64,000 bases of DNA from an uncultured Bacillota bacterium (GTDB lineage Bacteria; Bacillota; Clostridia; Oscillospirales; Oscillospiraceae): the NCBI GenBank assembly GCA_947645675.1, contig CANSDP010000002.1:124001-188000 (forward strand), written 5' to 3'. Of the stretch, positions 1-64,000 are shown piece by piece. How positions within the stretch are numbered: position 1 is the stretch's first letter; every line of letters starts with the position of its first letter. The notes under the pieces were generated by a model, which saw only the letters and a program-made list of their open reading frames with translations, ran no database searches and was not told the origin of the DNA. The translations under genes were made by a program, and so were the position numbers.

Positions 1-3000
1 AATCACTGTGGTGCCGTCAGCTTCCTTCAGCGTGACAACCGGCTCCTTGGCGTTGCCATCATAGACATAGGAGTAAGTGCCGTCGGGCTCCACTGTCAGG
101 CCCTCGCCGCTCAGCTCAATTGTGGGATTCACCGGCTTTTTGGCGATCTCCGCCTTCACGCTCTGGGGGGCTTCGCCGGTGTAATTGGCCGTCTCCTGGA
201 TGCGGTACCAGACGGTATACTCGCCCGCGTTGGCACTCTTCGGGAAGTCGGTGGAGTAGGGACCGTCCTCGCTCAGGGCGTATTCCACAACTACGCCAGT
301 CGTGTTTACCACCGCCCCGGTGGCAATCAGGGCCTGCTCAGTGCCGTTGTAGGTCAGCGTTGCGGCAACAGGCGGGGTTGTAATCTTTGCAATCGCCTTG
401 TGGATGGTTGCCTTGACGGTGGTGCTGGAGTAGGAAACGGCGTAGTGTTCAGAATTTTTGCCAGTGATATTCGCTCCCGTTATATTTACGGTCACCGTTT
501 TATCCACACCGGCGTTTTCATCATCAAAGGCGCCGGTCAGACCTTGAATATTGATGACATCCCCGGGCAGAACGCCCTCTTTCACATCAGCGTGGACCGT
601 GGCGGTCATTTTGCCGTCATAGTCCTTATCCTCCGCCGTCACGATGGCGGTGACAGACTTCTTACTCGCTTCAAGCGTCCAGGTCGCGGTGGCGTCCGCA
701 TAATTGGTCAAACCGGTGACAGGGTCCTTACCGGATTTGGTAGCTTTCACCGTGGCCTTTCCATCGCCGACGATAGTGACCTGTCCGCTGTCCTGACCTA
801 CCTCCGCAACAGTTGCGCCGTCAACGGCTATGACCTCCCAGGTGACAAGACCGTTGCCTGAACCGCCGGACGTACCCAGTGTAAACTGATCCCCGTAAAT
901 GACCGTCCTGGGCTGGCCGGTGATGGACAGGGCCACTTGCTCCCGGAGGGTGATCTGGAACGTAACCGTAACCGCGGTAATGTCATAGTTGCCGCCCGTT
1001 TTATCGGCAACAATTACCTTTGCCGGTTTATCCGCAGTGCTTACGTCCCGGTTGTTTTCATAGGTCACGCTGTACTCGCTTGTCGGCAGAACGGTATCTC
1101 CGTCCTTGACTGTGACCGCAGGCTCTTTCCAGTCGCCGTCATACTGGTATTTCGTCTGGGACAGCTCCACCACGGGGGTGATCGGCTTGCGCTGGATTGC
1201 TACGTCGCTGACCTCCGCCGGATTTGGGTTCGGTCCGATGTAGTTGCCGGTCAGCCCGACCACTTTATACCAGACACTGTAGCCCGTCCCCGCGCTGGTG
1301 CCGGTGGGGATGGCGGTGGAGTAGGGGCCGTTTTCATTTTCCGAAAATTGGATCTCCAGGCCGTCACGCTTTGCCACAGGGTCCAGCGTGCCCGCGGTCA
1401 CCAGATTCTGGGCGGTGCCGTTGTAAACCGGCTTTGCGGCTTTGGGAGCAGTGACAATGGGTCTGATTTGGTTGATTGTCAGTGTAATGGGGGCGCTGAC
1501 AGCGGCCTCAAAGTTCTGCATCTCCGGGAGGCTGACGATCACATCATAAGTGCCCGCGTTGGTGGGCAGGCCGTCGGTGTAGCCGGCATCCCCCTGTTTC
1601 TTGTAGGAATACTGGAGATATTGCTGCAAATTATCTTCGGTGGACAGGATATTGATCTTCACAGGCGGGAGGTCGCCCGTCTGGGCAGGTGTGCTGGCCT
1701 CCACCGGCTCGCCGTCATAGTCCACCTCTACCGGAGCGGGCATGACAGAGGTATCCCAGACAAGGGCAGGCTGGTCCGGGTCCACAGTGTAGGTCTTGGT
1801 AAAGGTCCCGTTGAAGGTGATACCAGTAACTGTCACCTTAATTTCTCCGGCGTCCTTGCGGGGCTCATATTTGACCTCATAGTCAGTCCCCTTCACCAGC
1901 ACCCTGTTTGAACCGTCGGTCAGGGTAACCGTAATCTTTACATCCTCCGGTTGGATGGTGCCGTTATAGACCAGGTCGGTCAAATCGTTCTCGTCCACTT
2001 CAATCGTGAGGGTATTGCCGCACAAGGCGCAGGTCCCGTCCTTGTCCTCGAAGTCGAAGGTACACGGTTCTGTATCCTCCGTCCCGCAGGCCGGACAGGT
2101 CCAGGTGTGCTCTGTGGTGCCGGTGGTATGTGCGTAGCTTTTGCCCGCGTGGCCGGTACACTCGCCTACTACGACTGTCGTGGCATCGGCCATATCCCCT
2201 GGCAGGATCGGATTGCCGTCTCCGTCAAAATAGGCACAGCCCGGAGCGAGCAAAGCGGCAAAATCGCCGTCCGCCGTCCGAATCGCGGCGTTTTTTCCAT
2301 AATACCTGCCGGCGGAGAGCTGCACAGTCCCGCCGGAAGCAATATCCAGGGCATATGACCCACTGTGGACGTCCGTTCCAAGGTCCGTAACGCGCAGAGT
2401 ACCGCCGGACAGAACCTCCACACCGACCGCCTTCGAGTCAACCTTGCCTATGAGTTCTAAATCGCCGTTTTCGGTGACCTGTATAGCACTGGAGCCCGTT
2501 CCAAACAGGGTAAACTCCTTTGTATTGATAATTGTGAGGCCCGACACCACGTGGGGGGAGTTAAATGTCTCATTCGCCGACAATATATAGTCATATTTGT
2601 CGTTCTGCGCCGCATCGTTCAGCATGTCTGCCTGCTCCCACAGGGAAACACAGGGCGACAGGTCCACAAGCTGACGCTCGTCCTCGGTCAGCTCGTCGTA
2701 CAGGGCGTAAATTTCCTCGATCTGGGCCTGGACCTGAGCGCTGTTGCGTTCCGAAACGCTGTCGGGCAGTTCACCGATCAAGTCTTCGATGGGGCAGACC
2801 CGGCAGATAAACGCGCACGGCGCACCGGGGTCCTCCGGGGCATAGCCGCAAGCACCGTCGTGCTCATGCTGGCAGGACAGGGTCCGCGTGACGCAGCCGC
2901 TGTCCTCTGTGCACTCATGCGCGCACGAAACAGACTCGCCGGAACCGGAAGCATCCTCCGGTTCCGGTACGCACTCAGCTGTATGCTGATGTGTACAGCT

Positions 3001-3207
3001 CGTCTCTGTTGCATAGCAGCCGTCGTCGTGGCTATGTGTGCATTCCCGCTCCGGCGACGGCGCGGTATACCCGCACTCAGCCGTGTGCTCCTGATGGTGC
3101 GGACATACTCCGCCGCCCGTCTCCTCACCGGCGGCCAACACCCACACGGGGCACAGGTTCAGGCACAGAGCCAGTGTGAGAACAAAGCTTAGTACTCGGC
3201 GTTTCAT
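1..3207 (-). CDS. Large secreted surface protein with His/Cys repeats and YDG/Ig-like modules (partial, 3' end off window)
   Basis: An open frame of 1069 codons runs from an ATG at 3207 to the left edge without a stop, so the C-terminus is missing. The start follows a GGGAGG ribosome site. Residues 1-26 form a signal peptide (basic MKRR, hydrophobic core, Ala-Ala). Residues about 35-150 hold four or more His/Cys repeats of the kind CxHxHDxxCGY. Further on there is a CPACG...CALCG zinc-ribbon-like module near residue 365-390. The second half consists of tandem Ig-like/bacterial surface modules in two alternating types (one containing VYNGT, one containing YDG...KEPVVT) and a YDG domain at about residues 840-925. 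The family is known from secreted wall or matrix proteins of gut Firmicutes; adhesion is an inference. Long plus-strand frames across this stretch are shadows of its composition. Confidence 0.85.
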   Translation of the reverse strand, partial: MKRRVLSFVLTLALCLNLCPVWVLAAGEETGGGVCPHHQEHTAECGYTAPSPERECTHSHDDGCYATETSCTHQHTAECVPEPEDASGSGESVSCAHECTEDSGCVTRTLSCQHEHDGACGYAPEDPGAPCAFICRVCPIEDLIGELPDSVSERNSAQVQAQIEEIYALYDELTEDERQLVDLSPCVSLWEQADMLNDAAQNDKYDYILSANETFNSPHVVSGLTIINTKEFTLFGTGSSAIQVTENGDLELIGKVDSKAVGVEVLSGGTLRVTDLGTDVHSGSYALDIASGGTVQLSAGRYYGKNAAIRTADGDFAALLAPGCAYFDGDGNPILPGDMADATTVVVGECTGHAGKSYAHTTGTTEHTWTCPACGTEDTEPCTFDFEDKDGTCALCGNTLTIEVDENDLTDLVYNGTIQPEDVKITVTLTDGSNRVLVKGTDYEVKYEPRKDAGEIKVTVTGITFNGTFTKTYTVDPDQPALVWDTSVMPAPVEVDYDGEPVEASTPAQTGDLPPVKINILSTEDNLQQYLQYSYKKQGDAGYTDGLPTNAGTYDVIVSLPEMQNFEAAVSAPITLTINQIRPIVTAPKAAKPVYNGTAQNLVTAGTLDPVAKRDGLEIQFSENENGPYSTAIPTGTSAGTGYSVWYKVVGLTGNYIGPNPNPAEVSDVAIQRKPITPVVELSQTKYQYDGDWKEPAVTVKDGDTVLPTSEYSVTYENNRDVSTADKPAKVIVADKTGGNYDITAVTVTFQITLREQVALSITGQPRTVIYGDQFTLGTSGGSGNGLVTWEVIAVDGATVAEVGQDSGQVTIVGDGKATVKATKSGKDPVTGLTNYADATATWTLEASKKSVTAIVTAEDKDYDGKMTATVHADVKEGVLPGDVINIQGLTGAFDDENAGVDKTVTVNITGANITGKNSEHYAVSYSSTTVKATIHKAIAKITTPPVAATLTYNGTEQALIATGAVVNTTGVVVEYALSEDGPYSTDFPKSANAGEYTVWYRIQETANYTGEAPQSVKAEIAKKPVNPTIELSGEGLTVEPDGTYSYVYDGNAKEPVVTLKEADGTTVI

Positions 3208-3539
3208 ACTACGACCTCCCAAACTCATAGGAAAATTGCCTTGAGGCACACTCCCTCAATTTATCATTTTTATTTTACCACTGGGAAAGAAAAATGTCCA
3301 CAGGCGAAACGATGATTTTCGCGGCAATTGACCGAGCAAAAGACTGTGAACAGGCGGAGGCAAGGGGGAGAAAAATCCAATATGCCGCAAGCAATTTATG
3401 CGCCTTCTGGACAAATCTTTCCGTGAACAAATCCTTGCCTCCACGTGCTGTCCAAGATCCCCTAACACACGCAATACCCTGCTTTCGGCCGGCCGCAAAA
3501 AGGGACCCCGGAGATTGTCCTCTCCAGGGTCCCTTTGTA
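3208..3539. other. Gene-free stretch upstream of the surface protein
   Basis: About 330 bases hold no convincing gene. The part next to 3207 is AT-rich and should carry the promoter of the surface protein (candidate TAAAAT and TAAATT boxes on the minus strand, no clear -35). The far end contains the terminator of the symporter gene. The middle shows nothing recognisable. Confidence 0.5.
3497..3536 (-). terminator. Terminator of the Na+/proline symporter gene
   Basis: An 11-base inverted repeat (AAAGGGACCCT type arms at 3526-3536 and 3497-3507) lies directly after the stop codon at 3540. Read on the minus strand, the right arm runs into a run of T residues, the form of an intrinsic terminator. 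Confidence 0.75.
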
Positions 3540-5069
3540 TCATTTGTCGTACTCCTCAAAGGCCTTGACCACCTCGGCCTCGGGGGCCGGGGTGAGCAGG
3601 GAGACCACCACGATAGCGGCCAGGGCCACCAGGAAGGCGGGCAGGAGCTCATAGATATTCCAGATGCCGCCCAGGGGCTTGACCAGGAACTTCCAAACGA
3701 AGATCATCGCGCCTCCAGCCACCAAGCCGGCCATAATGCCCTGGCGGTTGCTCCGCTTCCAGAACAGGGCGCACAGCATAGCGGGTCCGAAGGCAGCGCC
3801 AAAGCCCGCCCAGGCGAAGGAGACGATCTGGAACACGTTGCTGTCCGGGTCGGAGGCCAGGAACATGGCGATAACGGCGATGACCACCACGGTGAGCCGC
3901 GCGGTGAGCATGGTCTGCTTCTGGGTCAGCTTGATGCCGAAGACGTTCTGCACCAGGTTCTCCGAGAAGGCGGAGGAGGCGGCCAGCAGCTGGCTGTCGG
4001 CGGTGGACATGGTGGCGGCCAGGATGCCGGCCAAAATGCACCCGGCCACAATGGCGGGGAAGATGCCGTAGCCCGACAGCAGGTCGGACAGCTTGACGAT
4101 CACCGTCTCGGTGGCGCTGCCCTCCAGGAAGGGGATGCGCCCGGCGGCGGAGACGGCGTGACCCACGATGCCGATGAACACCGCGACCCCCATAGAGATG
4201 ACCACCCACACCGAGGCAATGCGCCGGGACAGCTTCAGCTCGTTCTCATCCCGGATAGCCATAAAGCGGACCAGGATGTGGGGCATTCCAAAGTAGCCCA
4301 GGCCCCAGGCCATCATGGACACGATGCGGATGAAGCCGTAGGGCTCGGCGGAGCCGGTGGCCGCGTTGTAGGTCTCACCGAAGCTGAGGAAGCCGGGCAG
4401 GGTGCGGGCGTGGTCCAGCACGGCGTCCATGCCCCCGGCCTGAACAATGCCGAATACCACGATAATCGCCAGGGCGATGGTCATAATAACCGACTGAATC
4501 AGGTCCATGGTAGCTACGGCGGAGAAGCCGCCCATTGAGGTGTAGCTGATGATAACGATGGCGCCGATCACGACCGCCGTCATATAGTCCCAGCCAAAGA
4601 GGCTGTTGAACAGCTTGCCGATGGCGGCCAGTCCGGAGGCCACATAGGGCACGAAGAAAATGAGGATAATAAGGGCGGAAATGCACATAATTACCGGCTT
4701 TTTCTCGCCGTAACGCTTGGAAATGAAGCTGGGGATGGTGATGGCGTCCAGCTTCACGCTGTACCGCCGCAGACGCTTTGCCACCAGCAGGAAGTTGAGA
4801 TAGGTGCCCGCCGCCAGACCGATGGCCGTCCAGCTGGCATCCGCCACGCCGGACAGATAGGCTAGACCGGGTATGCCCATCAGCAGATAGCTGCTCATGT
4901 CGCTGGCCTCGGCGCTCATGGCAGTGACCAGAGGGCCCATGCCCCGGCCGCCCAGGTAGAAGCCCTCGGCGCTCTTCTTGGACCGGCGGCCGATCATCAC
5001 ACCGGTGAAAATCACGAAACAGAGATAGAGGATGATGGTCCCCATGATACAGACTTGCGCAGTTGTCAT
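3540..5069 (-). CDS. putP: Sodium/proline symporter (SSS family)
   Basis: A 509-residue sodium:solute symporter that would import proline with Na+ across the cytoplasmic membrane. The protein is almost entirely hydrophobic, with the 12-13 membrane segments expected for the family, and carries typical motifs such as GGRGMGPLVTAMSAEASDMS near residue 40-60 and the SSYLLMGIPG that follows. The length matches PutP (about 500). The frame opens further upstream, but the ATG at 5069 is chosen because GGAGGG sits seven bases before it and the preceding residues are not symporter-like. A TetR gene lies upstream in the same direction, with a long perfect inverted repeat between them, so control by that TetR is plausible. 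Substrate specificity is inferred from family resemblance; another SSS substrate is possible. Confidence 0.9.
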   Translation of the reverse strand: MTTAQVCIMGTIILYLCFVIFTGVMIGRRSKKSAEGFYLGGRGMGPLVTAMSAEASDMSSYLLMGIPGLAYLSGVADASWTAIGLAAGTYLNFLLVAKRLRRYSVKLDAITIPSFISKRYGEKKPVIMCISALIILIFFVPYVASGLAAIGKLFNSLFGWDYMTAVVIGAIVIISYTSMGGFSAVATMDLIQSVIMTIALAIIVVFGIVQAGGMDAVLDHARTLPGFLSFGETYNAATGSAEPYGFIRIVSMMAWGLGYFGMPHILVRFMAIRDENELKLSRRIASVWVVISMGVAVFIGIVGHAVSAAGRIPFLEGSATETVIVKLSDLLSGYGIFPAIVAGCILAGILAATMSTADSQLLAASSAFSENLVQNVFGIKLTQKQTMLTARLTVVVIAVIAMFLASDPDSNVFQIVSFAWAGFGAAFGPAMLCALFWKRSNRQGIMAGLVAGGAMIFVWKFLVKPLGGIWNIYELLPAFLVALAAIVVVSLLTPAPEAEVVKAFEEYDK

Positions 5070-5175
5070 AATGTTCTCCCTCCAAAATAGCCGCCCCCGG
5101 CGGCGAATTGCTGCTATCATAACAGGAACGCAACTAGAATACAACACAGAACGAACTCCGTACAAAAGCAAATAA

Positions 5176-5217
5176 TACAGTCAATTTTCATTGAAATATC
5201 AACGAAAATTGACTGTA
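5176..5217. promoter_or_regulatory. Long inverted repeat between tetR and putP, candidate operator
   Basis: Perfect 14-base arms (TACAGTCAATTTTC at 5176-5189 and its complement at 5204-5217) are separated by 14 bases. On the minus strand the putP-proximal arm contains TTGACT, a possible -35 box for putP. The AT-rich stem lacks the T-tail of a terminator. It is most simply the binding site of the adjacent TetR protein, which is an inference. Confidence 0.6.
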
Positions 5218-5246
5218 CATTTTTTATAATCTATTTTTAGACGTTT

Positions 5247-5837
5247 CTACAAACTTTTTCGAAACTCCCGCAAAAACATGGGCATCATGGCCGCGCTGTA
5301 CTGGGTGAGGGAGTAATCCCCGGCGGACAGGCACCAGTCGTAGATGAGGGCCCGCTCGCACAGGGCGTAGGCCCGGACGATCTCATTGGCGGTGACATCC
5401 CCCCGCAGCTCCCCCCGCTCCTGGCCCTGGAGGACGATCTGACGCAGCAGCTTGTAATAGGTCCGCCCGTGGTCCAGAAGGGACCGGTCCCCCCGGGTCA
5501 CCAGCTGGGAGGAGTACAGCCGGGCCAGCAGGTCCAGAGAGATGGAGTTCTCAATCATGGCGAAGAGCTCCCGGTTGAGGTACATCAGCTGCTCAAACCG
5601 GTCCTGCTCCGGGTCGATGGTCTCCATCAGCTCGTCATACTTCTGGTCGAACACGTCGGACAGGGTGGACAGCAGGCCGTCCTTGCCCTGGAAGTAGTGG
5701 TAAAAGGACCCCCGGGAGGTGCCCGACTCCTCAATGATCTCCTCCACCGTGGTGTCGTCATACCCCTGGCGGTAAAACAGCCGCCACGCCGCCTCGATAA
5801 TCTTCCCCCGGGTGTTCTGCGTACGCTTTTTCCTCAT
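5247..5837 (-). CDS. TetR/AcrR family transcriptional regulator
   Basis: A 196-residue TetR-type repressor. Residues about 8-55 form the N-terminal helix-turn-helix domain, with the family signature AAWRLFYRQGYDDTTVEEI followed by GTSRGSFYHYFQGKDGL. The remainder is the all-helical ligand domain. The ATG at 5837 is preferred over upstream in-frame codons because TAAGGAGG precedes it at good spacing. The gene ends 178 bases before the putP start, and the perfect inverted repeat at 5176-5217 lies in that gap, suggesting that it regulates putP and perhaps responds to a compound linked to proline or osmolyte uptake. The ligand cannot be read from the sequence. Confidence 0.9.
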   Translation of the reverse strand: MRKKRTQNTRGKIIEAAWRLFYRQGYDDTTVEEIIEESGTSRGSFYHYFQGKDGLLSTLSDVFDQKYDELMETIDPEQDRFEQLMYLNRELFAMIENSISLDLLARLYSSQLVTRGDRSLLDHGRTYYKLLRQIVLQGQERGELRGDVTANEIVRAYALCERALIYDWCLSAGDYSLTQYSAAMMPMFLREFRKSL

Positions 5838-5957
5838 ATGGACCTCCTTACCCGCGATTGCACCACCTACTATAGCGGAGAACCGCCGGAAGGTCAAGTC
5901 TGTGGAGCCGAATTTCCCACCCCGCCGCCGCGGCCCAACAGCCTGAAGGCGGGGCGG

Positions 5958-6911
5958 TCACCGGAGGGGGCCGGCCGCTCCGTTTTCGATGGGGAGATAC
6001 CAGTCCTGACAGGAGATACCTATAATTTGCTCCACGTCCAGGGGCTCCACGTCCTCCGGCTGCACCAGGTTATAGGGGTCCATAAACAGCCAGCTGCCAG
6101 TGGCCAGCCGGAAAGAACCGCCCAGGCTGTCCCGCACAGACACCCGGGTACTGCCGTCCTCAAAGTGTACCGTGAGCGCCCCCCGCAGCTTGTCATGGTC
6201 CCGGGTGTTCTCAAAGCTGGCGTCCTCCTTATACTGCGTCACCGCGTTGATCCCCAGCGGGGACAGCTCCAGCCGGTCCAGCGGGGGCAGGACTCCGCCG
6301 GTGTCCAGCCCGCTCAGGTCGATGGTCTGAATGGGAACATATTCCAGGGTGACGGGGATCTTACATTCCATGGGCTTGACGATCCGCAGAGTCATATTGG
6401 GGTCGCCCACGTTCTGGCCGCCCCACTCCATCACGGCGGCCAGGGCGGACTTGCCGTCCGCCTCACAGCGGATGATCTCCCCTCCGAACACCGAGCTGGA
6501 GATGCCAGGGTTATCCGGGCCGTTCTGGTCAAAGTGAGCCCAGATGTCCATCCCCTCCTGAAGGCGGTTTCCCTCCAGGTCCTTGATCTCCAGATAGCCC
6601 ACAATCAGGTAGTGGTCGGCAATCACGCTGTCCACCCGCAGCTCATAGCCGTCCTCTGTCACCACCCTGCTCTCCGCAGGCCGGACGTAGGGGGCGAAGG
6701 GCCCCGCCGCGCCGAAAATATATTCCCGCAGCTGGGAGGACAGGGCCACCGCCGAGGTGAGCATGGCGAAAATCACCGCCGCCGTCAGCAGCACCCGCCC
6801 CACCCGGCGGGGCAGTCTTTTTTTGTTCTCCTCCAGCGCGGCCAAAATGCGGGCCTCACAGTCTTTGGGCATCTGAATCATATCCATAACCTCCTGATAT
6901 TCACGTTTCAT
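5958..6911 (-). CDS. DUF4179-type membrane protein, probable anti-sigma factor
   Basis: A 317-residue protein with a short cytoplasmic N-terminus, one membrane helix at about residues 40-60 (VLLTAAVIFAMLTSAVAL) and a large outer domain. This layout and the sequence match DUF4179 proteins, which are co-encoded with ECF sigma factors and are thought to hold them at the membrane. Its ATG lies inside the 3' end of the sigma factor gene (11-base overlap at 6901-6911), so the two are translationally coupled. No zinc-binding anti-sigma motif (HxxxCxxC) is visible in the N-terminal 40 residues, so the anti-sigma role rests on context rather than on a motif. Confidence 0.8.
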   Translation of the reverse strand: MKREYQEVMDMIQMPKDCEARILAALEENKKRLPRRVGRVLLTAAVIFAMLTSAVALSSQLREYIFGAAGPFAPYVRPAESRVVTEDGYELRVDSVIADHYLIVGYLEIKDLEGNRLQEGMDIWAHFDQNGPDNPGISSSVFGGEIIRCEADGKSALAAVMEWGGQNVGDPNMTLRIVKPMECKIPVTLEYVPIQTIDLSGLDTGGVLPPLDRLELSPLGINAVTQYKEDASFENTRDHDKLRGALTVHFEDGSTRVSVRDSLGGSFRLATGSWLFMDPYNLVQPEDVEPLDVEQIIGISCQDWYLPIENGAAGPLR

Positions 6912-7368
6912 ACGGACAATCCTCCACCAAAATTTCTTTCAGCTTTTTCCGGGCCCGCAGCAGCCGGGTGGTGACGGCGCTCTGACTGATATGGAGCATA
7001 TCCCCCACTTCCCGGGTGGAAAATCCCTCATAGTAGTGGAGATAGAGCACCGCCCGGTCCTTGGAGGGCAGAGCCATCACCTGGCGCAGCAGCGTCTCCG
7101 CCTGGGGCGCGGCCACAGACAGCGCCTCGTCCAACGGGACGGTGGACCGGCGGCGGGTCCAGCGCCAGAGACTGCGGCACTGATTGGCCGTCACCTGGAG
7201 TAGCCACGCTCTCTCCCGCTCCGGCGGCAGGTCCGGCCTTTTTTCCAGCAGCTTGAGAAATACCGTCTGACACACATCCTCCGCGTCGGCGGGAGAGCCC
7301 GTCATGGACAGGGCCAGCCGGTAGACCGGGTCCTTATACCGCTGGAAGAGTGTCAGGGCATCGTTCAT
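6901..7368 (-). CDS. ECF-type RNA polymerase sigma factor
   Basis: A 155-residue sigma-70 family factor of the extracytoplasmic-function group. Region 2 is seen at residues about 8-70 (YRLALSMTGSPADAEDVCQ, then FLKLLEKRPDL) and region 4 at about 100-150 (ALPSKDRAVLYLHYYEGFST then the helix-turn-helix with SQSAVTTRLLRARKKLKE). Regions 1 and 3 are absent, as usual for this group. It overlaps the gene for a DUF4179 membrane protein, its likely inhibitor and sensor. No repeat of an ECF-style promoter was recognised upstream, so autoregulation is not shown. Confidence 0.92.
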   Translation of the reverse strand: MNDALTLFQRYKDPVYRLALSMTGSPADAEDVCQTVFLKLLEKRPDLPPERERAWLLQVTANQCRSLWRWTRRRSTVPLDEALSVAAPQAETLLRQVMALPSKDRAVLYLHYYEGFSTREVGDMLHISQSAVTTRLLRARKKLKEILVEDCPYET

Positions 7369-7433
7369 ATGGACAACCTCCTTCCTGTATATAAAACGCC
7401 CGGGGTGGGGGTGTTGTCACAGCGAAAATAAAA

Positions 7434-7455
7434 AGACCTCCCCGAAGGGAGGTCT
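7434..7455 (-). terminator. Terminator after the gene at 7460-8353
   Basis: A nine-base perfect stem (AGACCTCCC with GGGAGGTCT) with a four-base loop begins four bases after the stop codon. On the minus strand it is followed by TTTTTATTTT. Confidence 0.85.
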
Positions 7456-7459
7456 CGCC

Positions 7460-8353
7460 TCAGCCGAAAATGTCCAGCTCCTTATATTTGGACAGCCGTT
7501 CGCCCACGGCCTCCCAGGTCAGGCCGGAGCGCACGAAGTCGTAGTCGCTCCAGATCCGGTCCAGCTCGGCCTTGAACCGGGGGGCCTCCTCCGGCTTGGC
7601 GGAGCCGGTGCGGACATAGTAGTCGGGCAGGAGGGCGCAGCCCACGGCGCCGCTCTCGGCGATGGGCAGCTCCTCCGCCCCCTGGCTCAGGGCGGCGATC
7701 AGCCGCAGATGGCCGTCTATGTAGCCATTGAGCTCCTGCTCCGTCCCCATCATGCCGTTCAGGTCGAAGAGCTGGAAGGGGGCCCCGCCGGGGACCTCGA
7801 CCTCGCCGGTGTAGTAGACCGCCTTGCCGTTGAGCTCATAGAGGGCGTTGCAGACATCCATCAGGCGCTGGTACTCCTCCTGGGCGGGCGGGGTCTGGAA
7901 GGACTTGAACATCATGTCCACAGCCCAGCCCAGCTGGCCCAGTACCTCACAGCCGGGGAGCCTGGCCAGCCGCTCCCCCAGCTTCACCAGCCGGGCGGCG
8001 GACAGCAGGCCCCACACCCGGACCTGGGGGTCCTCCAGGCCGCCGGCCTTCTCCTCAATCTGGGCGGGGACGGCGTTGTACAGCAGATCTTCCTCTTCCT
8101 CCAGCGCGCCGATGCGGTCGGAGCAGTCGTCCGTCAGCTTCTCGCCCACCTCGTCATAGACATCATCGTCGGCGCTGTAGATGGTGTCCGCCCGGTGGAG
8201 CCACAGCTGGGCCCAGTTCAGGTCGCCCTTGTCCATGGCCTCCACGCCCAGCTCATAATAGGCCTTTGCCAGGCCGGTCCAGTCCCGCTTCTTTTGCAGC
8301 TCGGCCAACCGTTCCTCCGGCGTCTTGGCCTCCTTCTTTCCAAATCCAAACAT
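7460..8353 (-). CDS. Conserved hypothetical protein, soluble, repeat-like N-terminus
   Basis: A 297-residue soluble protein that I do not recognise. The start at 8353 (MFGFGKKE) is chosen because AGGAG lies eight bases before it; an upstream in-frame ATG sits too close to that ribosome site. The N-terminal 60 residues (ERLAELQKKRDWTGLAKAYY, then ELGVEAMDKGDLNWAQLWLH) have the pattern of tetratricopeptide or Sel1-type helical pairs. The rest is acidic, without membrane segments or catalytic motifs. It stands alone with its own terminator. Confidence 0.75.
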   Translation of the reverse strand: MFGFGKKEAKTPEERLAELQKKRDWTGLAKAYYELGVEAMDKGDLNWAQLWLHRADTIYSADDDVYDEVGEKLTDDCSDRIGALEEEEDLLYNAVPAQIEEKAGGLEDPQVRVWGLLSAARLVKLGERLARLPGCEVLGQLGWAVDMMFKSFQTPPAQEEYQRLMDVCNALYELNGKAVYYTGEVEVPGGAPFQLFDLNGMMGTEQELNGYIDGHLRLIAALSQGAEELPIAESGAVGCALLPDYYVRTGSAKPEEAPRFKAELDRIWSDYDFVRSGLTWEAVGERLSKYKELDIFG

Positions 8354-8459
8354 AGCAGTCATCTCCTGTTTAGTTGTTGGGTGCGCTGACTGGATTATAG
8401 CCCCGTTGAAAAAACTTGTCAAATTAAGATTTTATGGACGGTCCGGAGACCGTCCCTGT

Positions 8460-8771
8460 TTATTTAAACCGCACCGCCGTGCCGTAGGCGATGACCTCGG
8501 CGGCCCCCTGCATCACGGCGGAGGAGCCGTAGCGGATATTCACCACCGCGTCGGCTCCCAGAGCCTCGGCCTCGTCCACCATGCGCTTGACGGCAATCTG
8601 ACGGGCCTCGTTGAGCATCTCGGTGTAGCTGGTGATCTCGCCGCCCACCAGGGTCTTCATACCGGCCATGAAGTCCTTGCCGAAGTTCTTGGACTGGACC
8701 ACGGTGCCCTTGGCCATACCCAGCACCTCAAATTCCTTCCCGGGGATGTAGTCAATGTTTACCAGCAGCAT
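8460..8771 (-). CDS. YbjQ family protein (UPF0145)
   Basis: A 103-residue protein of the YbjQ/UPF0145 family, normally about 100-110 residues and forming pentameric rings; the biochemical role is unsettled, although it is sometimes described as a putative metal-binding domain. The family pattern is clear: YIPGKEFEVLGMAKGTVVQS at the start, GGEITSYTEMLNEAR in the middle and LGADAVVNIRYGSS near the end. A hairpin at about 8436-8455 downstream could terminate it, though its T-tail is weak. It follows the MerR/membrane-protein set in the same direction but with a 27-base gap. Confidence 0.88.
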   Translation of the reverse strand: MLLVNIDYIPGKEFEVLGMAKGTVVQSKNFGKDFMAGMKTLVGGEITSYTEMLNEARQIAVKRMVDEAEALGADAVVNIRYGSSAVMQGAAEVIAYGTAVRFK

Positions 8772-8798
8772 AATGTTTTCCTCCTTATAAAAATGGAA

Positions 8799-9056
8799 TC
8801 AGTATTTTTTGGCTTCTTCCAGTTCGCCCTTTTCAATCTCCCGCACCCGCTGCCACAGGGCGGCAAAGGTAAAGGGGATGGTAATCAAATCACTCATGGC
8901 CAGAAAGAGCATCAGTCCCCGCAGCCAGCCGGTCTGGGTGACCGACCGCAGGTAGAGCAGCGCCCCTGCCGTGATCAGCTGCAACAAGACGTTGAGCACC
9001 ACCGACCGCACCGCCGCCCGCTTCTCCGCCGGGCGGTCAATACTTTTTGGCCGCAT
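8799..9056 (-). CDS. Small two-helix membrane protein sharing the MerR C-terminal tail
   Basis: An 85-residue membrane protein. The ATG at 9056 has GGGAGGGG upstream and lies 20 bases inside the preceding gene, so translation is coupled. Two hydrophobic segments (about residues 17-36 and 43-62) are followed by a charged cytoplasmic tail LWQRVREIEKGELEEAKKY. Almost the same tail closes the upstream membrane protein and the MerR regulator, which suggests the three arose by duplication or must bind a common partner. Function unknown. Confidence 0.75.
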   Translation of the reverse strand: MRPKSIDRPAEKRAAVRSVVLNVLLQLITAGALLYLRSVTQTGWLRGLMLFLAMSDLITIPFTFAALWQRVREIEKGELEEAKKY

Positions 9057-9291
9057 CCTCTTCCCCTCCCTGAATTTCCTTCCACCGCTGGAACAGGGCG
9101 ACGATGACCCCCGCCGCAACAGCCAGGTACGAAAACGCGGCAAACAAAATCACGCCGGTGGCAAAGGGCTCGGTAAAGCCGTTGAAGTACCCCGCCAGCA
9201 TGGCCCCGGTGAGCAGGAACATGAACCCGGCCACCAGGATGGTGACCGTCACCGCCCCGGCAAAGCCCTTTCCGTCAGTAGTTTTTCGCAT
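9037..9291 (-). CDS. Small two-helix membrane protein sharing the MerR C-terminal tail
   Basis: An 84-residue protein with two membrane helices (about 12-34 and 42-64) and the C-terminal tail ALFQRWKEIQGGEEDAAKKY. It begins 17 bases inside the merR gene and ends 20 bases inside the next gene, a tightly coupled three-gene string. The tail is close to that of the MerR protein (FQRIKEIQKGEEDDAKNY). No enzymatic motif is seen. It may be a partner or target of the MerR protein at the membrane. Confidence 0.75.
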   Translation of the reverse strand: MRKTTDGKGFAGAVTVTILVAGFMFLLTGAMLAGYFNGFTEPFATGVILFAAFSYLAVAAGVIVALFQRWKEIQGGEEDAAKKY

Positions 9292-9925
9292 CGTCTTCTT
9301 CTCCTTTCTGAATTTCTTTGATTCGTTGGAACAGCGCCAGCAGCACCCCCAGGATAATCACCCCCGGGATGGCCACCAGCACCAGCAGCAGGGCCAGGGG
9401 CGGGGCGTCTGTCGGGTCCACGGTGAAGCCCCACACCATCAGCACGATGAGGGCGGCCATCAGGGCGGTGGTCAGCAGAGCCATGACGACGGCCCCGGCG
9501 TACCGGACGGGCTTGGCGTCGTGCTTCTGCTTGTCCTGGAAGGTGGTGCCGGTCTGCTCCAGGCGGTCCATCTCCTCCAGCAGGGCGGCGGCGTCCAGGC
9601 TGTCCAGCCGCTCCTCCCGGTCCTTCAGTGACTGACACAGCTGAATGGACTGCTCCAGGCTTTTCCGCTCCCGCTCCAGGGTGACCAGGTGCCGGCGCAT
9701 CCCGTCGGCCACCGTTCCCCCGGCCTGCATTCTGCGGATCTCCTCCAGCGGCACGCCCAGCTTTCGCATCAGCTTGATCTGCCGCAGAATGGCTACCTCC
9801 GCCTCGCCGTAGTCCCGGTAGCCGTTGGAGCTGTCCCGCCGGGGGGACAGCAGCCCCTGCTCCTCATAGAACCGGATGTTCTTTTTGGTGATGCCCACCT
9901 GGGCCTCCACCTCGTTGATCTTCAT
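9275..9925 (-). CDS. MerR family regulator with a membrane-embedded C-terminus
   Basis: A 216-residue MerR-type activator/repressor. Residues 1-70 are the winged helix (MKINEVEAQVGITKKNIRFY, then RDYGEAEVAILRQIKLMRKL), followed by the dimerisation coiled coil to about residue 120. Unlike ordinary MerR proteins it ends in two hydrophobic helices (about 145-168 and 173-198) and the tail FQRIKEIQKGEEDDAKNY. The ATG at 9925 is preferred over a GTG six bases upstream because of ribosome-site spacing. Its own promoter has the 19-base spacer of MerR-controlled promoters. Being membrane-bound, it may sense envelope stress or a membrane-soluble drug, which is inferred. Confidence 0.88.
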   Translation of the reverse strand: MKINEVEAQVGITKKNIRFYEEQGLLSPRRDSSNGYRDYGEAEVAILRQIKLMRKLGVPLEEIRRMQAGGTVADGMRRHLVTLERERKSLEQSIQLCQSLKDREERLDSLDAAALLEEMDRLEQTGTTFQDKQKHDAKPVRYAGAVVMALLTTALMAALIVLMVWGFTVDPTDAPPLALLLVLVAIPGVIILGVLLALFQRIKEIQKGEEDDAKNY

Positions 9926-9948
9926 GGGCACTCCCCCTTTCTGAGACT

Positions 9949-9979
9949 ACTTTACACCTTCCATCAGGGGGAAAGTCAA
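9949..9979 (-). promoter_or_regulatory. MerR-type promoter with 19-base spacer
   Basis: On the minus strand TTGACT (9974-9979) and TAAAGT (9949-9954) are 19 bases apart. The spacer has the dyad CTTTCCCC...GGAAGG typical of BmrR/Mta-like operators. The overlong spacer is the hallmark of promoters that MerR proteins activate by twisting the DNA, so the gene is probably self-activated. Confidence 0.8.
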
Positions 9980-10012
9980 GGGGTTTTTGAAATTTTTTTA
10001 GGTTCCAGCCGC

Positions 10013-10263
10013 TGTAGGGGCGGCCTGTGGCCGCCCGCGGGCACGCGATTGGGCGTGTAGGGCGCGACGACCCGGCGCGCCGTTTCCCCAAGGGCACCCA
10101 CTCTCCGTGGACGGCGGGCCGGGGTCGTCCCGCCCTACGGAGCCTGCGGGCGCGTTGTAGGGGCGGATATTATCCGCCCGTCAGGTCTGGGCGATGTCCG
10201 GCGGGCGGATGATATCCGCCCCTACAGACCGGTGTCCGGCGGGCCGGGGTCGTCCCGCCCTAC
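10013..10263. repeat. Array of palindromic GTAGGGGCGG-type repeats
   Basis: About 250 bases are made of five to six palindromic pieces bounded by GTAGGG or CCCTAC, for example GTAGGGGCGGCCTGTGGCCG at 10013, GTAGGGGCGGATATTATCCG near 10156 and GGATGATATCCGCCCCTAC ending near 10225. The last piece reaches into trmO and supplies its TAG stop (10260-10262). The same family recurs at 33.9, 38.2-38.7, 41.6, 42.9 and 57.9 kb. No gene is seen here. Confidence 0.8.
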
Positions 10264-10931
10264 AAAATCTCCGTCACCATCAGCCGCCCCTCCACCACCT
10301 GGAACCTGACCTCCACGTCGGCGAAGGACATGCCATAAATTCGCGCCGGGTCGTTTTGATACTGAGGCCGGGGGTCCTGGGCCAGGACGGCCAGCAGGGC
10401 GGCGCGCTTGTCCTCCGGGACGCGGTCCAGAAGAGCCGGAGAGCAGTCCACCGTCAGCTCCGCCTCCTTGGGCTGGGCGGCGAAGCCGCCCACCGCGTCC
10501 GGCTTGCAGTCGGCGTAGGGGAGGTAGGGCTTGATGTCATAGATAGGGGTGCCGTCCAGCAGGTCGGCGCCGGCCACGGTGAGGACGGGCCCCAGCGCCC
10601 GGTCCTGGCGGACCTCCAGAAGGCGGACGCAGCTGAGGCCGATGGGGTTGGGCCGGAAGGGGGAGCGGGTGGCGAACACCCCCATGCGCTGGTTCCCCCC
10701 CAGCCGAGGCGGGCGGACGGTGGGGGACCAGCCCTCCCGCCGGGCTTTTGAGAACTCCCAGATGAGCCAGAGGTGAGAAAAGCCGTCGATGCCCCGGAGG
10801 GCGGCGGGGTCTCGAAATTCCGGCGTGAACACCACGTCGGCGGTGAGCTCCTCCACCAGGCCGCTCTGACGGGGGATGCCGAACTTTTCTGAAAAATCGC
10901 TTCGAATATGGGCGATGGGAATGATTTCCAT
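10260..10931 (-). CDS. trmO: tRNA (N6-threonylcarbamoyladenosine37-N6)-methyltransferase TrmO-like
   Basis: A 223-residue protein of the TsaA/TrmO family, which methylates the t6A37 base of certain tRNAs using S-adenosylmethionine. Family motifs are visible: IAHIRSDFSEKFGIPRQSGL at the start, FSHLWLIWEF near residue 50-60, and the cofactor-loop region TRSPFRPNPIGLSCVRLL near 90-110, followed by DGTPIYDIKPYLPYAD. The length is close to E. coli TrmO (235). The stop TAG comes from the boundary of a palindromic repeat, so the C-terminus may have been altered by its insertion. The start lies just after a hairpin that contains both a promoter and the ribosome site. Confidence 0.9.
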   Translation of the reverse strand: MEIIPIAHIRSDFSEKFGIPRQSGLVEELTADVVFTPEFRDPAALRGIDGFSHLWLIWEFSKARREGWSPTVRPPRLGGNQRMGVFATRSPFRPNPIGLSCVRLLEVRQDRALGPVLTVAGADLLDGTPIYDIKPYLPYADCKPDAVGGFAAQPKEAELTVDCSPALLDRVPEDKRAALLAVLAQDPRPQYQNDPARIYGMSFADVEVRFQVVEGRLMVTEIL

Positions 10932-10932
10932 A

Positions 10933-10980
10933 AAAATTCCTCCTGTCCCTATTATAAGGCACAGGAGGAATTTTGTCCAA
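10933..10980 (-). promoter_or_regulatory. Promoter inside a hairpin that covers the trmO ribosome site
   Basis: Perfect 14-base arms (AAAATTCCTCCTGT at 10933-10946 and its complement at 10961-10974) enclose TATAAT (minus strand, 10951-10956), preceded at 18 bases by TTGGAC (10975-10980). RNA begun at this promoter would start near 10944 and keep AGGAGG free. RNA reading through from the CBS gene would fold and hide AGGAGG. The same hairpin could terminate the CBS transcript. Confidence 0.6.
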
Positions 10981-11409
10981 TCAACGTGTGATGATATTTT
11001 CTGAAATTTCGCTCAGGGCCTGGGCGGCCTCCATGTCGAAGCGGCCGCTGCGGGCCAGGTCGGACAGGGAGATCACGCCCACCAGTTTCCCGCTCTCCAC
11101 CACCGGCAGGCGGCGGACCTGGTGCTGGGCCATCAGCCGGGTGGCCTCCCGGCAGTCGGCCTCCGGGGAGACGGCGGCACAGGAGCGGGTCATGATGTCC
11201 CGCACCGGGGTCTGGGCCGGGTCCTCCTCGGCGGCCACGCACCGCAGAACGATGTCCCGGTCGGTGACTACCCCGCGCAGCCGCCGGTCCGCTCCGCACA
11301 CCGGCAGCGCCCCTACGTTGTGCCGGCTGATCAGCCGGGCCGCCAGCGCCGTGGAGGCCGTGGGCTCCACCGTCACCGCGCTGGGATTCATCAGATCCTT
11401 TACCCGCAT
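10981..11409 (-). CDS. CBS-domain pair protein
   Basis: A 142-residue protein made of two CBS domains (about residues 1-60 and 65-130) forming one Bateman module. Signatures include MRVKDLMNPSAVTVEP, LPVCGADRRLRGVVTDRDIV, VRDIMTRSCAAVSPEA and LPVVESGKLVGVISLSDLAR. Stand-alone modules of this kind bind adenine nucleotides or S-adenosylmethionine and act as sensors; the partner is not indicated here. It lies 49 bases upstream of trmO in the same direction. Confidence 0.9.
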   Translation of the reverse strand: MRVKDLMNPSAVTVEPTASTALAARLISRHNVGALPVCGADRRLRGVVTDRDIVLRCVAAEEDPAQTPVRDIMTRSCAAVSPEADCREATRLMAQHQVRRLPVVESGKLVGVISLSDLARSGRFDMEAAQALSEISENIITR

Positions 11410-11412
11410 AAA

Positions 11413-11493
11413 ACCACCCCTTCGGTAAACATTGGCTTATGGGCAGTTTAACCGAAAGGGTGGTATTTTATGCAAGATGCACCACTGGATTAA
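11413..11493 (-). promoter_or_regulatory. Promoter and leader hairpin of the CBS gene
   Basis: On the minus strand TTAATC (11488-11493), a 17-base gap and TAAAAT (11465-11470) form a plausible promoter. The predicted transcript would begin with a long imperfect hairpin (arms 11446-11464 and 11413-11430) whose second arm contains the GGGGTGG ribosome site four bases before the ATG. It could equally end transcription from the gene at 11520, since TTTT follows. Confidence 0.5.
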
Positions 11494-11519
11494 GGTAAGT
11501 CCTCTGAGCTAAAAAACGA

Positions 11520-11975
11520 TTATCCAGGATTGGTGGCATACTGTGCTGCTGCTATGGTGCCTTGGATAAGACCACCGGACTCAGACGCTTCGATGGAAAG
11601 ATAATAAGTTGCGGAGCCTGCGTCAGACGTGTGATAGACTTTCGACTGGCCAGAATTTCCAGAAACATTCATAATGCAAACCGGTAATCTGCCCAAAAGG
11701 GTGTTGTAGCGATAGAGAATTACTGTTACACGTTCATCCGTAGTATTCTCAAACCAAATACGGATATAATTGCCGTTAGATGGAGTTGCAGTAAAATCAT
11801 ACGATTTCCAACTTCCGCTTGTATCTGAAACAGTGTTGCTGTAAAGAGACGAAAGCGGCATAATCCCAAAATCGTTGTCAGCGGTATCTACAAGAGGAAA
11901 CTCCGCCGCAAGCGCAGGGGCCGCAATTGCGAAAGTCATCGCAAGAGCCAGGACTAAAGACAGTAACTTCTTCAT
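11520..11975 (-). CDS. Secreted protein of unknown function
   Basis: A 151-residue exported protein: MKKLLSLVLALAMTFAIAAP forms a signal peptide with likely cleavage after ALAA near residue 23. The mature part is rich in Ser, Thr and Tyr with alternating strands (YIRIWFENTTDERVTVILYR), like a small beta-sandwich. Base composition is clearly more AT-rich than the flanks. It is the last gene of a probable XRE-secreted-secreted operon. The end of the domain (YYLSIEAS...G) resembles the neighbouring secreted protein, so the two may be distant paralogues. Confidence 0.7.
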   Translation of the reverse strand: MKKLLSLVLALAMTFAIAAPALAAEFPLVDTADNDFGIMPLSSLYSNTVSDTSGSWKSYDFTATPSNGNYIRIWFENTTDERVTVILYRYNTLLGRLPVCIMNVSGNSGQSKVYHTSDAGSATYYLSIEASESGGLIQGTIAAAQYATNPG

Positions 11976-12027
11976 TATATACTAATCCTTTCTATATTTA
12001 TTGCCTGTTATTTTGTGATAAGAACTG

Positions 12028-12429
12028 CTAATACTTGACTGAACCAGTTACAATAATGGTGCGAGACGAGTTGTTGCGAATTGCCAGCATATACTGCCCG
12101 CGCTGGCTGGCTTCGATTGATTTGTTGATACTCCCGTTTGTACAGTTCAGATAGTAAAACACACCATCAGCGTCAATACAGCCAAAATCAACGTTGGCGG
12201 ACTTGGGCGTGTAGGTGCAGTTGTACGTTATGGTATCGCCCGCATTGATATAGAACCAATCGTTAATAGGCACAATGGTATTTGCGGAGATTTCGTGGTT
12301 TAACGAGGTTGTAATCCTTGCGGAAATGACAGGTATACTTGAAACCTCTGCCGCTCCAGCAAAAATGGTGCTACAGCCGAGTATCAGTGTACAAACCAGA
12401 AAAGAAGCCAATAGCTTTCGCAAGCGCAT
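12028..12429 (-). CDS. Secreted protein of unknown function
   Basis: A 133-residue protein with an N-terminal signal (LRKLLASFLVCTLILGCSTI, cleavage probably after AGAA). A Cys in LGCS could be read as a lipobox, but the hydrophobic run continues beyond it, so cleavage by signal peptidase I is as likely. The mature part has alternating strands and ends with QYMLAIRNNSSRTIIVTGSV, similar in pattern to the next gene product. AT-rich compared with the surrounding genome. It sits between the XRE regulator gene and the second secreted protein. Confidence 0.7.
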   Translation of the reverse strand: MRLRKLLASFLVCTLILGCSTIFAGAAEVSSIPVISARITTSLNHEISANTIVPINDWFYINAGDTITYNCTYTPKSANVDFGCIDADGVFYYLNCTNGSINKSIEASQRGQYMLAIRNNSSRTIIVTGSVKY

Positions 12430-12453
12430 AGATCCCCCCCCTTCATATAAAGT

Positions 12454-12936
12454 TTAATCCATCGGGGGAAGCCCATTAATTGCCTCACCCAACGTTGAAA
12501 AGTCTATCACCTCGCTTTCCAGTTTATCCATAGGTACAGGCCGCTCTCGCCATCCAAGAAAGAACATTGTCCCCACCGCAAGGCCGATGCCCAAAAGGAA
12601 CACGGCTAGAGGCACGCCCCATTTGAATCGTTGGAGAATGGGCTTTTGGGGCGCTTCGTGTACGGCGTCCTCTAACGGGGTGTCCGGTTCGGCCTGGGCC
12701 GCCAAATTGGGCACGGGTTCCGATACGGCGGACGGCACCCAGTCCTTGTTCATCCAGTTGTCCAGCGGAACCTGATACAACTCACTCAGCCGCATCAGGT
12801 TTTCTGTGGTGGGAATAGAACTGCCTGCCTCCCACCGGGAGACCGTCTGGCGGGACACATCCAATTCCTCCGCCAGTTCTATCTGTGAGATATTGTTTTC
12901 TTTTCTAAGGTAGCGGAGCTTTTCCTGTAACTCCAT
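12454..12936 (-). CDS. XRE-type regulator anchored in the membrane
   Basis: A 160-residue protein. Residues 1-65 are a helix-turn-helix of the XRE/Cro type (LRKENNISQIELAEELDVSR and QTVSRWEAGSSIPTTENLMR). A linker leads to a single membrane helix at about residues 112-132 (GVPLAVFLLGIGLAVGTMFF) and a short outer tail. Such one-component sensors bind DNA while tethered to the membrane. It is the first of three co-directional genes, followed by two secreted proteins, and is probably autoregulated through the palindromic sites in its promoter. Confidence 0.85.
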   Translation of the reverse strand: MELQEKLRYLRKENNISQIELAEELDVSRQTVSRWEAGSSIPTTENLMRLSELYQVPLDNWMNKDWVPSAVSEPVPNLAAQAEPDTPLEDAVHEAPQKPILQRFKWGVPLAVFLLGIGLAVGTMFFLGWRERPVPMDKLESEVIDFSTLGEAINGLPPMD

Positions 12937-13007
12937 CGTAAGCCCTCCCTATTTATTTTTCAACCACATCCGTACTGCGCTTGGGAAAATGATGTAACAT
13001 CTATGTG

Positions 13008-13035
13008 ACACTACATGTAGTTCGGCCTATGTCAA
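13008..13035 (-). promoter_or_regulatory. Candidate promoter and palindrome of the XRE operon
   Basis: On the minus strand TTGACA (13030-13035) and TAGTGT (13008-13013) are 16 bases apart. The perfect palindrome CTACATGTAG (13011-13020) overlaps the -10 box, and a related ACATCTATGTG lies just downstream. These fit a self-repression site for the XRE protein. Confidence 0.5.
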
Positions 13036-13061
13036 CAAAACTTAACAGTCAGGCAAAAATG

Positions 13062-13082
13062 GCGGCGGACTAAGTCCGCCGC
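13062..13082 (-). terminator. Terminator downstream of the gene at 13192-13782
   Basis: A nine-base perfect stem (GCGGCGGAC with GTCCGCCGC) with a three-base loop, followed on the minus strand by CATTTTTGCC. It ends transcription running from 13192 and protects the XRE promoter. Confidence 0.7.
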
Positions 13083-13104
13083 TGAATGCGCAATATATCT
13101 GATG

Positions 13105-13152
13105 TTATCGTCCCAGCCGTCCTACGGCGGACAGGGAGGCCGTGGGCTCCAT
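13105..13152 (-). pseudogene. 3' remnant of an M16 peptidase gene
   Basis: Sixteen codons including the stop read MEPTASLSAVGRLGR. The SLSAVGR stretch matches the C-terminal region of the intact M16 peptidase encoded 1 kb away (EQASLSAVGRVSP), and the DNA agrees over about 24 bases with two differences. It looks like the trailing end of a duplicated or displaced copy of that gene. No ribosome site or independent gene is suggested. Confidence 0.5.
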
Positions 13153-13191
13153 CGGGCGCTTTGGCTGCTTTACGATAGCGCAGTATCTAAT

Positions 13192-13782
13192 TTAGAAGGA
13201 TTGGAAGGAGAGCTTGGGATCGTTCTGATAGGCTTCGGCGCTGGTGCAGACGCCGCTTTCATCATAGTAGAAATAAAATGTATAGGTGCGTCCGCTCTTT
13301 TTATAGATATATTTATCGTATTTGTCATCATACTGCTCCGGGTTTCCCAGACCGGAGCGGATGGCCTCCTGTGTACTGCCCAAGGTCTCCACGCCGTCGC
13401 AGGTCATACGTCCGCCGTCGGCATAGCGCAGCTCAAAGGAGTAGACCATGCACTCCACGCCCTTCAGCCATTTGTCGCCCTTGTTGACCAGATGCCCCTT
13501 TCCGCAGGACTGGGCCCGGTCGGCGTTGGGGTATACCGCCAAATTGTCCTGGCTGCTCAGCCCCGTATAGGTGTGGTCCTGAGTATTTTTTCCCATGTAA
13601 AGGCCGGCGGCGTTAAATTTCTCCAGCGTGTCGCCCAGCTGACAGGTCTCCGAACCGCCAAAGGACAGCTTTGGCCCGCCGGGAGCGGTGGTGCCCAGCA
13701 TGGGAAGAATGATAAACACGATGGCCGCCCCCACGATCACAAGAAACAGTATAACCCGAATCCAATTGCTTGCCTTTCTCAT
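13192..13782 (-). CDS. Membrane-anchored extracytoplasmic protein of unknown function
   Basis: A 196-residue protein with a basic N-terminus (MRKASNWIR), one membrane helix at about residues 9-30 and an outer domain of 165 residues that I do not recognise. The outer part has two Cys (in SETCQLG and RAQSCGKG) plus two more further on, so disulphides are possible. The start at 13782 follows GGGGAGGA at nine bases; an upstream in-frame ATG lacks one. It has a strong promoter and is divergent from a small ribbon-helix-helix regulator, its probable controller. Confidence 0.75.
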   Translation of the reverse strand: MRKASNWIRVILFLVIVGAAIVFIILPMLGTTAPGGPKLSFGGSETCQLGDTLEKFNAAGLYMGKNTQDHTYTGLSSQDNLAVYPNADRAQSCGKGHLVNKGDKWLKGVECMVYSFELRYADGGRMTCDGVETLGSTQEAIRSGLGNPEQYDDKYDKYIYKKSGRTYTFYFYYDESGVCTSAEAYQNDPKLSFQSF

Positions 13783-13823
13783 TTCTGTAATCCTCCCCAC
13801 TATAAATATATAGTGTATTTAAG

Positions 13824-13861
13824 ACTATAATATTATAGTATATCAAAACATCTTCTGTCAA
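13824..13861 (-). promoter_or_regulatory. Consensus promoter with palindromic operator, divergent region
   Basis: On the minus strand TTGACA (13856-13861) and TATAAT (13832-13837) lie 18 bases apart upstream of the gene at 13782. The perfect 16-base palindrome ACTATAATATTATAGT (13824-13839) covers the -10 box. A protein bound there would block this promoter; the divergent ribbon-helix-helix gene product is the obvious candidate. Confidence 0.7.
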
Positions 13862-13890
13862 GCTAAAATAATACTATGAGGTGAGCGATT

Positions 13891-14085
13891 ATGGCGGAAG
13901 AAATCAGAATCAAGAAAAAAGCGGCGCGCCGAGGGGACGACGGGTATAAGATCGTGTCGGTTCGAATGAGAGACGAGCTGATTGAGCGGCTGGACGCCCT
14001 GTCCGTGCAGACAAACCGGTCCAGGAATGAGCTGATTAACATTCTGTTGGTATCCGCCATCGACCTGGTGAAAATTGAGGAGTAA
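13891..14085 (+). CDS. Ribbon-helix-helix (CopG/Arc-like) DNA-binding protein
   Basis: A 64-residue protein with a basic N-terminus and the ribbon-helix-helix pattern: strand YKIVSVRMRDELIERLDALS followed by a second helix NRSRNELINILLVSAIDLV. Such proteins bind short palindromes as dimers. The start follows AGGTGAG. It is transcribed away from the membrane protein gene at 13782 and ends in its own terminator. It is not accompanied by a toxin-like gene of the usual RelE or MazF type, so a classical type II system is not supported. Confidence 0.85.
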   Translation: MAEEIRIKKKAARRGDDGYKIVSVRMRDELIERLDALSVQTNRSRNELINILLVSAIDLVKIEE

Positions 14086-14089
14086 CATG

Positions 14090-14117
14090 TGGAATGCCAT
14101 TTTGGCGTTCCATTTTT
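14090..14117 (+). terminator. Terminator of the ribbon-helix-helix gene
   Basis: A nine-pair stem (TGGAATGCC with GGCGTTCCA, one G-T pair) and five-base loop is followed by TTTTTAATTTT. It starts five bases after the stop codon and may also serve the M16 gene arriving from the other side. Confidence 0.85.
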
Positions 14118-14129
14118 AATTTTGAGGGC

Positions 14130-15383
14130 TCACAGGGCTGTAAGCCATTGAGAATACTCCGCCGCCGGACTGACCCGGCCTACGGCGGACAGAGAGGCCT
14201 GTTCCATCTGGAACAGCTCTCCGGCCAGGGCGCGGAGCTGTTCCGGGGTAACGGCGTCGTAGAGGTCCAAAATTTCCTGGGTCTCCCGCACCCGGCCATA
14301 GAGGAGGGCGGAGGAGCCCATATGGCTCATGCGGGCCTGGACCGACTCGCTGCCCATGAGCAGGCCGGCCTTGGCCTGCTCCCGGACCCGGTCCACCTCC
14401 TCCCGGGCGGGCCCGTGGTCCGCCAGCTCCAGCACCACCCGGCGGGCGGCCTCCAGGGCCTGGCGCTCCTGGTCCGGGCTGACGGCGGCATAGACCCCGA
14501 TCAGGCCGGTGTCCTCATGGTCGGCCACATAGGAATAGACGGTGTAGCACAGCCCCCGCTCCTCCCGCAGCTCCTGAAACAGCCGGGAGGAACAGCCGCC
14601 CCCCAGCAGGGAGTTGAGCAACAGCACCTGAGGCCGGCGGGGGTCCAGATAGGCGGGGGCGGGGAAGGCCAAAATCAGGTGGTTTTGCTCTATGGCCTTC
14701 CGCTTGACGGTGACGGCGCCGTGATAGGCGGCGGGTCTGACCTTGGGGAGGGGCCCGGCGGGGAGGGAGGCCAGCAGCTGGGTCAGCCGCTCCTCCTGGG
14801 CGCGGGTGAAGCTGCCCGCCAAAGCGGCCACAAGCACCCCAGCGTGGTAGCGCTCCCTCTGCCATTCCCTCAGCCAGTCCCCTTCCATCCCGGAGAGGGT
14901 GGACGCCCTGCCCAGAATGGGCCGGGCCAGGGGGCTGCCCTTATAGACGGCGGCGGACAGCCGCTCAGCCACCAGGTCCTCCGGGGTGTCCTCATACATC
15001 CCGATCTCCTCCAGGATCACACCCCGCTCCAGCTGGGTGTCGGCGGGGTCAAATTTGGAGTGGAACAGCATATCCTCCAAAATGTCCAGCCCCTGGTCCA
15101 GGTGGCTGTCCAGGGTGCGGGCGTAGAAGCAGGTGTGCTCCTTGGTGGTGTAGGCGTTAAACTGACCGCCGATGGCGTCGGTGTCCTTCGCCAGCTGGGC
15201 GGCGGTGCGGCGCCGGGTCCCTTTAAAGAGCATGTGCTCGATGAAGTGGGCGGCGCCGTTTTCCTTCGCCCCCTCATGGCGGGAGCCCACCCCCACAAAA
15301 AAGCCCAGAGCGGCGGACCGCACGCCGGGCATCGCCTCGGTGAGCAGGCGGGCCCCGTTGGGCAGAGTGACCTGTCGGTACAT
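14130..15383 (-). CDS. M16 family zinc metallopeptidase
   Basis: A 417-residue processing-peptidase-like protein (pitrilysin group). The inverted zinc motif HFIEH is at residues 46-50 and the distal Glu is in ERGVILEEIGMYEDTPEDL near residue 120. The C-terminal inactive-like half contains SSRLFQELREERGLCYTVYS, the usual R/Y pair region. Substrates are short peptides, possibly processed leaders; the precise role is unknown. It begins nine bases after the last permease gene of an ABC exporter operon and is probably its final gene, which suggests a link between export and peptide processing. Confidence 0.9.
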   Translation of the reverse strand: MYRQVTLPNGARLLTEAMPGVRSAALGFFVGVGSRHEGAKENGAAHFIEHMLFKGTRRRTAAQLAKDTDAIGGQFNAYTTKEHTCFYARTLDSHLDQGLDILEDMLFHSKFDPADTQLERGVILEEIGMYEDTPEDLVAERLSAAVYKGSPLARPILGRASTLSGMEGDWLREWQRERYHAGVLVAALAGSFTRAQEERLTQLLASLPAGPLPKVRPAAYHGAVTVKRKAIEQNHLILAFPAPAYLDPRRPQVLLLNSLLGGGCSSRLFQELREERGLCYTVYSYVADHEDTGLIGVYAAVSPDQERQALEAARRVVLELADHGPAREEVDRVREQAKAGLLMGSESVQARMSHMGSSALLYGRVRETQEILDLYDAVTPEQLRALAGELFQMEQASLSAVGRVSPAAEYSQWLTAL

Positions 15384-15392
15384 AACGGCCTC

Positions 15393-16520
15393 CTAATCAG
15401 ATGAAATGTGGTCCCTCGCGGCCGGCACTCCCATCAGGACGGCCCCTACAGCCGCCAGAAGGAGGCCGTCGGTCCAGCGGCCCCCGCAGGCCCCCAGATA
15501 GAGGGTAACTGGCAAAAGCCGGGACAGCGGGGCCAAGGCGGGGAAGAGCAGGGCCGGGTCCAGCAGCACCGGGGACAGGAGCAGTCCCGCCGCCGGAAGA
15601 ACGGGCAGAAGGACGGGGACCGCGCCCCAGGCCCTTGGAGACCGGGCCAGGGTCAGGGCCAGCCCTCCGCAGAAGAGCAGATAGGGGACCAGGGCCAGCA
15701 CATAGGGCCCCGCTCCATCCACGGCCAGTCCCAGGGCCAGCGCCCCGGCACACAGGGCGGGGAGCATCGCAGCCGCCAGCCGGGGCAGCAGCAGGGCGGA
15801 GGTCCCCCGCAGGGGGGCCAGACGCCTGGCAAAGGGGCTGTCCAGCCACCGGCCCAGGTCCATAGCGGCAAGCAGAGACCAGGCCAGCAGGAAAATGGCC
15901 GTCACCCCCGCCGCCAGGCGGGAGAGGCCGCTGTCCGCCAGGGCGATGGGGTCCAGGGGCGCGCCGTCCAGCGTCTCCATAGACACCAGCACCCGGTCCC
16001 GGTCCAAAAGGACCTCGTGCAGACGGGGCCGGACGGCCTCCACCTCCCCCTCCTGAAAGATGCCGCTGTCCAGCAGATAGTCCTCCGCCATACCGGGGGA
16101 GAGGCACTCCGCCGCGCAGGCGGAAGCAGTCTCCCGCACCAGGGGGTAGACGGTGGAGCCGGGGCCGGTGAGGAGGGTAAACAGCCCCTCCCGGTCCCCC
16201 CTGGCCAGACGGGCGGAGAGGTCCTCCGGAAGGACCAGGGCACAGTCCCACCGGCCCAGCCCCACCTGACGCTCCGCCTGCTCCAGGCTGGCGGGCAGGA
16301 AGGTGACCACCAGGCCGCCGCGGACCTGGAGCCTTTCCCAAAAATCGCCGCCGCCCTCCTCCGGGAGGACCACGCCCACCTGGACGGGGGCGGAGACCTC
16401 CTCCCCGGGCAGGAGGCGGACCGCCCCCGCCGCCAGCAGAAGCAGAAACAGCAGCCAGACCCGTTTCCGGGAGAGCTGGACGGTCAGGGCGCTTTGGAAG
16501 CCGACAAAAAGGAACCTCAT
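15393..16520 (-). CDS. ABC-2 type exporter permease (second subunit)
   Basis: A 375-residue membrane protein with one N-terminal helix (about 20-38), an extracytoplasmic domain of about 170 residues and five or six helices in the C-terminal half. This is the layout of ABC-2 permeases of the YhgE/CcmB-like group. It overlaps the first permease gene by four bases (ATGA type). Hydrophobic segments are rich in Leu and Ala and sequence motifs are weak, as is common. It probably pairs with the neighbouring permease under the ATPase encoded at the head of the operon. The cargo is unknown. Confidence 0.75.
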   Translation of the reverse strand: MRFLFVGFQSALTVQLSRKRVWLLFLLLLAAGAVRLLPGEEVSAPVQVGVVLPEEGGGDFWERLQVRGGLVVTFLPASLEQAERQVGLGRWDCALVLPEDLSARLARGDREGLFTLLTGPGSTVYPLVRETASACAAECLSPGMAEDYLLDSGIFQEGEVEAVRPRLHEVLLDRDRVLVSMETLDGAPLDPIALADSGLSRLAAGVTAIFLLAWSLLAAMDLGRWLDSPFARRLAPLRGTSALLLPRLAAAMLPALCAGALALGLAVDGAGPYVLALVPYLLFCGGLALTLARSPRAWGAVPVLLPVLPAAGLLLSPVLLDPALLFPALAPLSRLLPVTLYLGACGGRWTDGLLLAAVGAVLMGVPAARDHISSD

Positions 16521-17722
16521 ACCCTCACCTCCCGATCCATCCGGCGGCGGTACAGGCGCAAGGAGAGCAGGGCCATCCCAATACCCGTCAGCCCCAGAGC
16601 GATCCAGACGGACAGGGGCGTCTCATAGCCCATAGGCCCCGCCGCCAGCCGGGCCAGCCATGTCACCGGGGACAGCCCGGTGAGCCGCCGCAGGGCCCCG
16701 GGCAGCAGCACCGGGGGGACCACCCCTCCAGCCAGCGCCAGAGAGGCCAGCGACACGGCGAAGGACAGCCCCCCGCAGCCGGCGGCGCTTCCCCAGGCCA
16801 GACAGCACAGGGCGCAGAATATGGAGCAGAACACCGCCATCCCCAGAGCCGCCCCCAGCAGAGGCAGAGGGGGCCCCTCCCCCAGAAGGAGCAGGGCGGG
16901 GGCCAGCAGGAGGAACAGCGCCGCCGCCCCGGCGGTCACGCCGCTGAGGCAGCCCGCCAGGGGCCCCCGGCCCACCGCCCGCAGGCGGCGCTGGAAGCCC
17001 ATCCAGCTCCCGCTGTACAGGGGGAGAAACAGGGGGGCGGCGGACAGGCCCAGATAGGCCAGCAGGGTCAGGCCGTAGTGCAGATGGACGGGCAGTACCC
17101 CGGTGGCCGAGACGGTCCGGCTCTGAAAGAGCTCCCCCCGGTCCAGGGCCAGGCGGATATAGCGCAGATTGATGTCCACCACCACCTGGTCCCGGCTCAG
17201 TCCAGGAGGCGGGGACTGTGCGTAGAGGTTCAGCACGGCGTAGACCCCGCTCTGAAAGGCGGACAGGATGTCGCAGGCGCTCTGCCCCACCCACAGCAGC
17301 AGCAGGGACTCCAGGGGCCGTTCCCCGTCCACAATGAGCCGCAGGTCCGGGTTGCCGCCGTCCATCACGCCCTGGATAAAGTTCTCTGGCAGGGCCAGCA
17401 CGGCGGTCACCTCTCCGGCCCGAAGGGCCTCCAGGGCGTCCGCCTCCGCCATCCCCCGAAACTGGCAGTACTGGGCGATGTCCTCCATCTCCCCCATATA
17501 TCCCTCCAGCAGTCTCGGGGTCTCGTCCCCCTCGGGGGCGGTGACGGCCAGGGTCACCCCGGCGAAGTCCACCCCCTGGGAGAAAAGCTGACCCGCCGCC
17601 CGGCCCGCCCCCAGGGGCAGAAGGGCGCACAAAAGGACAAGCCCCGCCAGCAGCCAGCGCTGTTGGCAGAGGCGGTCCAGGGTCAGCTTCAGGGAAAGCC
17701 CAAAATAACCAACCGTTTTCAT
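16517..17722 (-). CDS. ABC-2 type exporter permease (first subunit)
   Basis: A 401-residue permease with one helix at about 23-45, a large outer loop (about 50-215) and six C-terminal helices, similar in plan to the next protein, so the two may form a heterodimer. The loop contains GYMGEMEDIAQYCQFRGMAE and EALRAGEVTAVLALPENFI, the form seen in ABC-2 exporters (EAxxAxxxGxVxAxLxIPxxF). It overlaps genes on both sides by four bases, indicating translational coupling. Confidence 0.78.
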   Translation of the reverse strand: MKTVGYFGLSLKLTLDRLCQQRWLLAGLVLLCALLPLGAGRAAGQLFSQGVDFAGVTLAVTAPEGDETPRLLEGYMGEMEDIAQYCQFRGMAEADALEALRAGEVTAVLALPENFIQGVMDGGNPDLRLIVDGERPLESLLLLWVGQSACDILSAFQSGVYAVLNLYAQSPPPGLSRDQVVVDINLRYIRLALDRGELFQSRTVSATGVLPVHLHYGLTLLAYLGLSAAPLFLPLYSGSWMGFQRRLRAVGRGPLAGCLSGVTAGAAALFLLLAPALLLLGEGPPLPLLGAALGMAVFCSIFCALCCLAWGSAAGCGGLSFAVSLASLALAGGVVPPVLLPGALRRLTGLSPVTWLARLAAGPMGYETPLSVWIALGLTGIGMALLSLRLYRRRMDREVRV

Positions 17723-19386
17723 CCGCTGATCAGGGCATAGTACAGCTCCTCCGGCAGACGGGAGGAGAACAGCGCCTCCATGTCGCTGGCCCAGCGGTAG
17801 GCCCGCTCCTGGATGTCCAGGGCCGCCCGCAGCGCCTCCGCGTCGCTCATCTGGGTGACGAGCTTGGCGTCGCCGCTCATGGGAATGGGGCCCTGGTTGG
17901 GGCCGAGGGAGTATTCCAGGCCCAGAGAGAACATATCCAGGCCCAACAGCTTGAGGGACACGTCGTCCAGGGCCAGCCGGATCGAGTCCCCGCCGGGGGC
18001 GGTGAGGGAGCCGGTCATATCCAGGGAGCCCGCGCCGGGGACGGAGATCTCCCAGCTGAAATTGCCGCTGTCCCCCTTGGTGTCGTAGCGCAACTCGGAG
18101 CTGAGCGTGGTCATAGACGCCCGAAGGGTGGTTTTATCGGTGAATACGCCGGACTTGGCCCCGTGGTCGCCGGAGGATTTTACCGTCACCCTGTCGCCGT
18201 CCACCTTCATCTCCAGGCTCAGATTGTCTACGTACTCCTCGCCGCCGCCCAGGTACAGGGCCAGGTCCACGTCGGAGCCGCCGACCCTTTCCTTGAACAG
18301 CACGGCGGAGATATAGCCGTCGCTGAGGCAGAGGTCCAGCTTCAGGTCGCCCAGCTCCTCCAGGCCGTCCTTGATGATCTCCGCCGCCTCGCCGTAGACG
18401 TCCATGCTCTCCAGCGCCTCCAGAAAGTCCGTCAGTTCTTCCTGAGAGACGCCCATGGAGCGGAACATATCCTCATAGAGGTCGTAGTAATTCATGGAGG
18501 ACATCAGCTCCGCCATGGTGTCCACATAGTCCTCCATGGCCTCCTGGGGGACGGTCAGCCGATAGACGGCGGTCTTGGTGCCGGTCCCGTTGACGTTGAG
18601 GGTCTTGGCCCCCGACTTCTTCACCTTCGCGGCCTGCCAGAGGGCCTTGTTGGCCTCCTGGACGGCCCGGTCTATCTCCTCCGGGTCCATCATGTCCAGG
18701 GCCCCGTCCATCCAGTCGAAGAAGTTGAAGCTGACATTCCTCATCGATTCGTCGCCGCTGGCCTCGGCCAGGTCGGCCCCCATGGTCTCGGTGTTGAGGC
18801 CGTAGGCCGTGCCGGTGAGCTGGGGAGAGCTGAAATACAGCTCGGCGTCCCTGCCCGTTATCAGGAGGCTGAGGAGGTCCTCGCCGTCCCAGAAAGCGGC
18901 CAGCTCAAGGTCCATGCTGCGCTCCCCGACGTCCAGCCCCATGTTCAGCCGCATGCCCAGCCCGCTGAGGGCGGACATGTCCATCCCCGCCAGACTGTCG
19001 TTGACGCTGTTCAGCGTCAGGGCGAACTCCTGCCGCCAGGCCCGGCCCTGGACCAGGCCGTTCAGGTCGGGCAGGCCCAGGGCCTCTTCCGCCCGGGCGT
19101 AGGACGCCGCCGACTTGATCAGCGCCTTTTCCACCTGAGCCTTGGGGTTGACGAACAGACCGCCCGCCACAACCACCACCAGGGCGATCACCGCCACGGC
19201 GGCGGCCGCCGCCCCGATGAGCAGGCCGGTCCGCTTCTTGTTTCCCTCCGGGCCCTCCCAGGCCGGGACGGGCTGAGCCCCGCTCTGGACCGGCTGGCCA
19301 GCCGATCCAGGATCAAGGGTCCGGCCGCAGTGGGGGCAGAATCTGGCGTCCTCCCGCAGCTCATTTCCACAGTATCCGCATTTCAT
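17719..19386 (-). CDS. Zinc-ribbon membrane protein with large extracytoplasmic domain
   Basis: A 555-residue protein. Residues 1-22 form a zinc ribbon with two CxxC pairs (MKCGYCGNELREDARFCPHC), followed by a Pro/Gly-rich linker, one membrane helix (about 55-78) and a 470-residue outer domain with repeated acidic helices and strands. The ATG at 19386 fits the AAGGA ribosome site; two upstream ATG codons lie too close to it. The position between the ATPase and permease genes, coupled to the latter, suggests a substrate-binding or regulatory part of the exporter. I do not recognise the outer domain. Confidence 0.8.
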   Translation of the reverse strand: MKCGYCGNELREDARFCPHCGRTLDPGSAGQPVQSGAQPVPAWEGPEGNKKRTGLLIGAAAAAVAVIALVVVVAGGLFVNPKAQVEKALIKSAASYARAEEALGLPDLNGLVQGRAWRQEFALTLNSVNDSLAGMDMSALSGLGMRLNMGLDVGERSMDLELAAFWDGEDLLSLLITGRDAELYFSSPQLTGTAYGLNTETMGADLAEASGDESMRNVSFNFFDWMDGALDMMDPEEIDRAVQEANKALWQAAKVKKSGAKTLNVNGTGTKTAVYRLTVPQEAMEDYVDTMAELMSSMNYYDLYEDMFRSMGVSQEELTDFLEALESMDVYGEAAEIIKDGLEELGDLKLDLCLSDGYISAVLFKERVGGSDVDLALYLGGGEEYVDNLSLEMKVDGDRVTVKSSGDHGAKSGVFTDKTTLRASMTTLSSELRYDTKGDSGNFSWEISVPGAGSLDMTGSLTAPGGDSIRLALDDVSLKLLGLDMFSLGLEYSLGPNQGPIPMSGDAKLVTQMSDAEALRAALDIQERAYRWASDMEALFSSRLPEELYYALISG

Positions 19387-19405
19387 TTCCATCATCCTTC
19401 CCATT

Positions 19406-20032
19406 TTATGTCCGCAAAGCGCCGTTTTCCAGGGTCAGCACCGCGCCGCACAGCCGGTCCAGCTCCCCGGCGTGGTGACTGCACCACACAAGCCCGCCGC
19501 CGCCGGCCACAAAGTCCTCCAGCCAGTCCAGCAGGCGGGGGACATAGTCCCGGTCCAGACCGGTGGTGGCCTCGTCCATCAGCAGGAGCCGGGGGCGGGA
19601 CAGCAGGGCCAGCCCCAAGCTCACCCGCTGGGCCATTCCCCCCGACAGGTCGGAGATCCGCCGGGGCATCAGCTCCTCCAGGCCCAGCAGCTCCAAAACC
19701 TCCCCCGGGAGGGGCCCCGACAGCCCGCACGCCCCCTGCCACAGCTGGAGCTGACGCCGCACGGTCAGCTCCCCGGCCAGCTGGGGGCTCTGGGGGACGT
19801 AGCCCAGCGCCGTCCGCAGAAACCGCCGGTCGCCCAGCACGGACTTCCCCTCATACAGAAGCTGCCCGCCGTCCGCCCGCTCGATCTGCGCCATCAGCCG
19901 CAGCAGCGTGGACTTGCCCGACCCGTTGTGCCCCGCCAGCCCCAGGCACTGACCCTGGGGCAGAACAAAGCTTACCGGCTCCAGCACACGCCGCCCGCCG
20001 TAGCTCTTACACAGCCCTCGTACCTCCAGCAC
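19406..20032 (-). CDS. ABC transporter ATP-binding protein
   Basis: A 208-residue ATPase with the full set of motifs: Walker A GHNGSGKST near residue 34, Q-loop in GYVPQSPQ, signature LSGGMAQR, Walker B LLLMDEATTGLD and the switch His in CSHH. The GTG at 20032 is chosen because AAGGGGGTGA precedes it, and because an upstream in-frame start would overlap a TATAAT promoter box at about 20046-20051. It heads the operon of two permeases, a zinc-ribbon protein and an M16 peptidase. Short ATPases of this type power ABC-2 exporters of peptides, lipids or drugs. Confidence 0.92.
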   Translation of the reverse strand: MLEVRGLCKSYGGRRVLEPVSFVLPQGQCLGLAGHNGSGKSTLLRLMAQIERADGGQLLYEGKSVLGDRRFLRTALGYVPQSPQLAGELTVRRQLQLWQGACGLSGPLPGEVLELLGLEELMPRRISDLSGGMAQRVSLGLALLSRPRLLLMDEATTGLDRDYVPRLLDWLEDFVAGGGGLVWCSHHAGELDRLCGAVLTLENGALRT

Positions 20033-20144
20033 GGCGTCACCCCCTTTATTATAGTAGTATTGCACATTTTCCCCGGAAAATCAAGGGCCCCCGTCTCCCT
20101 TTTCGGAGACGGAGGCCCGCCGCTTTTGGGCGCAATGGGGCACA

Positions 20145-20178
20145 ACTTCCATTAAATGTATGGAAACGTGCAATTTTT
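20145..20178 (+). repeat. 34-base cassette leader element, copy 1
   Basis: ACTTCCATTAAATGTATGGA leads into AACGTGCAATTTTT. The same 34 bases, with one to two changes, occur at 33806-33839 and, inverted, at 58008-58041, each time in the leader of a tail-fibre-tip-like gene. The conserved block starts further upstream with GGGCGCA...GGC. Role unknown; it may contain the promoter (TTCCAT, 16 bases, TGCAAT is a weak match). Confidence 0.75.
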
Positions 20179-20222
20179 GCGGGAGGTTCGCTAAGGGTGA
20201 GGGCCGCCGTCCCCCGCAGGAC

Positions 20223-20344
20223 AAAGCCTCCCTCTCCGAGGGAGGTGGCGCGGCGAAGCCGTGACGGAGGGAGTCCTCCGGAGGTTTGCGGGGGTGACTC
20301 CCTCAGTCAGCTTCGCTGACAGCTCCCTCGGGGAGGGAGCCTTT
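20223..20344. repeat. Imperfect inverted-repeat element of the AAAGCCTCCCTC type
   Basis: The ends AAAGCCTCCCTC and GAGGGAGCCTTT mirror each other. Inner segments also pair (GACGGAGGGAGTC with GACTCCCTCAGTC). Sequences of this form are widespread between genes in Faecalibacterium and relatives. It occupies the leader of the small gene at 20397, where the other cassettes carry a different palindromic repeat. Confidence 0.7.
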
Positions 20345-20396
20345 GCCCGCGCGTCGGGGATGGGGTCCACAACACAAAAATATTGGAGGTAACATG

Positions 20397-20807
20397 ATGA
20401 ATCGCACGAACAATTACAATCTCTGCCAATTTGAGGAAACCGACCGGGTGCGGCGCACCGATTTCAACGAGGACAACGCCAAGATCGACGCGGCGCTGGG
20501 GGGGATGGTGAGGCGGGTCGCTGAGCTGGAGAAGTCCCGGTTTTACACCGGCAGCTACGTCGGCAACGGCGCCAGCTCCAGGACCATTTCTTTGCCTTGG
20601 GCGCCAAGCTTTATGATCCTGCTCACCTGGGTCCACGGACAAGCCGCTATCGTATTCCTGTACCCGGGCCGGTCGGCCTACGTACGCACTGACGTCACGA
20701 ACAACGACGCCTCGGCGTACTTGAGGCTCCAGGGCTCGAGCCTGGTGATTTTGCACGACTGGATGAACCGCAGCGGCGAGACCTCCTCATACATCCTCTT
20801 CCGCTGA
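20397..20807 (+). CDS. Small tail-fibre-tip-like protein, cassette 1
   Basis: A 136-residue protein. The N-terminal module NYNLCQFEETDRVRRTDFN, then EDNAKIDAA, is shared with the two paralogues at 33962 and 57406 and with the head of many phage tail-fibre proteins. The C-terminal half (TGSYVGNGASSRTISLPWA) has the GsYxGdGxxxRxIxLxF pattern of fibre tip domains. No signal peptide or membrane segment is present. The ATG at 20397 is six bases from GGAGGT, as in the paralogues. It faces an S-layer-homology gene tail to tail across a shared terminator. No other phage genes are near. Confidence 0.7.
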   Translation: MNRTNNYNLCQFEETDRVRRTDFNEDNAKIDAALGGMVRRVAELEKSRFYTGSYVGNGASSRTISLPWAPSFMILLTWVHGQAAIVFLYPGRSAYVRTDVTNNDASAYLRLQGSSLVILHDWMNRSGETSSYILFR

Positions 20808-20815
20808 GTAAAAGG

Positions 20816-20839
20816 CCCCCGGGCCTTGCGGCCCGGGGG
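20816..20839. terminator. Bidirectional terminator, cassette 1
   Basis: A ten-base perfect stem (CCCCCGGGCC with GGCCCGGGGG) lies between the converging small gene and the S-layer gene. On the minus strand it is followed by CCTTTTACT. The same structure and tail separate the genes in the two other cassettes. Confidence 0.85.
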
Positions 20840-20870
20840 ATACCCAAGTTAAATCTGGAGCTTGTGATTC

Positions 20871-23800
20871 TCAGTGGTTGATAGTGATCTCAATATCATA
20901 ACTAGTGCTCTCGCTATCTCCTTTAGCCTCCGCATTCGGGATAACAGTATACTTCACCTTGGTGACAGTGTCGCCCAGGAACATCGTGACCGTCAGGTTG
21001 CCAGCATCGGTCGGACGGCCTTCTCCAGTGTTCGCAAAGGCTCCATTCATAGAAACCCACTCATCACCGACATACTTTTGGCCTTTGATCTTGCAATCGG
21101 GCAGGTCGGTCAAGGTAAGTTCATAGAAGCTGCCGGTAGTAGAGCCTGTGGAACCGGTAAACTCATTTTTGAGAGGCTGCGCACCATTGAAAGCTGTCAA
21201 CTTACCCTCACTAGTGGCATCGATCTTCACGCTCTTGCTGTTGAGAGTCGCGGTTCCCCCCTTAGCTCCGTTGATGGAGAGCTTGTCGCCTCCCAGACTG
21301 TTTATGATATCGCTCATGGTATTCTTCTCGCCAGAAGTCAACTCAACACCGATAGCAATTGTGGCCTTGGAGGTCTCTCCCTTGAACTCAGGAAGCTTAG
21401 TCATTCCAGTAGTCAGGGTCAGCTTGGAACCCTCTTCCACAGTAACAGGTTTGGTGACATTGCCTTTCAGAGTAACTTTAGCGTTCTTTTCCACGGTAAC
21501 AGGAGCCCCGGTCCCGTCAATGCTCCCCCCGTCGCCCAAGGTGATGGGGGTCTCGATCTTGCTAGCTCCGGTTACAGCCCCAGTGACCTTAACGGTGCCT
21601 TCGCCGGTGATCTTGGCACCTTCGCCGCTGATAGCGCCGGACACGGTCACGGTGGCTCCCTTAGCCACGCGGATTTCTTTATTTACAGTCGTGCCGCTAG
21701 GAATGGTGATATCACCGTTGGTGACAATGATATCAGTATTCTCGTCCTCAAGAGCGGTCTTCAGCTCCTCCGCACTCTCGACGGTTGTAATAGCCTCGGC
21801 CCCAGAAACCGCCGATAACGCAAACTTCGCGGTACGCTTAGCTCCGTTAGATTTAAAGGCTACGGTGTAGTTAGTCTCGTCGCTAGTATCACTCCCGGCG
21901 TCGCGGGTCCAGGTCGGGTTTTCCTCCAGGACCTTCTGAGCAACGGCCTCAACAGCTTTGTCCAGGGTCAGCTCAACGCCCTTCTTTACCTCGAAGCCGC
22001 TGACGGTGATCTCAGTGCCCACGGGCTTCCAATTATTGGACACAGGCGTGATGTCCGCTACGTCGATCGGGTTCTTGTCGTCCTCGCCGTCGCTGCTACC
22101 CGCTTCCTTATAGAAGATGGTAACAACCTTGCCGTCGTTGATAACGAAGAGGCCGGTGTCGCCAGCGGCGATGGCAGTCTTGGAGGAGGACTCGATCTTG
22201 TCGCTGTAGACAAAGACCTGAGCGTCGTCAGCCACGCGGTAGCTGCTCTCGCCAACGGTGATGTTGCCGTTGGTCAGCTTCTTTTTGACCGTGCCGTCGA
22301 CATAATAGTTGTCGCCGTTCTCGGCGTAGGCCTTGGACTTGGTAACGCTGATGATCTCCTCGTCCTCGTTAGCCCAGGTGATGGACTTCAGCAGCAGGTT
22401 TTCATTCTTCTCCTTGATGGAGGTGTCCAGCTTCACGGTGACGATCTCGCCGTTGACAACGGCGGGGCACTCATAGTAGTTGTCGCCGTCCTTGACCTTG
22501 ACCTCATCGCCGCACTCGGCGCTGAGCAGGAAGACGATGTCGTCAGAGCTGCCGGTGGCGTTGAGGACGTAAACCACGGTAGCCACACTGCCGCTCTCGC
22601 AGTAGTAGGCATAGGCGGCATTGGCACTAGTGGTCTTGGAATAAGTGCCCTCCAGGTTGGGCACAGCGTCGTAGCCGGTGTAGGCCTTGTAGTTGTCGTC
22701 GCCGTCGTCGGTCAGGAAGATGGTCTTGCTGTCGGCGTAGATGGTAGCCGCACCGCCCAGAGTCAGAGCGGCCTTGCCGGTCTCAATGGAGATGGTCTCC
22801 TTGTCATTCAGAGCGGTCTTCTTCACGCCTTTTTCAGTCAGCTTGTAGACATCCTTGGAGTTCTTGGTGAACTCTACGATCTGGCCGTTAAACTTCTTAC
22901 CCAGCTTGACCTTGTTGCTGTCGCCCTGGGTACCAACGTTACTCAGGTCGATATCATCATAGTTCAGCTCAGCCTCAACGACAGTGCCGTCGGAGAGGAG
23001 CAGCTTGGCATAGGGGACACCCTTGTCATAGCGGCCAGAGTCCTCGCCGGCCTCGATGACGTAGGCGTAATCGGTCACGCCCTCGTTCAGCTTGACCTTG
23101 ACCACGAAGTCGTTGGAATCCAGGTACAGGTCAACCTTGTTCTCCTTCTTGACGTCGGTATTGTCGGCCACGTCAACGGCGGGATTCTTGGTCCAGTTGG
23201 CGGCGAACTTATAGGTCTCGCCGTCGGCCACGAACTCGCTGGAGCCCACAGTCTTGGTGATCTCAACGTTCTCCACGATCTCGGCCAGGTACATGCTCTT
23301 AATCTTGCCGTCGGCCTTGGTGTAAACGACCACGTCGTCCACGTCGAAGCCCTCGGTCTCGAACTTCAGGCCGCCCACGGTGACGGTACGGGCGTCGTCG
23401 CCCTTGGCCTCAGTGACCTTGCTCACCTCGCCCACGTAGGGGTTGATAACGGAGATGCTCACACTGCCGTCGTCATCCTTGTAGGCGTCAACCACCACGC
23501 CGTTGCCGCCGATCTTGTCGGAGCCGGTCTTGGTGATGGAGAAGTTGTCAACGGGCTTGCCGTCAACCGTGACGGAGGCTTTGGTGGACTTCTTCAGACC
23601 CAGATCCTTGTACAGGTCTTCGGCCTTGACAGCCTTGATGTAGGAGGCGTCAGCGGCCTCGGCCACGGTGACGATCTCGTCGGTCTTGTAGCTCCAGATG
23701 TTGGCGGGACGGCCGAAGCTGTCATCGCCGGGCACCAGGCGCAGGTCCTTCTCATACAGGTTCTCGCACAGCTGGAGCTTCTCGTCGCTCACGTCCTTCT

Positions 23801-24503
23801 TGTAAGCGCCGGTGCTCTGGGTGTAGTCGAACTTGTTGGTGGTCCGCTCGGTGTAGGTGACCTTGCCGGGGATGGTGACAACGCCCTCAACGACGATGTC
23901 CTTCTCCACGTCAGAGGTAACCATGGTGGCCTGGAGGGCGTTCAGGCTCAGCTGAGCCACCTGGTTGCGGTTCAGAGGAGCGCTGGCGCTGGAGCCCACG
24001 TCGGCGAACAGACGCAGCTCGTTGGCCTTGGCAACCACGGGCTGGGCCCAGTTGGTGCCGGTGCTCTCCAGCTTCTCATAGCCCAGCACGCGCAGGACCA
24101 TGGCGGCGGCCTCCTGAGCGGTCACAACGGCGCTGCCGTCGTAGATGCTCTCGGTGCGGCCGGCGACGATCTTGTTGTCGTAGCAGGCGGCCACGTACTT
24201 CTGCGCCCAGGTGGGCACGTCGGTGAAGGGGCAGGTGCCGACATACTTGTCAGCGTCGCTGCCCAGAATCAGCTTGGCCAGAATGACGGCCATCTCGTTC
24301 CGGGTGACGTTGTCCTCGGGACGGAAATTGCCGGTGTCCTCGTCGCCGAGCATCACGCCCACAGCGTTCAGGACAGAAATGGCCTCGGTGTTGTCCTTGT
24401 TGGACACATCGGGGAAGCTCGCCGCGCTGGAGCCGACGACCATCATGCCCATGAGCATGACAGAGGCCAGAGCCAGGCTGAGAGCCCGTTTCAGGTTTCT
24501 CAT
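20871..24503 (-). CDS. S-layer-homology surface protein, cassette 1
   Basis: A 1210-residue exported protein. Signal peptide MRNLKRALSLALASVML to about residue 27, then three SLH domains to about residue 190 (FPDVSNKDN..., PFTDVPTWAQKYVAACYDNK, the WAQPVVAKANELRLF region) that anchor it to pyruvylated wall polymer. The long middle part is acidic and strand-rich. Residues about 985-1100 consist of short Gly/Val/Thr-rich repeats (VNKEIRVAKGATVTVSGAIS) like a beta-helix. The leader and ribosome site are shared with the SLH genes at 34501 and 53896, but SLH sequence here is clearly more diverged. It is probably a major wall-surface protein. Confidence 0.92.
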   Translation of the reverse strand: MRNLKRALSLALASVMLMGMMVVGSSAASFPDVSNKDNTEAISVLNAVGVMLGDEDTGNFRPEDNVTRNEMAVILAKLILGSDADKYVGTCPFTDVPTWAQKYVAACYDNKIVAGRTESIYDGSAVVTAQEAAAMVLRVLGYEKLESTGTNWAQPVVAKANELRLFADVGSSASAPLNRNQVAQLSLNALQATMVTSDVEKDIVVEGVVTIPGKVTYTERTTNKFDYTQSTGAYKKDVSDEKLQLCENLYEKDLRLVPGDDSFGRPANIWSYKTDEIVTVAEAADASYIKAVKAEDLYKDLGLKKSTKASVTVDGKPVDNFSITKTGSDKIGGNGVVVDAYKDDDGSVSISVINPYVGEVSKVTEAKGDDARTVTVGGLKFETEGFDVDDVVVYTKADGKIKSMYLAEIVENVEITKTVGSSEFVADGETYKFAANWTKNPAVDVADNTDVKKENKVDLYLDSNDFVVKVKLNEGVTDYAYVIEAGEDSGRYDKGVPYAKLLLSDGTVVEAELNYDDIDLSNVGTQGDSNKVKLGKKFNGQIVEFTKNSKDVYKLTEKGVKKTALNDKETISIETGKAALTLGGAATIYADSKTIFLTDDGDDNYKAYTGYDAVPNLEGTYSKTTSANAAYAYYCESGSVATVVYVLNATGSSDDIVFLLSAECGDEVKVKDGDNYYECPAVVNGEIVTVKLDTSIKEKNENLLLKSITWANEDEEIISVTKSKAYAENGDNYYVDGTVKKKLTNGNITVGESSYRVADDAQVFVYSDKIESSSKTAIAAGDTGLFVINDGKVVTIFYKEAGSSDGEDDKNPIDVADITPVSNNWKPVGTEITVSGFEVKKGVELTLDKAVEAVAQKVLEENPTWTRDAGSDTSDETNYTVAFKSNGAKRTAKFALSAVSGAEAITTVESAEELKTALEDENTDIIVTNGDITIPSGTTVNKEIRVAKGATVTVSGAISGEGAKITGEGTVKVTGAVTGASKIETPITLGDGGSIDGTGAPVTVEKNAKVTLKGNVTKPVTVEEGSKLTLTTGMTKLPEFKGETSKATIAIGVELTSGEKNTMSDIINSLGGDKLSINGAKGGTATLNSKSVKIDATSEGKLTAFNGAQPLKNEFTGSTGSTTGSFYELTLTDLPDCKIKGQKYVGDEWVSMNGAFANTGEGRPTDAGNLTVTMFLGDTVTKVKYTVIPNAEAKGDSESTSYDIEITINH

Positions 24504-24865
24504 AGTGTTTCCTCCTTGTTAATTTTTTCGGCCATGAGAGGGGCCGTTTTCCGTAAAAACAGGGCTTCGCGACGGTCTTGGTAGAACGCAAAGTTTTAAC
24601 ATTTCCGTAACAAAGTTCTCTATTTTTACCGAAATTTTCGAGGTTTTTCTACTTTTTCCTCCCCTCACCGGGGTGTCACACCCCTGACGCAGGTCCTAAA
24701 AGTTGCGAAAACCGGAGGAAACTGCGAAAAACAATCCTCTAAACCTGTCAAAAAGTGAAACTGGTAGACATTTGGTAGACATCCTAAAATATTCCAGTTT
24801 CCGCAATCCCTTGCGGCACAAGGGTTCGACAGGACTTTTTGGTAGACCATTGGTAGACATGGGGG
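24504..24865 (-). repeat. Long conserved SLH-gene leader, copy 1
   Basis: About 360 bases upstream of the SLH gene match the region 53530-53895 (inverted) at high identity, and the gene-proximal 160 bases also match 37867-38036. The distal part has four copies of TGGTAGACAT or close variants and a hairpin around GCAATCCCTTGCGGC. The proximal part contains the untranslated leader with GGCCCCTCTCATGGCC next to AACAAGGAGGAAACACT. No protein is supported here; frames on the minus strand are not conserved. Confidence 0.8.
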
Positions 24866-24903
24866 TACGGTTGGAATCTTAACAAAAGCTTCACAAAAGC
24901 GGC

Positions 24904-24967
24904 TTGACAGTGGGGGGGCTGATCCGTATAATTGTGACAGGCTGTCACATTGCGACACAATGTCACA
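24904..24967 (+). promoter_or_regulatory. Perfect sigma-A promoter with two TetR operators
   Basis: TTGACA (24904-24909), 17 bases, TATAAT (24927-24932). Directly after it come two palindromes with TGTGACA/TGTCACA halves and three-base centres: 24933-24949 (perfect) and 24951-24967 (one change). They cover the start of transcription and lie just before the TetR gene, so the operon is almost surely repressed by its own first product. Confidence 0.88.
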
Positions 24968-24984
24968 ACATGAGGGGGGAGGAC

Positions 24985-25617
24985 ATGCCAAGCAGTACAT
25001 TTTTTCGGCTCCCAGAGGAAAAGCGGGCGCGGCTGATTGAGGCCGGCTGGGCGGAAATGACCCGGGTCCGGTTTACCGAGCTCTCCATCAGCCGAATCAT
25101 TGCGGAGGCCCGTATTCCCCGCGGGAGCTTTTACCAGTATTTTGATGGCAAGGAGGACCTGATCCGCTACCTTTTAGGGGACATGCAGGGATATTTTATC
25201 ACCCTGCTGCGGGACATCCTGGTGCAGGCGGAGGGCGACCTGTTCGCGCTGCCTCTGATGGCCTACGACAGCTTTATCAGCGGAAAGGGCTATGCGGACC
25301 CCATCCTGACCCGGTTTATCCAGCTCATCACCCTGAACAAGGGGTATGACCTGCAAAGCATTGTGGGCGGGCCCAGCGATTTGCTCCCTGACAAGCTGTG
25401 GGAGGTGGTGGACCCCTCCAAGCTGCGGCGGAGGGACCGGGGCTATGCCGGCAATATTTTTCGTCTGTCCTGCGCGGTGCTGGCCCTTGCCATTATGGAG
25501 ACCCTGCGGGCCCACGGTCAGATGGACCAAACCCGGGCCTCGATCGAGACAAGGATGGATCTGCTGCGTTACGGCGGCGCGGCGGAGGGATATGGATATA
25601 AGGAGGAAACGATATGA
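24985..25617 (+). CDS. TetR family repressor of the RND efflux operon
   Basis: A 210-residue TetR protein: helix-turn-helix at about residues 12-55 (RARLIEAGWAEMTRVRFTEL and IAEARIPRGSFYQYFDGKED), then a helical ligand domain. The ATG at 24985 follows GAGGGGGGAGG; upstream in-frame codons would fall within the operators. Its last four bases overlap the TolC-like gene. The tandem palindromes at the promoter are its expected sites, with an exported drug or metabolite as inducer. Confidence 0.92.
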   Translation: MPSSTFFRLPEEKRARLIEAGWAEMTRVRFTELSISRIIAEARIPRGSFYQYFDGKEDLIRYLLGDMQGYFITLLRDILVQAEGDLFALPLMAYDSFISGKGYADPILTRFIQLITLNKGYDLQSIVGGPSDLLPDKLWEVVDPSKLRRRDRGYAGNIFRLSCAVLALAIMETLRAHGQMDQTRASIETRMDLLRYGGAAEGYGYKEETI

Positions 25618-27131
25618 AACGAAAGATGTTGGCTTTGCTGCTGTCGGCGGCGATGCTCCTGTCGCTGCTGGGAGCCACCGCCCTGGCGGTGGAAGGGGAC
25701 GAGCCGGCCACGTCCAGCGCCTCTGTGTCGGAGCCGGAGGAGGGGGAGACCACTGAGCCGGACCCCGCCGAGGACGCGGGTCCCGAGGAGAGCGCGCCTC
25801 CCCAGGAGGGAGAGCCCCCCGCCTCAGAGGATGGCGGAGAGGAGGCCAGCTCCTCTGAGCCCCTGGACCGCCCCACGGTGACCGTTGGGGCCCTTACGGC
25901 GGAGGACGTACCCCAGGACGGGACGGCCCCGGAGACGGAGCCCGACGCCTATATCCCCGACCCGGCGGGCGCCATTACCTTTGACAACCTGGGCCGTCGG
26001 ATGCGGGAGAACAACCTGAACGTGCTGGCCCTGGAGGAGAACATACAGGTCATTCAGTCCACCGACTACGACGAGCTGAAGGAGGACCTGCGGAAGGGTC
26101 TGAACGAGATCGCCAGCGCCCAGTGGAACCTGATCAGCATAGGATCTGGGATCGGTGCCGAACTTCCCCTTCCGGGGTTGGGTGAAGCCCTTTCCGGCAT
26201 TGCCTCCCTGTCCACAGCCTCTACCGTTCAGCAGCTTCAAATCCAGTATGACGCCATGCGGGAGACCTTTGACGACATCAAGGACGGCAAGCTCCAGGCG
26301 GACCATCAGGACCTGGTGCGGCAGCTGGAGAACGCCCAGAACCAGGTGATCCTGGCGGGGGAGACGCTGTACATCGCCCTGGTGAACATGGAGCAGAACA
26401 GCAAGGCCATCGACCGGGGGCTGAACACCCTGGACCGGACACTGAAGGAATTGGAGCTGCGGTATGAGCTGGGGCACATCCCGGCCCAGACCCTGGCTCA
26501 GACCCAGGGCGCCCGGGACGCTCTGCTGAGCAATCAGCGGACCCTGAACAGCAACATCGAGGCCTACACATTGCAGCTGGAAATGCTCATTGGGGCCCAG
26601 CTCACCGGCAAGGCCCGTCTGGGCGGACTGCCCCAGGTGACGGCGGAGCAGCTCCAGAGCATGGACCTGGAGCGGGACGTAGCCGCCGCCAAGCAGGCCA
26701 GCTACAGCCTCTACGAGGCCAAGCAGACCCTGGACCAGGCCAAGGAGGACTTTGACGACACCGGCAGCAAATACAACCACAGCGAAAAGCACTATGAGTA
26801 TATCCAGGCCCAGCACCAGTGGCAGGCGTCCCAGCACACCTATAATGCCGCCGTGCAGAGCTTCGAGATGAGCCTGAGGGTGCTGTACCTCAAGGTCAAG
26901 GACAACGACCAGGTCCTGACCGCCGCCCGGAACGCCCTGGCCCTGGAGCGGAACAACTTCGCCGCCGTCCAGCTGAAGCACAGTCAGGGCAATCTCTCCG
27001 AGTCGGCCGTGGCCGAGGCGGAGGACAAGGTAAAGCAGGCCCAGGAGGCGGTAGACAGCGCGCTGATCGAGCTGTTCGCCTCCTACCGCAGCTACCGCTG
27101 GGCTGTGGACTACGGTATTCTGAATACTTAA
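25614..27131 (+). CDS. TolC-like family protein of an RND efflux operon
   Basis: A 505-residue exported protein with signal peptide (KMLALLLSAAMLLSLLGATA), an acidic Pro/Ser/Glu-rich linker to about residue 115 and a long helical part. That part shows the paired coiled coils of the outer-membrane efflux family (LGRRMRENNLNVLALEENIQ early, LAQTQGARDALLSNQRTLNS in the middle, LSESAVAEAEDKVKQAQEAV at the end). In a monoderm cell it cannot be a classical outer-membrane channel, so it may span the wall or have another assembly role. It lies between the TetR and adaptor genes, coupled to the former. Confidence 0.82.
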   Translation: MKRKMLALLLSAAMLLSLLGATALAVEGDEPATSSASVSEPEEGETTEPDPAEDAGPEESAPPQEGEPPASEDGGEEASSSEPLDRPTVTVGALTAEDVPQDGTAPETEPDAYIPDPAGAITFDNLGRRMRENNLNVLALEENIQVIQSTDYDELKEDLRKGLNEIASAQWNLISIGSGIGAELPLPGLGEALSGIASLSTASTVQQLQIQYDAMRETFDDIKDGKLQADHQDLVRQLENAQNQVILAGETLYIALVNMEQNSKAIDRGLNTLDRTLKELELRYELGHIPAQTLAQTQGARDALLSNQRTLNSNIEAYTLQLEMLIGAQLTGKARLGGLPQVTAEQLQSMDLERDVAAAKQASYSLYEAKQTLDQAKEDFDDTGSKYNHSEKHYEYIQAQHQWQASQHTYNAAVQSFEMSLRVLYLKVKDNDQVLTAARNALALERNNFAAVQLKHSQGNLSESAVAEAEDKVKQAQEAVDSALIELFASYRSYRWAVDYGILNT

Positions 27132-27143
27132 AGGAGACCGCCC

Positions 27144-28628
27144 ATGAAATATCATCGTATTTGTTCCGCGGCCCTGGCGGCCGCGATGGTCCTCAGCCTT
27201 GCCGCCTGCCAGAGCGGCGGGTCGGAGAGCGGCTCCGCCTCATCGGAGCCGAAGGACGAGGCGGGCGTGGCCGTCCAGATCCAGGAGGTGGCGGTGGACA
27301 CCATCTCCACCGGAAGCAGCGTGTCCGGCCAGGTGGTGGACGACAGCGGCCAGGAGTCGGTCTTTGTCTCCGCCAACGCCCGGTGTACCGACGTCTATGT
27401 GGAGGTGGGGGACGAGGTGGAGGCCGGAACGGTCCTCTGCACCCTGGACATGAGCGACACCAAATCCGCCCTGAGCAACGCCACCGCCAGCTATAAGGAC
27501 ACCAAGCAGAGCTATCAGGACCAGGAGGCCCTGTTTGACGCCCAGATCGGTCTGGCCGAGAAGAGCATCAGCGACGCGGAGCAGAGCTATCAGGACCAGG
27601 AGGCCCTGTTCAATTCCCAGATCGCCCTGGCGGAGAAGGCGGTCAGCGACGCCCAGAAGAGCTATCAGGAGCAGGAGGCCTTCTTTGACGCCCAGCTGGC
27701 CCTGGCGGAGAAAAACGTCAGCGACCTGGAGGCCCTGATGGAGATCGGCGCCGCCGCCCAGATCGAGATCGACCAGGCCAGACTGAACCTCCAGAGCCTC
27801 CAGACCACCAGGTCCACCACCCTGACCCAGCTGGAGACGGGGGTGCAGAACGCTCAGACCAACCTGCAAAGCATCCAGACCACCAAATCCACCACCATGG
27901 CCCAGCTGGAGACGGGGGTGCAGAACGCCAAGACCAGCTTGCAGAGCGTCCAGGTCTCCAAATCCGCCACCCTGTCCCAGCTGGAGTCCGGGATGCGGAC
28001 GGCGGAGAGCAACATCGACCAGCTGAAAACCGTGATGGAAAATGTGGACTCCAAGGGCAACGTCGTGGCCCCCGCGGCGGGGAAGATCCTCTCCCTGAAC
28101 GCGGCGAAGAACAGCTATGTGGGCCCCACCGCCCCGGTGGCCGTCATCGACAGCGCCCCCCGGCTGGAGATCTCCGTCATGGTCTCCGAGTCCCTGGTCC
28201 CCCGGCTGAGCCTCCAGGATGAGGCGGACGTGACCATCAGCGCCCTGGACCTCACCGTGACGGGGCTCATTCAGGAGATCGACGAGAAGGCCAATCCCCA
28301 GACCAAGCTCTACACGGTCACCCTCTGGACCCAGGAGGAGGTGGAGGGCCTGCGGGCGGGAATGTTCGCCGACGTGACCTTCCGCACCGACGTCTCTACC
28401 GACACCATCGTTATCCCCACCGAGGCCATCCTCACCACCAGCGAGGGACAGAATGTCTTTGTGGTGGAGGACGGCAAGGCCCGCTATGTGCCCGTGGTCA
28501 CCGGCCTCACCGGCAACGGCGTCACCGAGATCACCGAGGGGCTGAGTGCCGGCGACCAGCTGGTGGTGGTAGGCCAGTCCTATCTGACTGACGGCGATCC
28601 CGTGCGGATCGTATCCGGGGAGGACTGA
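27144..28628 (+). CDS. RND efflux adaptor (HlyD/MFP family) lipoprotein
   Basis: A 494-residue lipoprotein: signal with lipobox SLAAC (Cys about residue 23), a lipoyl-like strand region (VFVSANARCTDVYVEVGDEV), a very long coiled coil, and beta-barrel plus membrane-proximal domains at the C-terminus (VTFRTDVSTDTIVIPTEAIL). The coiled coil holds three 25-residue repeats beginning SYQ(D/E)QEA at residues 123-197, and three of about 24 residues beginning LQS(L/I/V)Q after them. The protein links the RND pump to the TolC-like partner. The repeat number could set coiled-coil length and thus reach across the wall. Confidence 0.9.
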   Translation: MKYHRICSAALAAAMVLSLAACQSGGSESGSASSEPKDEAGVAVQIQEVAVDTISTGSSVSGQVVDDSGQESVFVSANARCTDVYVEVGDEVEAGTVLCTLDMSDTKSALSNATASYKDTKQSYQDQEALFDAQIGLAEKSISDAEQSYQDQEALFNSQIALAEKAVSDAQKSYQEQEAFFDAQLALAEKNVSDLEALMEIGAAAQIEIDQARLNLQSLQTTRSTTLTQLETGVQNAQTNLQSIQTTKSTTMAQLETGVQNAKTSLQSVQVSKSATLSQLESGMRTAESNIDQLKTVMENVDSKGNVVAPAAGKILSLNAAKNSYVGPTAPVAVIDSAPRLEISVMVSESLVPRLSLQDEADVTISALDLTVTGLIQEIDEKANPQTKLYTVTLWTQEEVEGLRAGMFADVTFRTDVSTDTIVIPTEAILTTSEGQNVFVVEDGKARYVPVVTGLTGNGVTEITEGLSAGDQLVVVGQSYLTDGDPVRIVSGED

Positions 28629-28633
28629 GGCCG

Positions 28634-31600
28634 GTGGACAATATCGCCAAATTCTGTATCAAGCACAAGGTGACCACCCTGATGGCGGTCATTATGATCT
28701 CCATTTTCGGTGTGGTCTTTACCACCCAGCTCCAGCTGGCCCTCCTGCCCGACATGGAGGCCCCCGCCGCTCTGGTCATGTGCTACTATAACGGGGCCAC
28801 CCCCACCGATATGGAGGAGCTGGTCACCCGGCCTCTGGAGTCGGCCATTATGTCGGTGCCCGGGGTGGAGGGAGTGCAGTCCTCCTCTGCCGACGGCATG
28901 TCTCAGGTCCAGATCACCTATGTGGAGGGGACCAATCTGGACATCGCCGCCACCAAGCTGCGGGAGCAGTTTGACCGCATCACCCTGCCTGACGGGGCCA
29001 CCGACCCCATTATCGTCAACATCAACATCGGCGACCTGATGCCCTCCGCTTTGGTTGCCCTCCAGGGGGACGACCTGGTCTCTGTCCAGACGCTGGCCGA
29101 GGATACGGTGGCCCCCGCCCTGGAGCGGATCGACGGGGTGGCCCAGGTAACCATCTCCGGCGGCGTCACCCAGCAGGTGGCGGTGGAGGTGGACGCCACC
29201 CGGGCCGCCGGTCTGGGGCTGTCCAACTCCTACATCGCCCAGATGCTGGCGGCGGAAAACCTTCTCTACCCCGGCGGCGACCTCCAGCACGGCACCCAGA
29301 CCCTCACCGTCACCACCGACGCCAAGTTTGAGTCGGTGGAGGATGTGGCCGGCATGATCCTCCCCCTGCCCACCGGGGGGACCGTCCGCCTGTCGGAGGT
29401 GGCCAACGTAAGGCTGGAGACGGAGGAGCCGGACTCGGTGGCCAAGACCGACGGCTCGGCCTGCGTGGTGCTCCAGGTATCCAAGCAGTCCGGGGCCAAC
29501 GAGGTGGCCACCGCCGACGCCGTGGTGGAGGCCATGGCCGGCCTCCAGGCCCGGAACGGCGCGGTGGTATACACCGTGCTGTATACCGCCTCCGACTACA
29601 TCAACATGGCGGTGAACGCCGCCGTGCAGAACATTGAGATGGGCGTGGTGCTGGCCGCCGTGGTGGTGTTCCTCTTCCTGCGCCGGTTCGGGGCCACCAC
29701 TGCCATCGCCGTCTCCATGCCCGTGTGTATTCTGACGGTCTTTGTCCTGATGAACGTGTTCCACCTCACCCTGAACATGATGTCTCTGGGCGGCATCGCC
29801 ATGGGCGTGGGCATGATTGTGGACAACTCTATCGTGGTGCTGGAGAATATCTACCGCTACTCCGCCGAGGGACACGGGCGGCTGGAGTCCTGCGTGGAGG
29901 GCACTAAGGAGGTGTTTACCTCCCTCACCGCCTCCACCCTCACCACTGTGGCCGTATTCCTGCCCCTGGGCCTCACCGGCGGCATGGCCGGGATGCTCTT
30001 TGACGACTTCTGCCTCACCATCTCCTTTCTGATTCTAGCCTCTCTGGTCATTGCTGTCACCCTGGTCCCTCTGCTGTGCTATCTGCTCCTGGACGAGAAC
30101 CGGGGGCGGCGGCAGGCACAACGGCGGGCGGAGCGCCAGGCCAAACAGCTGGCCGCCGGCAAGGTGGGCCTGGGCGGCTGGCTGACCCAGCACTACACCG
30201 CCTTGCTGGGCTTCCTTGTCCGGCATCTGGTTGTCAGCATGGGGATATCGGTGGCTCTGGTGGCTCTTTTCATCGCCGCCTGCATGTCCACCAAGATGGT
30301 CCTCATGCCCGAGATGGACCAGGGCATGGTCCAGGTCTCCATCAGCACCCCCACCGGCTCCGAGGTGGAGGACACCGCCGCCATCGCCGACCGGGTGGTG
30401 GACCTGGCGATGGAAAATGTCCCCGAGCTGGAGTCCATCTACCACCTGTCCCAGCCTGAGACCTCCTCGGTCAATCTGGTCCTCAGCGACAAGGAGAAGC
30501 GGGACCGGAGCAGTCAGGATATTGCCCAGCTTATGCGGGAGCTGGGCCGGGATATCGCCGGGTGTGAGATCAGCGTCTCCGCCTCCGATATGACCGCCCT
30601 CATGGGCAGCGGCGCGGACATCAGCGTGGACATCACCGGCAGCGATTACGACACCCTGGTGATGATTGCCCAGGACCTGGCCGCTCGGATTGAGCAGCTG
30701 CCCGACGCGGTGGATGTGTCCACCTCCATTGCCAAGGAGGTGGACCAGGTCACCATCACCATGAACCGGGAGGCGGCCTCCCAATACGGCCTCACCGCCG
30801 CCTCTGTGGGCGCGGCCGTCCGGTCGGAGCTGTCCGGCTCCACCGCCACCACCGTCACCCTGAACAGCAAGGAGCTGGACGTGGTAGTCCGGGGGGATGG
30901 CCGGTCCGCCGCCAGTCTGGACGCCCTGAGATCCATGGCCGTCCCCTCCTCCTTCGGCGGGACGGTGCCCCTGTCCGCCGTGGCCCATGTGGATGTAGTT
31001 CGGGCCCCCCAGAGCATCGCCCGTGTCAACCAGTCCCGGCAGATCTCTGTCACCGGCGGCACCATCAGCGGCGACACCACCGCCATCACCGCCCAGGTCA
31101 ACGAGATTTTGGACGGCTACGCCCTGCCCGACGGCTACACCGCCCAGATTTCCGGCGCCTATGAGGATATGATGGAGAGCTTCGGCGACCTGCTTCTGGC
31201 CCTGGTGGTGGCGATGGGTCTGGTGTACTTCGTGCTGGCCTCTCAGTTTGAGTCCTTCGTCATGCCGGTCATCGTCATGATGATTCTGCCTGTGGCTTTC
31301 TCCGGGGCCCTCTTCGCACTGCCCCTCACCGGGCGGGACCTGTCCATGATCTCCCTGGTGGCCCTCATCATGCTGGCCGGTACGGTGGTCAACTCCTCCA
31401 TCATCCTGGTTGACTATATCCGCCAGCGACGGGAGCGGGGGGAGAGCCGGGAGGAAGCCATCCTCCACGCCTGTCCCCTCCGCGTCCGCCCGGTGCTTAT
31501 GACCACCCTGACCACCATCCTGGCCCTGGTGCCTATGGCGATGGGTGCGGCGGAGGGCGCGGCGGAGATGATGTCCGACATGAGCATCACCATGATCTCC

Positions 31601-31756
31601 GGTATGGTCGTCTCCACCATTATCACCCTGCTGTTCACTCCGGTTTACTACTCCGTTATCGACAATCTGAGCCAAATTTTCTCTCGCAGGAAGAAAGCGG
31701 AGCCTCCCTCCTCCCCTCCCGGGGAGGAGGCCCCGGTCCCCACTGCGGCGGAATAA
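28634..31756 (+). CDS. RND family efflux pump permease
   Basis: A 1040-residue inner-membrane pump of the AcrB/HAE type, full length for the family, with helices at about 12-30, 335-470, 525-545, 860-1010 and two large outer loops. The proton relay in the fourth helix reads GMIVDNSIVVLENIY: the first of the two Asp of AcrB is kept (D397) and the second is Asn, as often in Firmicutes. The start is a GTG at 28634 with GGGGAGGA upstream. It is the last gene of the operon, followed by a terminator. Proton-driven export of drugs, lipids or bile-type compounds is likely. Confidence 0.93.
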   Translation: MDNIAKFCIKHKVTTLMAVIMISIFGVVFTTQLQLALLPDMEAPAALVMCYYNGATPTDMEELVTRPLESAIMSVPGVEGVQSSSADGMSQVQITYVEGTNLDIAATKLREQFDRITLPDGATDPIIVNINIGDLMPSALVALQGDDLVSVQTLAEDTVAPALERIDGVAQVTISGGVTQQVAVEVDATRAAGLGLSNSYIAQMLAAENLLYPGGDLQHGTQTLTVTTDAKFESVEDVAGMILPLPTGGTVRLSEVANVRLETEEPDSVAKTDGSACVVLQVSKQSGANEVATADAVVEAMAGLQARNGAVVYTVLYTASDYINMAVNAAVQNIEMGVVLAAVVVFLFLRRFGATTAIAVSMPVCILTVFVLMNVFHLTLNMMSLGGIAMGVGMIVDNSIVVLENIYRYSAEGHGRLESCVEGTKEVFTSLTASTLTTVAVFLPLGLTGGMAGMLFDDFCLTISFLILASLVIAVTLVPLLCYLLLDENRGRRQAQRRAERQAKQLAAGKVGLGGWLTQHYTALLGFLVRHLVVSMGISVALVALFIAACMSTKMVLMPEMDQGMVQVSISTPTGSEVEDTAAIADRVVDLAMENVPELESIYHLSQPETSSVNLVLSDKEKRDRSSQDIAQLMRELGRDIAGCEISVSASDMTALMGSGADISVDITGSDYDTLVMIAQDLAARIEQLPDAVDVSTSIAKEVDQVTITMNREAASQYGLTAASVGAAVRSELSGSTATTVTLNSKELDVVVRGDGRSAASLDALRSMAVPSSFGGTVPLSAVAHVDVVRAPQSIARVNQSRQISVTGGTISGDTTAITAQVNEILDGYALPDGYTAQISGAYEDMMESFGDLLLALVVAMGLVYFVLASQFESFVMPVIVMMILPVAFSGALFALPLTGRDLSMISLVALIMLAGTVVNSSIILVDYIRQRRERGESREEAILHACPLRVRPVLMTTLTTILALVPMAMGAAEGAAEMMSDMSITMISGMVVSTIITLLFTPVYYSVIDNLSQIFSRRKKAEPPSSPPGEEAPVPTAAE

Positions 31757-31764
31757 GAGAAAAC

Positions 31765-31786
31765 GGCCCCGCCGGTTGGCGGGGCC
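31765..31786. terminator. Bidirectional terminator between efflux operon and nadE
   Basis: Nine-base perfect arms (GGCCCCGCC with GGCGGGGCC) and a four-base loop lie between convergent genes, with T-rich tails on both strands (CTTCTGCTTT on plus, GTTTTCTCTT on minus). Confidence 0.85.
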
Positions 31787-31797
31787 TTCTGCTTTCC

Positions 31798-33714
31798 TTA
31801 TAATGTTTCCAATTCCTTCATCCAAAGGGTATTCACCGCGTCGGAGGGCATCCGCCAGTCGCCCCGGGGGGAGAGAGCCAGGGTGCCCACCTTGGGGCCG
31901 TCGGGAAGGCAGGAGCGCTTGAACTGCTGGGCGAAGAAGCGGCGGTAGAAGTTGTTCAGCCATTTGAGGATGGTTTCCCGGTCGTAGTCCTCCCCCAGGG
32001 CGGCCATGGCCAGCCGGAACACCTTCCGGGGGCCGAAGCCCCAGCGGACAGCGTAGTAGAGGAAAAAGTCGTGGAGCTCATAGGGGCCCACCAGATCCTC
32101 GGTGCGCTGGGCGATCTCTCCCTCCTTGGGGGGGAGAAGCTCCGGGGATACGGGGGTGTCCAGAATGTCCCGGAGGACGGCGGACAGCTCCGGGTCAGAG
32201 GCCTGGGCCTGGCCGGCGGCGTAGGCGGTGAGGTGCCGCACCAAGGTCTTGGGGATGGAGCCGTTGACCCCGTACATGGACATGTGGTCGCCGTTGTAGG
32301 TGGCCCAGCCCAGAGCCAGCTCGCTCAGGTCGCCGGTACCGATGACCAGCCCGCCCCGCTGGTTGGCCAGGTCCATCAGCACCTGGGTGCGTTCCCGGGC
32401 CTGACCGTTCTCGAAGGTGACGGACAGGTCGTCCATGGACTGGCCGATGTCCCGGAAGTGGACCCGCACCGCCTCGCCGATGTCCACGGTGCGGAAATCC
32501 GCGCCGATACGCTCGGCCAGCACCTGGGCGTTGGATTTGGTCCGGCTGGTGGTGCCGAAGCAGGGCATGGTGACAGCCAGGATTTCTCTCCGGGGCCGGC
32601 CCAGCAGGTCGAAGGCCCGAGCAGTGATGAGCAGGGCCAGGGTGGAATCCAGTCCCCCGGACAGCCCCACCACCGCACAGGCGGCTTTGGTGTGCTCCAG
32701 CCGCTTTTTCAGCCCCAGGGCGGCGATGGTGAAAATTTCCTCGCACCGCGCCTGACGGTCCCCGTGGTCCTCGGGGACGAAGGGGTTCTTCGAGACAGGC
32801 CGGGTGAGGGTGGTGTCCTCCGCGTCCAGAAAGAATGGGGTATATATTACGCCGGTGAGCTGGCAGGGGGCGGGGTAGGTATTCATCCGGCGGCGCTCAA
32901 AGGCCAGCCTGCCCACATCGATCTCGCTGATGGTCAGGCCGGTCTGGAACCGCTTTTCCGCCAGGGCGGTCCCGTTTTCCGCGATGATATTGTGGCCGGC
33001 AAAGACCAGATCGGTGGTGGACTCCCCCTCGCCGGCGTTGGCGTAGACGTAGCCGCACACCAGGCGGGCGGACTGTCCCGCCACCAGGGACCGGCGGTAG
33101 GCCGCCTTGCCCGCCGCCTCGTTGGAGGCGGACAGGTTCAAAATGACGGTGGCCCCCAGGGCGGCCAACCGGGCGGAGGGGGGCTCGGCGGACCACAGAT
33201 CCTCACAGATCTCCACCCCCACCGCCAGGGCGGGCACAGCTTCGCAGCTGAAGATCATACTGTGGCAAAGCTCCCGATATTGCTCACACAGTGTAACTGA
33301 CGTATCCAGCCCTTTGCCGGAAGCGAACCACCGCCCCTCGTAAAATTCCCCATAGCTGGGGATGTAGGTCTTAGGAACCAGTCCCAGGATCTTACCTTCC
33401 TGTATTACGGCGGCACAGTTATACAGCTTGTTGTTATGCCGCACCGGCAGGCCCACAGCGGTGAGCATGTCCAGGGTGGAGGTCTCCTCCAGGATGCGGC
33501 CCAGGGCGTCCTCCGCCCCCCGGAGCAGAGTCTCCTGCAAAAACAGGTCGCCGCAGGTGTAGCCCGTGACGCACAGCTCGGGCAGGGCCAGCACCTTCAC
33601 CCCTTGGGCCGCCGCCTCCCTCATCAGGGCAATGATCTGCCCCGCGTTGTACTCACAGTCCGCCACCCGAATTTCCGGCGTCCCCGCCGCCGCCTTGATA
33701 AAGCCGTCTCTCAT
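31798..33714 (-). CDS. nadE: Glutamine-hydrolysing NAD+ synthase
   Basis: A 638-residue enzyme that makes NAD from deamido-NAD, ATP and glutamine. The N-terminal nitrilase-type domain (about 1-290) has the Glu (ALPELCVTGYTCGD), Lys (GLVPKTYIPSYGEFY) and Cys (VGVEICEDLW) of the triad. The C-terminal synthetase has the PP-loop VGLSGGLDSTLAL and TGDLSELALGWATYNGDHM. Length matches the long two-domain form. The ATG at 33714 follows AAAGGGG; the preceding in-frame residues are not part of the family. Monocistronic, in a gap between the efflux operon and cassette 2. Confidence 0.95.
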   Translation of the reverse strand: MRDGFIKAAAGTPEIRVADCEYNAGQIIALMREAAAQGVKVLALPELCVTGYTCGDLFLQETLLRGAEDALGRILEETSTLDMLTAVGLPVRHNNKLYNCAAVIQEGKILGLVPKTYIPSYGEFYEGRWFASGKGLDTSVTLCEQYRELCHSMIFSCEAVPALAVGVEICEDLWSAEPPSARLAALGATVILNLSASNEAAGKAAYRRSLVAGQSARLVCGYVYANAGEGESTTDLVFAGHNIIAENGTALAEKRFQTGLTISEIDVGRLAFERRRMNTYPAPCQLTGVIYTPFFLDAEDTTLTRPVSKNPFVPEDHGDRQARCEEIFTIAALGLKKRLEHTKAACAVVGLSGGLDSTLALLITARAFDLLGRPRREILAVTMPCFGTTSRTKSNAQVLAERIGADFRTVDIGEAVRVHFRDIGQSMDDLSVTFENGQARERTQVLMDLANQRGGLVIGTGDLSELALGWATYNGDHMSMYGVNGSIPKTLVRHLTAYAAGQAQASDPELSAVLRDILDTPVSPELLPPKEGEIAQRTEDLVGPYELHDFFLYYAVRWGFGPRKVFRLAMAALGEDYDRETILKWLNNFYRRFFAQQFKRSCLPDGPKVGTLALSPRGDWRMPSDAVNTLWMKELETL

Positions 33715-33805
33715 GAGAAAGGCCCCTTTCCATTGTGTATTTTCATCTCCCATCATATCCCAATCCCGCCCCGATTGCAAGAAAAAAAGGGCGCAGCACG
33801 GCCCG

Positions 33806-33839
33806 ACTTCCATTAAATGTATGCAAACGTGCAATTTTT
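33806..33839 (+). repeat. 34-base cassette leader element, copy 2
   Basis: ACTTCCATTAAATGTATGCA then AACGTGCAATTTTT, identical to the copy at 58008-58041 and one base off the copy at 20145. It is preceded by GGGCGCAGCACGGCCCG and followed by CAAGGAGTTCCTCC in copies 2 and 3. Confidence 0.75.
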
Positions 33840-33877
33840 CAAGGAGTTCCTCCGGGGGTGGAGGGGCGCTGGCCTCC

Positions 33878-33904
33878 GTAGGGGCGGATGATATCCGCTC
33901 CTAC
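33878..33904. repeat. Dispersed palindromic repeat in the cassette 2 leader
   Basis: A near-perfect 27-base palindrome of the GTAGGGGCGGATGATATCCG type ending in CTCCTAC. It lies 58 bases before the small gene. Confidence 0.75.
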
Positions 33905-33961
33905 AAGGGTACCTGACGGCTCGGCACGCGCCCACACATCTTGAAAAATGGAGGTAACATC

Positions 33962-34441
33962 ATGAATCGCACAACCAACTACAAGCTCTGCCAATGGGAG
34001 GCGGACGACAAAATCCAGAGGGTGGATTTCAATGAGGACAACGCCAAGATCGACGCGGCGATCAAGGCGGTGGACCGCCGGGTAGATGGCCTTAACACCG
34101 CCAAGGCGGACAAGACCGCCCTGACCGCCCTGCAAACGGTGGTGAACGGCAAGGGCAACTGCCGGATCGAGACGGGCAGCTATGTAGGCGACGGTGATAA
34201 ACACAGGACATTATCCATTTCTACAAGTTTCTCCCCAAAGCTGTTTTTCGTTATGGCTTTTGCCCTGGGGGTGGCCGTTCGAGGAAGTTCAACACTCCGC
34301 CATATCAACAGTGTCGACCGCACCACGAAGGTGGTCTGGCGGGACGATGGCCTGTCCTGGAAGCTCGAGACCGGCAGTTATGACGCTGGTGATATCTTTA
34401 ACGAAAGCAACACCACGTATCATTACGTAGTATTGGGCTGA
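33962..34441 (+). CDS. Small tail-fibre-tip-like protein, cassette 2
   Basis: A 159-residue paralogue of the proteins at 20397 and 57406. The N-terminal module reads MNRTTNYKLCQWEADDKIQR then VDFNEDNAKIDAAIKAVD, leading into a short coiled coil (to about residue 60). The C-terminal domain starts ETGSYVGDGDKHRTLSISTS and ends NTTYHYVVLG, the strand pattern of fibre tips. The ATG at 33962 follows GGAGGT at six bases. It faces the SLH gene at 34501 across a GC-rich terminator. No export signal is visible, so how it would reach the surface is unclear. Confidence 0.72.
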   Translation: MNRTTNYKLCQWEADDKIQRVDFNEDNAKIDAAIKAVDRRVDGLNTAKADKTALTALQTVVNGKGNCRIETGSYVGDGDKHRTLSISTSFSPKLFFVMAFALGVAVRGSSTLRHINSVDRTTKVVWRDDGLSWKLETGSYDAGDIFNESNTTYHYVVLG

Positions 34442-34450
34442 GTAAAAGGA

Positions 34451-34472
34451 CCCCCGGGCCGAAGCCCGGGGG
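34451..34472. terminator. Bidirectional terminator, cassette 2
   Basis: Nine-base arms (CCCCCGGGC with GCCCGGGGG), four-base loop, with CCTTTTACT after it on the minus strand. Same structure as in cassettes 1 and 3. Confidence 0.85.
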
Positions 34473-34500
34473 CAGCTCAAATATGAACTGAGTCTCGTTT

Positions 34501-37500
34501 TCAGGAAAGACTGGTCAGCTTGTCACACTCGGTGCAGCCGTCAACTTTGTCAGCAGCAGCGGTGGGAATGGTGTGAGTCTGTTTGTCAGGAGTACAACCG
34601 GAAGTCTCACAAGAACGCTCATGGTTTCCGCCACTGATGGACCATGCGCCGTAGCTGTGTTCGCCATACTCACCCTGGCCAGCAAGAGCGGAGTCGTTTG
34701 TCTCGGTAGCACCAGAGGCGTCAGAGAACAGTTTGCCGCAGCCGGTCACAGTGCACTTGTAATGAGCCCCAACACCCTTGGTCTGGCAATCGGCGCCCTT
34801 GGTGGCGGCGACCGAGACGATATTGTGGTTGCCCACTGCGCCCTCGGGGGCCTTGGCGATCTCGCTTTCGCCATTTTCATCGGAGAACAGCTTGTTGCAC
34901 TTGCTGCACTTGTAGTGAGCACCGGTGCCCTTGGTCTGGCAATCGGCACCAGGGACTGCCGCAACAGAGGTGATGGTGTGCTCGCAAGCGGAATCACTCA
35001 CCTCAATATTGGTGACTTTTACCTTGGTAACAGTGCTGTCAACCCTGATCTCGGCAGTAGCAACGCCCTCAGCGCCAGCAGCGTCGGTGGTCACGGTCTT
35101 GGCGGCACGGGCGGCGGTGCCATCGTCATAGCTGATGGTGGCGGTCTTACCCACCGCAAGGTTGCTCACGGTGAAGGTGATGGTATTGCCGGACTGGGAA
35201 GAGGTCAGGGTGACAGGCTTGGTAGAATCCAGCTTGTCGTCATTACCCAGCGCCTCCAGAGCCTCATCCACGGCGGGAGCCTTGTCGACAGGGATGGCCG
35301 CACTCTTGGTGCCAATCGCCACATACACGCCGGTGGCCTCGTCATCCTTCACGGAGGCCCACACGGTGCCTCTGGTGATCTGAGCCTTACCGGAAGCGAA
35401 GTCGTTAGCCAGTTTGGTGGCGGTCACCTTGGTGGCGGTAGTGCCCTCGATGACCCAGATGGCGGCGTTATCGGCCAGGTACAGCTCCACGGGGGTGTCC
35501 TGGTTGAAGATAACGGTCTTGCCCTTCTGCTCGATGGTGGCGTTGGTCAGGGTCTTCTTGACATAATCGTCAGTGCCGTCAGCAACGGCGCGGACGCTGT
35601 CTACCAGGTCATTGGAGTCACGGCGGACCTTGTAGTACAGGCCGGTCTCACCAAAGACACTGTGGTCGTTGGTGCTGATTTTGTCCTTCTTGCCGTTGAC
35701 GATGGCGTCGAAGGTGTAGTACTCGTCCTTGGAATCCTCCTCGGTGTCATAGGTGATGTCGTAGATGTAGACGATATCGCCGCTGTCGGTGGTAGCGCCG
35801 TCGAAGGAGCCGTTGCCAACCTCAACATAGACGTAGGTAGCATAGCTGCCATCCTTGGCCGCCCAGAGCACAGTGTCGGGGGTAGCCGCAGCTGTGGTCA
35901 CGGTGGGGGCGTCCTTCACGCCGGTGAAGACGGAGATGTCGTCGTCGTCGTTGACCAGGAACACGGTGGAGTTGTTGGCGCGGACGTTGTGAGTGGCGGT
36001 GTCGTCATAGCGAATGTTGACCTTACCGTTCTCAACGACCTTCAAACCCGTACTGGTGAAAGCGGTGCCGCCCACATTGGTCTCAGAGGTCAGGCGGTAC
36101 TTGTCGCTGCTGGTCTTGGTGTAGGTGTACCAGCCGGGACCCTTGGTGGCGCCACCGTCTTTCAGAACGATCTGGCTGGTACTGGGCCGGGAAGCGATGC
36201 CCTTGCCGTCCACCTTGTCCAGGGTGATACTGTCCTTGGTGCCGTCGGTGAAGAAAGCCTCAGCAAGGTAAGTCGTGCTGGAGAACCTGCCCTCGTCATC
36301 AAAAGCATTGATGAAGACATAGTCGCTGCTGCCCTCGGCCTCCTTCAGGCCGATGATGAAGCCGTAGCCGTCCATGATGACAACAGCGTCCTCGTTGATG
36401 TCATAGGTCATGTCCTTATTGGTGTTGTCCGCCACAGTGTTGTAGAAGTTCTTGTTGTAGTTGTAGGCGGTGCCGTCCAGAGTGACGGAGGTGCCCTTGG
36501 TATACTTGTCCACGTTGGCGGTGACGATCTCGGCCAAAGCGATGGACTTGATTTCGCCATTAGCCACGGTGACCAGGACATAGTCCTCGTCAGAGAAGTC
36601 GGCCAGGTTGCCAAAGTCCTCCAGCTTCAGGGTCTCGTCGTTGACGGCGCCGGTAAGCATGTTGAGCTCCAGCTCCTCGTCGTCCTTGTCGTAGTCGCCC
36701 TCTACCTGAGCCAGGTAGGTCTCGACCATGACCACGTTGACCTCGTCGTTGTCGTCGTTCACATAGACCTCAACCAGCATACCCCGGTCACCCAGGTGCT
36801 TGTCGGTCTTGGTGCGGCTGTTATAGAGGTTGGTCAGATCGTAGTCGGCGCCGGCGACAGAGTTGTTGTGGTACAGGCCAGTGGCGGTATCGTCGCCGTC
36901 CAGCCAGTAGGTGACGGTGGCGTTGCTATCCTGGATGTCCTTGACCAGAGCGCTGCCCAGGGCATTGTACAGGTCCTTGTAGGTGAAGCGATCGGTAAAG
37001 GTGGCGGTGGGGGCGTCGGCGGAGAAGCAAATCTCCTTGCCGCTCAGCTTCCACAGGCCGCCGGTCCGACCGAAATCGTCGGGCTCGCTGTTGTCCAGCT
37101 TCAGCTTGCCGTCATACAGCTTCTCGCCCAGCTGGACGGTGTAGGTGCCAGACGCGGCGCCGGCAGTCTTGTCAATGGCACCGGCGTATCCATTCCTGTC
37201 GCTCTCCACCTTGGTATAGTTCCGGGCGCTGGCGATGGTGGTGCCGTCGGGCAGGGTGATGTCCTGACCGCTGCGCTCGGTAGTGACCATGGTGGCCTGG
37301 AGGGTGTTCAGAGCCAGCTTAGCCACGGAGTTGCGGTCCATGGGGGTGTTGCTGGCGCCGGACAGGCCCGCAAACAGGGAGATCTCGTTGGCCTTGGCGG
37401 CAACGGGCTGATCCCATTGGGAAGCGCCCTTGGACAGGTCCTCATAGCCCAGAGCCCGCAGCATCATAGCGGCAGCCTCGACGGCGGTCACGGTGGAGTT

Positions 37501-37866
37501 GCCGTCGTAGATGCCCTCGCCGCGGCCGGAGATGATGCCGCTGTTGTAGCAGGCGGCCACATACCGGCTGGCCCAGCTGGGCACGTCGGTGAAGGGATGG
37601 GAGCCCACGTAGCTGTCGGCCTCATAGGTGCCCAGGATCAGCTTGGCCATGATGACAGCCATCTCGTTGCGGGAGACGGAGTCGTCAGGCCGGAAGTTCC
37701 CGTTGTCGCCGACAATCACGCCGACAGCGCTGAGGACCTCAATAGCCTCGACGTGGTCCTGATCGTCCACATCGGGGTAGCTCGCCGCGCTGGAGCCGAC
37801 AACCATCATGCCAACCAGCATAACGGAGGCCAGAGCCAGGCTGAGAGCCCGTTTCAGGTTTCTCAT
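34501..37866 (-). CDS. S-layer-homology surface protein, cassette 2
   Basis: A 1121-residue exported protein. Signal MRNLKRALSLALASVMLVGM to about residue 28, SLH domains to about 190 (YPDVDDQDHVEAIEVLSAVG, PFTDVPSWASRYVAACYNSG, WDQPVAAKANEISLF). The N-terminal 118 residues are almost identical to the cassette 3 protein, whereas the remaining body differs strongly. The C-terminal 170 residues carry two Cys/His modules (CQTKGTGAHYKCSKCNKLFS and a near copy) and a final CETSGC...CTECDK, zinc-ribbon-like units not found in the other two. The start follows AACAAGGAGGAAACACT. Confidence 0.92.
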   Translation of the reverse strand: MRNLKRALSLALASVMLVGMMVVGSSAASYPDVDDQDHVEAIEVLSAVGVIVGDNGNFRPDDSVSRNEMAVIMAKLILGTYEADSYVGSHPFTDVPSWASRYVAACYNSGIISGRGEGIYDGNSTVTAVEAAAMMLRALGYEDLSKGASQWDQPVAAKANEISLFAGLSGASNTPMDRNSVAKLALNTLQATMVTTERSGQDITLPDGTTIASARNYTKVESDRNGYAGAIDKTAGAASGTYTVQLGEKLYDGKLKLDNSEPDDFGRTGGLWKLSGKEICFSADAPTATFTDRFTYKDLYNALGSALVKDIQDSNATVTYWLDGDDTATGLYHNNSVAGADYDLTNLYNSRTKTDKHLGDRGMLVEVYVNDDNDEVNVVMVETYLAQVEGDYDKDDEELELNMLTGAVNDETLKLEDFGNLADFSDEDYVLVTVANGEIKSIALAEIVTANVDKYTKGTSVTLDGTAYNYNKNFYNTVADNTNKDMTYDINEDAVVIMDGYGFIIGLKEAEGSSDYVFINAFDDEGRFSSTTYLAEAFFTDGTKDSITLDKVDGKGIASRPSTSQIVLKDGGATKGPGWYTYTKTSSDKYRLTSETNVGGTAFTSTGLKVVENGKVNIRYDDTATHNVRANNSTVFLVNDDDDISVFTGVKDAPTVTTAAATPDTVLWAAKDGSYATYVYVEVGNGSFDGATTDSGDIVYIYDITYDTEEDSKDEYYTFDAIVNGKKDKISTNDHSVFGETGLYYKVRRDSNDLVDSVRAVADGTDDYVKKTLTNATIEQKGKTVIFNQDTPVELYLADNAAIWVIEGTTATKVTATKLANDFASGKAQITRGTVWASVKDDEATGVYVAIGTKSAAIPVDKAPAVDEALEALGNDDKLDSTKPVTLTSSQSGNTITFTVSNLAVGKTATISYDDGTAARAAKTVTTDAAGAEGVATAEIRVDSTVTKVKVTNIEVSDSACEHTITSVAAVPGADCQTKGTGAHYKCSKCNKLFSDENGESEIAKAPEGAVGNHNIVSVAATKGADCQTKGVGAHYKCTVTGCGKLFSDASGATETNDSALAGQGEYGEHSYGAWSISGGNHERSCETSGCTPDKQTHTIPTAAADKVDGCTECDKLTSLS

Positions 37867-38036
37867 AGTGTTTCCTCCTTGTTAATTTTTTCGGCCATGA
37901 GAGGGGCCGTTTTCCGTAAAAACAGGGCTTCGCGACGGTCTTGGTAGAACGCAAAGTTTTAACATTTCCGTAACAAAATTCTCTGTTTTTACCGAAATTT
38001 TCGAGGTTTCTGAATCTTTCGCTCCCTTTACCGGGG
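37867..38036 (-). repeat. SLH-gene leader, copy 2
   Basis: These 170 bases are practically identical to 53724-53895 in inverted orientation, and the identity continues about 370 bases into the gene. Beyond 38036 the copies diverge at the GTGACACCCCGG hairpin. With the copy at 53.7 kb it forms a pair of about 0.5-kb inverted repeats separated by roughly 16 kb. Confidence 0.85.
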
Positions 38037-38242
38037 TGTCACTCCCCTTGCACAAATTCCCCTTGCGTTTTTTCGTGCCCGGAGCGCGGCGCCTCCAGCA
38101 GCGGAGCAAAAAGCCGTCCAACCTCTTGTACGCATCATAGCAAACCGAATTTTCTTTGTCAACGGGTTTGCCCCACTTGTAAGGAAACAGTAACATTGAC
38201 GCAACAGACGGGAAATATTACGGGCCGTCAGGTCCGCGCCCG
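38037..38242. other. Stretch between SLH leader and tandem duplication
   Basis: About 200 bases without a supported gene. It contains an AT-rich segment (CATAGCAAACCGAATTTTCT) and the start of palindromic repeat sequence near 38220. Nothing else is recognised. Confidence 0.4.
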
Positions 38243-38572
38243 CCTGTAGGGCGTGACCACCGGGCACGCCGTCCCCCGTTGCCCGTCCCAAAACCAGCGG
38301 CGCGCCGGGTCGTCGCGCCCTACGCGCACCGTGTAGGGGCGGATATCATCCGCCCGCATCCCCGGAAATGTGGGTTTCCCTGTAGAACGGGCGGATAATA
38401 TCCGCCCCTACAAAAAACCCTTGACAAACGGAGCGGACCGTATATAATATGAATAAGGGCACCGTTACAGCGGTTGACCCAAATGCTTCTAACTTACAAA
38501 GTTAGCCGCTCGGGTGCGACCGGGCGGCTAACACGCTTTTATGGTTGACAGGTACATGAGAATCGCCGTACC
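38243..38572 (+). repeat. 330-base direct repeat, unit A
   Basis: Unit A (38243-38572) abuts unit B (38573-38902) without a gap, with an exact period of 330 bases. Each unit holds two palindromic GTAGGGGCGG repeats, a consensus promoter, a small RNA gene and the last part of the peptide gene. The units are nearly identical except in the variable part of the RNA (38481-38532). Confidence 0.88.
38455..38541 (+). ncRNA. Small RNA 1, candidate antitoxin RNA
   Basis: The promoter TTGACA (38421-38426), 16 bases, TATAAT (38443-38448) should start RNA near 38455. The RNA would begin AAGGGCACCGTTACAGCGGT and end in a 13-pair hairpin (38501-38532, arms GTTAGCCGCTCGG and CCGGGCGGCTAAC) followed by ACGCTTTTAT. 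No open frame with a ribosome site lies inside. Its hairpin shows compensatory changes against RNA 2. It is followed by only the 3' fragment of the peptide gene, so it has no complete partner in place. Confidence 0.6.
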
Positions 38573-38902
38573 CCTGTAGGGCGTGACCACCGGGCACGCC
38601 GTCCCTCGTTGCCCGTCCCAGAACCAGCGGCGCGCCGGGTCGTCGCGCCCTACACGCACCGTGTAGGGGCGGATATCATCCGCCCGCATCCCCGGAAATG
38701 TGGGTTTCCCTGTAGAACGGGCGGATAATATCCGCCCCTACAAAAAACCCTTGACAAACGGAGTAAGCCGTATATAATATGAATAAGGGCACCGTTACAG
38801 CGGTTGACCCGATTATTCAGTCAATAACAGTTGACCGCTCGGGTGGCTTCCGGGCGGTCAACACGCTTTTATGGTTGACAGGTACATGAGAATTGCCGTA
38901 CC
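38573..38902 (+). repeat. 330-base direct repeat, unit B
   Basis: The second, downstream unit. It ends inside the peptide gene at 38902; the rest of that gene and its promoter follow only this copy, which suggests unit A is the duplicate. Confidence 0.88.
38785..38871 (+). ncRNA. Small RNA 2, candidate antisense antitoxin RNA
   Basis: The promoter TTGACA (38751-38756), 16 bases, TATAAT (38773-38778) predicts a start near 38785. The RNA ends in the hairpin 38830-38862 (arms GTTGACCGCTCGG and CCGGGCGGTCAAC) and ACGCTTTTAT. Its last 13-15 bases are antisense to the end of the peptide gene (38858-38944, minus), so the two transcripts converge and overlap at their 3' ends as in the TxpA/RatA and BsrG/SR4 arrangements. 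The hairpin may end both transcripts. Confidence 0.65.
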
Positions 38903-38944
38903 GGTCAAAAAGCAAATCGTTTTGACGATCCACTTCTTCCACAT
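38858..38944 (-). CDS. 28-residue membrane peptide, candidate type I toxin
   Basis: A gene of 29 codons too short for normal gene calling. The peptide starts MWKKWIVKTICFLTGT and ends AILMYLSTIKAC: a short basic N-terminus followed by one hydrophobic helix of about 20 residues, the typical make-up of type I toxins. GGGGGAGG lies ten bases before the ATG. A perfect consensus promoter (39058-39086) gives a leader of about 107 bases that opens with a stem-loop. A convergent small RNA overlaps its 3' end. Toxicity is inferred from this architecture; I recognise no named family. Confidence 0.6.
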   Translation of the reverse strand: MWKKWIVKTICFLTGTAILMYLSTIKAC

Positions 38945-39030
38945 CCGCGCACCACCTCCCCCATTCTGAATTTCGCTGGGGTTCAAACGGTGGTCAACCG
39001 CCTATTTATGTAACAGTGCCCTATAGGGAT

Positions 39031-39100
39031 GCTCCGCCCGTTTGGCGGAGCAGTTTTATTATAGGACAGCGGGGCGTTTTTGTCAAACGCCCCGTTTTAT
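39031..39100 (+). terminator. Two plus-strand terminators facing the small RNAs
   Basis: Stem one: GCTCCGCC (39031-39038) with GGCGGAGC (39044-39051), tail AGTTTTATT. Stem two: GGGGCGTTT (39071-39079) with AAACGCCCC (39085-39093), tail GTTTTATTTT. They would stop plus-strand reading before rpiB. Read on the minus strand, stem one forms the 5' end of the peptide mRNA and stem two covers its -35 box. Confidence 0.7.
39058..39086 (-). promoter_or_regulatory. Perfect sigma-A promoter of the small peptide gene
   Basis: On the minus strand TTGACA (39081-39086), 17 bases, TATAAT (39058-39063). Predicted start near 39051. The leader repeats the small RNA 5' sequence (AGGGCACTGTTAC and GCGGTTGACC at 39022-38992), with an eight-base insertion between the two parts. 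Confidence 0.85.
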
Positions 39101-39140
39101 TTTGGTGAGATTTTCAGAGAAGTTGCGTGTTTGCGTACAA

Positions 39141-39575
39141 CTATCCCTCGATCTCCATCATCCGCTTGACCCGCCGCTCATGCCGGCCCCCCTCGAAACC
39201 GGTGGAGAGGAAGGTGTCCACGATGCGCTCGGCGGTCATGGGGCCGACGATGCCCGCGCCCATGGCCAGCATGTTGGCGTCGTTATGCCGCCGGGTCATC
39301 TCGGCGGACAGCGCGTCGCCGCACAGGGCACAGCGGATTCCCTTCACCTTGTTGGCCGAGATGGAGATGCCGATTCCGGTGGTGCAGATGACAATCCCCC
39401 GTTCGCACCGGCCCTCCGCCACCGCCCGGGCGGCGGCCTCGCCAAAGACGGGGTAGTCGCAGCTGTCGGTGCTGTCGGTGCCGAAATCCTCGCAGGTGAT
39501 GCCCTTGGCGGCCAGATAGGCCTTGATGTGCTCCTTGAGCCGGTAGCCGCCGTGGTCAGACGCAATGGCGATCAT
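39141..39575 (-). CDS. rpiB: Ribose-5-phosphate isomerase B
   Basis: A 144-residue sugar-phosphate isomerase of the RpiB/LacAB family that interconverts ribose 5-phosphate and ribulose 5-phosphate. Motifs: start IAIASDHGGYRLKEHIKAYL, active Cys in ICTTGIGISISANKVKGIRC, and His in RRHNDANMLAMGAG. The length is as expected (about 145). Single gene, facing away from the M23 gene. Confidence 0.95.
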   Translation of the reverse strand: MIAIASDHGGYRLKEHIKAYLAAKGITCEDFGTDSTDSCDYPVFGEAAARAVAEGRCERGIVICTTGIGISISANKVKGIRCALCGDALSAEMTRRHNDANMLAMGAGIVGPMTAERIVDTFLSTGFEGGRHERRVKRMMEIEG

Positions 39576-39655
39576 GAAAAGTCCCTCCTGTTTTTCTTTT
39601 ATTGTAGCCCATCGCCCTCAATTTTGCAAGAGGCGTGAAAATTTTCGCCCGTTAT

Positions 39656-39685
39656 GTATAACCAGCCTCCGGTCTGTCCACAATA
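39656..39685 (+). promoter_or_regulatory. Possible sigma-F (forespore) promoter of the M23 gene
   Basis: GTATA (39656-39660), 15 bases, GTCCACAATA (39676-39685) matches the published sigma-F form GywTA-N15-GgnrAnAnTw at most fixed positions, with two deviations. It ends 18 bases before the start codon. It would fit a SpoIIQ-type role of the gene. Confidence 0.4.
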
Positions 39686-39703
39686 GGCTTCGGAGGTGGT
39701 TTT

Positions 39704-40456
39704 TTGAAAAACCAGAACTTTTTGAAACGAATAGGCGACTTTGCGCTGGGAAAGGGCTTCTACATAGTCCTTTTCCTGTGTGTTGCCACCATAGGAATTT
39801 CGGGCTATTATCTGCTTAGAAGCGTTGTTGGAAGTTCAGAGCTGACTCAGCCGGCGGGGGGCGGCGCCTCGGTCACCGTCCCCGACCAGAGCGTGAGCCG
39901 TCCGGCCATCCCCACACCCAAGCCGGTGCAGTCGGACGGCGAGACCGCCGCCGGCTCCGACCCCAAGCCGACTGTCCAGCCGGACGACCCGGAGCCGGTG
40001 AAGGACACCAGTCCAGAGCCTGACACCCAGGAGACCAATCAAACCGTCTCGAAGGTGTTCACCTGGCCGGCCCAGGGGGCGGTCCTCCGGGACTACAGCC
40101 TGGAGGTGCTGTCCCGCGACCCCACCATGGGGGACTGGCGCACCCACAGCGGGCTGGACATCGCCGCTTTGGAGGGCGTAAACGTGCTGTCCATCAGCGC
40201 CGGCACGGTGGAGCAGATCTATGAGGACGCCCTGATGGGCACCACCATTGTGGTGGACCACGGCGGCGGCTTGCAGTCCTGGTACAGCAACCTGGCCCCC
40301 GAGACCGCCGTGCAGGTGGGCGATTCGGTGGATATCGGCGGCGTCCTCGGAACCGTGGGCGGCTCCGCCATCGCCGAGTCCGGCGAGAGCCCCCATGTCC
40401 ACCTGGAAACCGTCCTCAACGGCCAGCCGGTGGACCCCAAAGATTATCTGAAATGA
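39704..40456 (+). CDS. M23-domain membrane protein, SpoIIQ-like
   Basis: A 250-residue protein with one N-terminal membrane helix (about 17-40), a Pro/Thr/Asp-rich linker and a C-terminal M23 (LytM) domain from about residue 115. Zinc ligands are kept: H148 and D152 in THSGLDIAA and H231/H233 in PHVHLE. The position that is usually His in the YxHL motif is Asn (WYSNL, N196), so peptidase activity is doubtful. The start is TTG at 39704 after CGGAGGTGG. Size, topology and a sigma-F-like promoter suggest SpoIIQ, the forespore protein of the engulfment channel; a general wall hydrolase is the alternative. Confidence 0.75.
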   Translation: MKNQNFLKRIGDFALGKGFYIVLFLCVATIGISGYYLLRSVVGSSELTQPAGGGASVTVPDQSVSRPAIPTPKPVQSDGETAAGSDPKPTVQPDDPEPVKDTSPEPDTQETNQTVSKVFTWPAQGAVLRDYSLEVLSRDPTMGDWRTHSGLDIAALEGVNVLSISAGTVEQIYEDALMGTTIVVDHGGGLQSWYSNLAPETAVQVGDSVDIGGVLGTVGGSAIAESGESPHVHLETVLNGQPVDPKDYLK

Positions 40457-40460
40457 ATGA

Positions 40461-40493
40461 CAAGGCGGCTGGTATCCGTTACCAGCCGCCTTG
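40461..40493. terminator. Bidirectional terminator between M23 and flavoprotein genes
   Basis: Perfect 14-base arms (CAAGGCGGCTGGTA and complement) with a five-base loop between two convergent genes. T-tails are short on both strands. Confidence 0.7.
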
Positions 40494-40500
40494 ATCTCTA

Positions 40501-41559
40501 TTACAGGCATAAAGTGTTCAGAATGTTCTGCCCGAAGGTGTCCAGCCGGGACCGAATGCCGGGAAGGGACAGGGCCTCACCGGGGTTGTTGGCGGTTTCG
40601 ATGAGGGCGAATTTTTGGGGGAGGTAGAAGGACTTGTTCATATTCATAGCGGACACAACCTGCCGGGCCACCACGTCCCCGCCGGAGTAGCCCGAGACCA
40701 CAATGGCAAAGACCGCCTTGTCATAGAACCGGGTCTGACGGAAGAGGGCGGTAAGGCGGTTGATAAAGGCGGTGAGGTTGGCGGACAGGGCGTCGTTGTA
40801 GTTGGGGCACAGGAGAACCAGGGCGTCCGCCGCCCGGACGGCGGGGTAGACCTCGTCCCGCATCACGCCGCCGTAGAAGCACCCCCCCCGCTCCCCGAAA
40901 TGGAGGCACATGGTGTAGGGACAGCCGGAGCAGTCGAAGAGGGTGCCGTTGCGCAGGCCGATCTCGCGGATGGTACAGCGCCCCTCCAGCTTTTCCCGCA
41001 CGCTGGACCACAGGTCAATGGTGTTGGAGGTGTGGTGGCTGGAGGCGTGGAGGACCAGCACCTGGGGCCGTTCCCTTTTGGGGAAGGTCTCTTCCTCCAC
41101 CCGGCCCGCCAGCTCCTGGACGGCGTGGTGGTAGGCCCCCATCAGGCCGGTGCCCAGGTTTTTGGCCTGGACGGCAAAATTGACCAGGGAGCCGGTGCCC
41201 TCCACCAGGGGCCGGCCCACCAGAGCACAGCCCGCCATATTTAGAGCCAGGGCGGCCTCGGCGGCGGCGGATTTGGTGAACAGCTCCCCCGCCCCGTCCA
41301 CGACGAGCCCAGCGGTACAGCCCTGGAGCAGCTCCGGCTCCTTCCGCAGCCAGGCCAGCATACGCATGTACTCCAGGTTGACCCCTGTGTCCCCCAGGGG
41401 CAGAGCAAGGAGGAGCCGCTGTCCCGCCAGGCCGGACAGCTCCTCCGCCCGGCGCGCCACCCGGAACTCCCGCCCGGTCAGAGAGCGCCGCAGCACATCG
41501 TCCAGCCTCTGGCCCGCCCAGCCTACATCTGGGGTTGGATAAATGAGTGTAATAGACAT
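40501..41559 (-). CDS. Flavodoxin-like/FMN reductase family protein with cysteine cluster
   Basis: A 352-residue protein. The N-terminal 155 residues resemble a Rossmann-like domain without a recognised activity. From about residue 165 there is an NADPH-dependent FMN reductase/iron-sulphur flavoprotein domain (PQVLVLHASSHHTSNTIDLW). It has the cluster DCSGCPYTMC near 210 and the flavin-loop stretch ADALVLLCPNYNDALSANLT near 240-260. The Cys arrangement suggests a redox centre. A single gene with no neighbours of related function, so the substrate is open. Confidence 0.8.
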   Translation of the reverse strand: MSITLIYPTPDVGWAGQRLDDVLRRSLTGREFRVARRAEELSGLAGQRLLLALPLGDTGVNLEYMRMLAWLRKEPELLQGCTAGLVVDGAGELFTKSAAAEAALALNMAGCALVGRPLVEGTGSLVNFAVQAKNLGTGLMGAYHHAVQELAGRVEEETFPKRERPQVLVLHASSHHTSNTIDLWSSVREKLEGRCTIREIGLRNGTLFDCSGCPYTMCLHFGERGGCFYGGVMRDEVYPAVRAADALVLLCPNYNDALSANLTAFINRLTALFRQTRFYDKAVFAIVVSGYSGGDVVARQVVSAMNMNKSFYLPQKFALIETANNPGEALSLPGIRSRLDTFGQNILNTLCL

Positions 41560-41583
41560 GGTTCATCCTTCTTGCATCCGTGT

Positions 41584-41610
41584 GCAGGGGCGGATATTAT
41601 CCGCCCCTGC
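41584..41610. repeat. Dispersed palindromic repeat
   Basis: A 27-base perfect palindrome of the GCAGGGGCGGATATTATCCG type, between the flavoprotein start and the end of the Rossmann-protein gene. It may double as a terminator stem. Confidence 0.75.
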
Positions 41611-41619
41611 AGGCAAAGT

Positions 41620-42909
41620 TCAAATGATGCTCTTGAGGTGCTCCGCCGCCTCCCGAATATGACCGAAGAGCTGGTCGGGGATGCGGGGCAGAAGCTCGGT
41701 CTCCACTCCGGCGGGGGTGCAGCGGTTTTTCACGCCCATATAGACGCCGTCCAGGAACACCGACCCGCAGTGCCACTCTCCCCGGAGGGTGAGCAGCAGG
41801 GACAGGGCCCCGGAGGACAGAGCGGGGGCCACGTAGGGCTTGAAGCCGATCTCCCGCATTTTCAGGTTGGCGGTAACGGTGAGCCGGGTCAGCTCCTGTG
41901 ACAGCTCCTCGTCGTAGCGGTCGATGGAGTTGGCGATAAACAGCCCCGTACCGTGGGGGCCGAAGGACCGGCCCTCGGTAAGGAAGGAGGCCAGCCGGGG
42001 GTCCCGCTTGGCGAAGTAGGCCGCCCGGGCGTTCATCACCCCCAGGCCAAAGCCCTGGATCTGCTCGGGCCGCAGGCCCTTCCCGTCAAAGACGCCGTTC
42101 TCGTCCCGATTGCTCTCCAGATAGGCGGTCTTGGCCAGGGGGTCCACCGGGTCGGACACGGCGCACCACAGCCCCTGGAACCTCTTCTCCCGGGCCATTT
42201 TGGCGTAGTGGGCCACAATTTTGGCGTTGTTCTCAAACTGATACATCCGCACGTCCTTCACCTGAGAGCCCACCGGAGGGATACCCTTGGAGGCCACAAA
42301 GACGAACATGTCGCAATCAAAGAGGTTTTCCGGGGAAATGACCTCCACCTCGGGGAAAATGTTGTAATTCCAGGGCAGATTGATCTGTCCCATCTCGAAC
42401 TCCCAGCGGGCGGTGATCTGGTCGCTGAGGTCGCAGATGCCGATGGAGGAGATCACATCCCCGCCCAGCAGCTTCAGGCCGGTGAGGAGGGTGGAGCCCA
42501 CATCGCCGATGGCCAGGATATTCACCCGCTTTTTGCCCAGGCTGTGGGAGAGCTTCAAGACCTCCTCCCAGCCAGGGCGGCTGATGTTGACGGCGGTGAG
42601 CCGTCCGTCGTCAATGGCCTGGCGGATATTCCGGTCCAGCTCCAGGGGGACCACCGTCCCGTCGCTGAGCATGGCGCTGGCGGGGCCGTTGTCAAAATCG
42701 GGCAGACGGGAGGCGTCCAGCGCCTCCAGCCCGTGGCCGGACAGCAGCTGGCCAGGGTGGTTGACCTTGAAGGACCCCCGTCCCAGCACCGGGTCGCCGG
42801 AGACGGCGGCGAACAGCCGCCATCCCCCCGCGGGCTCCACCTCCGGGCCCAGGCCCTCCAGAGGAATCAGCGAGGCCAGCGCCGCGCCGTTTACATTATA
42901 ATAGTACAT
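41620..42909 (-). CDS. Lactate/malate-dehydrogenase-like Rossmann protein
   Basis: A 429-residue protein with a dinucleotide-binding fold in the middle (VNILAIGDVGSTLLTGLKLL near residue 130-150; the GxGxxG is altered to GDVGST). Around it are segments resembling the lactate dehydrogenase superfamily (FVFVASKGIPPVGSQVKDVR and KIVAHYAKMAREKRFQGLWC). The catalytic Arg-His pair of true dehydrogenases is not evident. It is downstream of the giant nucleotidyltransferase in the same direction, 99 bases away across a palindromic repeat, suggesting a joint but unknown function. Confidence 0.75.
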   Translation of the reverse strand: MYYYNVNGAALASLIPLEGLGPEVEPAGGWRLFAAVSGDPVLGRGSFKVNHPGQLLSGHGLEALDASRLPDFDNGPASAMLSDGTVVPLELDRNIRQAIDDGRLTAVNISRPGWEEVLKLSHSLGKKRVNILAIGDVGSTLLTGLKLLGGDVISSIGICDLSDQITARWEFEMGQINLPWNYNIFPEVEVISPENLFDCDMFVFVASKGIPPVGSQVKDVRMYQFENNAKIVAHYAKMAREKRFQGLWCAVSDPVDPLAKTAYLESNRDENGVFDGKGLRPEQIQGFGLGVMNARAAYFAKRDPRLASFLTEGRSFGPHGTGLFIANSIDRYDEELSQELTRLTVTANLKMREIGFKPYVAPALSSGALSLLLTLRGEWHCGSVFLDGVYMGVKNRCTPAGVETELLPRIPDQLFGHIREAAEHLKSII

Positions 42910-42934
42910 AATAATATCACTTCCGGTATTGATC

Positions 42935-43012
42935 GTAGGGACACGTCACGACGCGTCCGTTTCTATTCGCGGGACATTTGCCGGGGGCGGACGCTTCGTG
43001 AAGCGTCCCTAC
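42935..43012. repeat. Dispersed repeat bounded by GTAGGGAC and GTCCCTAC
   Basis: A 78-base element with complementary ends (GTAGGGACACGTCACGACGC near one end, GCGTCCCTAC at the other). It fills the gap between two genes, and its end supplies the TAG stop (43009-43011) of the giant gene. Confidence 0.7.
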
Positions 43013-46000
43013 TGATTCTGCCGCAGCAGCTGCTCCAGGTCGTTCTCCAGATAGACGGAGGCGGACAGATTGGGGTCGTAGCGCAGGCACATGCCCTTGT
43101 CGGGGCAGAGGGGGAGGATCACTGCCTCGGGCAGGCGGGAGAGGGTGAGGTTCCGGCCATAGAGGATGCGGTACTCCTGCTCCAGCACCTGCATCAGGTC
43201 CAGGGCGGACTCCAGGCAGGTCCGGGACAGGTTCAGGGCGGTTTCCTGGCCGCACTCATCCTGGAACAGGGGCTTGGCGTAGGGCAGGATGTGGTTGATG
43301 CCGGGCAGCAGGCCGGGCACCGGCGACTGCCGCCGCCGGACGGTGTTGCCCCCCACAAAGGGGTACAGGGTGGCCTCCACGAACCACTGGCGGATGCGGG
43401 GCAGGAAGTACACGCAGTCCACAGGCTGATTCCAGGATGTCATCAAATCCTTTCCGTATCCCGACAGGATACCCACCAGCACCATCAGGACGGACACGCC
43501 CTCCTGCCGCAGGACAGGCCCCAGCCGCTTGAGGCGGAAGCCGGGGTGCATCAGGTCGTCCACCAGGATGACCGGGCGGTTGAAGGACTTGAGGGTACGC
43601 ACCTGGCTGGGGATGGGGGCGTAGTAGGGGAAGGCCTCCAGGGTACTCTCCTTCAGGTCGGGGGAGAACACCTTGTCGGTGTGGAGGGTTTTGGTCACCG
43701 TGTTTGGCACCATCTTGCCCCGGAGCAGCTTGCCGAAGGGGACGCACATGTTCTCCCCCAGGGTCCTGGGCTCGGTGGGCTCCTCGGGCACGTTGTTCAG
43801 GGCGGTGATCTTGGTCAGCAGCTTGTGGTGGATGGTATTGGCTGACAGGGTGAGGACCAGAGAGCCGGGATACAGCCTGGTGAGGGCCCTTTGCAGACGC
43901 TCATGGCCCCGGCGGATGGCGGACAGCACCCGGCGGTTGCGGCACAGGGGCTCCTGAATGGCGGTCTCCAGATTCTGAATCAGGACGGTGGGGGCGTGCA
44001 TATCAACCTCCCAGAACACCTCCTGGCCCGGGTGGGGGGTGAAGCCCTGCCGGACAAGCAGGTCCTCCAGCTCCGGAGTCAGCGCCCCGCTGTGGGGACG
44101 GAATACGCCGTAGACGCACTCCCGCTCCAGGGCGTGGGCCAGCAGCTCGCTGAGGAGCAGCTGGAAATAATACCCGTGCTGCTCGCCGTGCTCGGCGTAG
44201 AGTGAGGTAATCAGAAGCACATCGCCCCCCGACCGCAACCGGACATGATTGGCCAGCTCCTGGTCGGGGATGGAGGCGAAGAGCTGAGCGGTGGACAGCA
44301 TCCGATAGCTGATGTGCCCAAGTCTGTGGCCGCCCCCCGTCTTTGCCAGAACCAGCACCCGGTCCTTCTGGTCCACGATGCTCTTCCGGACCAGCTCGCT
44401 GTGCTTGTTGCGGATGTCCAGGGCGGACAGCAGCTCAGCCGACGGCGCGTCGGCCCACTGGAACTCCAGCTCTCCGGCGTTAAGCATGGGCTTATCCTGG
44501 CTGTCCCTGAGATAGAGGCCGTTTTGATAGATAAAGTCCTGAATCACCGGGTCGATGAAGTTGGAGATGTCCCGGTTCAGGTCCACGTTCTCCCGGATAC
44601 GGGTGGAGCTGATGTCCTCCAGATGGGGGGGCAGCTGAAGCTGAATTACCTGACCGCTGATGGGCAGGCGGCCGGTCAGCTCCGCCTCCCCCGCCCGGCG
44701 GAAGATCACATGGTTCATCTGGTGGATGGAATAGGGCTGAGGCTCCGCCTTATAGGAGGAGGCGTTGGCCACCACGTCGCTGCCCGCCACGATGTAGACC
44801 TCCTGTCCGGGGAACAGGTCGGTGAGCCGCTTCAAATCGGCGGGGTTGGCGATGTTCACCGGGATATCGTCGGGGAAGAGGTGGACGTGGAAGTCCCCCG
44901 CCACCGACAGGTTGACAATCTGACGGCGGATCAGATGGGGCTGGGCCTTCTTGGACCAGGAAAATTCGTCCACCGCCAGATAGACCTCGAACCCCAGGTC
45001 CCGAATGGCGTGAACAATACCCTTGTGGGACAGGGTGAAGGGGTCGAAGGTGCCGGGGAAGAAGGCGATCCGCTTGGGCTTCTCAAAGGTGAAGGGGCCG
45101 TGGTCCAGCCGGCGCACGGAGATAAAGCGGTTGATGTGGGCCAGGGCGGAGGCCCGGTAGAACAGGGTCAGTCCGTCCCGGCTGGCGGACTCCTGGGACA
45201 GGTAGAACAGCTTCCGGTAGCACAGGGCAAACAGCCGGGCCTTCTCCCCCATATCCAGGATGAGGCTTTCAAACAGCAGCTTTCCGGAGACCAGAAGGGC
45301 CTCCTGCCGCACCGTCTCCCGGTAGTGGGCCAGCCCCTGGAGGAGCAGGCCAAGCAGCTCCTGCCTGCGGGCCTCATAGGCCTCCTGCTTCTCGGAAAAG
45401 CGCTGTTGATAGGAGGGATAGTGCTGGAGCAGGACGGCAATGGTGTTCAGCGCTCCGGCCACCGCCGAGTCGTTGGAGGAGCCCAGCAGGTTTTTCAGCC
45501 ACAGCACCTGTTCGTTCAGCTCGCTGGGGTGGAGGTAGAGGGTGGCCTCGCCCAAATACTGGGGGATATATTTGGAGATCTCATACTGGCCCATCTCCAG
45601 GCCCTTGCCCAGCTCCACCACCACCTCGTTGCGCTGTTCCCTGCGCAGCAGGGACAGGGTGTGAACCAGGGCGGAGCCGGCGGTGTGCCGGACCACTACC
45701 CGCTCCGACACCTTGACCAGGTTGGAAAAATGGGTGGCGATGTGCAGAACATGGGCGTCCAATCCCCGCTCCACCTGATCCCGGAGCAGCTCCACTCCGG
45801 CTACCTTGACGACCCAGGGCGTAGCGGTTTTCAGGTTGTCCAAAAAGACCTCGCTGGTGATATCGTTGTGGTACAGGGTCTCCTCCAGGGCGGACACGTC
45901 CCGGCCCGCCCTGCGCAGAATGCGGCATTTCAGAAAGACGGTGGTCAGCTGGCGGGAGGGGATTTCCTCCACCAGCTGGGCGATCCGGGCCATCTGGGGA

Positions 46001-47799
46001 TGGCTGCGGGGGATATTGCGCACCGTCTCCCGGAGGAACTGGAGGGCGGCGGTAACCAGCCGCAGGTCGTCCAGGGCGGCGAAGTGGGCGGCGAAGTCCA
46101 CCAGCTTATCCCGGGTCGCCTCGTCATAGTGCTTTGGGGGGAGATAACGGGCGGCGTCCAGGAGGGTGAAGGCGGTATCCGGGCTGGTGCGCTCCGGTTC
46201 GTCATAATAGGCCAGCAAAGCGTCCAAGAAGCGGGGGATGTCCCCGGGCCGGGCGTGGTGGAGCATGGACTCCACCACCAGCTTCAGGGTATAGCTGATG
46301 TGGGAGCGCTGTTGGGGGGTGGTCTTGTGGTCGGGAAAAATAATCATGTCCAGATACTGGCTCCAGAGGGTGAAGGGCACCTCCTCCGCCGGGTCATTCT
46401 GGGCGTCAGCGGGGATCTCCTTCCGGTAGACCAGGTGGAACCGGGCGATGATCTGTCCGATCAGCGCGCCGGCCTGACGGCGGATATCACCCTCACGGTG
46501 CATGAGCAGCTCATAGAGGAAGCTCAGCGCCTGGGCCTTCTGGCGGGCGGACAGATAGGTGAAGTACTCCTCAAACACGTTGAGATAGGCCCGCAGCTGC
46601 TGCCAGCTCTTGGTGGACCGGGCGCCCTCAATGATATTGCCGAACTTCCGCTCGTTGGACAGCATGTGCATCAGCTTCAGGTTGTGCTCCACCGACAGGA
46701 GGATCAGTCCCTCCAGCGTCTCCTCCGGTCCCATGAGGGCGGGGTCCTTCCGGGGAGCGGGAGCCTGCCTCTTCCCGGTGAGGTCCACGTCCACCCCCAG
46801 GGAGCGCATGTAGTCCTCAAAGTCGTGGAGCTTGCCGTAGACAAACTCATACCGCCGCCGCTTCTTCCTGTCCACATTGTCCAGCTTGGACAGGATCACC
46901 TGGAAGGACTCGTCCAGGGGGTAGAGGACTACAATCTCATTGCCGTCCTTGTCCCGCTCGGACTTGGAGCGGAAGTCGGCGTAGATGAGCAGCAGGGACT
47001 CCACCGACAGGGACTCCAGCTCCAGGTCCCAGGTGGAGTGGTTGGAGGCGATATGGCTGATGTCCTCCATCTTCCGCTCCAGCAGCCACTGGTCGGTGTA
47101 GTAATAGTGGAGGTAAGGCACCCGCTCGCCGGGGCGGCATCCAAACTTGCCCACGTCGTGGGCGGCGGCGGCCCCGGAGATCAGGGCCAGGTCCACCTCC
47201 ACCCCCGCCTCGGCCAGACCCCGGGCGGCGGTCATAGCGATGTAATGGACCCCGGAGATGTGGCTGAGGGTCTTGAAGGGGGTGTATTCCAGCCCCAGGC
47301 GCATCAGCTCATAGAGGAACTCCTGTCTCCAGGCGGTGAGGAACCGGCGGTACTCCCGGGCCTTGTCACATTTCTCATATTCCTCCTCAGTGAGGAACTC
47401 GAAGTCCAGCATTGGGTCGAAGGGCAGGGCGGCGCGCTCCTGGTCCAGCAGGATCTGGAGGACGGTGAGATAAAACAGCGCCCCGCCGCCGCAGCGGTCC
47501 GCCTCGGGGGCGAAGCCGCCGTTGGGGAACATGATGGAGCTGATATACTGGTAGCAGAAGGGGCCCCAGCCCTTCTCCGGCGGCTCAGGGCAGATTTTTT
47601 CCAGGATGGGGGCGCAGAGCTCCAGAATCCCGGCGCAGCTCAGCCTCTCCTTGATGGGAAACAGCGCGGCCAGCCCCTCGGTCCAGCCGGGAGCCTTCAT
47701 CAGCTCCTGAAGGGTCCGGCGGCTGTTCAGCCCCTCCGGCCTCCGGGCGGCCAGAGCTTCGATGATGTCACGGTTCAGCTGGCGGATCAGTTTGTTCAT
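43009..47799 (-). CDS. Giant multidomain protein: HD domain, helical repeats, NadD-like nucleotidyltransferase, PRTase-like domain
   Basis: A 1596-residue cytoplasmic protein. An HD-type hydrolase region lies near residues 180-250 (HISGVHYIAMT with H185, AAAHDVGKFG with H214-D215). Residues about 370-900 are helical, HEAT-like. A nucleotidyltransferase follows: PGTFDPFTLSHKG near 914-926 and ISSTRIREN near 1062, the two signatures of NadD/cytidylyltransferases. Near 1130-1250 there is a GNAT-like stretch (VRLRSGGDVLLITSLYAEHG). A phosphoribosyltransferase-like loop VILVDDLMHPG is near 1409. The combination suggests handling of a nucleotide or phosphoribosyl compound; the reaction is unknown. 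The stop codon is provided by a repeat element. Confidence 0.85.
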   Translation of the reverse strand: MNKLIRQLNRDIIEALAARRPEGLNSRRTLQELMKAPGWTEGLAALFPIKERLSCAGILELCAPILEKICPEPPEKGWGPFCYQYISSIMFPNGGFAPEADRCGGGALFYLTVLQILLDQERAALPFDPMLDFEFLTEEEYEKCDKAREYRRFLTAWRQEFLYELMRLGLEYTPFKTLSHISGVHYIAMTAARGLAEAGVEVDLALISGAAAAHDVGKFGCRPGERVPYLHYYYTDQWLLERKMEDISHIASNHSTWDLELESLSVESLLLIYADFRSKSERDKDGNEIVVLYPLDESFQVILSKLDNVDRKKRRRYEFVYGKLHDFEDYMRSLGVDVDLTGKRQAPAPRKDPALMGPEETLEGLILLSVEHNLKLMHMLSNERKFGNIIEGARSTKSWQQLRAYLNVFEEYFTYLSARQKAQALSFLYELLMHREGDIRRQAGALIGQIIARFHLVYRKEIPADAQNDPAEEVPFTLWSQYLDMIIFPDHKTTPQQRSHISYTLKLVVESMLHHARPGDIPRFLDALLAYYDEPERTSPDTAFTLLDAARYLPPKHYDEATRDKLVDFAAHFAALDDLRLVTAALQFLRETVRNIPRSHPQMARIAQLVEEIPSRQLTTVFLKCRILRRAGRDVSALEETLYHNDITSEVFLDNLKTATPWVVKVAGVELLRDQVERGLDAHVLHIATHFSNLVKVSERVVVRHTAGSALVHTLSLLRREQRNEVVVELGKGLEMGQYEISKYIPQYLGEATLYLHPSELNEQVLWLKNLLGSSNDSAVAGALNTIAVLLQHYPSYQQRFSEKQEAYEARRQELLGLLLQGLAHYRETVRQEALLVSGKLLFESLILDMGEKARLFALCYRKLFYLSQESASRDGLTLFYRASALAHINRFISVRRLDHGPFTFEKPKRIAFFPGTFDPFTLSHKGIVHAIRDLGFEVYLAVDEFSWSKKAQPHLIRRQIVNLSVAGDFHVHLFPDDIPVNIANPADLKRLTDLFPGQEVYIVAGSDVVANASSYKAEPQPYSIHQMNHVIFRRAGEAELTGRLPISGQVIQLQLPPHLEDISSTRIRENVDLNRDISNFIDPVIQDFIYQNGLYLRDSQDKPMLNAGELEFQWADAPSAELLSALDIRNKHSELVRKSIVDQKDRVLVLAKTGGGHRLGHISYRMLSTAQLFASIPDQELANHVRLRSGGDVLLITSLYAEHGEQHGYYFQLLLSELLAHALERECVYGVFRPHSGALTPELEDLLVRQGFTPHPGQEVFWEVDMHAPTVLIQNLETAIQEPLCRNRRVLSAIRRGHERLQRALTRLYPGSLVLTLSANTIHHKLLTKITALNNVPEEPTEPRTLGENMCVPFGKLLRGKMVPNTVTKTLHTDKVFSPDLKESTLEAFPYYAPIPSQVRTLKSFNRPVILVDDLMHPGFRLKRLGPVLRQEGVSVLMVLVGILSGYGKDLMTSWNQPVDCVYFLPRIRQWFVEATLYPFVGGNTVRRRQSPVPGLLPGINHILPYAKPLFQDECGQETALNLSRTCLESALDLMQVLEQEYRILYGRNLTLSRLPEAVILPLCPDKGMCLRYDPNLSASVYLENDLEQLLRQNQ

Positions 47800-47855
47800 A
47801 CCGTCACCTCATTGTCCGCTCCAGACATTGGGAGCGGAAAAATTTTCTCATGATA

Positions 47856-47884
47856 ATTGTAGCACAGATTACCCGGTTTGGAAA
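47856..47884 (-). promoter_or_regulatory. Promoter of the giant multidomain gene
   Basis: On the minus strand TTTCCA (47879-47884), 17 bases, TACAAT (47856-47861). The leader has a hairpin with CCGCTCC/GGAGCGG arms (47813-47838) before the GAGGTGA ribosome site. Confidence 0.6.
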
Positions 47885-47901
47885 GGGGCGCGAATAGAAA
47901 A

Positions 47902-47924
47902 CACGGCCCGAACCCCGGGCCGTG
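47902..47924 (-). terminator. Terminator of the small membrane-protein gene
   Basis: Nine-base perfect stem (CACGGCCCG with CGGGCCGTG), five-base loop, followed on the minus strand by TTTTCTATT. Confidence 0.85.
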
Positions 47925-47956
47925 CTTAAACGAATTCTTATGGCAAAAGTGTTGAT

Positions 47957-48157
47957 TTAATTGTTTATACGTCTATATTTTTTGATCGTTATGCCAAGAA
48001 ACGCACTGACGATCAATATAGTCAAAGAAATAAATAGTGCCAGGGGACATCCGCACAAATGATAGGTCTTAATTACGCGGACAGACAAAGCAATAACCAG
48101 CGCACAGAAAAATAAGCATCGGATCAAAAGCTGACAAGCAGAATATTTTTTCTTCAT
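47957..48157 (-). CDS. Small two-helix membrane protein
   Basis: A 66-residue protein with two membrane helices (about 9-27 and 36-57), basic ends (MKKKYSA, KKYRRINN) and three Cys near the first helix and loop. AT-rich, unlike the genes on either side. It follows a small secreted-protein gene by ten bases and ends in a clear terminator. I do not recognise a family. Confidence 0.65.
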   Translation of the reverse strand: MKKKYSACQLLIRCLFFCALVIALSVRVIKTYHLCGCPLALFISLTILIVSAFLGITIKKYRRINN

Positions 48158-48167
48158 GGCATTATTT

Positions 48168-48350
48168 TTAAAGATAAGCTAAGTCTGTCACAACAGCGGT
48201 TCGTGTATTCCCTTTTTTCTCTATGGCTATATCAAAATTATTAGCAACATCAATGACCACCTCTGTTTGCTCATTATAAGCAACACTGGGAACAATGAAA
48301 ACAGGTAACACCATCGCAAAGACCAGAAATAAAGATGTAATTTTTTTCAT
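48168..48350 (-). CDS. Small secreted protein
   Basis: A 60-residue product: signal peptide MKKITSLFLVFAMVLPVFIV with cleavage near SVAYN, leaving about 35 residues (EQTEVVIDVANNFDIAIEKK). The ATG at 48350 is nine bases after AAGGA; a GTG two codons upstream is less well placed. Together with the next small membrane protein it forms an AT-rich two-gene unit. The mature part resembles the start of a longer secreted protein, so it may be a truncated gene. Confidence 0.55.
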   Translation of the reverse strand: MKKITSLFLVFAMVLPVFIVPSVAYNEQTEVVIDVANNFDIAIEKKGNTRTAVVTDLAYL

Positions 48351-48507
48351 GTTCACTCATCCTTTCAAGTAAATTCTTATGCCACCAAGCATCTATACTT
48401 AATATTATACATTAAAACCAAAAAAACTGTCAAGCAGTTTTGTCTAATTTATCTAAATTTTTAAATTATTTTCACATTTTGGTAAACATAAAATGAGAAG
48501 GTAACAT

Positions 48508-48738
48508 TTATTTCATCGTCCGGTTTTCCAGCACCCTTCCTACCACCGTCCCCAGCAGCAGCAGATTGCCGCACAGGTAGAGCCACACCAGCAGGATAAT
48601 CAGGGAGGCCAGCGACCCATAGACCAGGGCATAGCGGGAGGACATCCCGATAAACCAGGAGAACAGCACCGACGCCGCCACAATAGCCAGCACCGCCCCC
48701 AGGGAGGACGCCGCCACCACCGGCAGGGCTATGCTAAG
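48508..48738 (-). pseudogene. 3' remnant of a YihY/BrkB membrane protein gene
   Basis: About 76 codons correspond to the C-terminus of YihY family proteins (VAASVLFSWFIGMSSRYALV then YGSLASLIILLVWLYLCGNL, with two helices). The frame stays open upstream of 48738, but the sequence there is the other strand of a different gene fragment and does not continue the family. Full-length members have about 280 residues and six helices, so the first three quarters are missing. Confidence 0.75.
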
Positions 48739-48960
48739 CTGGACAGCGACCTGGCGGGCGCGCCCGCCGGATCGGAAACGGCGGAGCTGAGCAACGATAC
48801 CATCTACGTCAACGGCCAGAAGGTGGAGGCCGAGGTCTACAAGATCGGCGGCATGAACTACTTCAAGCTCCGTGACCTGGGCAAGGCCCTGAACTTCTAT
48901 GTGGGCTGGAGCCAGGAACAAGGTATATTCATCGACACCAGCAAGCCCTACTCCGAATAA
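48736..48960 (+). pseudogene. 3' remnant of a copper-amine-oxidase-like stalk-domain gene
   Basis: Seventy-four codons before the TAA at 48958 read, in part, NDTIYVNGQKVEAEVYKIGG then MNYFKLRDLGKALNFYVGWS, the C-terminal stalk domain found in many secreted Oscillospiraceae proteins. There is no start codon with ribosome site, signal peptide or upstream part. It abuts the YihY remnant, which runs the other way. A terminator follows the stop codon, showing that this is a genuine old gene end. Confidence 0.75.
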
Positions 48961-48966
48961 AACACG

Positions 48967-48995
48967 AACCGGCTCCCCGCTTTGGGGAGCCGGTT
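48967..48995. terminator. Bidirectional terminator after the stalk remnant and htpG
   Basis: Perfect 12-base arms (AACCGGCTCCCC and complement), five-base loop, followed on plus by ATTTTTTAG; on minus the tail is weaker. Confidence 0.85.
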
Positions 48996-49000
48996 ATTTT

Positions 49001-50917
49001 TTAGATCATCAGCGAGCACACCAGCTCAGTGTACTCCGCCGGGTCCTCCAGGGGCAGGTCGGCCAGGAGGAGGGCCTGGGCATAGAGCACCTTGGCGTAT
49101 TTGGCGACGGTGACCTTGTCCCCGGCGTCCACCGCCTTTTTCAGGGCGGCGAAAGGGGCGGCGTCTGGGTTGAGCTCCAGCACCCGCTCGGCCTTCATGG
49201 GCTGGCTCCCCTCCACCTTGCGCATATACCGCTCCATCTCGATGGAGACCGGGCCGTCGGCGGACAGACAGCAGGCGCCCGACTTGAGGATGGAGGAGAC
49301 GCGGACCTCCTTCACCTGGTCCCCCAGGGCCTCCTTCACGGCCTCCAGCACCGGCTTGCCGGCCTCGGCCTTCTCCTCAGCGGCCTTTTTCTCCTCGTCG
49401 GTCTGGGGCAGGGCGTCCTCCTCGGTGACGGACTTGAACTGCTTGCCGTCTACCTCGCCCAGGCCCTTCATCACGAAGTCGTCCACGTCCTCGGTGCAGT
49501 AGAGGATCTCATAGCCCTTGTCCAGAATGCGCTCCACCTGGGGCAGCTTGGCGATCTTCTCCACGCTCTCGCCGCAGGCGTAGTAGTAGAAGGGCTGGTC
49601 CTCGGGCATCCGGTCCTTGTAAGCGGCCAGGGTGGTGTTTTTCTCCTCCTTGGAGGACCAGAACAGCAGCAGGTCCTGAAGCATCTCCTTGTGCTGGCCG
49701 TACTCGGCCACCACGCCGTATTTCAGCTGGGTCCCAAAGGCGGACCAGAATTTTTCATACTTCTCCCGGTCCTCCTTCTGCATGGTGATCAGCTCGTTCT
49801 TAATCTTCTTCTCCAGGGCGGAGGCGATCACCTTCAACTGACGGGTGTGCTGCAACACCTCCCGGCTGATGTTCAGGGAGAAGTCGGCGGAGTCCACCAC
49901 GCCTTTCACAAAGCGGAAGTGGTCGGGGAGCAGGTCGGCGCACTTGTCCATGATGAGCACCCCGGAGGAGTAGAGCTGCAAGCCCTTCTGATACTCCCGG
50001 GTGTAGAAGTCATAGGGGGTCTTTTCCGGGATATACAGCATGGCCTTATAGGTGACCGCCCCCTCGGCGCTGGTGTGGATGACAGCCAGGGGATCCTGCC
50101 AGTCGCCGAACTTCTCCTTATAGAAAGCGTTGTACTCCTCGGGCGTCACCTGGGACCTCTGCCGCTGCCACAGGGGCACCATAGAGTTGAGGGTCTTCCA
50201 CTCCTTGACGGTCTCCCACTCGGGCTTGTAGTCCTCGGGGGCGTCCTCCGGCTTGTCCTTCTGGCGGTAGTCCTCCACCTCCATGACAATGGGGTAGCGG
50301 ATATAGTCGGAGTATTTTTTGATGAGCTCCTGTAATTTGTAGGTCTCCAGATACTGGTCGTAGTTCTCCTCGTCGGCGTTGGCCTTGATGTGCATAATCA
50401 CGTCGGTGCCGGGGACCTCCTTTTCGCACTGGGTCACCGTGTAGCCGTCGGCCCCGTCGGACTGCCACATCCAGGCCTCCTCACTGCCCCAGGCCCGGGA
50501 GATCACCGTCACATGGTCGGCCACCATGAAGGCGGAGTAGAAGCCCACGCCGAACTGACCGATCACGTCGATCTTATCCGCCGCCTCGTCGCCCTCGGCC
50601 AGACCGGCCTTGAACTGGCCGGAGCCGCTGCGGGCGATGGTGCCCAGGTTGGACTCCAGGTCCTCCTTGCTCATGCCCACGCCGTTGTCAGAGACGGTGA
50701 GGGTCCGCCCCTCCTTGTCGGGGACGACGGTGATTTTCAGGTCGCCCCGGGCCACGTCCACGCTCTTGTCGGTGAGGGACTTGTAGGCCAGCTTGTCCTC
50801 CGCGTCGCTGGCGTTGGAGATGAGCTCCCGGAGAAAAATCTCCTTGTGGGTGTAGATGGAGTTAACCATCAGGTCCAGCAGCCGCTTGGATTCCGCCTTG
50901 AATTGCTTCTTTGCCAT
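49001..50917 (-). CDS. htpG: Molecular chaperone HtpG (Hsp90)
   Basis: A 638-residue Hsp90 protein of normal bacterial length. The N-terminal ATPase has RELISNASDAEDKLAYKS, DNGVGMSKEDLESNLGTIAR and GQFGVGFYSAFMV; the middle domain has ADLLPDHFRFVKGVVDSADF and the Arg-containing LNISREVLQH. A CIRCE element lies upstream at the promoter, so HrcA should repress it. Its ribosome site GGAGG precedes the ATG at 50917. Monocistronic. Confidence 0.96.
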   Translation of the reverse strand: MAKKQFKAESKRLLDLMVNSIYTHKEIFLRELISNASDAEDKLAYKSLTDKSVDVARGDLKITVVPDKEGRTLTVSDNGVGMSKEDLESNLGTIARSGSGQFKAGLAEGDEAADKIDVIGQFGVGFYSAFMVADHVTVISRAWGSEEAWMWQSDGADGYTVTQCEKEVPGTDVIMHIKANADEENYDQYLETYKLQELIKKYSDYIRYPIVMEVEDYRQKDKPEDAPEDYKPEWETVKEWKTLNSMVPLWQRQRSQVTPEEYNAFYKEKFGDWQDPLAVIHTSAEGAVTYKAMLYIPEKTPYDFYTREYQKGLQLYSSGVLIMDKCADLLPDHFRFVKGVVDSADFSLNISREVLQHTRQLKVIASALEKKIKNELITMQKEDREKYEKFWSAFGTQLKYGVVAEYGQHKEMLQDLLLFWSSKEEKNTTLAAYKDRMPEDQPFYYYACGESVEKIAKLPQVERILDKGYEILYCTEDVDDFVMKGLGEVDGKQFKSVTEEDALPQTDEEKKAAEEKAEAGKPVLEAVKEALGDQVKEVRVSSILKSGACCLSADGPVSIEMERYMRKVEGSQPMKAERVLELNPDAAPFAALKKAVDAGDKVTVAKYAKVLYAQALLLADLPLEDPAEYTELVCSLMI

Positions 50918-50964
50918 GATTGTGATTCCTCCGTGTATATCAATTTACTTAGATAACAATACGG

Positions 50965-50991
50965 TTAGCACTCCTTCTTTTTGAGTGCTAA
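50965..50991. promoter_or_regulatory. CIRCE operator of htpG
   Basis: TTAGCACTC (50965-50973), nine bases, GAGTGCTAA (50983-50991): a perfect match to the HrcA operator. The symmetry extends four further bases on each side (ACGG/CCGT). It lies four bases downstream of the -10 box of the htpG promoter. Confidence 0.97.
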
Positions 50992-50995
50992 CCGT

Positions 50996-51024
50996 ATTCT
51001 AGCGCACCTCCCGGCAAAATGCAA
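50996..51024 (-). promoter_or_regulatory. Promoter of htpG
   Basis: On the minus strand TTGCAT (51019-51024), 17 bases, TAGAAT (50996-51001), followed at once by CIRCE, so that HrcA would sit on the start of transcription. Confidence 0.8.
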
Positions 51025-51049
51025 GAGGGTTCATAATTTGTTTACACTT

Positions 51050-52444
51050 TCAGTCGCCCATGTCCAGATTGCGGAAAAAGATATACTCCCCCTTGTCCAG
51101 GTCGTAGGCCCCGAAGAAAATGCCGTCGTTCTCTTTGAAGGTCAGCAGCCCGTCCTGGAGGGAAAACTGCACCCAATTATCCCGCTGGGTGGGGGGCAGG
51201 GTGAGGACGGGCTCCAGCCGGTCGTTGAAAACGGTCCAGGCGCCCCGCTCATAGGCGGCGGGAAAAATAGAATTTGGCCGGAGCCGGTCAGCAATGAGCT
51301 CGAAATCCGTCCCCTCCATCAACCGCTCCCCGGTGGACAGGCGGTACAGGGTCCAGATGTTGTTCCCCGCGTGCTGCTCATCCAAAATGGCGAAGTCTCC
51401 CCGTTTGACAGACAGCCTACCCGTCTCATAAGTGTCCTTCAGAAAATAGGACTGGCCGTCCACCGTCAGCGTGGCCCCGCTGTTCTTGTGGACCAGCTTC
51501 CCCATATCGCTCCAGCGGCGGTCGGAGTATTCGTCATACCACTGGTCCCACTGGCGCTGCTCCACCCAGTAGACTTCCCCGGTCTCAGGCCGGAACACAC
51601 GCGCCGGGGTGTTATCCCAACTGAGGTCCGGGTCCGACTCGCCCCACCCCAGGCAGACCCCCTGGTCCAGCCAGTTCAGCCCGGTGACCCATTGGATAAA
51701 GGAGAGGGTCTCCGACAGTTCCTCCCCGGACGCGGGCATGTCCAGCTCCTTCCAGCTCCAGTCCTTTCTGGAACCGGTTTGGCTGTCCAGCACAGTACAC
51801 CCCTCGGGCCGCAGGAGGAAAAGCTGGTCCTCCTTGTTGGTGTAGTTCAAAAACTCAAAATCCGTCATCCAGCTGCCGTCCTCCGCCGCCACGGCGCACC
51901 GGCTTCCGCTGCCAAGCTCCTTCCACTTAGGGTCCGCCCGCGTCAGGATCAGGACGGGCAGAGCGTGGTCCTCCCCCTCCCAGCGGTAGCTGTAGGGCCA
52001 CACGTTCTGATACACCGGGTCCACCACGATTTTCCCCTCCCGGGTCATCAGGCCGTAGAAGGAGGTGGGCCAGTAGGAGAAGTACTTCTGCATTTCGCCC
52101 TCATGCTCCCAGCGTTCGAAGGAATAGGCCTGGTCCCCCAGATAGGGGACAAGCGGTCCGTAGTCCGCCCCGGTAATGAGGTGGTCCATGTACTGGGGGT
52201 AACACCGGCCCCCGTCCACATTGGGCTGGGGCTGGGACCGCCCGCCCAGCCGGGACCAGTCCACCCGCACACCGCCCGCCGTCTCCCACTCCGGCTCCTT
52301 TATGGGCTCCTTCGGCGGCTCCTCCGGCTGAGAGACGGAGACGTCCGGCTCAGAAGCGGCGGGGCCGCTTGATCCCGGGCTTTGCGGGGCGCATCCGGCC
52401 AGCAGCAGGCCGGCCAGCAGAAACGCTGCCCATCCTCTCTTCAT
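51050..52444 (-). CDS. Lipoprotein of unknown function
   Basis: A 464-residue lipoprotein: signal with lipobox LLLAGC (Cys 18), a Pro/Ser/Glu-rich linker to about residue 55, then a large aromatic-rich domain (FYGLMTREGKIVVDPVYQNV and similar stretches) resembling WG-type or beta-propeller repeats. It follows a PstS-like lipoprotein gene by only three bases, so the two form an operon and may act together at the cell surface. Specific function unknown. Confidence 0.78.
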   Translation of the reverse strand: MKRGWAAFLLAGLLLAGCAPQSPGSSGPAASEPDVSVSQPEEPPKEPIKEPEWETAGGVRVDWSRLGGRSQPQPNVDGGRCYPQYMDHLITGADYGPLVPYLGDQAYSFERWEHEGEMQKYFSYWPTSFYGLMTREGKIVVDPVYQNVWPYSYRWEGEDHALPVLILTRADPKWKELGSGSRCAVAAEDGSWMTDFEFLNYTNKEDQLFLLRPEGCTVLDSQTGSRKDWSWKELDMPASGEELSETLSFIQWVTGLNWLDQGVCLGWGESDPDLSWDNTPARVFRPETGEVYWVEQRQWDQWYDEYSDRRWSDMGKLVHKNSGATLTVDGQSYFLKDTYETGRLSVKRGDFAILDEQHAGNNIWTLYRLSTGERLMEGTDFELIADRLRPNSIFPAAYERGAWTVFNDRLEPVLTLPPTQRDNWVQFSLQDGLLTFKENDGIFFGAYDLDKGEYIFFRNLDMGD

Positions 52445-52447
52445 CCC

Positions 52448-53434
52448 CTATCCCTCCACATCGGTTACAGGGACATAGCCCTCTATCGCCGCCAGCCTCT
52501 GGCCCCCCGGCCCCAGCACCCAGTCGTAGAGGACGCGGGTGGGGCTGTCCGCCGGGGCGGCCTTGGCGATGGCCACAAAATAGGGGTTGAGGAAGGGATA
52601 CTCCCCCGCCCGGATGGCCTCCGCCGAGGGGGATACCCCGTCCACAGCCAGCACCTTCAGCCCCTTGGCCATCTCCATGTCGTTGGCGTAGTAATACACC
52701 GTGTACCCCAGGGCGGCGGCGGAGTTGTCATACTCCCGCACCGCGTTGAGCAGGCCCTCCATGCTGTTGGCCGTCCAGGTGGTGGGCGGCTCCATCAGTT
52801 CCAGGCCATCCATCACCAGCTTTTCAAACATAGTTTGACTGCCCGCCCCCTGGTTGCGCTGGAAGGGGATGATCTCCAGGTCCTCGCCCCCCACCTGGCT
52901 CCAGTTGGTGATCTCGCCGGTGTAAATTTTTTGCACCTGTTCCACCGTCAGGCTGTCCACCGGGTTGTCCTGGTTGACCACAAAGACCAGGGCGTCGGTG
53001 GCGAAGGGGGTCATCAGCCAACGGTTCCCCGCCTCCAGCTCGGCCAACACATCGGGCGCGGGCTCCGCCGCCAGCAGCAGATCGGCCTCCCCGTCCATCA
53101 GGTTCCGGTAGGACATGGTGGTGCGGTTGAAGCTGACCAGGTCGCTCACCTCAGAAATGTCCTCCCCCAGCAGCACCGCGCATATGGCCTGAGCCAGCGG
53201 AGCCGTGGAGGTGGAGCCGTCCAGCCGGGGCATGTTCTCCCGGGTAAACACGAAGGCATCGGAATCGGCCTCGCCGCTGGAGTTCTCGCCGGAGGACCCG
53301 GCCCCGCTGGAGGACTCTGGGGAGCTGGACGCCCCTCCGCTCCGCACATCCGAGCCCTCCGCTGGAGCCTTGGGCCCGCAGGCCGTCAGCAGGATCGCCC
53401 CCGCCAGGCCCATCGCCAATAAAATTTGCCTCAT
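52448..53434 (-). CDS. PstS-like substrate-binding lipoprotein
   Basis: A 328-residue lipoprotein (lipobox LLTAC, Cys 19) with a Ser/Gly-rich linker and a periplasmic-binding fold of the PstS type: LDGSTSTAPLAQAICAVLLG at the phosphate-loop position, VEQVQKIYTGEITNWSQVGG, then FQRNQGAGSQTMFEKLVM. The GSTS and RNQGSGSQ-like motifs are the phosphate-binding signature. No pstCAB transporter genes are adjacent; instead a lipoprotein gene follows, so a sensing or scavenging role rather than transport is possible. Confidence 0.85.
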   Translation of the reverse strand: MRQILLAMGLAGAILLTACGPKAPAEGSDVRSGGASSSPESSSGAGSSGENSSGEADSDAFVFTRENMPRLDGSTSTAPLAQAICAVLLGEDISEVSDLVSFNRTTMSYRNLMDGEADLLLAAEPAPDVLAELEAGNRWLMTPFATDALVFVVNQDNPVDSLTVEQVQKIYTGEITNWSQVGGEDLEIIPFQRNQGAGSQTMFEKLVMDGLELMEPPTTWTANSMEGLLNAVREYDNSAAALGYTVYYYANDMEMAKGLKVLAVDGVSPSAEAIRAGEYPFLNPYFVAIAKAAPADSPTRVLYDWVLGPGGQRLAAIEGYVPVTDVEG

Positions 53435-53529
53435 AAAAGTACCTCCTCATTGATAACCAAATTTTCCATCCGCTATATCAGACGCAAAATGCTCCAAAAG
53501 GTTTCAAAAATAGTATATAACCTTCTGCC

Positions 53530-53895
53530 CATTTCCGCAAGTCTACCAAACGTCTACCAAAAAGTCCTGTCGAACCCTTGCGCCGCAAGGGATTGCGGGG
53601 ACTGGAATATTTTAGGATGTCTACCAAATGTCTACCAGTTTCACTTTTTGACAGGTTTGGAGGCCTGTTTTTTGTGATTTCCTCCGGTTTTTACAACTTT
53701 TAGACCATACGTCAGGGGTGTGACACCCCGGTAAAGGGAGCGAAAGATTCAGAAACCTCGAAAATTTCGGTAAAAACAGAGAATTTTGTTACGGAAATGT
53801 TAAAACTTTGCGTTCTACCAAGACCGTCGCGAAGCCCTGTTTTTACGGAAAACGGCCCCTCTCATGGCCGAAAAAATTAACAAGGAGGAAACACT
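53530..53895 (+). repeat. Long conserved SLH-gene leader, copy 3
   Basis: The region matches 24504-24865 over its whole length and 37867-38036 over the gene-proximal 170 bases, both inverted. It has four ATGTCTACCA-type motifs, the GAACCCTTGCGCCGCAAGGG hairpin region and the common untranslated leader ending in AACAAGGAGGAAACACT. Confidence 0.82.
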
Positions 53896-56800
53896 ATGAG
53901 AAACCTGAAACGGGCTCTCAGCCTGGCTCTGGCCTCTGTCATGCTCATGGGCATGATGGTTGTCGGCTCCAGCGCGGCGAGCTACCCCGATGTGGACGAT
54001 CAGGACCACGTCGAGGCTATTGAGGTCCTCAGCGCTGTCGGCGTGATTGTCGGCGACAACGGGAACTTCCGGCCTGACGACTCCGTCTCCCGCAACGAGA
54101 TGGCTGTCATCATGGCCAAGCTGATCCTGGGCACCTATGAGGCCGACAGCTACGTGGGCTCCCATCCCTTCACCGACGTGCCCAGCTGGGCCAGCCGGTA
54201 TGTGGCCGCCTGCTACAACAGCGGCATCATCTCCGGCCGGGGCGAGGGCATCTATGACGGCGCTTCCACCGTGACCGCCGTTGAGGCCGCCGCTATGATG
54301 CTGCGGGCTCTGGGCTACGAGGACCTGTCCCTGGGCGCGACCCAGTGGGACCAGCCCGTCGCCGCCAAGGCCAACGAGATCAACCTGTTCAAGGGCCTGT
54401 CCGGCAACAGCCAGACCCCCATGGACCGTAACTCCGTGGCTCAGCTGGCGCTGAACACCCTGGAGGCCACCATGGTCCGCACCACCCGCACCGGCCAGGA
54501 CATCACCCTACCCGGCGGCATCGTGATCGCCAGCACCCGGACCTATGTGGACCGTGAGGATGTCAACGGTCGGGACTATCTTAAGGAGGATGGAGTTCTT
54601 TCTGGTGACAATAAACTCCAGCTGTGCGAGCATCTGTATGACAAAGACCTGACGAAGGACACCGGTAAGGGTGACGACTTCGGCCGCCCCGCTACCACCT
54701 GGAGCTATGACGGCAAGGAAGTCATCTCCGTGGCCAACGACGCCACCCTGACCTACACCAAGGAGGTCAAGGCCAAGGATATCTACAAGGCTCTGAACCT
54801 GCGCGCCACCAAGTCCGACGTTGAGTACTTTGTGAACGGCGAGCAGAAGGCCGATGAGACCCTCAGCAGCACCGCCTCTAGCACCCTGAACAGCGGCAAC
54901 GGCACCCTGACTCAGGTCTACAAGGACGGCGACGATGTCACCATCACCGTCATCGAGACCTTCCTGGCTCAGGTTTCCGGCGACTATGACGAGGACGACG
55001 AGGAGCTGACCATCGCCGCTGTCAGCGACGATTCCGCTCTCGGCACCGTGGATTACACCCTGAAGCTGGAGGATTTCGCCAACCTGGCTGACTTCTCTGA
55101 CGAGGATTATGTCCTGTTCACCGCCGTGACCGACGGCACCGATGCCACCGTCAAGACCCTGGTTCCCGCCGAGGTAGTCACCGCTACCGTTAACGGCTAC
55201 ACCAAGGACAACGACGGCACCACCCCCAAGGACGTCACCTTCGACGGCAAGACCTACGAGTACAACGTCAATTTTGACGCTCAGGGTCTGGACACCAACT
55301 ACACCGTGAAGGAAGAGAGTGTCTTCATCATGGACGGCTATGACTATGTCATTGGCCTGGATGAGGTCGCCAACAGCAACGACTACGTCTTCATCCTGGA
55401 GTTCAAGTCCGACGGCTGGAACACCAGCAAGACCGTCAGCGCCAACGCCTACTTCACTGACGGCACCAACAAGGACATCAAGCTGGAGAAGGTAAACGGC
55501 AAGTCCATCAACACCGTCACTTCTGGCAAGCCCGACCAGACGAAGGTTGTGACTGACTCCGGCACGTTCTACGCCGGCTGGTACACCTACACCGAGAAGA
55601 ACAACGCCTATCGCGTGACCGGAACTGCGGGCAGCGCTCCAAGCGCCGTGGGCAATAACACCAAGGTAATTGAGAACGGCAAGGCTACGATTAACCTCGC
55701 TGGTCCCGCTACTAGCAAGGGTTCTGACAAGACCATCCTGGTGGTGAAGGACGGCAACGACATCGACGTCTACACCGGCGTCAAGGAGATGCCCACTATC
55801 ACCACTGACAGCGCCAGCTCCAAGACCTACGCCTGGGTCTCCGAGAAGAGCAACGGCTATGCCTCCTATGTGTTTGTTGACGTAGCCAACGGCGACGTTG
55901 AGGGCGCCAGCAGCGCCAGCGGCGACCTGATCTTCATCATGGATGAGACCTCCTACAAGGTGAGAGTTGACGAGGACGACAACACCTACTACCTCTACGA
56001 CAAGGCCATTGTCAACGGCAAGAGCGAGTCCGTCAAGGCCGCCAGCAATGCCACCTTCTCCGCCCCCGGCCTGTACCACAGTGTCCGTTACGACGAGAAC
56101 GAGTTCGTGGACGACGCCGACCTGGCCCTTGATCCTGACGAGGACTACATTGTGAACACCAGCCTCTCCGGCGCGGCTGTGGCCGGCGAGGGCGGCACCG
56201 TTGAGGTCGGCGGAACCTCCATGCGTCTGGCTGACGAGTTCGTCATCCGCGTGGTTACCTCCGACAACAAGATGGTCACCATCAAAGACGCCGAGGCTCT
56301 GAACAACCGCTACAAGAACAAGGTGGTTGACGGTGAGCTCTGGGCCGCCCTGAAGGACGACGAGGTTACCACCCTGATTCTGGTTGTGGATAGCGTGGGT
56401 GACCCCCCCAGCGGCAGCGCCGCCGTGAAGGCTGTATATGAGTCCACCAGCGCGGTTACTGACGCCGCTGTAACTACCGTGACTGCTACTAGCTCCATCG
56501 CTGGCGTGACCGTTGACCTCAGCTCTGCGACCGAGGCCGACAAGATGAACACCGTCAAGACCGCTCTGGCCGCTGACGGCACGTTTAATAGCGCCTGGAC
56601 TGTCTCGGAGCCCGATAGTACCACCAAGGTCATCACTGTGACCAAGAAGGTTGCCGGCGTCACAACCAATCCCGACAGCAACTTCTTCGTTGAGAAAACC
56701 GCTGGCGTGGCCGCAGTTCCGGCTGTAGCAGCTGTGTACAACAGCGGCACGGTGACGAAGCTGGATGCTGACGGTGATTTAGAGATTGGCGGCTATTCTT

Positions 56801-57321
56801 CCAGTATTGTGGTTGCAACTCAGGATGACTTGGCTAAGCAGCTGGCGAAATTTGTTGCTGACTACAATGCGGATGGCGCAAATACAGAATGGACGGTCGC
56901 AATAAATGATGCTAGCGATGGGATCAAGTTCACTGCCAAGACCGCTGGTGCGATCGGCCAGACAGGCCCTGCCAACGCTCCCACAGGTGCCACTGAGGTG
57001 ACTGAGGGTGCGGAAGAGATTGCCGCTGTTGCCGCCGTGTACACCCTGGATCCCAGCAAGGTACTTCTGGGAGGAAGTGCTATGGAGATTCACGGCAAGA
57101 AGTACGCCGTCACCGGCGCTGACCTGGCTGAGAAGCTGGCCGCTTGGGTTCAGGCTTACAAGAGCGACTCTGGTAACACTGAGTGGGACGCTGCGGTGAA
57201 AGCCGGCGAACTCAAGGTCGTGTTTACCGCTAAGACTGCGGGCGCTCTGGCTACGACCGGAGCCACTGCTCCGACAGACACCACAGAGGTGACCGCCGGC
57301 GCGGATGCCGTAACTCCTTAA
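53896..57321 (+). CDS. S-layer-homology surface protein, cassette 3
   Basis: A 1141-residue exported protein with the same signal peptide and SLH region as the cassette 2 protein (nearly identical for 118 residues, then drifting apart). The central body is acidic with many short strands (FANLADFSDEDYVLFTAVTD is shared in pattern with cassette 2). The last 220 residues hold two related units of about 100 residues, each with a VAAVY start and a FTAKTAGA motif (KFTAKTAGAIGQTG and VFTAKTAGALATTG). This is the only SLH gene of the three on the plus strand. Confidence 0.92.
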   Translation: MRNLKRALSLALASVMLMGMMVVGSSAASYPDVDDQDHVEAIEVLSAVGVIVGDNGNFRPDDSVSRNEMAVIMAKLILGTYEADSYVGSHPFTDVPSWASRYVAACYNSGIISGRGEGIYDGASTVTAVEAAAMMLRALGYEDLSLGATQWDQPVAAKANEINLFKGLSGNSQTPMDRNSVAQLALNTLEATMVRTTRTGQDITLPGGIVIASTRTYVDREDVNGRDYLKEDGVLSGDNKLQLCEHLYDKDLTKDTGKGDDFGRPATTWSYDGKEVISVANDATLTYTKEVKAKDIYKALNLRATKSDVEYFVNGEQKADETLSSTASSTLNSGNGTLTQVYKDGDDVTITVIETFLAQVSGDYDEDDEELTIAAVSDDSALGTVDYTLKLEDFANLADFSDEDYVLFTAVTDGTDATVKTLVPAEVVTATVNGYTKDNDGTTPKDVTFDGKTYEYNVNFDAQGLDTNYTVKEESVFIMDGYDYVIGLDEVANSNDYVFILEFKSDGWNTSKTVSANAYFTDGTNKDIKLEKVNGKSINTVTSGKPDQTKVVTDSGTFYAGWYTYTEKNNAYRVTGTAGSAPSAVGNNTKVIENGKATINLAGPATSKGSDKTILVVKDGNDIDVYTGVKEMPTITTDSASSKTYAWVSEKSNGYASYVFVDVANGDVEGASSASGDLIFIMDETSYKVRVDEDDNTYYLYDKAIVNGKSESVKAASNATFSAPGLYHSVRYDENEFVDDADLALDPDEDYIVNTSLSGAAVAGEGGTVEVGGTSMRLADEFVIRVVTSDNKMVTIKDAEALNNRYKNKVVDGELWAALKDDEVTTLILVVDSVGDPPSGSAAVKAVYESTSAVTDAAVTTVTATSSIAGVTVDLSSATEADKMNTVKTALAADGTFNSAWTVSEPDSTTKVITVTKKVAGVTTNPDSNFFVEKTAGVAAVPAVAAVYNSGTVTKLDADGDLEIGGYSSSIVVATQDDLAKQLAKFVADYNADGANTEWTVAINDASDGIKFTAKTAGAIGQTGPANAPTGATEVTEGAEEIAAVAAVYTLDPSKVLLGGSAMEIHGKKYAVTGADLAEKLAAWVQAYKSDSGNTEWDAAVKAGELKVVFTAKTAGALATTGATAPTDTTEVTAGADAVTP

Positions 57322-57374
57322 CATCCCAGCTACAATTCCTGATTTCTGAAGGGATATCAGAAAATCAAGAGGAA

Positions 57375-57405
57375 CCCCCGGGCTTTGGCCCGGGGGCTCT
57401 TTTAC
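57375..57405. terminator. Bidirectional terminator, cassette 3
   Basis: CCCCCGGGC (57375-57383) with GCCCGGGGG arms and CTCTTTTACT after it on the plus strand, matching the terminators of cassettes 1 and 2 in structure and tail. Confidence 0.85.
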
Positions 57406-57876
57406 TCAGCCGAGGATGGCGTACTGATAGACGTGGGCGCTACCGTTCAGGTGGTTATATGAGCCGTCAGTACGCTTCAGAACCACACCGGTTTCTGTCC
57501 AGGTCGTTTTGAAGGAAAAGGTGGTTCCATTTTTGATAACATGGCCTTTGGAAGCGCCGTAGGTCATGAAGGCAATAACATCATTGGCTTGAATGATTAA
57601 GGCCTTTGCGGGAAAACCGGCGTGGATGGTCCACTCGTCGGCACCGGTGCCAGTGTAGGCCCCGGCCTTGAGCTTCACCCCTCCGGCAATCGCGGTGTTG
57701 AGCGTCCGCACCGCCGTCTCCCGCGCGGCCCGCTCCGCCGCCACCGCCGCCGTCCGCGCGTCAGCCTCCGCCTTGATCGCCGCGTCGATCTTGACGTTGT
57801 CCTCGTTGAAATCCGTGCGTTGTACCCGGTCCGTTTCCTCCCATTGGCAGAGCTTGTAGTTGGTTGTGCGATTCAT
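57406..57876 (-). CDS. Small tail-fibre-tip-like protein, cassette 3
   Basis: A 156-residue paralogue: MNRTTNYKLCQWEETDRVQR then TDFNEDNVKIDAAIKAEADA, a short helical stretch rich in Ala and Arg, and a tip domain from about residue 72 (KAGAYTGTGADEWTIHAGFP) ending HVYQYAILG. GGAGGTAAC precedes the ATG as in the other two. It converges on the SLH gene. The tip domains of the three paralogues differ much more than the N-terminal modules, as expected for proteins whose tips bind different partners. Confidence 0.72.
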   Translation of the reverse strand: MNRTTNYKLCQWEETDRVQRTDFNEDNVKIDAAIKAEADARTAAVAAERAARETAVRTLNTAIAGGVKLKAGAYTGTGADEWTIHAGFPAKALIIQANDVIAFMTYGASKGHVIKNGTTFSFKTTWTETGVVLKRTDGSYNHLNGSAHVYQYAILG

Positions 57877-57898
57877 CGTGTTACCTCCAATTTTTTAT

Positions 57899-57969
57899 GT
57901 AGGGGCGGCCTGTGGCCGCCCGTTCCAGGCACAAATCCTTGTGTGCGGGCGGATCATATCCGCCCCTAC
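57899..57969. repeat. Palindromic repeats in the cassette 3 leader
   Basis: Two pieces of the GTAGGGGCGG family: GTAGGGGCGGCCTGTGGCCG at 57899 and the GCGGATCATATCCGCCCCTAC piece ending at 57969 (given here as its core). They lie just upstream of the small gene, in the same place as the repeat in cassette 2. Confidence 0.75.
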
Positions 57970-58007
57970 AGAGACCAGCGCCCCTCTGCCCCTGGAGGAA
58001 CTCCTTG

Positions 58008-58041
58008 AAAAATTGCACGTTTGCATACATTTAATGGAAGT
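58008..58041 (-). repeat. 34-base cassette leader element, copy 3
   Basis: Inverted copy of the element at 33806-33839, identical over 34 bases. It lies 15 bases beyond the pyrG stop codon and marks the outer edge of cassette 3. Confidence 0.75.
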
Positions 58042-58056
58042 CGGGCCGCATTGCGC

Positions 58057-61241
<3,185 letters not shown>

Positions 61242-61243
61242 CC

Positions 61244-62824
61244 TTACACCCCGCTTTCCCCGTAGTTGGCCAGCACCCGGGCGGAGGGGTCGTCCACATC
61301 GCAGCCCGTCCAGGATCTGTTTGGCATCCAGAAATCCGCCACCATCCCGCTCTGGCCGGGATAATATTTCTCAAAAATCTCCCGGTAGAGCAGGGATTCC
61401 TTGGTGAAGGGCCGGGCGTGGTCATAGTTCCGCCTCAGCTGTTCAAACTCCTTGCCGGTGTACCGGCCCTCGGCGTACTCCTTCAAATCGTCCACCAGGG
61501 AGTGGCCCACCGCGTCAGAGAAGGCGGCCTTCTCCCGCCACAGGATGCTTTCAGGGAGCCATCCCCCCTCAAAAGCCCTGCGCAGCAGGTATTTCCCCTT
61601 GCCATAGGTGTTCAGCTTCTTCTCCGGGTCAATGGCCATCACGTATTCTACAAAGTCCAGGTCGCCGAAGGGCACCCGGGCTTCCAGAGAGTTGGCGGCA
61701 ATACACCGGTCGGCCCGGAGGACGTCATACATGTGCAGCTCCCGCAGCCGCTTCTCCGCCTCCTCCTGGAAGGCCTGGGGCGTAGGGGCGAAGTCGGTGT
61801 ATTTGTAGCCAAAGAGCTCGTCGGAGATTTCCCCGGTGAGGAGCACCCGGATATCCGTCTGTTCATGGATGGCTTTGCACAGCAGATACATGCCCATACT
61901 GGCCCGGATGGTGGTGATGTCGTAGGTGCCCAGCAGCTCCACCACCCGCTCCAGGCTGGACAGCACGTCCTCCCGGGTAATGATAACCTCGGTGTGGTCG
62001 CTGCCGATGTAGTCCGCCGCCTGTCTGGCGTATTTCAGGTCGATGGCGTCGGTATCCATTCCGATGGCGAAGGTTTTAATGGGAGCTTTGCTCCGGCGGG
62101 CGGCAATGGCGCACACCAGGGAGGAGTCCAGCCCGCCGGACAGGAGGAAGCCCACCTTGGCGTCGGAAACCAGACGCTTTTCCACCCCGGCCACCAGCTT
62201 TTCCCGGATGTTTCCGCAAACCTCCTCCAGCCCGTCAGAGCAGAACCGGTCCACCTTGGCTATATCGCGGTAGCAGACAAACTTGCCGTCCTTATAGTAG
62301 TGCCCAGGGGGGAAGGGCATAATCTCGCCCGTCAGGCCCAGCAGGTTTTTGGGCTCGCTGGCAAAGAGAATGGTCCCAGCGCTGTCATAGCCATAGTAGA
62401 GGGGCCGGATGCCGATGGGGTCCCGGGCGGCTATAAATTCGCCGGTCTGCCCGTCGTAGAGGATGCAGGCAAACTCCGCGTCCAGCATGGCGAACATATC
62501 CACCCCATACTCCCGGTAGAGAGGGAGGAGGAGTTCGCAGTCGGAGCCGCTGTGAAAGGCGTACCCTTTCCCCTCCAGCTCCCGCTTCAGCCTTTCAAAG
62601 CCGTATATCTCGCCGTTGCAGACGGCCCGGCTGCCGTCCAGGGAAAAGGGCTGCATCCCCTCTGGGGTCAGGCCCATGATGGCCAGGCGGTGGAAGCCCA
62701 GCAGGCCCTCTCCCGCCCGGACCACCCGGCTGTCGTCGGGCCCCCGGCTCCTGGTGCGGTCAAAGCCCCGCTGAAACGCCTCTGAATCGGCCACAGGGCC
62801 GCAGTATCCAATGATAGAACACAT
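61244..62824 (-). CDS. asnB: Asparagine synthase (glutamine-hydrolysing)
   Basis: A 526-residue enzyme that transfers amide nitrogen from glutamine to aspartate. The ATG at 62824 is required because the catalytic nucleophile is Cys2 (MCSIIGYCG) after Met removal; an earlier in-frame start would bury it. The glutaminase domain has RGPDDSRVV and FHRLAIMGL, and the synthetase PP-loop is [18 protein letters not shown]. Seventy-one bases separate it from the glutamine synthetase gene upstream. Confidence 0.96.
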
Positions 62825-62895
62825 ATCTTTCCTCTTTCTGCCCGCCTGCGGCCCCGGCGGCAGGATGGCGCCGCCGGGGCCGTGGGGGCCTATAT

Positions 62896-64000
62896 TCACC
62901 TCACGCCAAACAGCAAATCGCCGTAGGTGGGGAAGGGCCAGTATTTTTTGGGGGTGAGGGTCTCGGCCTGATCGCAGGGCAGGCGCAGCCGGCCCATCCC
63001 GGGCAGCACCGTGTCTCGAATCCGCTCCGCCTCCGTCTTGATATCTCCGGCGGCGGCCAAAACCAGCACCGCCTCCTCCAGCGCGCCGGCCTCCCGGTAT
63101 ATCTCGTCGGTGAGGGCGGTCAGCCTTTTGACCAGCTCCGTCTCACAGACGCAGGGACAGCCCGGGACCAGCTCCCGTTTGGCGGCGGCGGTTTTCGCGG
63201 TGTCCAGGGCAAAGGCCTGAACGGCGGGGATGATCTCGGTGCGGGCCATGTCTACCATAGTGTTGGCCTCGATGAGGATGGTCTTGCAGTAGTTCTCCAG
63301 CGTCACCTCATACCGGGAAACCAGCTCCGCCTTGGATAGCACGCCGTGGGAGGTGAGCAGCGCCACATTTTTTTCGTCCAGCAGGCGGGGCACGCAGTCG
63401 GGAGTGGCGGGATAGTTCAGCAGCCCCCGCTTCTCCACCGCTTCTTTGATCCAGGCGCCGTCGTAGCCGTTGCCGTTGAAGATGATCCGCTTGTGGTCCT
63501 GGATGGTCTTGCGGATCATGTCCTGGAGGGCGGTTTCAAAGTCCTCCGCCCCCTCCAGCCGGTCGGCGTAGACCCGCAAGCTCTCAGCCACGGCGGTGTT
63601 GAGCATGATGTTGGCGCAGGCGATGGAGTCCGCCGACCCCACCATGCGGAACTCAAATTTGTTGCCGGTGAAGGCAAAGGGGGAGGTACGGTTGCGGTCG
63701 GTGGTATCCCGGCGGAATTTGGGCAGTACATCCACCCCCAGACGGACCTTGCCGGTGTCGATGCTGGTGTAGGGGGCGTCGTACTCAATGCAGCCCAGGA
63801 TGGCAGCCAGCTCGTCCCCCAGGAAGATGGACACCACGGCGGGGGGCGCCTCGTTGGCCCCCAGGCGGTGGTCGTTGCCGGCGGTGGCCACCGAGATGCG
63901 CAGCAGGTCCTGGTAGTCGTCCACCGCCTTGATGACGGCGCACAGGAACAGCAGGAACTGGGCGTTCTCATAGGGGGTATCCCCGGGGGAGAGGAGGTTT
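62896..64000 (-). CDS. glnN: Glutamine synthetase type III (partial, 5' end off window)
   Basis: The last 367 or so residues of a type III glutamine synthetase; the frame is open to the right edge (it begins NLLSPGDTPYENAQFLLFLC at the edge). Characteristic segments are AGNDHRLGANEAPPAVVSIF, FTGNKFEFRMVGSADSIACA and NGNGYDGAWIKEAVEKRGLL. Complete members have about 700 residues. The product, glutamine, is the nitrogen donor for the three enzymes encoded directly downstream, so the cluster joins ammonia assimilation with asparagine, GMP and CTP formation. Confidence 0.95.
   Translation of the reverse strand, partial: NLLSPGDTPYENAQFLLFLCAVIKAVDDYQDLLRISVATAGNDHRLGANEAPPAVVSIFLGDELAAILGCIEYDAPYTSIDTGKVRLGVDVLPKFRRDTTDRNRTSPFAFTGNKFEFRMVGSADSIACANIMLNTAVAESLRVYADRLEGAEDFETALQDMIRKTIQDHKRIIFNGNGYDGAWIKEAVEKRGLLNYPATPDCVPRLLDEKNVALLTSHGVLSKAELVSRYEVTLENYCKTILIEANTMVDMARTEIIPAVQAFALDTAKTAAAKRELVPGCPCVCETELVKRLTALTDEIYREAGALEEAVLVLAAAGDIKTEAERIRDTVLPGMGRLRLPCDQAETLTPKKYWPFPTYGDLLFGVR

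Follow-up and report, generated by a model that had tools for sequence, protein, structure and literature searches.

Cassettes pairing S-layer-homology genes with tail-fibre-like genes in Oscillospiraceae: possible lock-and-key partners of a domesticated phage-like particle

Why should a gut bacterium repeatedly keep a gene for a surface protein facing a small gene that resembles a phage fibre tip? The question is raised by a stretch of 64,000 nucleotides from an uncultured member of the Oscillospiraceae (the window, by which we mean the whole stretch analysed). An earlier note on this DNA had described three recurring cassettes, each with a conserved leader, an S-layer-homology (SLH) gene, a GC-rich terminator, a convergent small gene and an outer element. 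All three were confirmed with every part in its described place (Table 1), except that the conserved leader holds for cassettes 1 and 3; the middle cassette lacks the leader with TGTCTACCA repeats, and its upstream homology ends some 200-250 bp before the SLH gene. The three window SLH proteins share the start MRNLKRALSLALASVML(M/V)GMMVVGSSAAS, and each qualifies as an SLH protein by a signal peptide, recognised by eye, and by PF00395, which matches in two stretches (E 1e-11 to 4e-11 for the whole protein). Prophage cargo was rejected as the identity of these cassettes: the three do not lie inside prophages, and their neighbours are ordinary chromosomal genes.

Table 1. Positions of the cassette parts in the window; the strand of an upstream element is the sense of its small gene.
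Feature	Cassette	Position	Strand	Remark
SLH gene	1	20871..24503	-	1210 aa
SLH gene	2	34501..37866	-	1121 aa; leader without TGTCTACCA repeats
SLH gene	3	53896..57321	+	1141 aa
Small fibre-like gene	1	20397..20807	+	136 aa
Small fibre-like gene	2	33962..34441	+	159 aa
Small fibre-like gene	3	57406..57876	-	156 aa; structure modelled
GC-rich hairpin between both stop codons	1	20808..20870	.	
GC-rich hairpin between both stop codons	2	34442..34500	.	
GC-rich hairpin between both stop codons	3	57322..57405	.	
Upstream element of small gene	1	20147..20176	+	right half common with terminase-operon motif
Upstream element of small gene	2	33808..33837	+	
Upstream element of small gene	3	58010..58039	-	
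Leader element with TGTCTACCA repeats, upstream of SLH gene	1	24761..24790	-	
Leader element with TGTCTACCA repeats, upstream of SLH gene	3	53609..53638	+	

The genome containing the window (G000) was found to hold 11 cassettes rather than three, the window's own among them. In all 11 the small gene faces an SLH gene of one family and a hairpin, CCCCCGG...CCGGGGG, lies between the two stops; CTTTTACTCAGC, seen three times in the window against 0.13 expected, is limited to the window's three. Upstream DNA could be read for 9 cassettes, and 8 of them have a leader of their own. The ends of the cassettes are conserved, while the centre, consisting of SLH body and tip, is alike only at the level of shuffled DNA, which supports the conserved SLH N-termini and variable centres proposed earlier. 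The pairing recurs in 13 other assemblies. Flintibacter muris and Pseudoflavonifractor capillosus An827 are examples of carriers in culture. Small genes occurring independently of SLH genes had been named as grounds for doubt, and these were encountered in part: a convergent long ORF adjoins the small gene at 48 of 61 related loci (30 of these ORFs match the SLH profile and 18 leave the contig before judgement is possible), and the other 13 comprise five cut small genes and eight without a convergent partner. In a family sample of 102 small genes (120 rows outside G000 minus 18 judged by eye to be second stretches of one gene), 48 had no convergent SLH gene among the matches listed, contig ends included, and solitary or prophage-borne relatives occur in some distant family members.

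The fibre nature of the small protein is supported both by the company its N-terminal module keeps and by fold matches. The protein consists of a conserved N-module followed by a coiled coil and a beta tip; in the 156-residue protein that was modelled, a helix spans residues 23-64 and the best viral matches are annotated 'Tail fiber protein' (E 7e-8 and 2e-6). The same N-module is found in the contractile-tailed viral contigs L120, L122, L123, L125 and L127, on the fibre gene that follows the baseplate genes (genes named by eye). Among 34 aligned relatives at E 0.01 or better, six match a virion structural family, three a tail family and three a tail fibre family. Searches of Pfam and PHROGs gave no firm match for the window's small proteins, and a PDB fold search with the model gave none at E 0.001 or better. 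Taken together, sequence and model give the small proteins the appearance of phage tail fibres.

The outer element at the cassette edge was borne out and can be placed upstream of the small gene. Allowing up to 3 mismatches, it has 11 matches in the genome, each time flanking a small gene on its outer side, against none for a reversed-pattern control; it was detected at 33 of the 61 related loci. A putative control site is a better fit than a mobile cassette bounded by recombination sites, because each cassette has a single element, which precedes the small gene and shares its orientation. An invertible promoter was considered and rejected, as two inverted copies in Dysosmobacter belong to two divergent small genes, one copy each. 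The right half of the element recurs at the start of an operon for a head and a contractile tail, where it lies shortly before the terminase small-subunit gene at all 11 operon starts read, the sites in CCNA10 and G006 exceeding 3 mismatches and being located with a looser pattern. A scan of 10 genomes for this motif with up to 3 mismatches gave 58 matches against 3 for the reversed control. As assigned by comparing positions, 34 fall at small genes and 1 lies 670 bp before one, 8 belong to the operon, 3 to BppU-like genes and 2 to a DUF6883 gene set, 2 are at contig ends and 8 have no assigned feature, 3 of these being among the 5 in CCNA10. At C19 of G000 the motif precedes an apparent broken fragment of the BppU-like gene. 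Holin and amidase genes stand behind the motif in G004, the one genome where lysis genes do so. For the BppU-like gene of G005 and G006 the motif is degenerate at best, and lysis genes were not recognised by eye; a motif was seen in neither G001 nor G003. A DUF6883 gene and/or its small partner likewise stand behind the motif in CCNA10 and SRR12464008.

The operon encodes terminase large subunit, portal, major head protein, sheath, LysM/hub, baseplate J and gpI (small terminase and tube named by position), and some of its proteins are already catalogued as phage families. An N-module fibre gene after gpI was absent in 10 of 10 genomes; operon, small genes and BppU-like/lysis genes stand at separate loci with one motif. 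The capsid gene occurs in 54 of 150 genomes and is single-copy in 53 of the 54, 9 of 10 genomes have the operon next to dac/glgB, and its distances track those of GlgB (r 0.71, 7 genomes). Single copy, constant neighbours and drift with GlgB argue that the operon, which appears to specify a gene-transfer-agent- or PBSX-like particle, has been domesticated. Reading the operons and their flanks by eye revealed no integration or replication genes. Two faecal scaffolds with the capsid gene, labelled 'phage', were rejected as phages, both carrying chromosomal genes. Capsid and small gene occur together in 35 of 150 genomes (odds ratio 20, kinship of genomes ignored), with 19 capsid genomes lacking the small gene and 8 small-gene genomes lacking the capsid at the threshold used.

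Since the outer element is common to the cassettes and this domesticated operon, the tips are most likely adsorption proteins of the particle rather than surface variants in themselves. The earlier reading of interchangeable surface variants thus keeps its SLH/fibre-tip pairing and conserved N-termini, and gives way where the tips are concerned. A fibre-derived host protein outside any particle, such as a decoy against S-layer-using phages or an adhesin, would agree with the 8 genomes without capsid and with the absence of a match for two small proteins in 50,697 phage records, save one mislabelled scaffold (MT836974, a bacterial contig that carries htpG, named by eye, and repeats the fibre/convergent-ORF layout). 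The motif, common to an operon without a fibre gene of its own, and the lack of a signal peptide by eye in the small proteins count against such a protein, which we consider very improbable.

We give slightly better than even credence to each cassette being a lock-and-key pair that serves the domesticated particle. The small protein, probably made when the particle is made, would plug through its N-module into the baseplate and set the binding target (the key), and the SLH protein paired with it, whose gene has a different leader, would give cells the fitting surface (the lock). Since the genes face each other, SLH body and tip adjoin between the conserved ends; homologous recombination in those ends could replace lock and key together, and the 11 pairs may be kept as an exchangeable repertoire. 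This arrangement suggests that the particle's aim and target are inherited together. A wider proposal, of a family-wide domesticated gene-transfer particle aimed by a heritable library of receptors and adsorption proteins, with cells that share a cassette exchanging DNA and pairs moving between strains as one recombination unit, is tentative, and we would sooner doubt than accept it.

Whether tip and body travel together received a divided answer: covariation was found in some genomes and in pooled data, not in the window's own genome. Over six genomes the combined z is 5.1, and 63 pooled cassettes from 20 genomes give p 0.01; in G000 it is absent (rho 0.08, p 0.33). Tips covary more strongly with the SLH body than with the protein's final 150 residues, which adjoin the tip and show no covariation with it (z 0.4). 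Across genera, related tips tend to accompany related bodies, yet L059/L072 and L064/L066 have near-identical tips beside unlike bodies, and the bodies of L104/L074, whose tips are related, are in the 3rd percentile. Unlike bodies beside near-identical tips, the result in G000 and the solitary small genes of some distant genomes would agree with two genes that serve different ends and stay together because the cassette is a convenient recombination unit at variable surface loci. That explanation sits poorly with convergent pairing conserved in 13 other assemblies and with the stronger signal from the body than from the tip-adjacent residues, and we hold it to be quite unlikely. The same linkage and covariation would be produced by a PBSX- or tailocin-like weapon that kills tip-recognised cells, the linked SLH variant being one that the tip does not bind, so that a cell gaining a new tip also gains a resistant coat. 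An effector and its protector could be what the motif-headed DUF6883 gene and/or its small partner encode, a role that we take to be possible for DUF6883. A headless killer would not need the terminase, portal and capsid genes retained here, and immunity does not require related tips to go with related bodies across genera; a weapon is a less probable reading, if the strongest of the three rivals.

Should the wider proposal of a family-wide gene-transfer particle hold, a tamed phage would underlie a genetically encoded system of kin or mating types. An adsorption protein paired in many variants with the producer's own surface protein would offer a direct handle on why gene transfer agents persist in genomes, a question described as debated (PMC6209664). 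The pairing could also explain the abundance of SLH variants in these gut bacteria, and the motif provides a DNA marker for finding the particle's scattered genes. Among the literature matches listed, which covered neither subscription papers nor preprints, none was found to report a comparable pairing or to describe this particle from Oscillospiraceae.

In one account (PMC9662315), the gene transfer agents RcGTA, BaGTA and BhGTA are host-kept, single-copy chromosomal head-tail genes over several loci. Chromosomal tailed-phage structural and packaging genes, their endogenisation over several loci and long-term vertical evolution with the host are likewise found here, whereas the tail genes are of contractile type, and the adsorption genes, of which there are many interchangeable copies, each face a gene for a surface protein. 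PBSX and PBSX-like elements are also chromosomal and combine a contractile tail with head and packaging genes, as here; PBSX occupies one locus with its own fibre genes, in contrast to N-module fibres probably supplied in trans by dispersed cassettes. Tailocins such as diffocins share the contractile tail and a receptor-binding protein that decides the target, but they have no heads, and terminase, portal and major head protein are present here. In the S-layer cassettes of Clostridioides difficile the exchanged unit holds surface-protein genes. The S-layer protein of that species is a phage receptor, and variable cassette types decide phage susceptibility (PMC10100898). Surface-layer genes lie in variable cassettes here too, with the difference that the exchanged unit also holds a fibre gene. 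The sap genes of Campylobacter fetus form a multi-copy S-layer family whose conserved 5' ends and variable bodies favour recombination, and to our knowledge they have no convergent fibre gene. The conserved N-terminal region and variable bodies are common to both systems; a convergent fibre gene, and an own leader on 8 of the 9 cassettes with readable upstream DNA, set the present cassettes apart.

The earlier note had recognized three cassettes in the window, each an SLH gene convergent with a small fiber-like gene; these are present as described, and the genome-wide count that it called for is 11, every small gene being convergent with one SLH partner. Searched across the whole genome (G000; 2.46 Mb, 75 contigs, estimated 82% complete), in which the window occupies C2:124001-188000, one small-protein query gave 12 matches, two of which are stretches of a single gene, hence 11 small genes. 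One SLH N-terminal query gave 17, comprising the 11 convergent partners, one per small gene, and six weaker matches (26–40% identity) without a small gene. Stop codons in the 11 pairs lie 42–85 bp apart across a GC-rich hairpin, and the outer element upstream of the small gene occurs in 11 copies at ≤3 mismatches, one per cassette and nowhere else in G000 (reversed control, 0). Contig ends truncate two SLH copies, and an extra leader found where contig C11 ends could belong to a twelfth cassette. Outside the window, an open frame of ~5500 codons, encoding a giant surface protein, contains one SLH-like match.

Mean pairwise DNA identity among G000 cassettes (nine for the leader and SLH start, 11 for other parts) was 0.86 over the 200-bp leader, 0.85, 0.77, and 0.63 over the first, second, and third 300 bp of the SLH gene, and 0.54 over its last 600 bp; in the small gene it was 0.81 for the N-module and 0.54 for the tip, against a shuffled-sequence baseline of 0.53. 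Thus the variable pair, SLH body and tip, is central and conserved parts flank it; we infer that these flanks let recombination exchange body and tip as one unit. Among the three window leaders, TGTCTACCA repeats are absent from that of the middle cassette; in the others they are paired at ~11 bp spacing, and the pair occurs twice per leader, 78 bp between, around a CCCTTGCGCCGCAAGGG hairpin, an arrangement that, judged from sequence, resembles an operator bound by a regulator of the response-regulator type. REP-like inverted repeats (GGGCGGAT..ATCCGCCC) occupy the space that separates the upstream element from the small gene and recur at the cassette borders, in relatives too.

Coordinates of features at the cassettes, the head-tail operon, and motif-headed genes
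Feature	Locus	Positions	Strand
SLH leader repeats	Window	24761-24860	
SLH leader repeats	Window	53531-53638	
REP-like inverted repeats	Window	33882-33908	
REP-like inverted repeats	Window	38329-38412	
SLH-like match, giant surface protein	L026 (G000:C2)	110837-111091	
Interval lacking a long tape-measure ORF	L169	10727-12632	
Motif, DUF6883 gene, small partner gene	L223 (CCNA10)	~4867-5783	minus
Motif, partner gene alone	L229 (SRR12464008)	~5932-6306	minus
Serine-recombinase-like gene, motif-headed BppU-like gene	L221 (G000:C1)	~3059-3760	

Whether body and tip types travel together, a question raised by the earlier note, has a divided answer: the six-genome and pooled tests favor it, and G000 alone and some cross-genus pairs do not. 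In within-genome Mantel tests (genomes with ≥4 cassettes), tip distances followed those of the last 600 SLH residues (combined z 5.1, six genomes), with z of 4.2 for the last 300 residues, 0.4 for the last 150, and 1.3 for the N-terminus (three genomes); with four windows compared and several SLH proteins contig-truncated, single Mantel p-values need care. Covariation was nil in G000 alone (rho 0.08, p 0.33). Pooling 63 cassettes from 20 genomes, with tip shuffling confined within genomes, gave p 0.01. Across genera, the most similar tips accompany the most similar bodies in the locus pairs L063/L067, L068/L065, L068/L070, L085/L086, and L101/L111; tips are near-identical and bodies unlike in L059/L072 and L064/L066, and L104/L074 also runs contrary to the trend.

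The pairing itself extends to relatives. Scanning genome contigs for the small protein yielded 61 loci, 30 of which have a convergent ORF within 1.4 kb matching the SLH profile (26 within 204 bp). These 30 span 13 assemblies, including Lawsonibacter, Flintibacter muris, Pseudoflavonifractor capillosus, Colidextribacter, and the complete genome CCNA10. At 18 loci a convergent long ORF leaves the contig before its N-terminus is visible, by itself weak evidence in GC-rich DNA; in five the small gene is truncated, and eight lack an SLH-profile or long convergent partner, of which one has 462 bp remaining and a second lies 1.8 kb from an SLH match. G137, a one-contig genome of the window's genus, carries six small genes in one 26-kb array, each convergent with an SLH match (five pairs read). 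Of the 102 small genes in 149 family genomes other than G000, at least 54 face a convergent SLH match no more than 9 kb away on their contig; control placements among the matches listed were two same-strand downstream and six upstream. By eye, 15 unpaired small genes comprised two with a convergent SLH-like gene missed by the search (L240, L248), one that follows tail genes in a prophage-like cluster (L237), and 12 whose partner was not seen or whose locus was not judgeable.

The ~35-residue N-module is present in nine viral contigs, seven of which were inspected by eye. In five (L120, L122, L123, L125, L127) it opens a fiber gene behind a baseplate-J-like gene of contractile tails, preceded also by a gpI-like gene where visible; L126 has it in another tail type, and L124 repeats the fiber/convergent-ORF layout. 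The model of a 156-aa small protein (pLDDT 87.7, pTM 0.59) predicts a long helix (23–64) and a beta tip (69–155); its closest viral structures carry the annotation ‘Tail fiber protein’ (E 7e-8 and 2e-6), and a PDB fold search gave no match at E 0.001.

A homologous head-tail operon, including Baseplate_J, was found in all ten genomes surveyed (G000 and nine behind related loci; G003 and G004 read as two pieces). Its order is small terminase, large terminase, portal, a gene of unknown function, and major head protein, then sheath, tube-like gene, LysM, gp25, baseplate J, and gpI, the small terminase and tube gene being named by position. None of the ten has an N-module gene after gpI. No long tape-measure ORF was seen in the tabulated interval or its equivalent in other operons, and the gap of ~1.2–1.4 kb between tube-like and LysM genes would suggest a very short tail. 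A second baseplate J in G000 (L170, contig C48), 31% identical to that of the operon, lies in a different tail cluster, probably a separate prophage.

The operon is probably domesticated. Its neighbors in nine of ten genomes, Dysosmobacter being the exception, are glgB and dac, the latter a divergent carboxypeptidase gene (both identified by eye). Of 150 family genomes, 54 carry the capsid gene, 53 of them in single copy; its distances follow those of GlgB (r 0.71, Mantel p 0.003; seven genomes, first 130 GlgB residues), and it diverges no faster (0.19 vs. 0.24). Capsid matches occur in 12 phage records, the five at ≥50% identity all being unannotated fecal scaffolds; in the two of these that were read, ‘Bacteriophage sp.’ records from human feces (MT835508, L276; MT835769, L275), the operon sits, by eye, among ribosomal and metabolic chromosomal genes, and one of ten IMG/VR contigs carries glgB and dac. 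Small gene and capsid co-occur (both 35, small gene only 8, capsid only 19, neither 88; Fisher p 3e-13, genomes counted regardless of relatedness). Another such human fecal record, MT836974 (L119), appears by eye to be bacterial chromosome with htpG and a fiber/convergent-ORF pair.

Operon and cassettes share an upstream motif. GGAAACGTACAACTTTT or a variant lies ~32–46 bp upstream of the small terminase gene (~220 bp in Dysosmobacter); a first scan of 22 loci matched eight operon starts and nothing else, and the motif also heads the operons of G003, G004, and G137 (four mismatches in the last). It is the right half of the small-gene upstream element (e.g., TGTATGGAAACGTACCACTTTT in Colidextribacter), which was found for 33 of the 61 loci, on the small gene's strand and 65–430 bp upstream. 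Scanning ten genomes with ATGGAAACGTACAACTTTT at ≤3 mismatches gave 58 matches vs. three in the reversed control. Placed by small-gene positions and the stretches read, eight belong to the operon, 34 to small genes, one lies 670 bp before a small gene, three head BppU-like genes (one a fragment), two the DUF6883 gene set, two fall at contig ends, and eight are unassigned. In G004 the motif heads a gene set that takes in a BppU-like gene and extends as far as genes for a holin (PF05105, E 9e-30) and amidase (PF01510, E 2e-17). We infer one regulon of head-tail operon, adsorption genes and, in at least one genome, lysis genes. In CCNA10 the motif precedes a DUF6883 gene (E 1.5e-6), behind which lies a small partner gene; SRR12464008 has the motif before the partner alone (57% identical); these are possibly cargo, or an effector with its protector. 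By eye, a serine-recombinase-like gene immediately precedes a motif-headed BppU-like gene in G000.

A particle-making cell would probably use the shared motif to express both the operon and the adsorption genes, the particle would probably leave by lysis, and cells carrying an SLH partner would probably display the matching surface. All 13 ATGGAAACGTACAACTTTT matches in G000 are accounted for, none in an SLH leader; since that leader has its own TGTCTACCA repeats and no motif, surface protein and tip need not share cell or time. In C. difficile the S-layer protein is reported to be a phage receptor, with its cassette type determining the phages that can infect (PMC10100898), making the SLH protein a plausible target; alternatively, it may protect the cell instead of receiving the particle. 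A fiber-gene repertoire with each gene paired to a surface-protein gene was not found described in the open-access journal articles listed by the literature searches. Gene transfer agents have multi-locus genes (PMC9662315), and so does this system, in which the genomic marks of that class were found wherever they could be checked. It is not a headless tailocin. As its DNA packaging and delivery are putative, the particle is classed as gene-transfer-agent- or PBSX-like.
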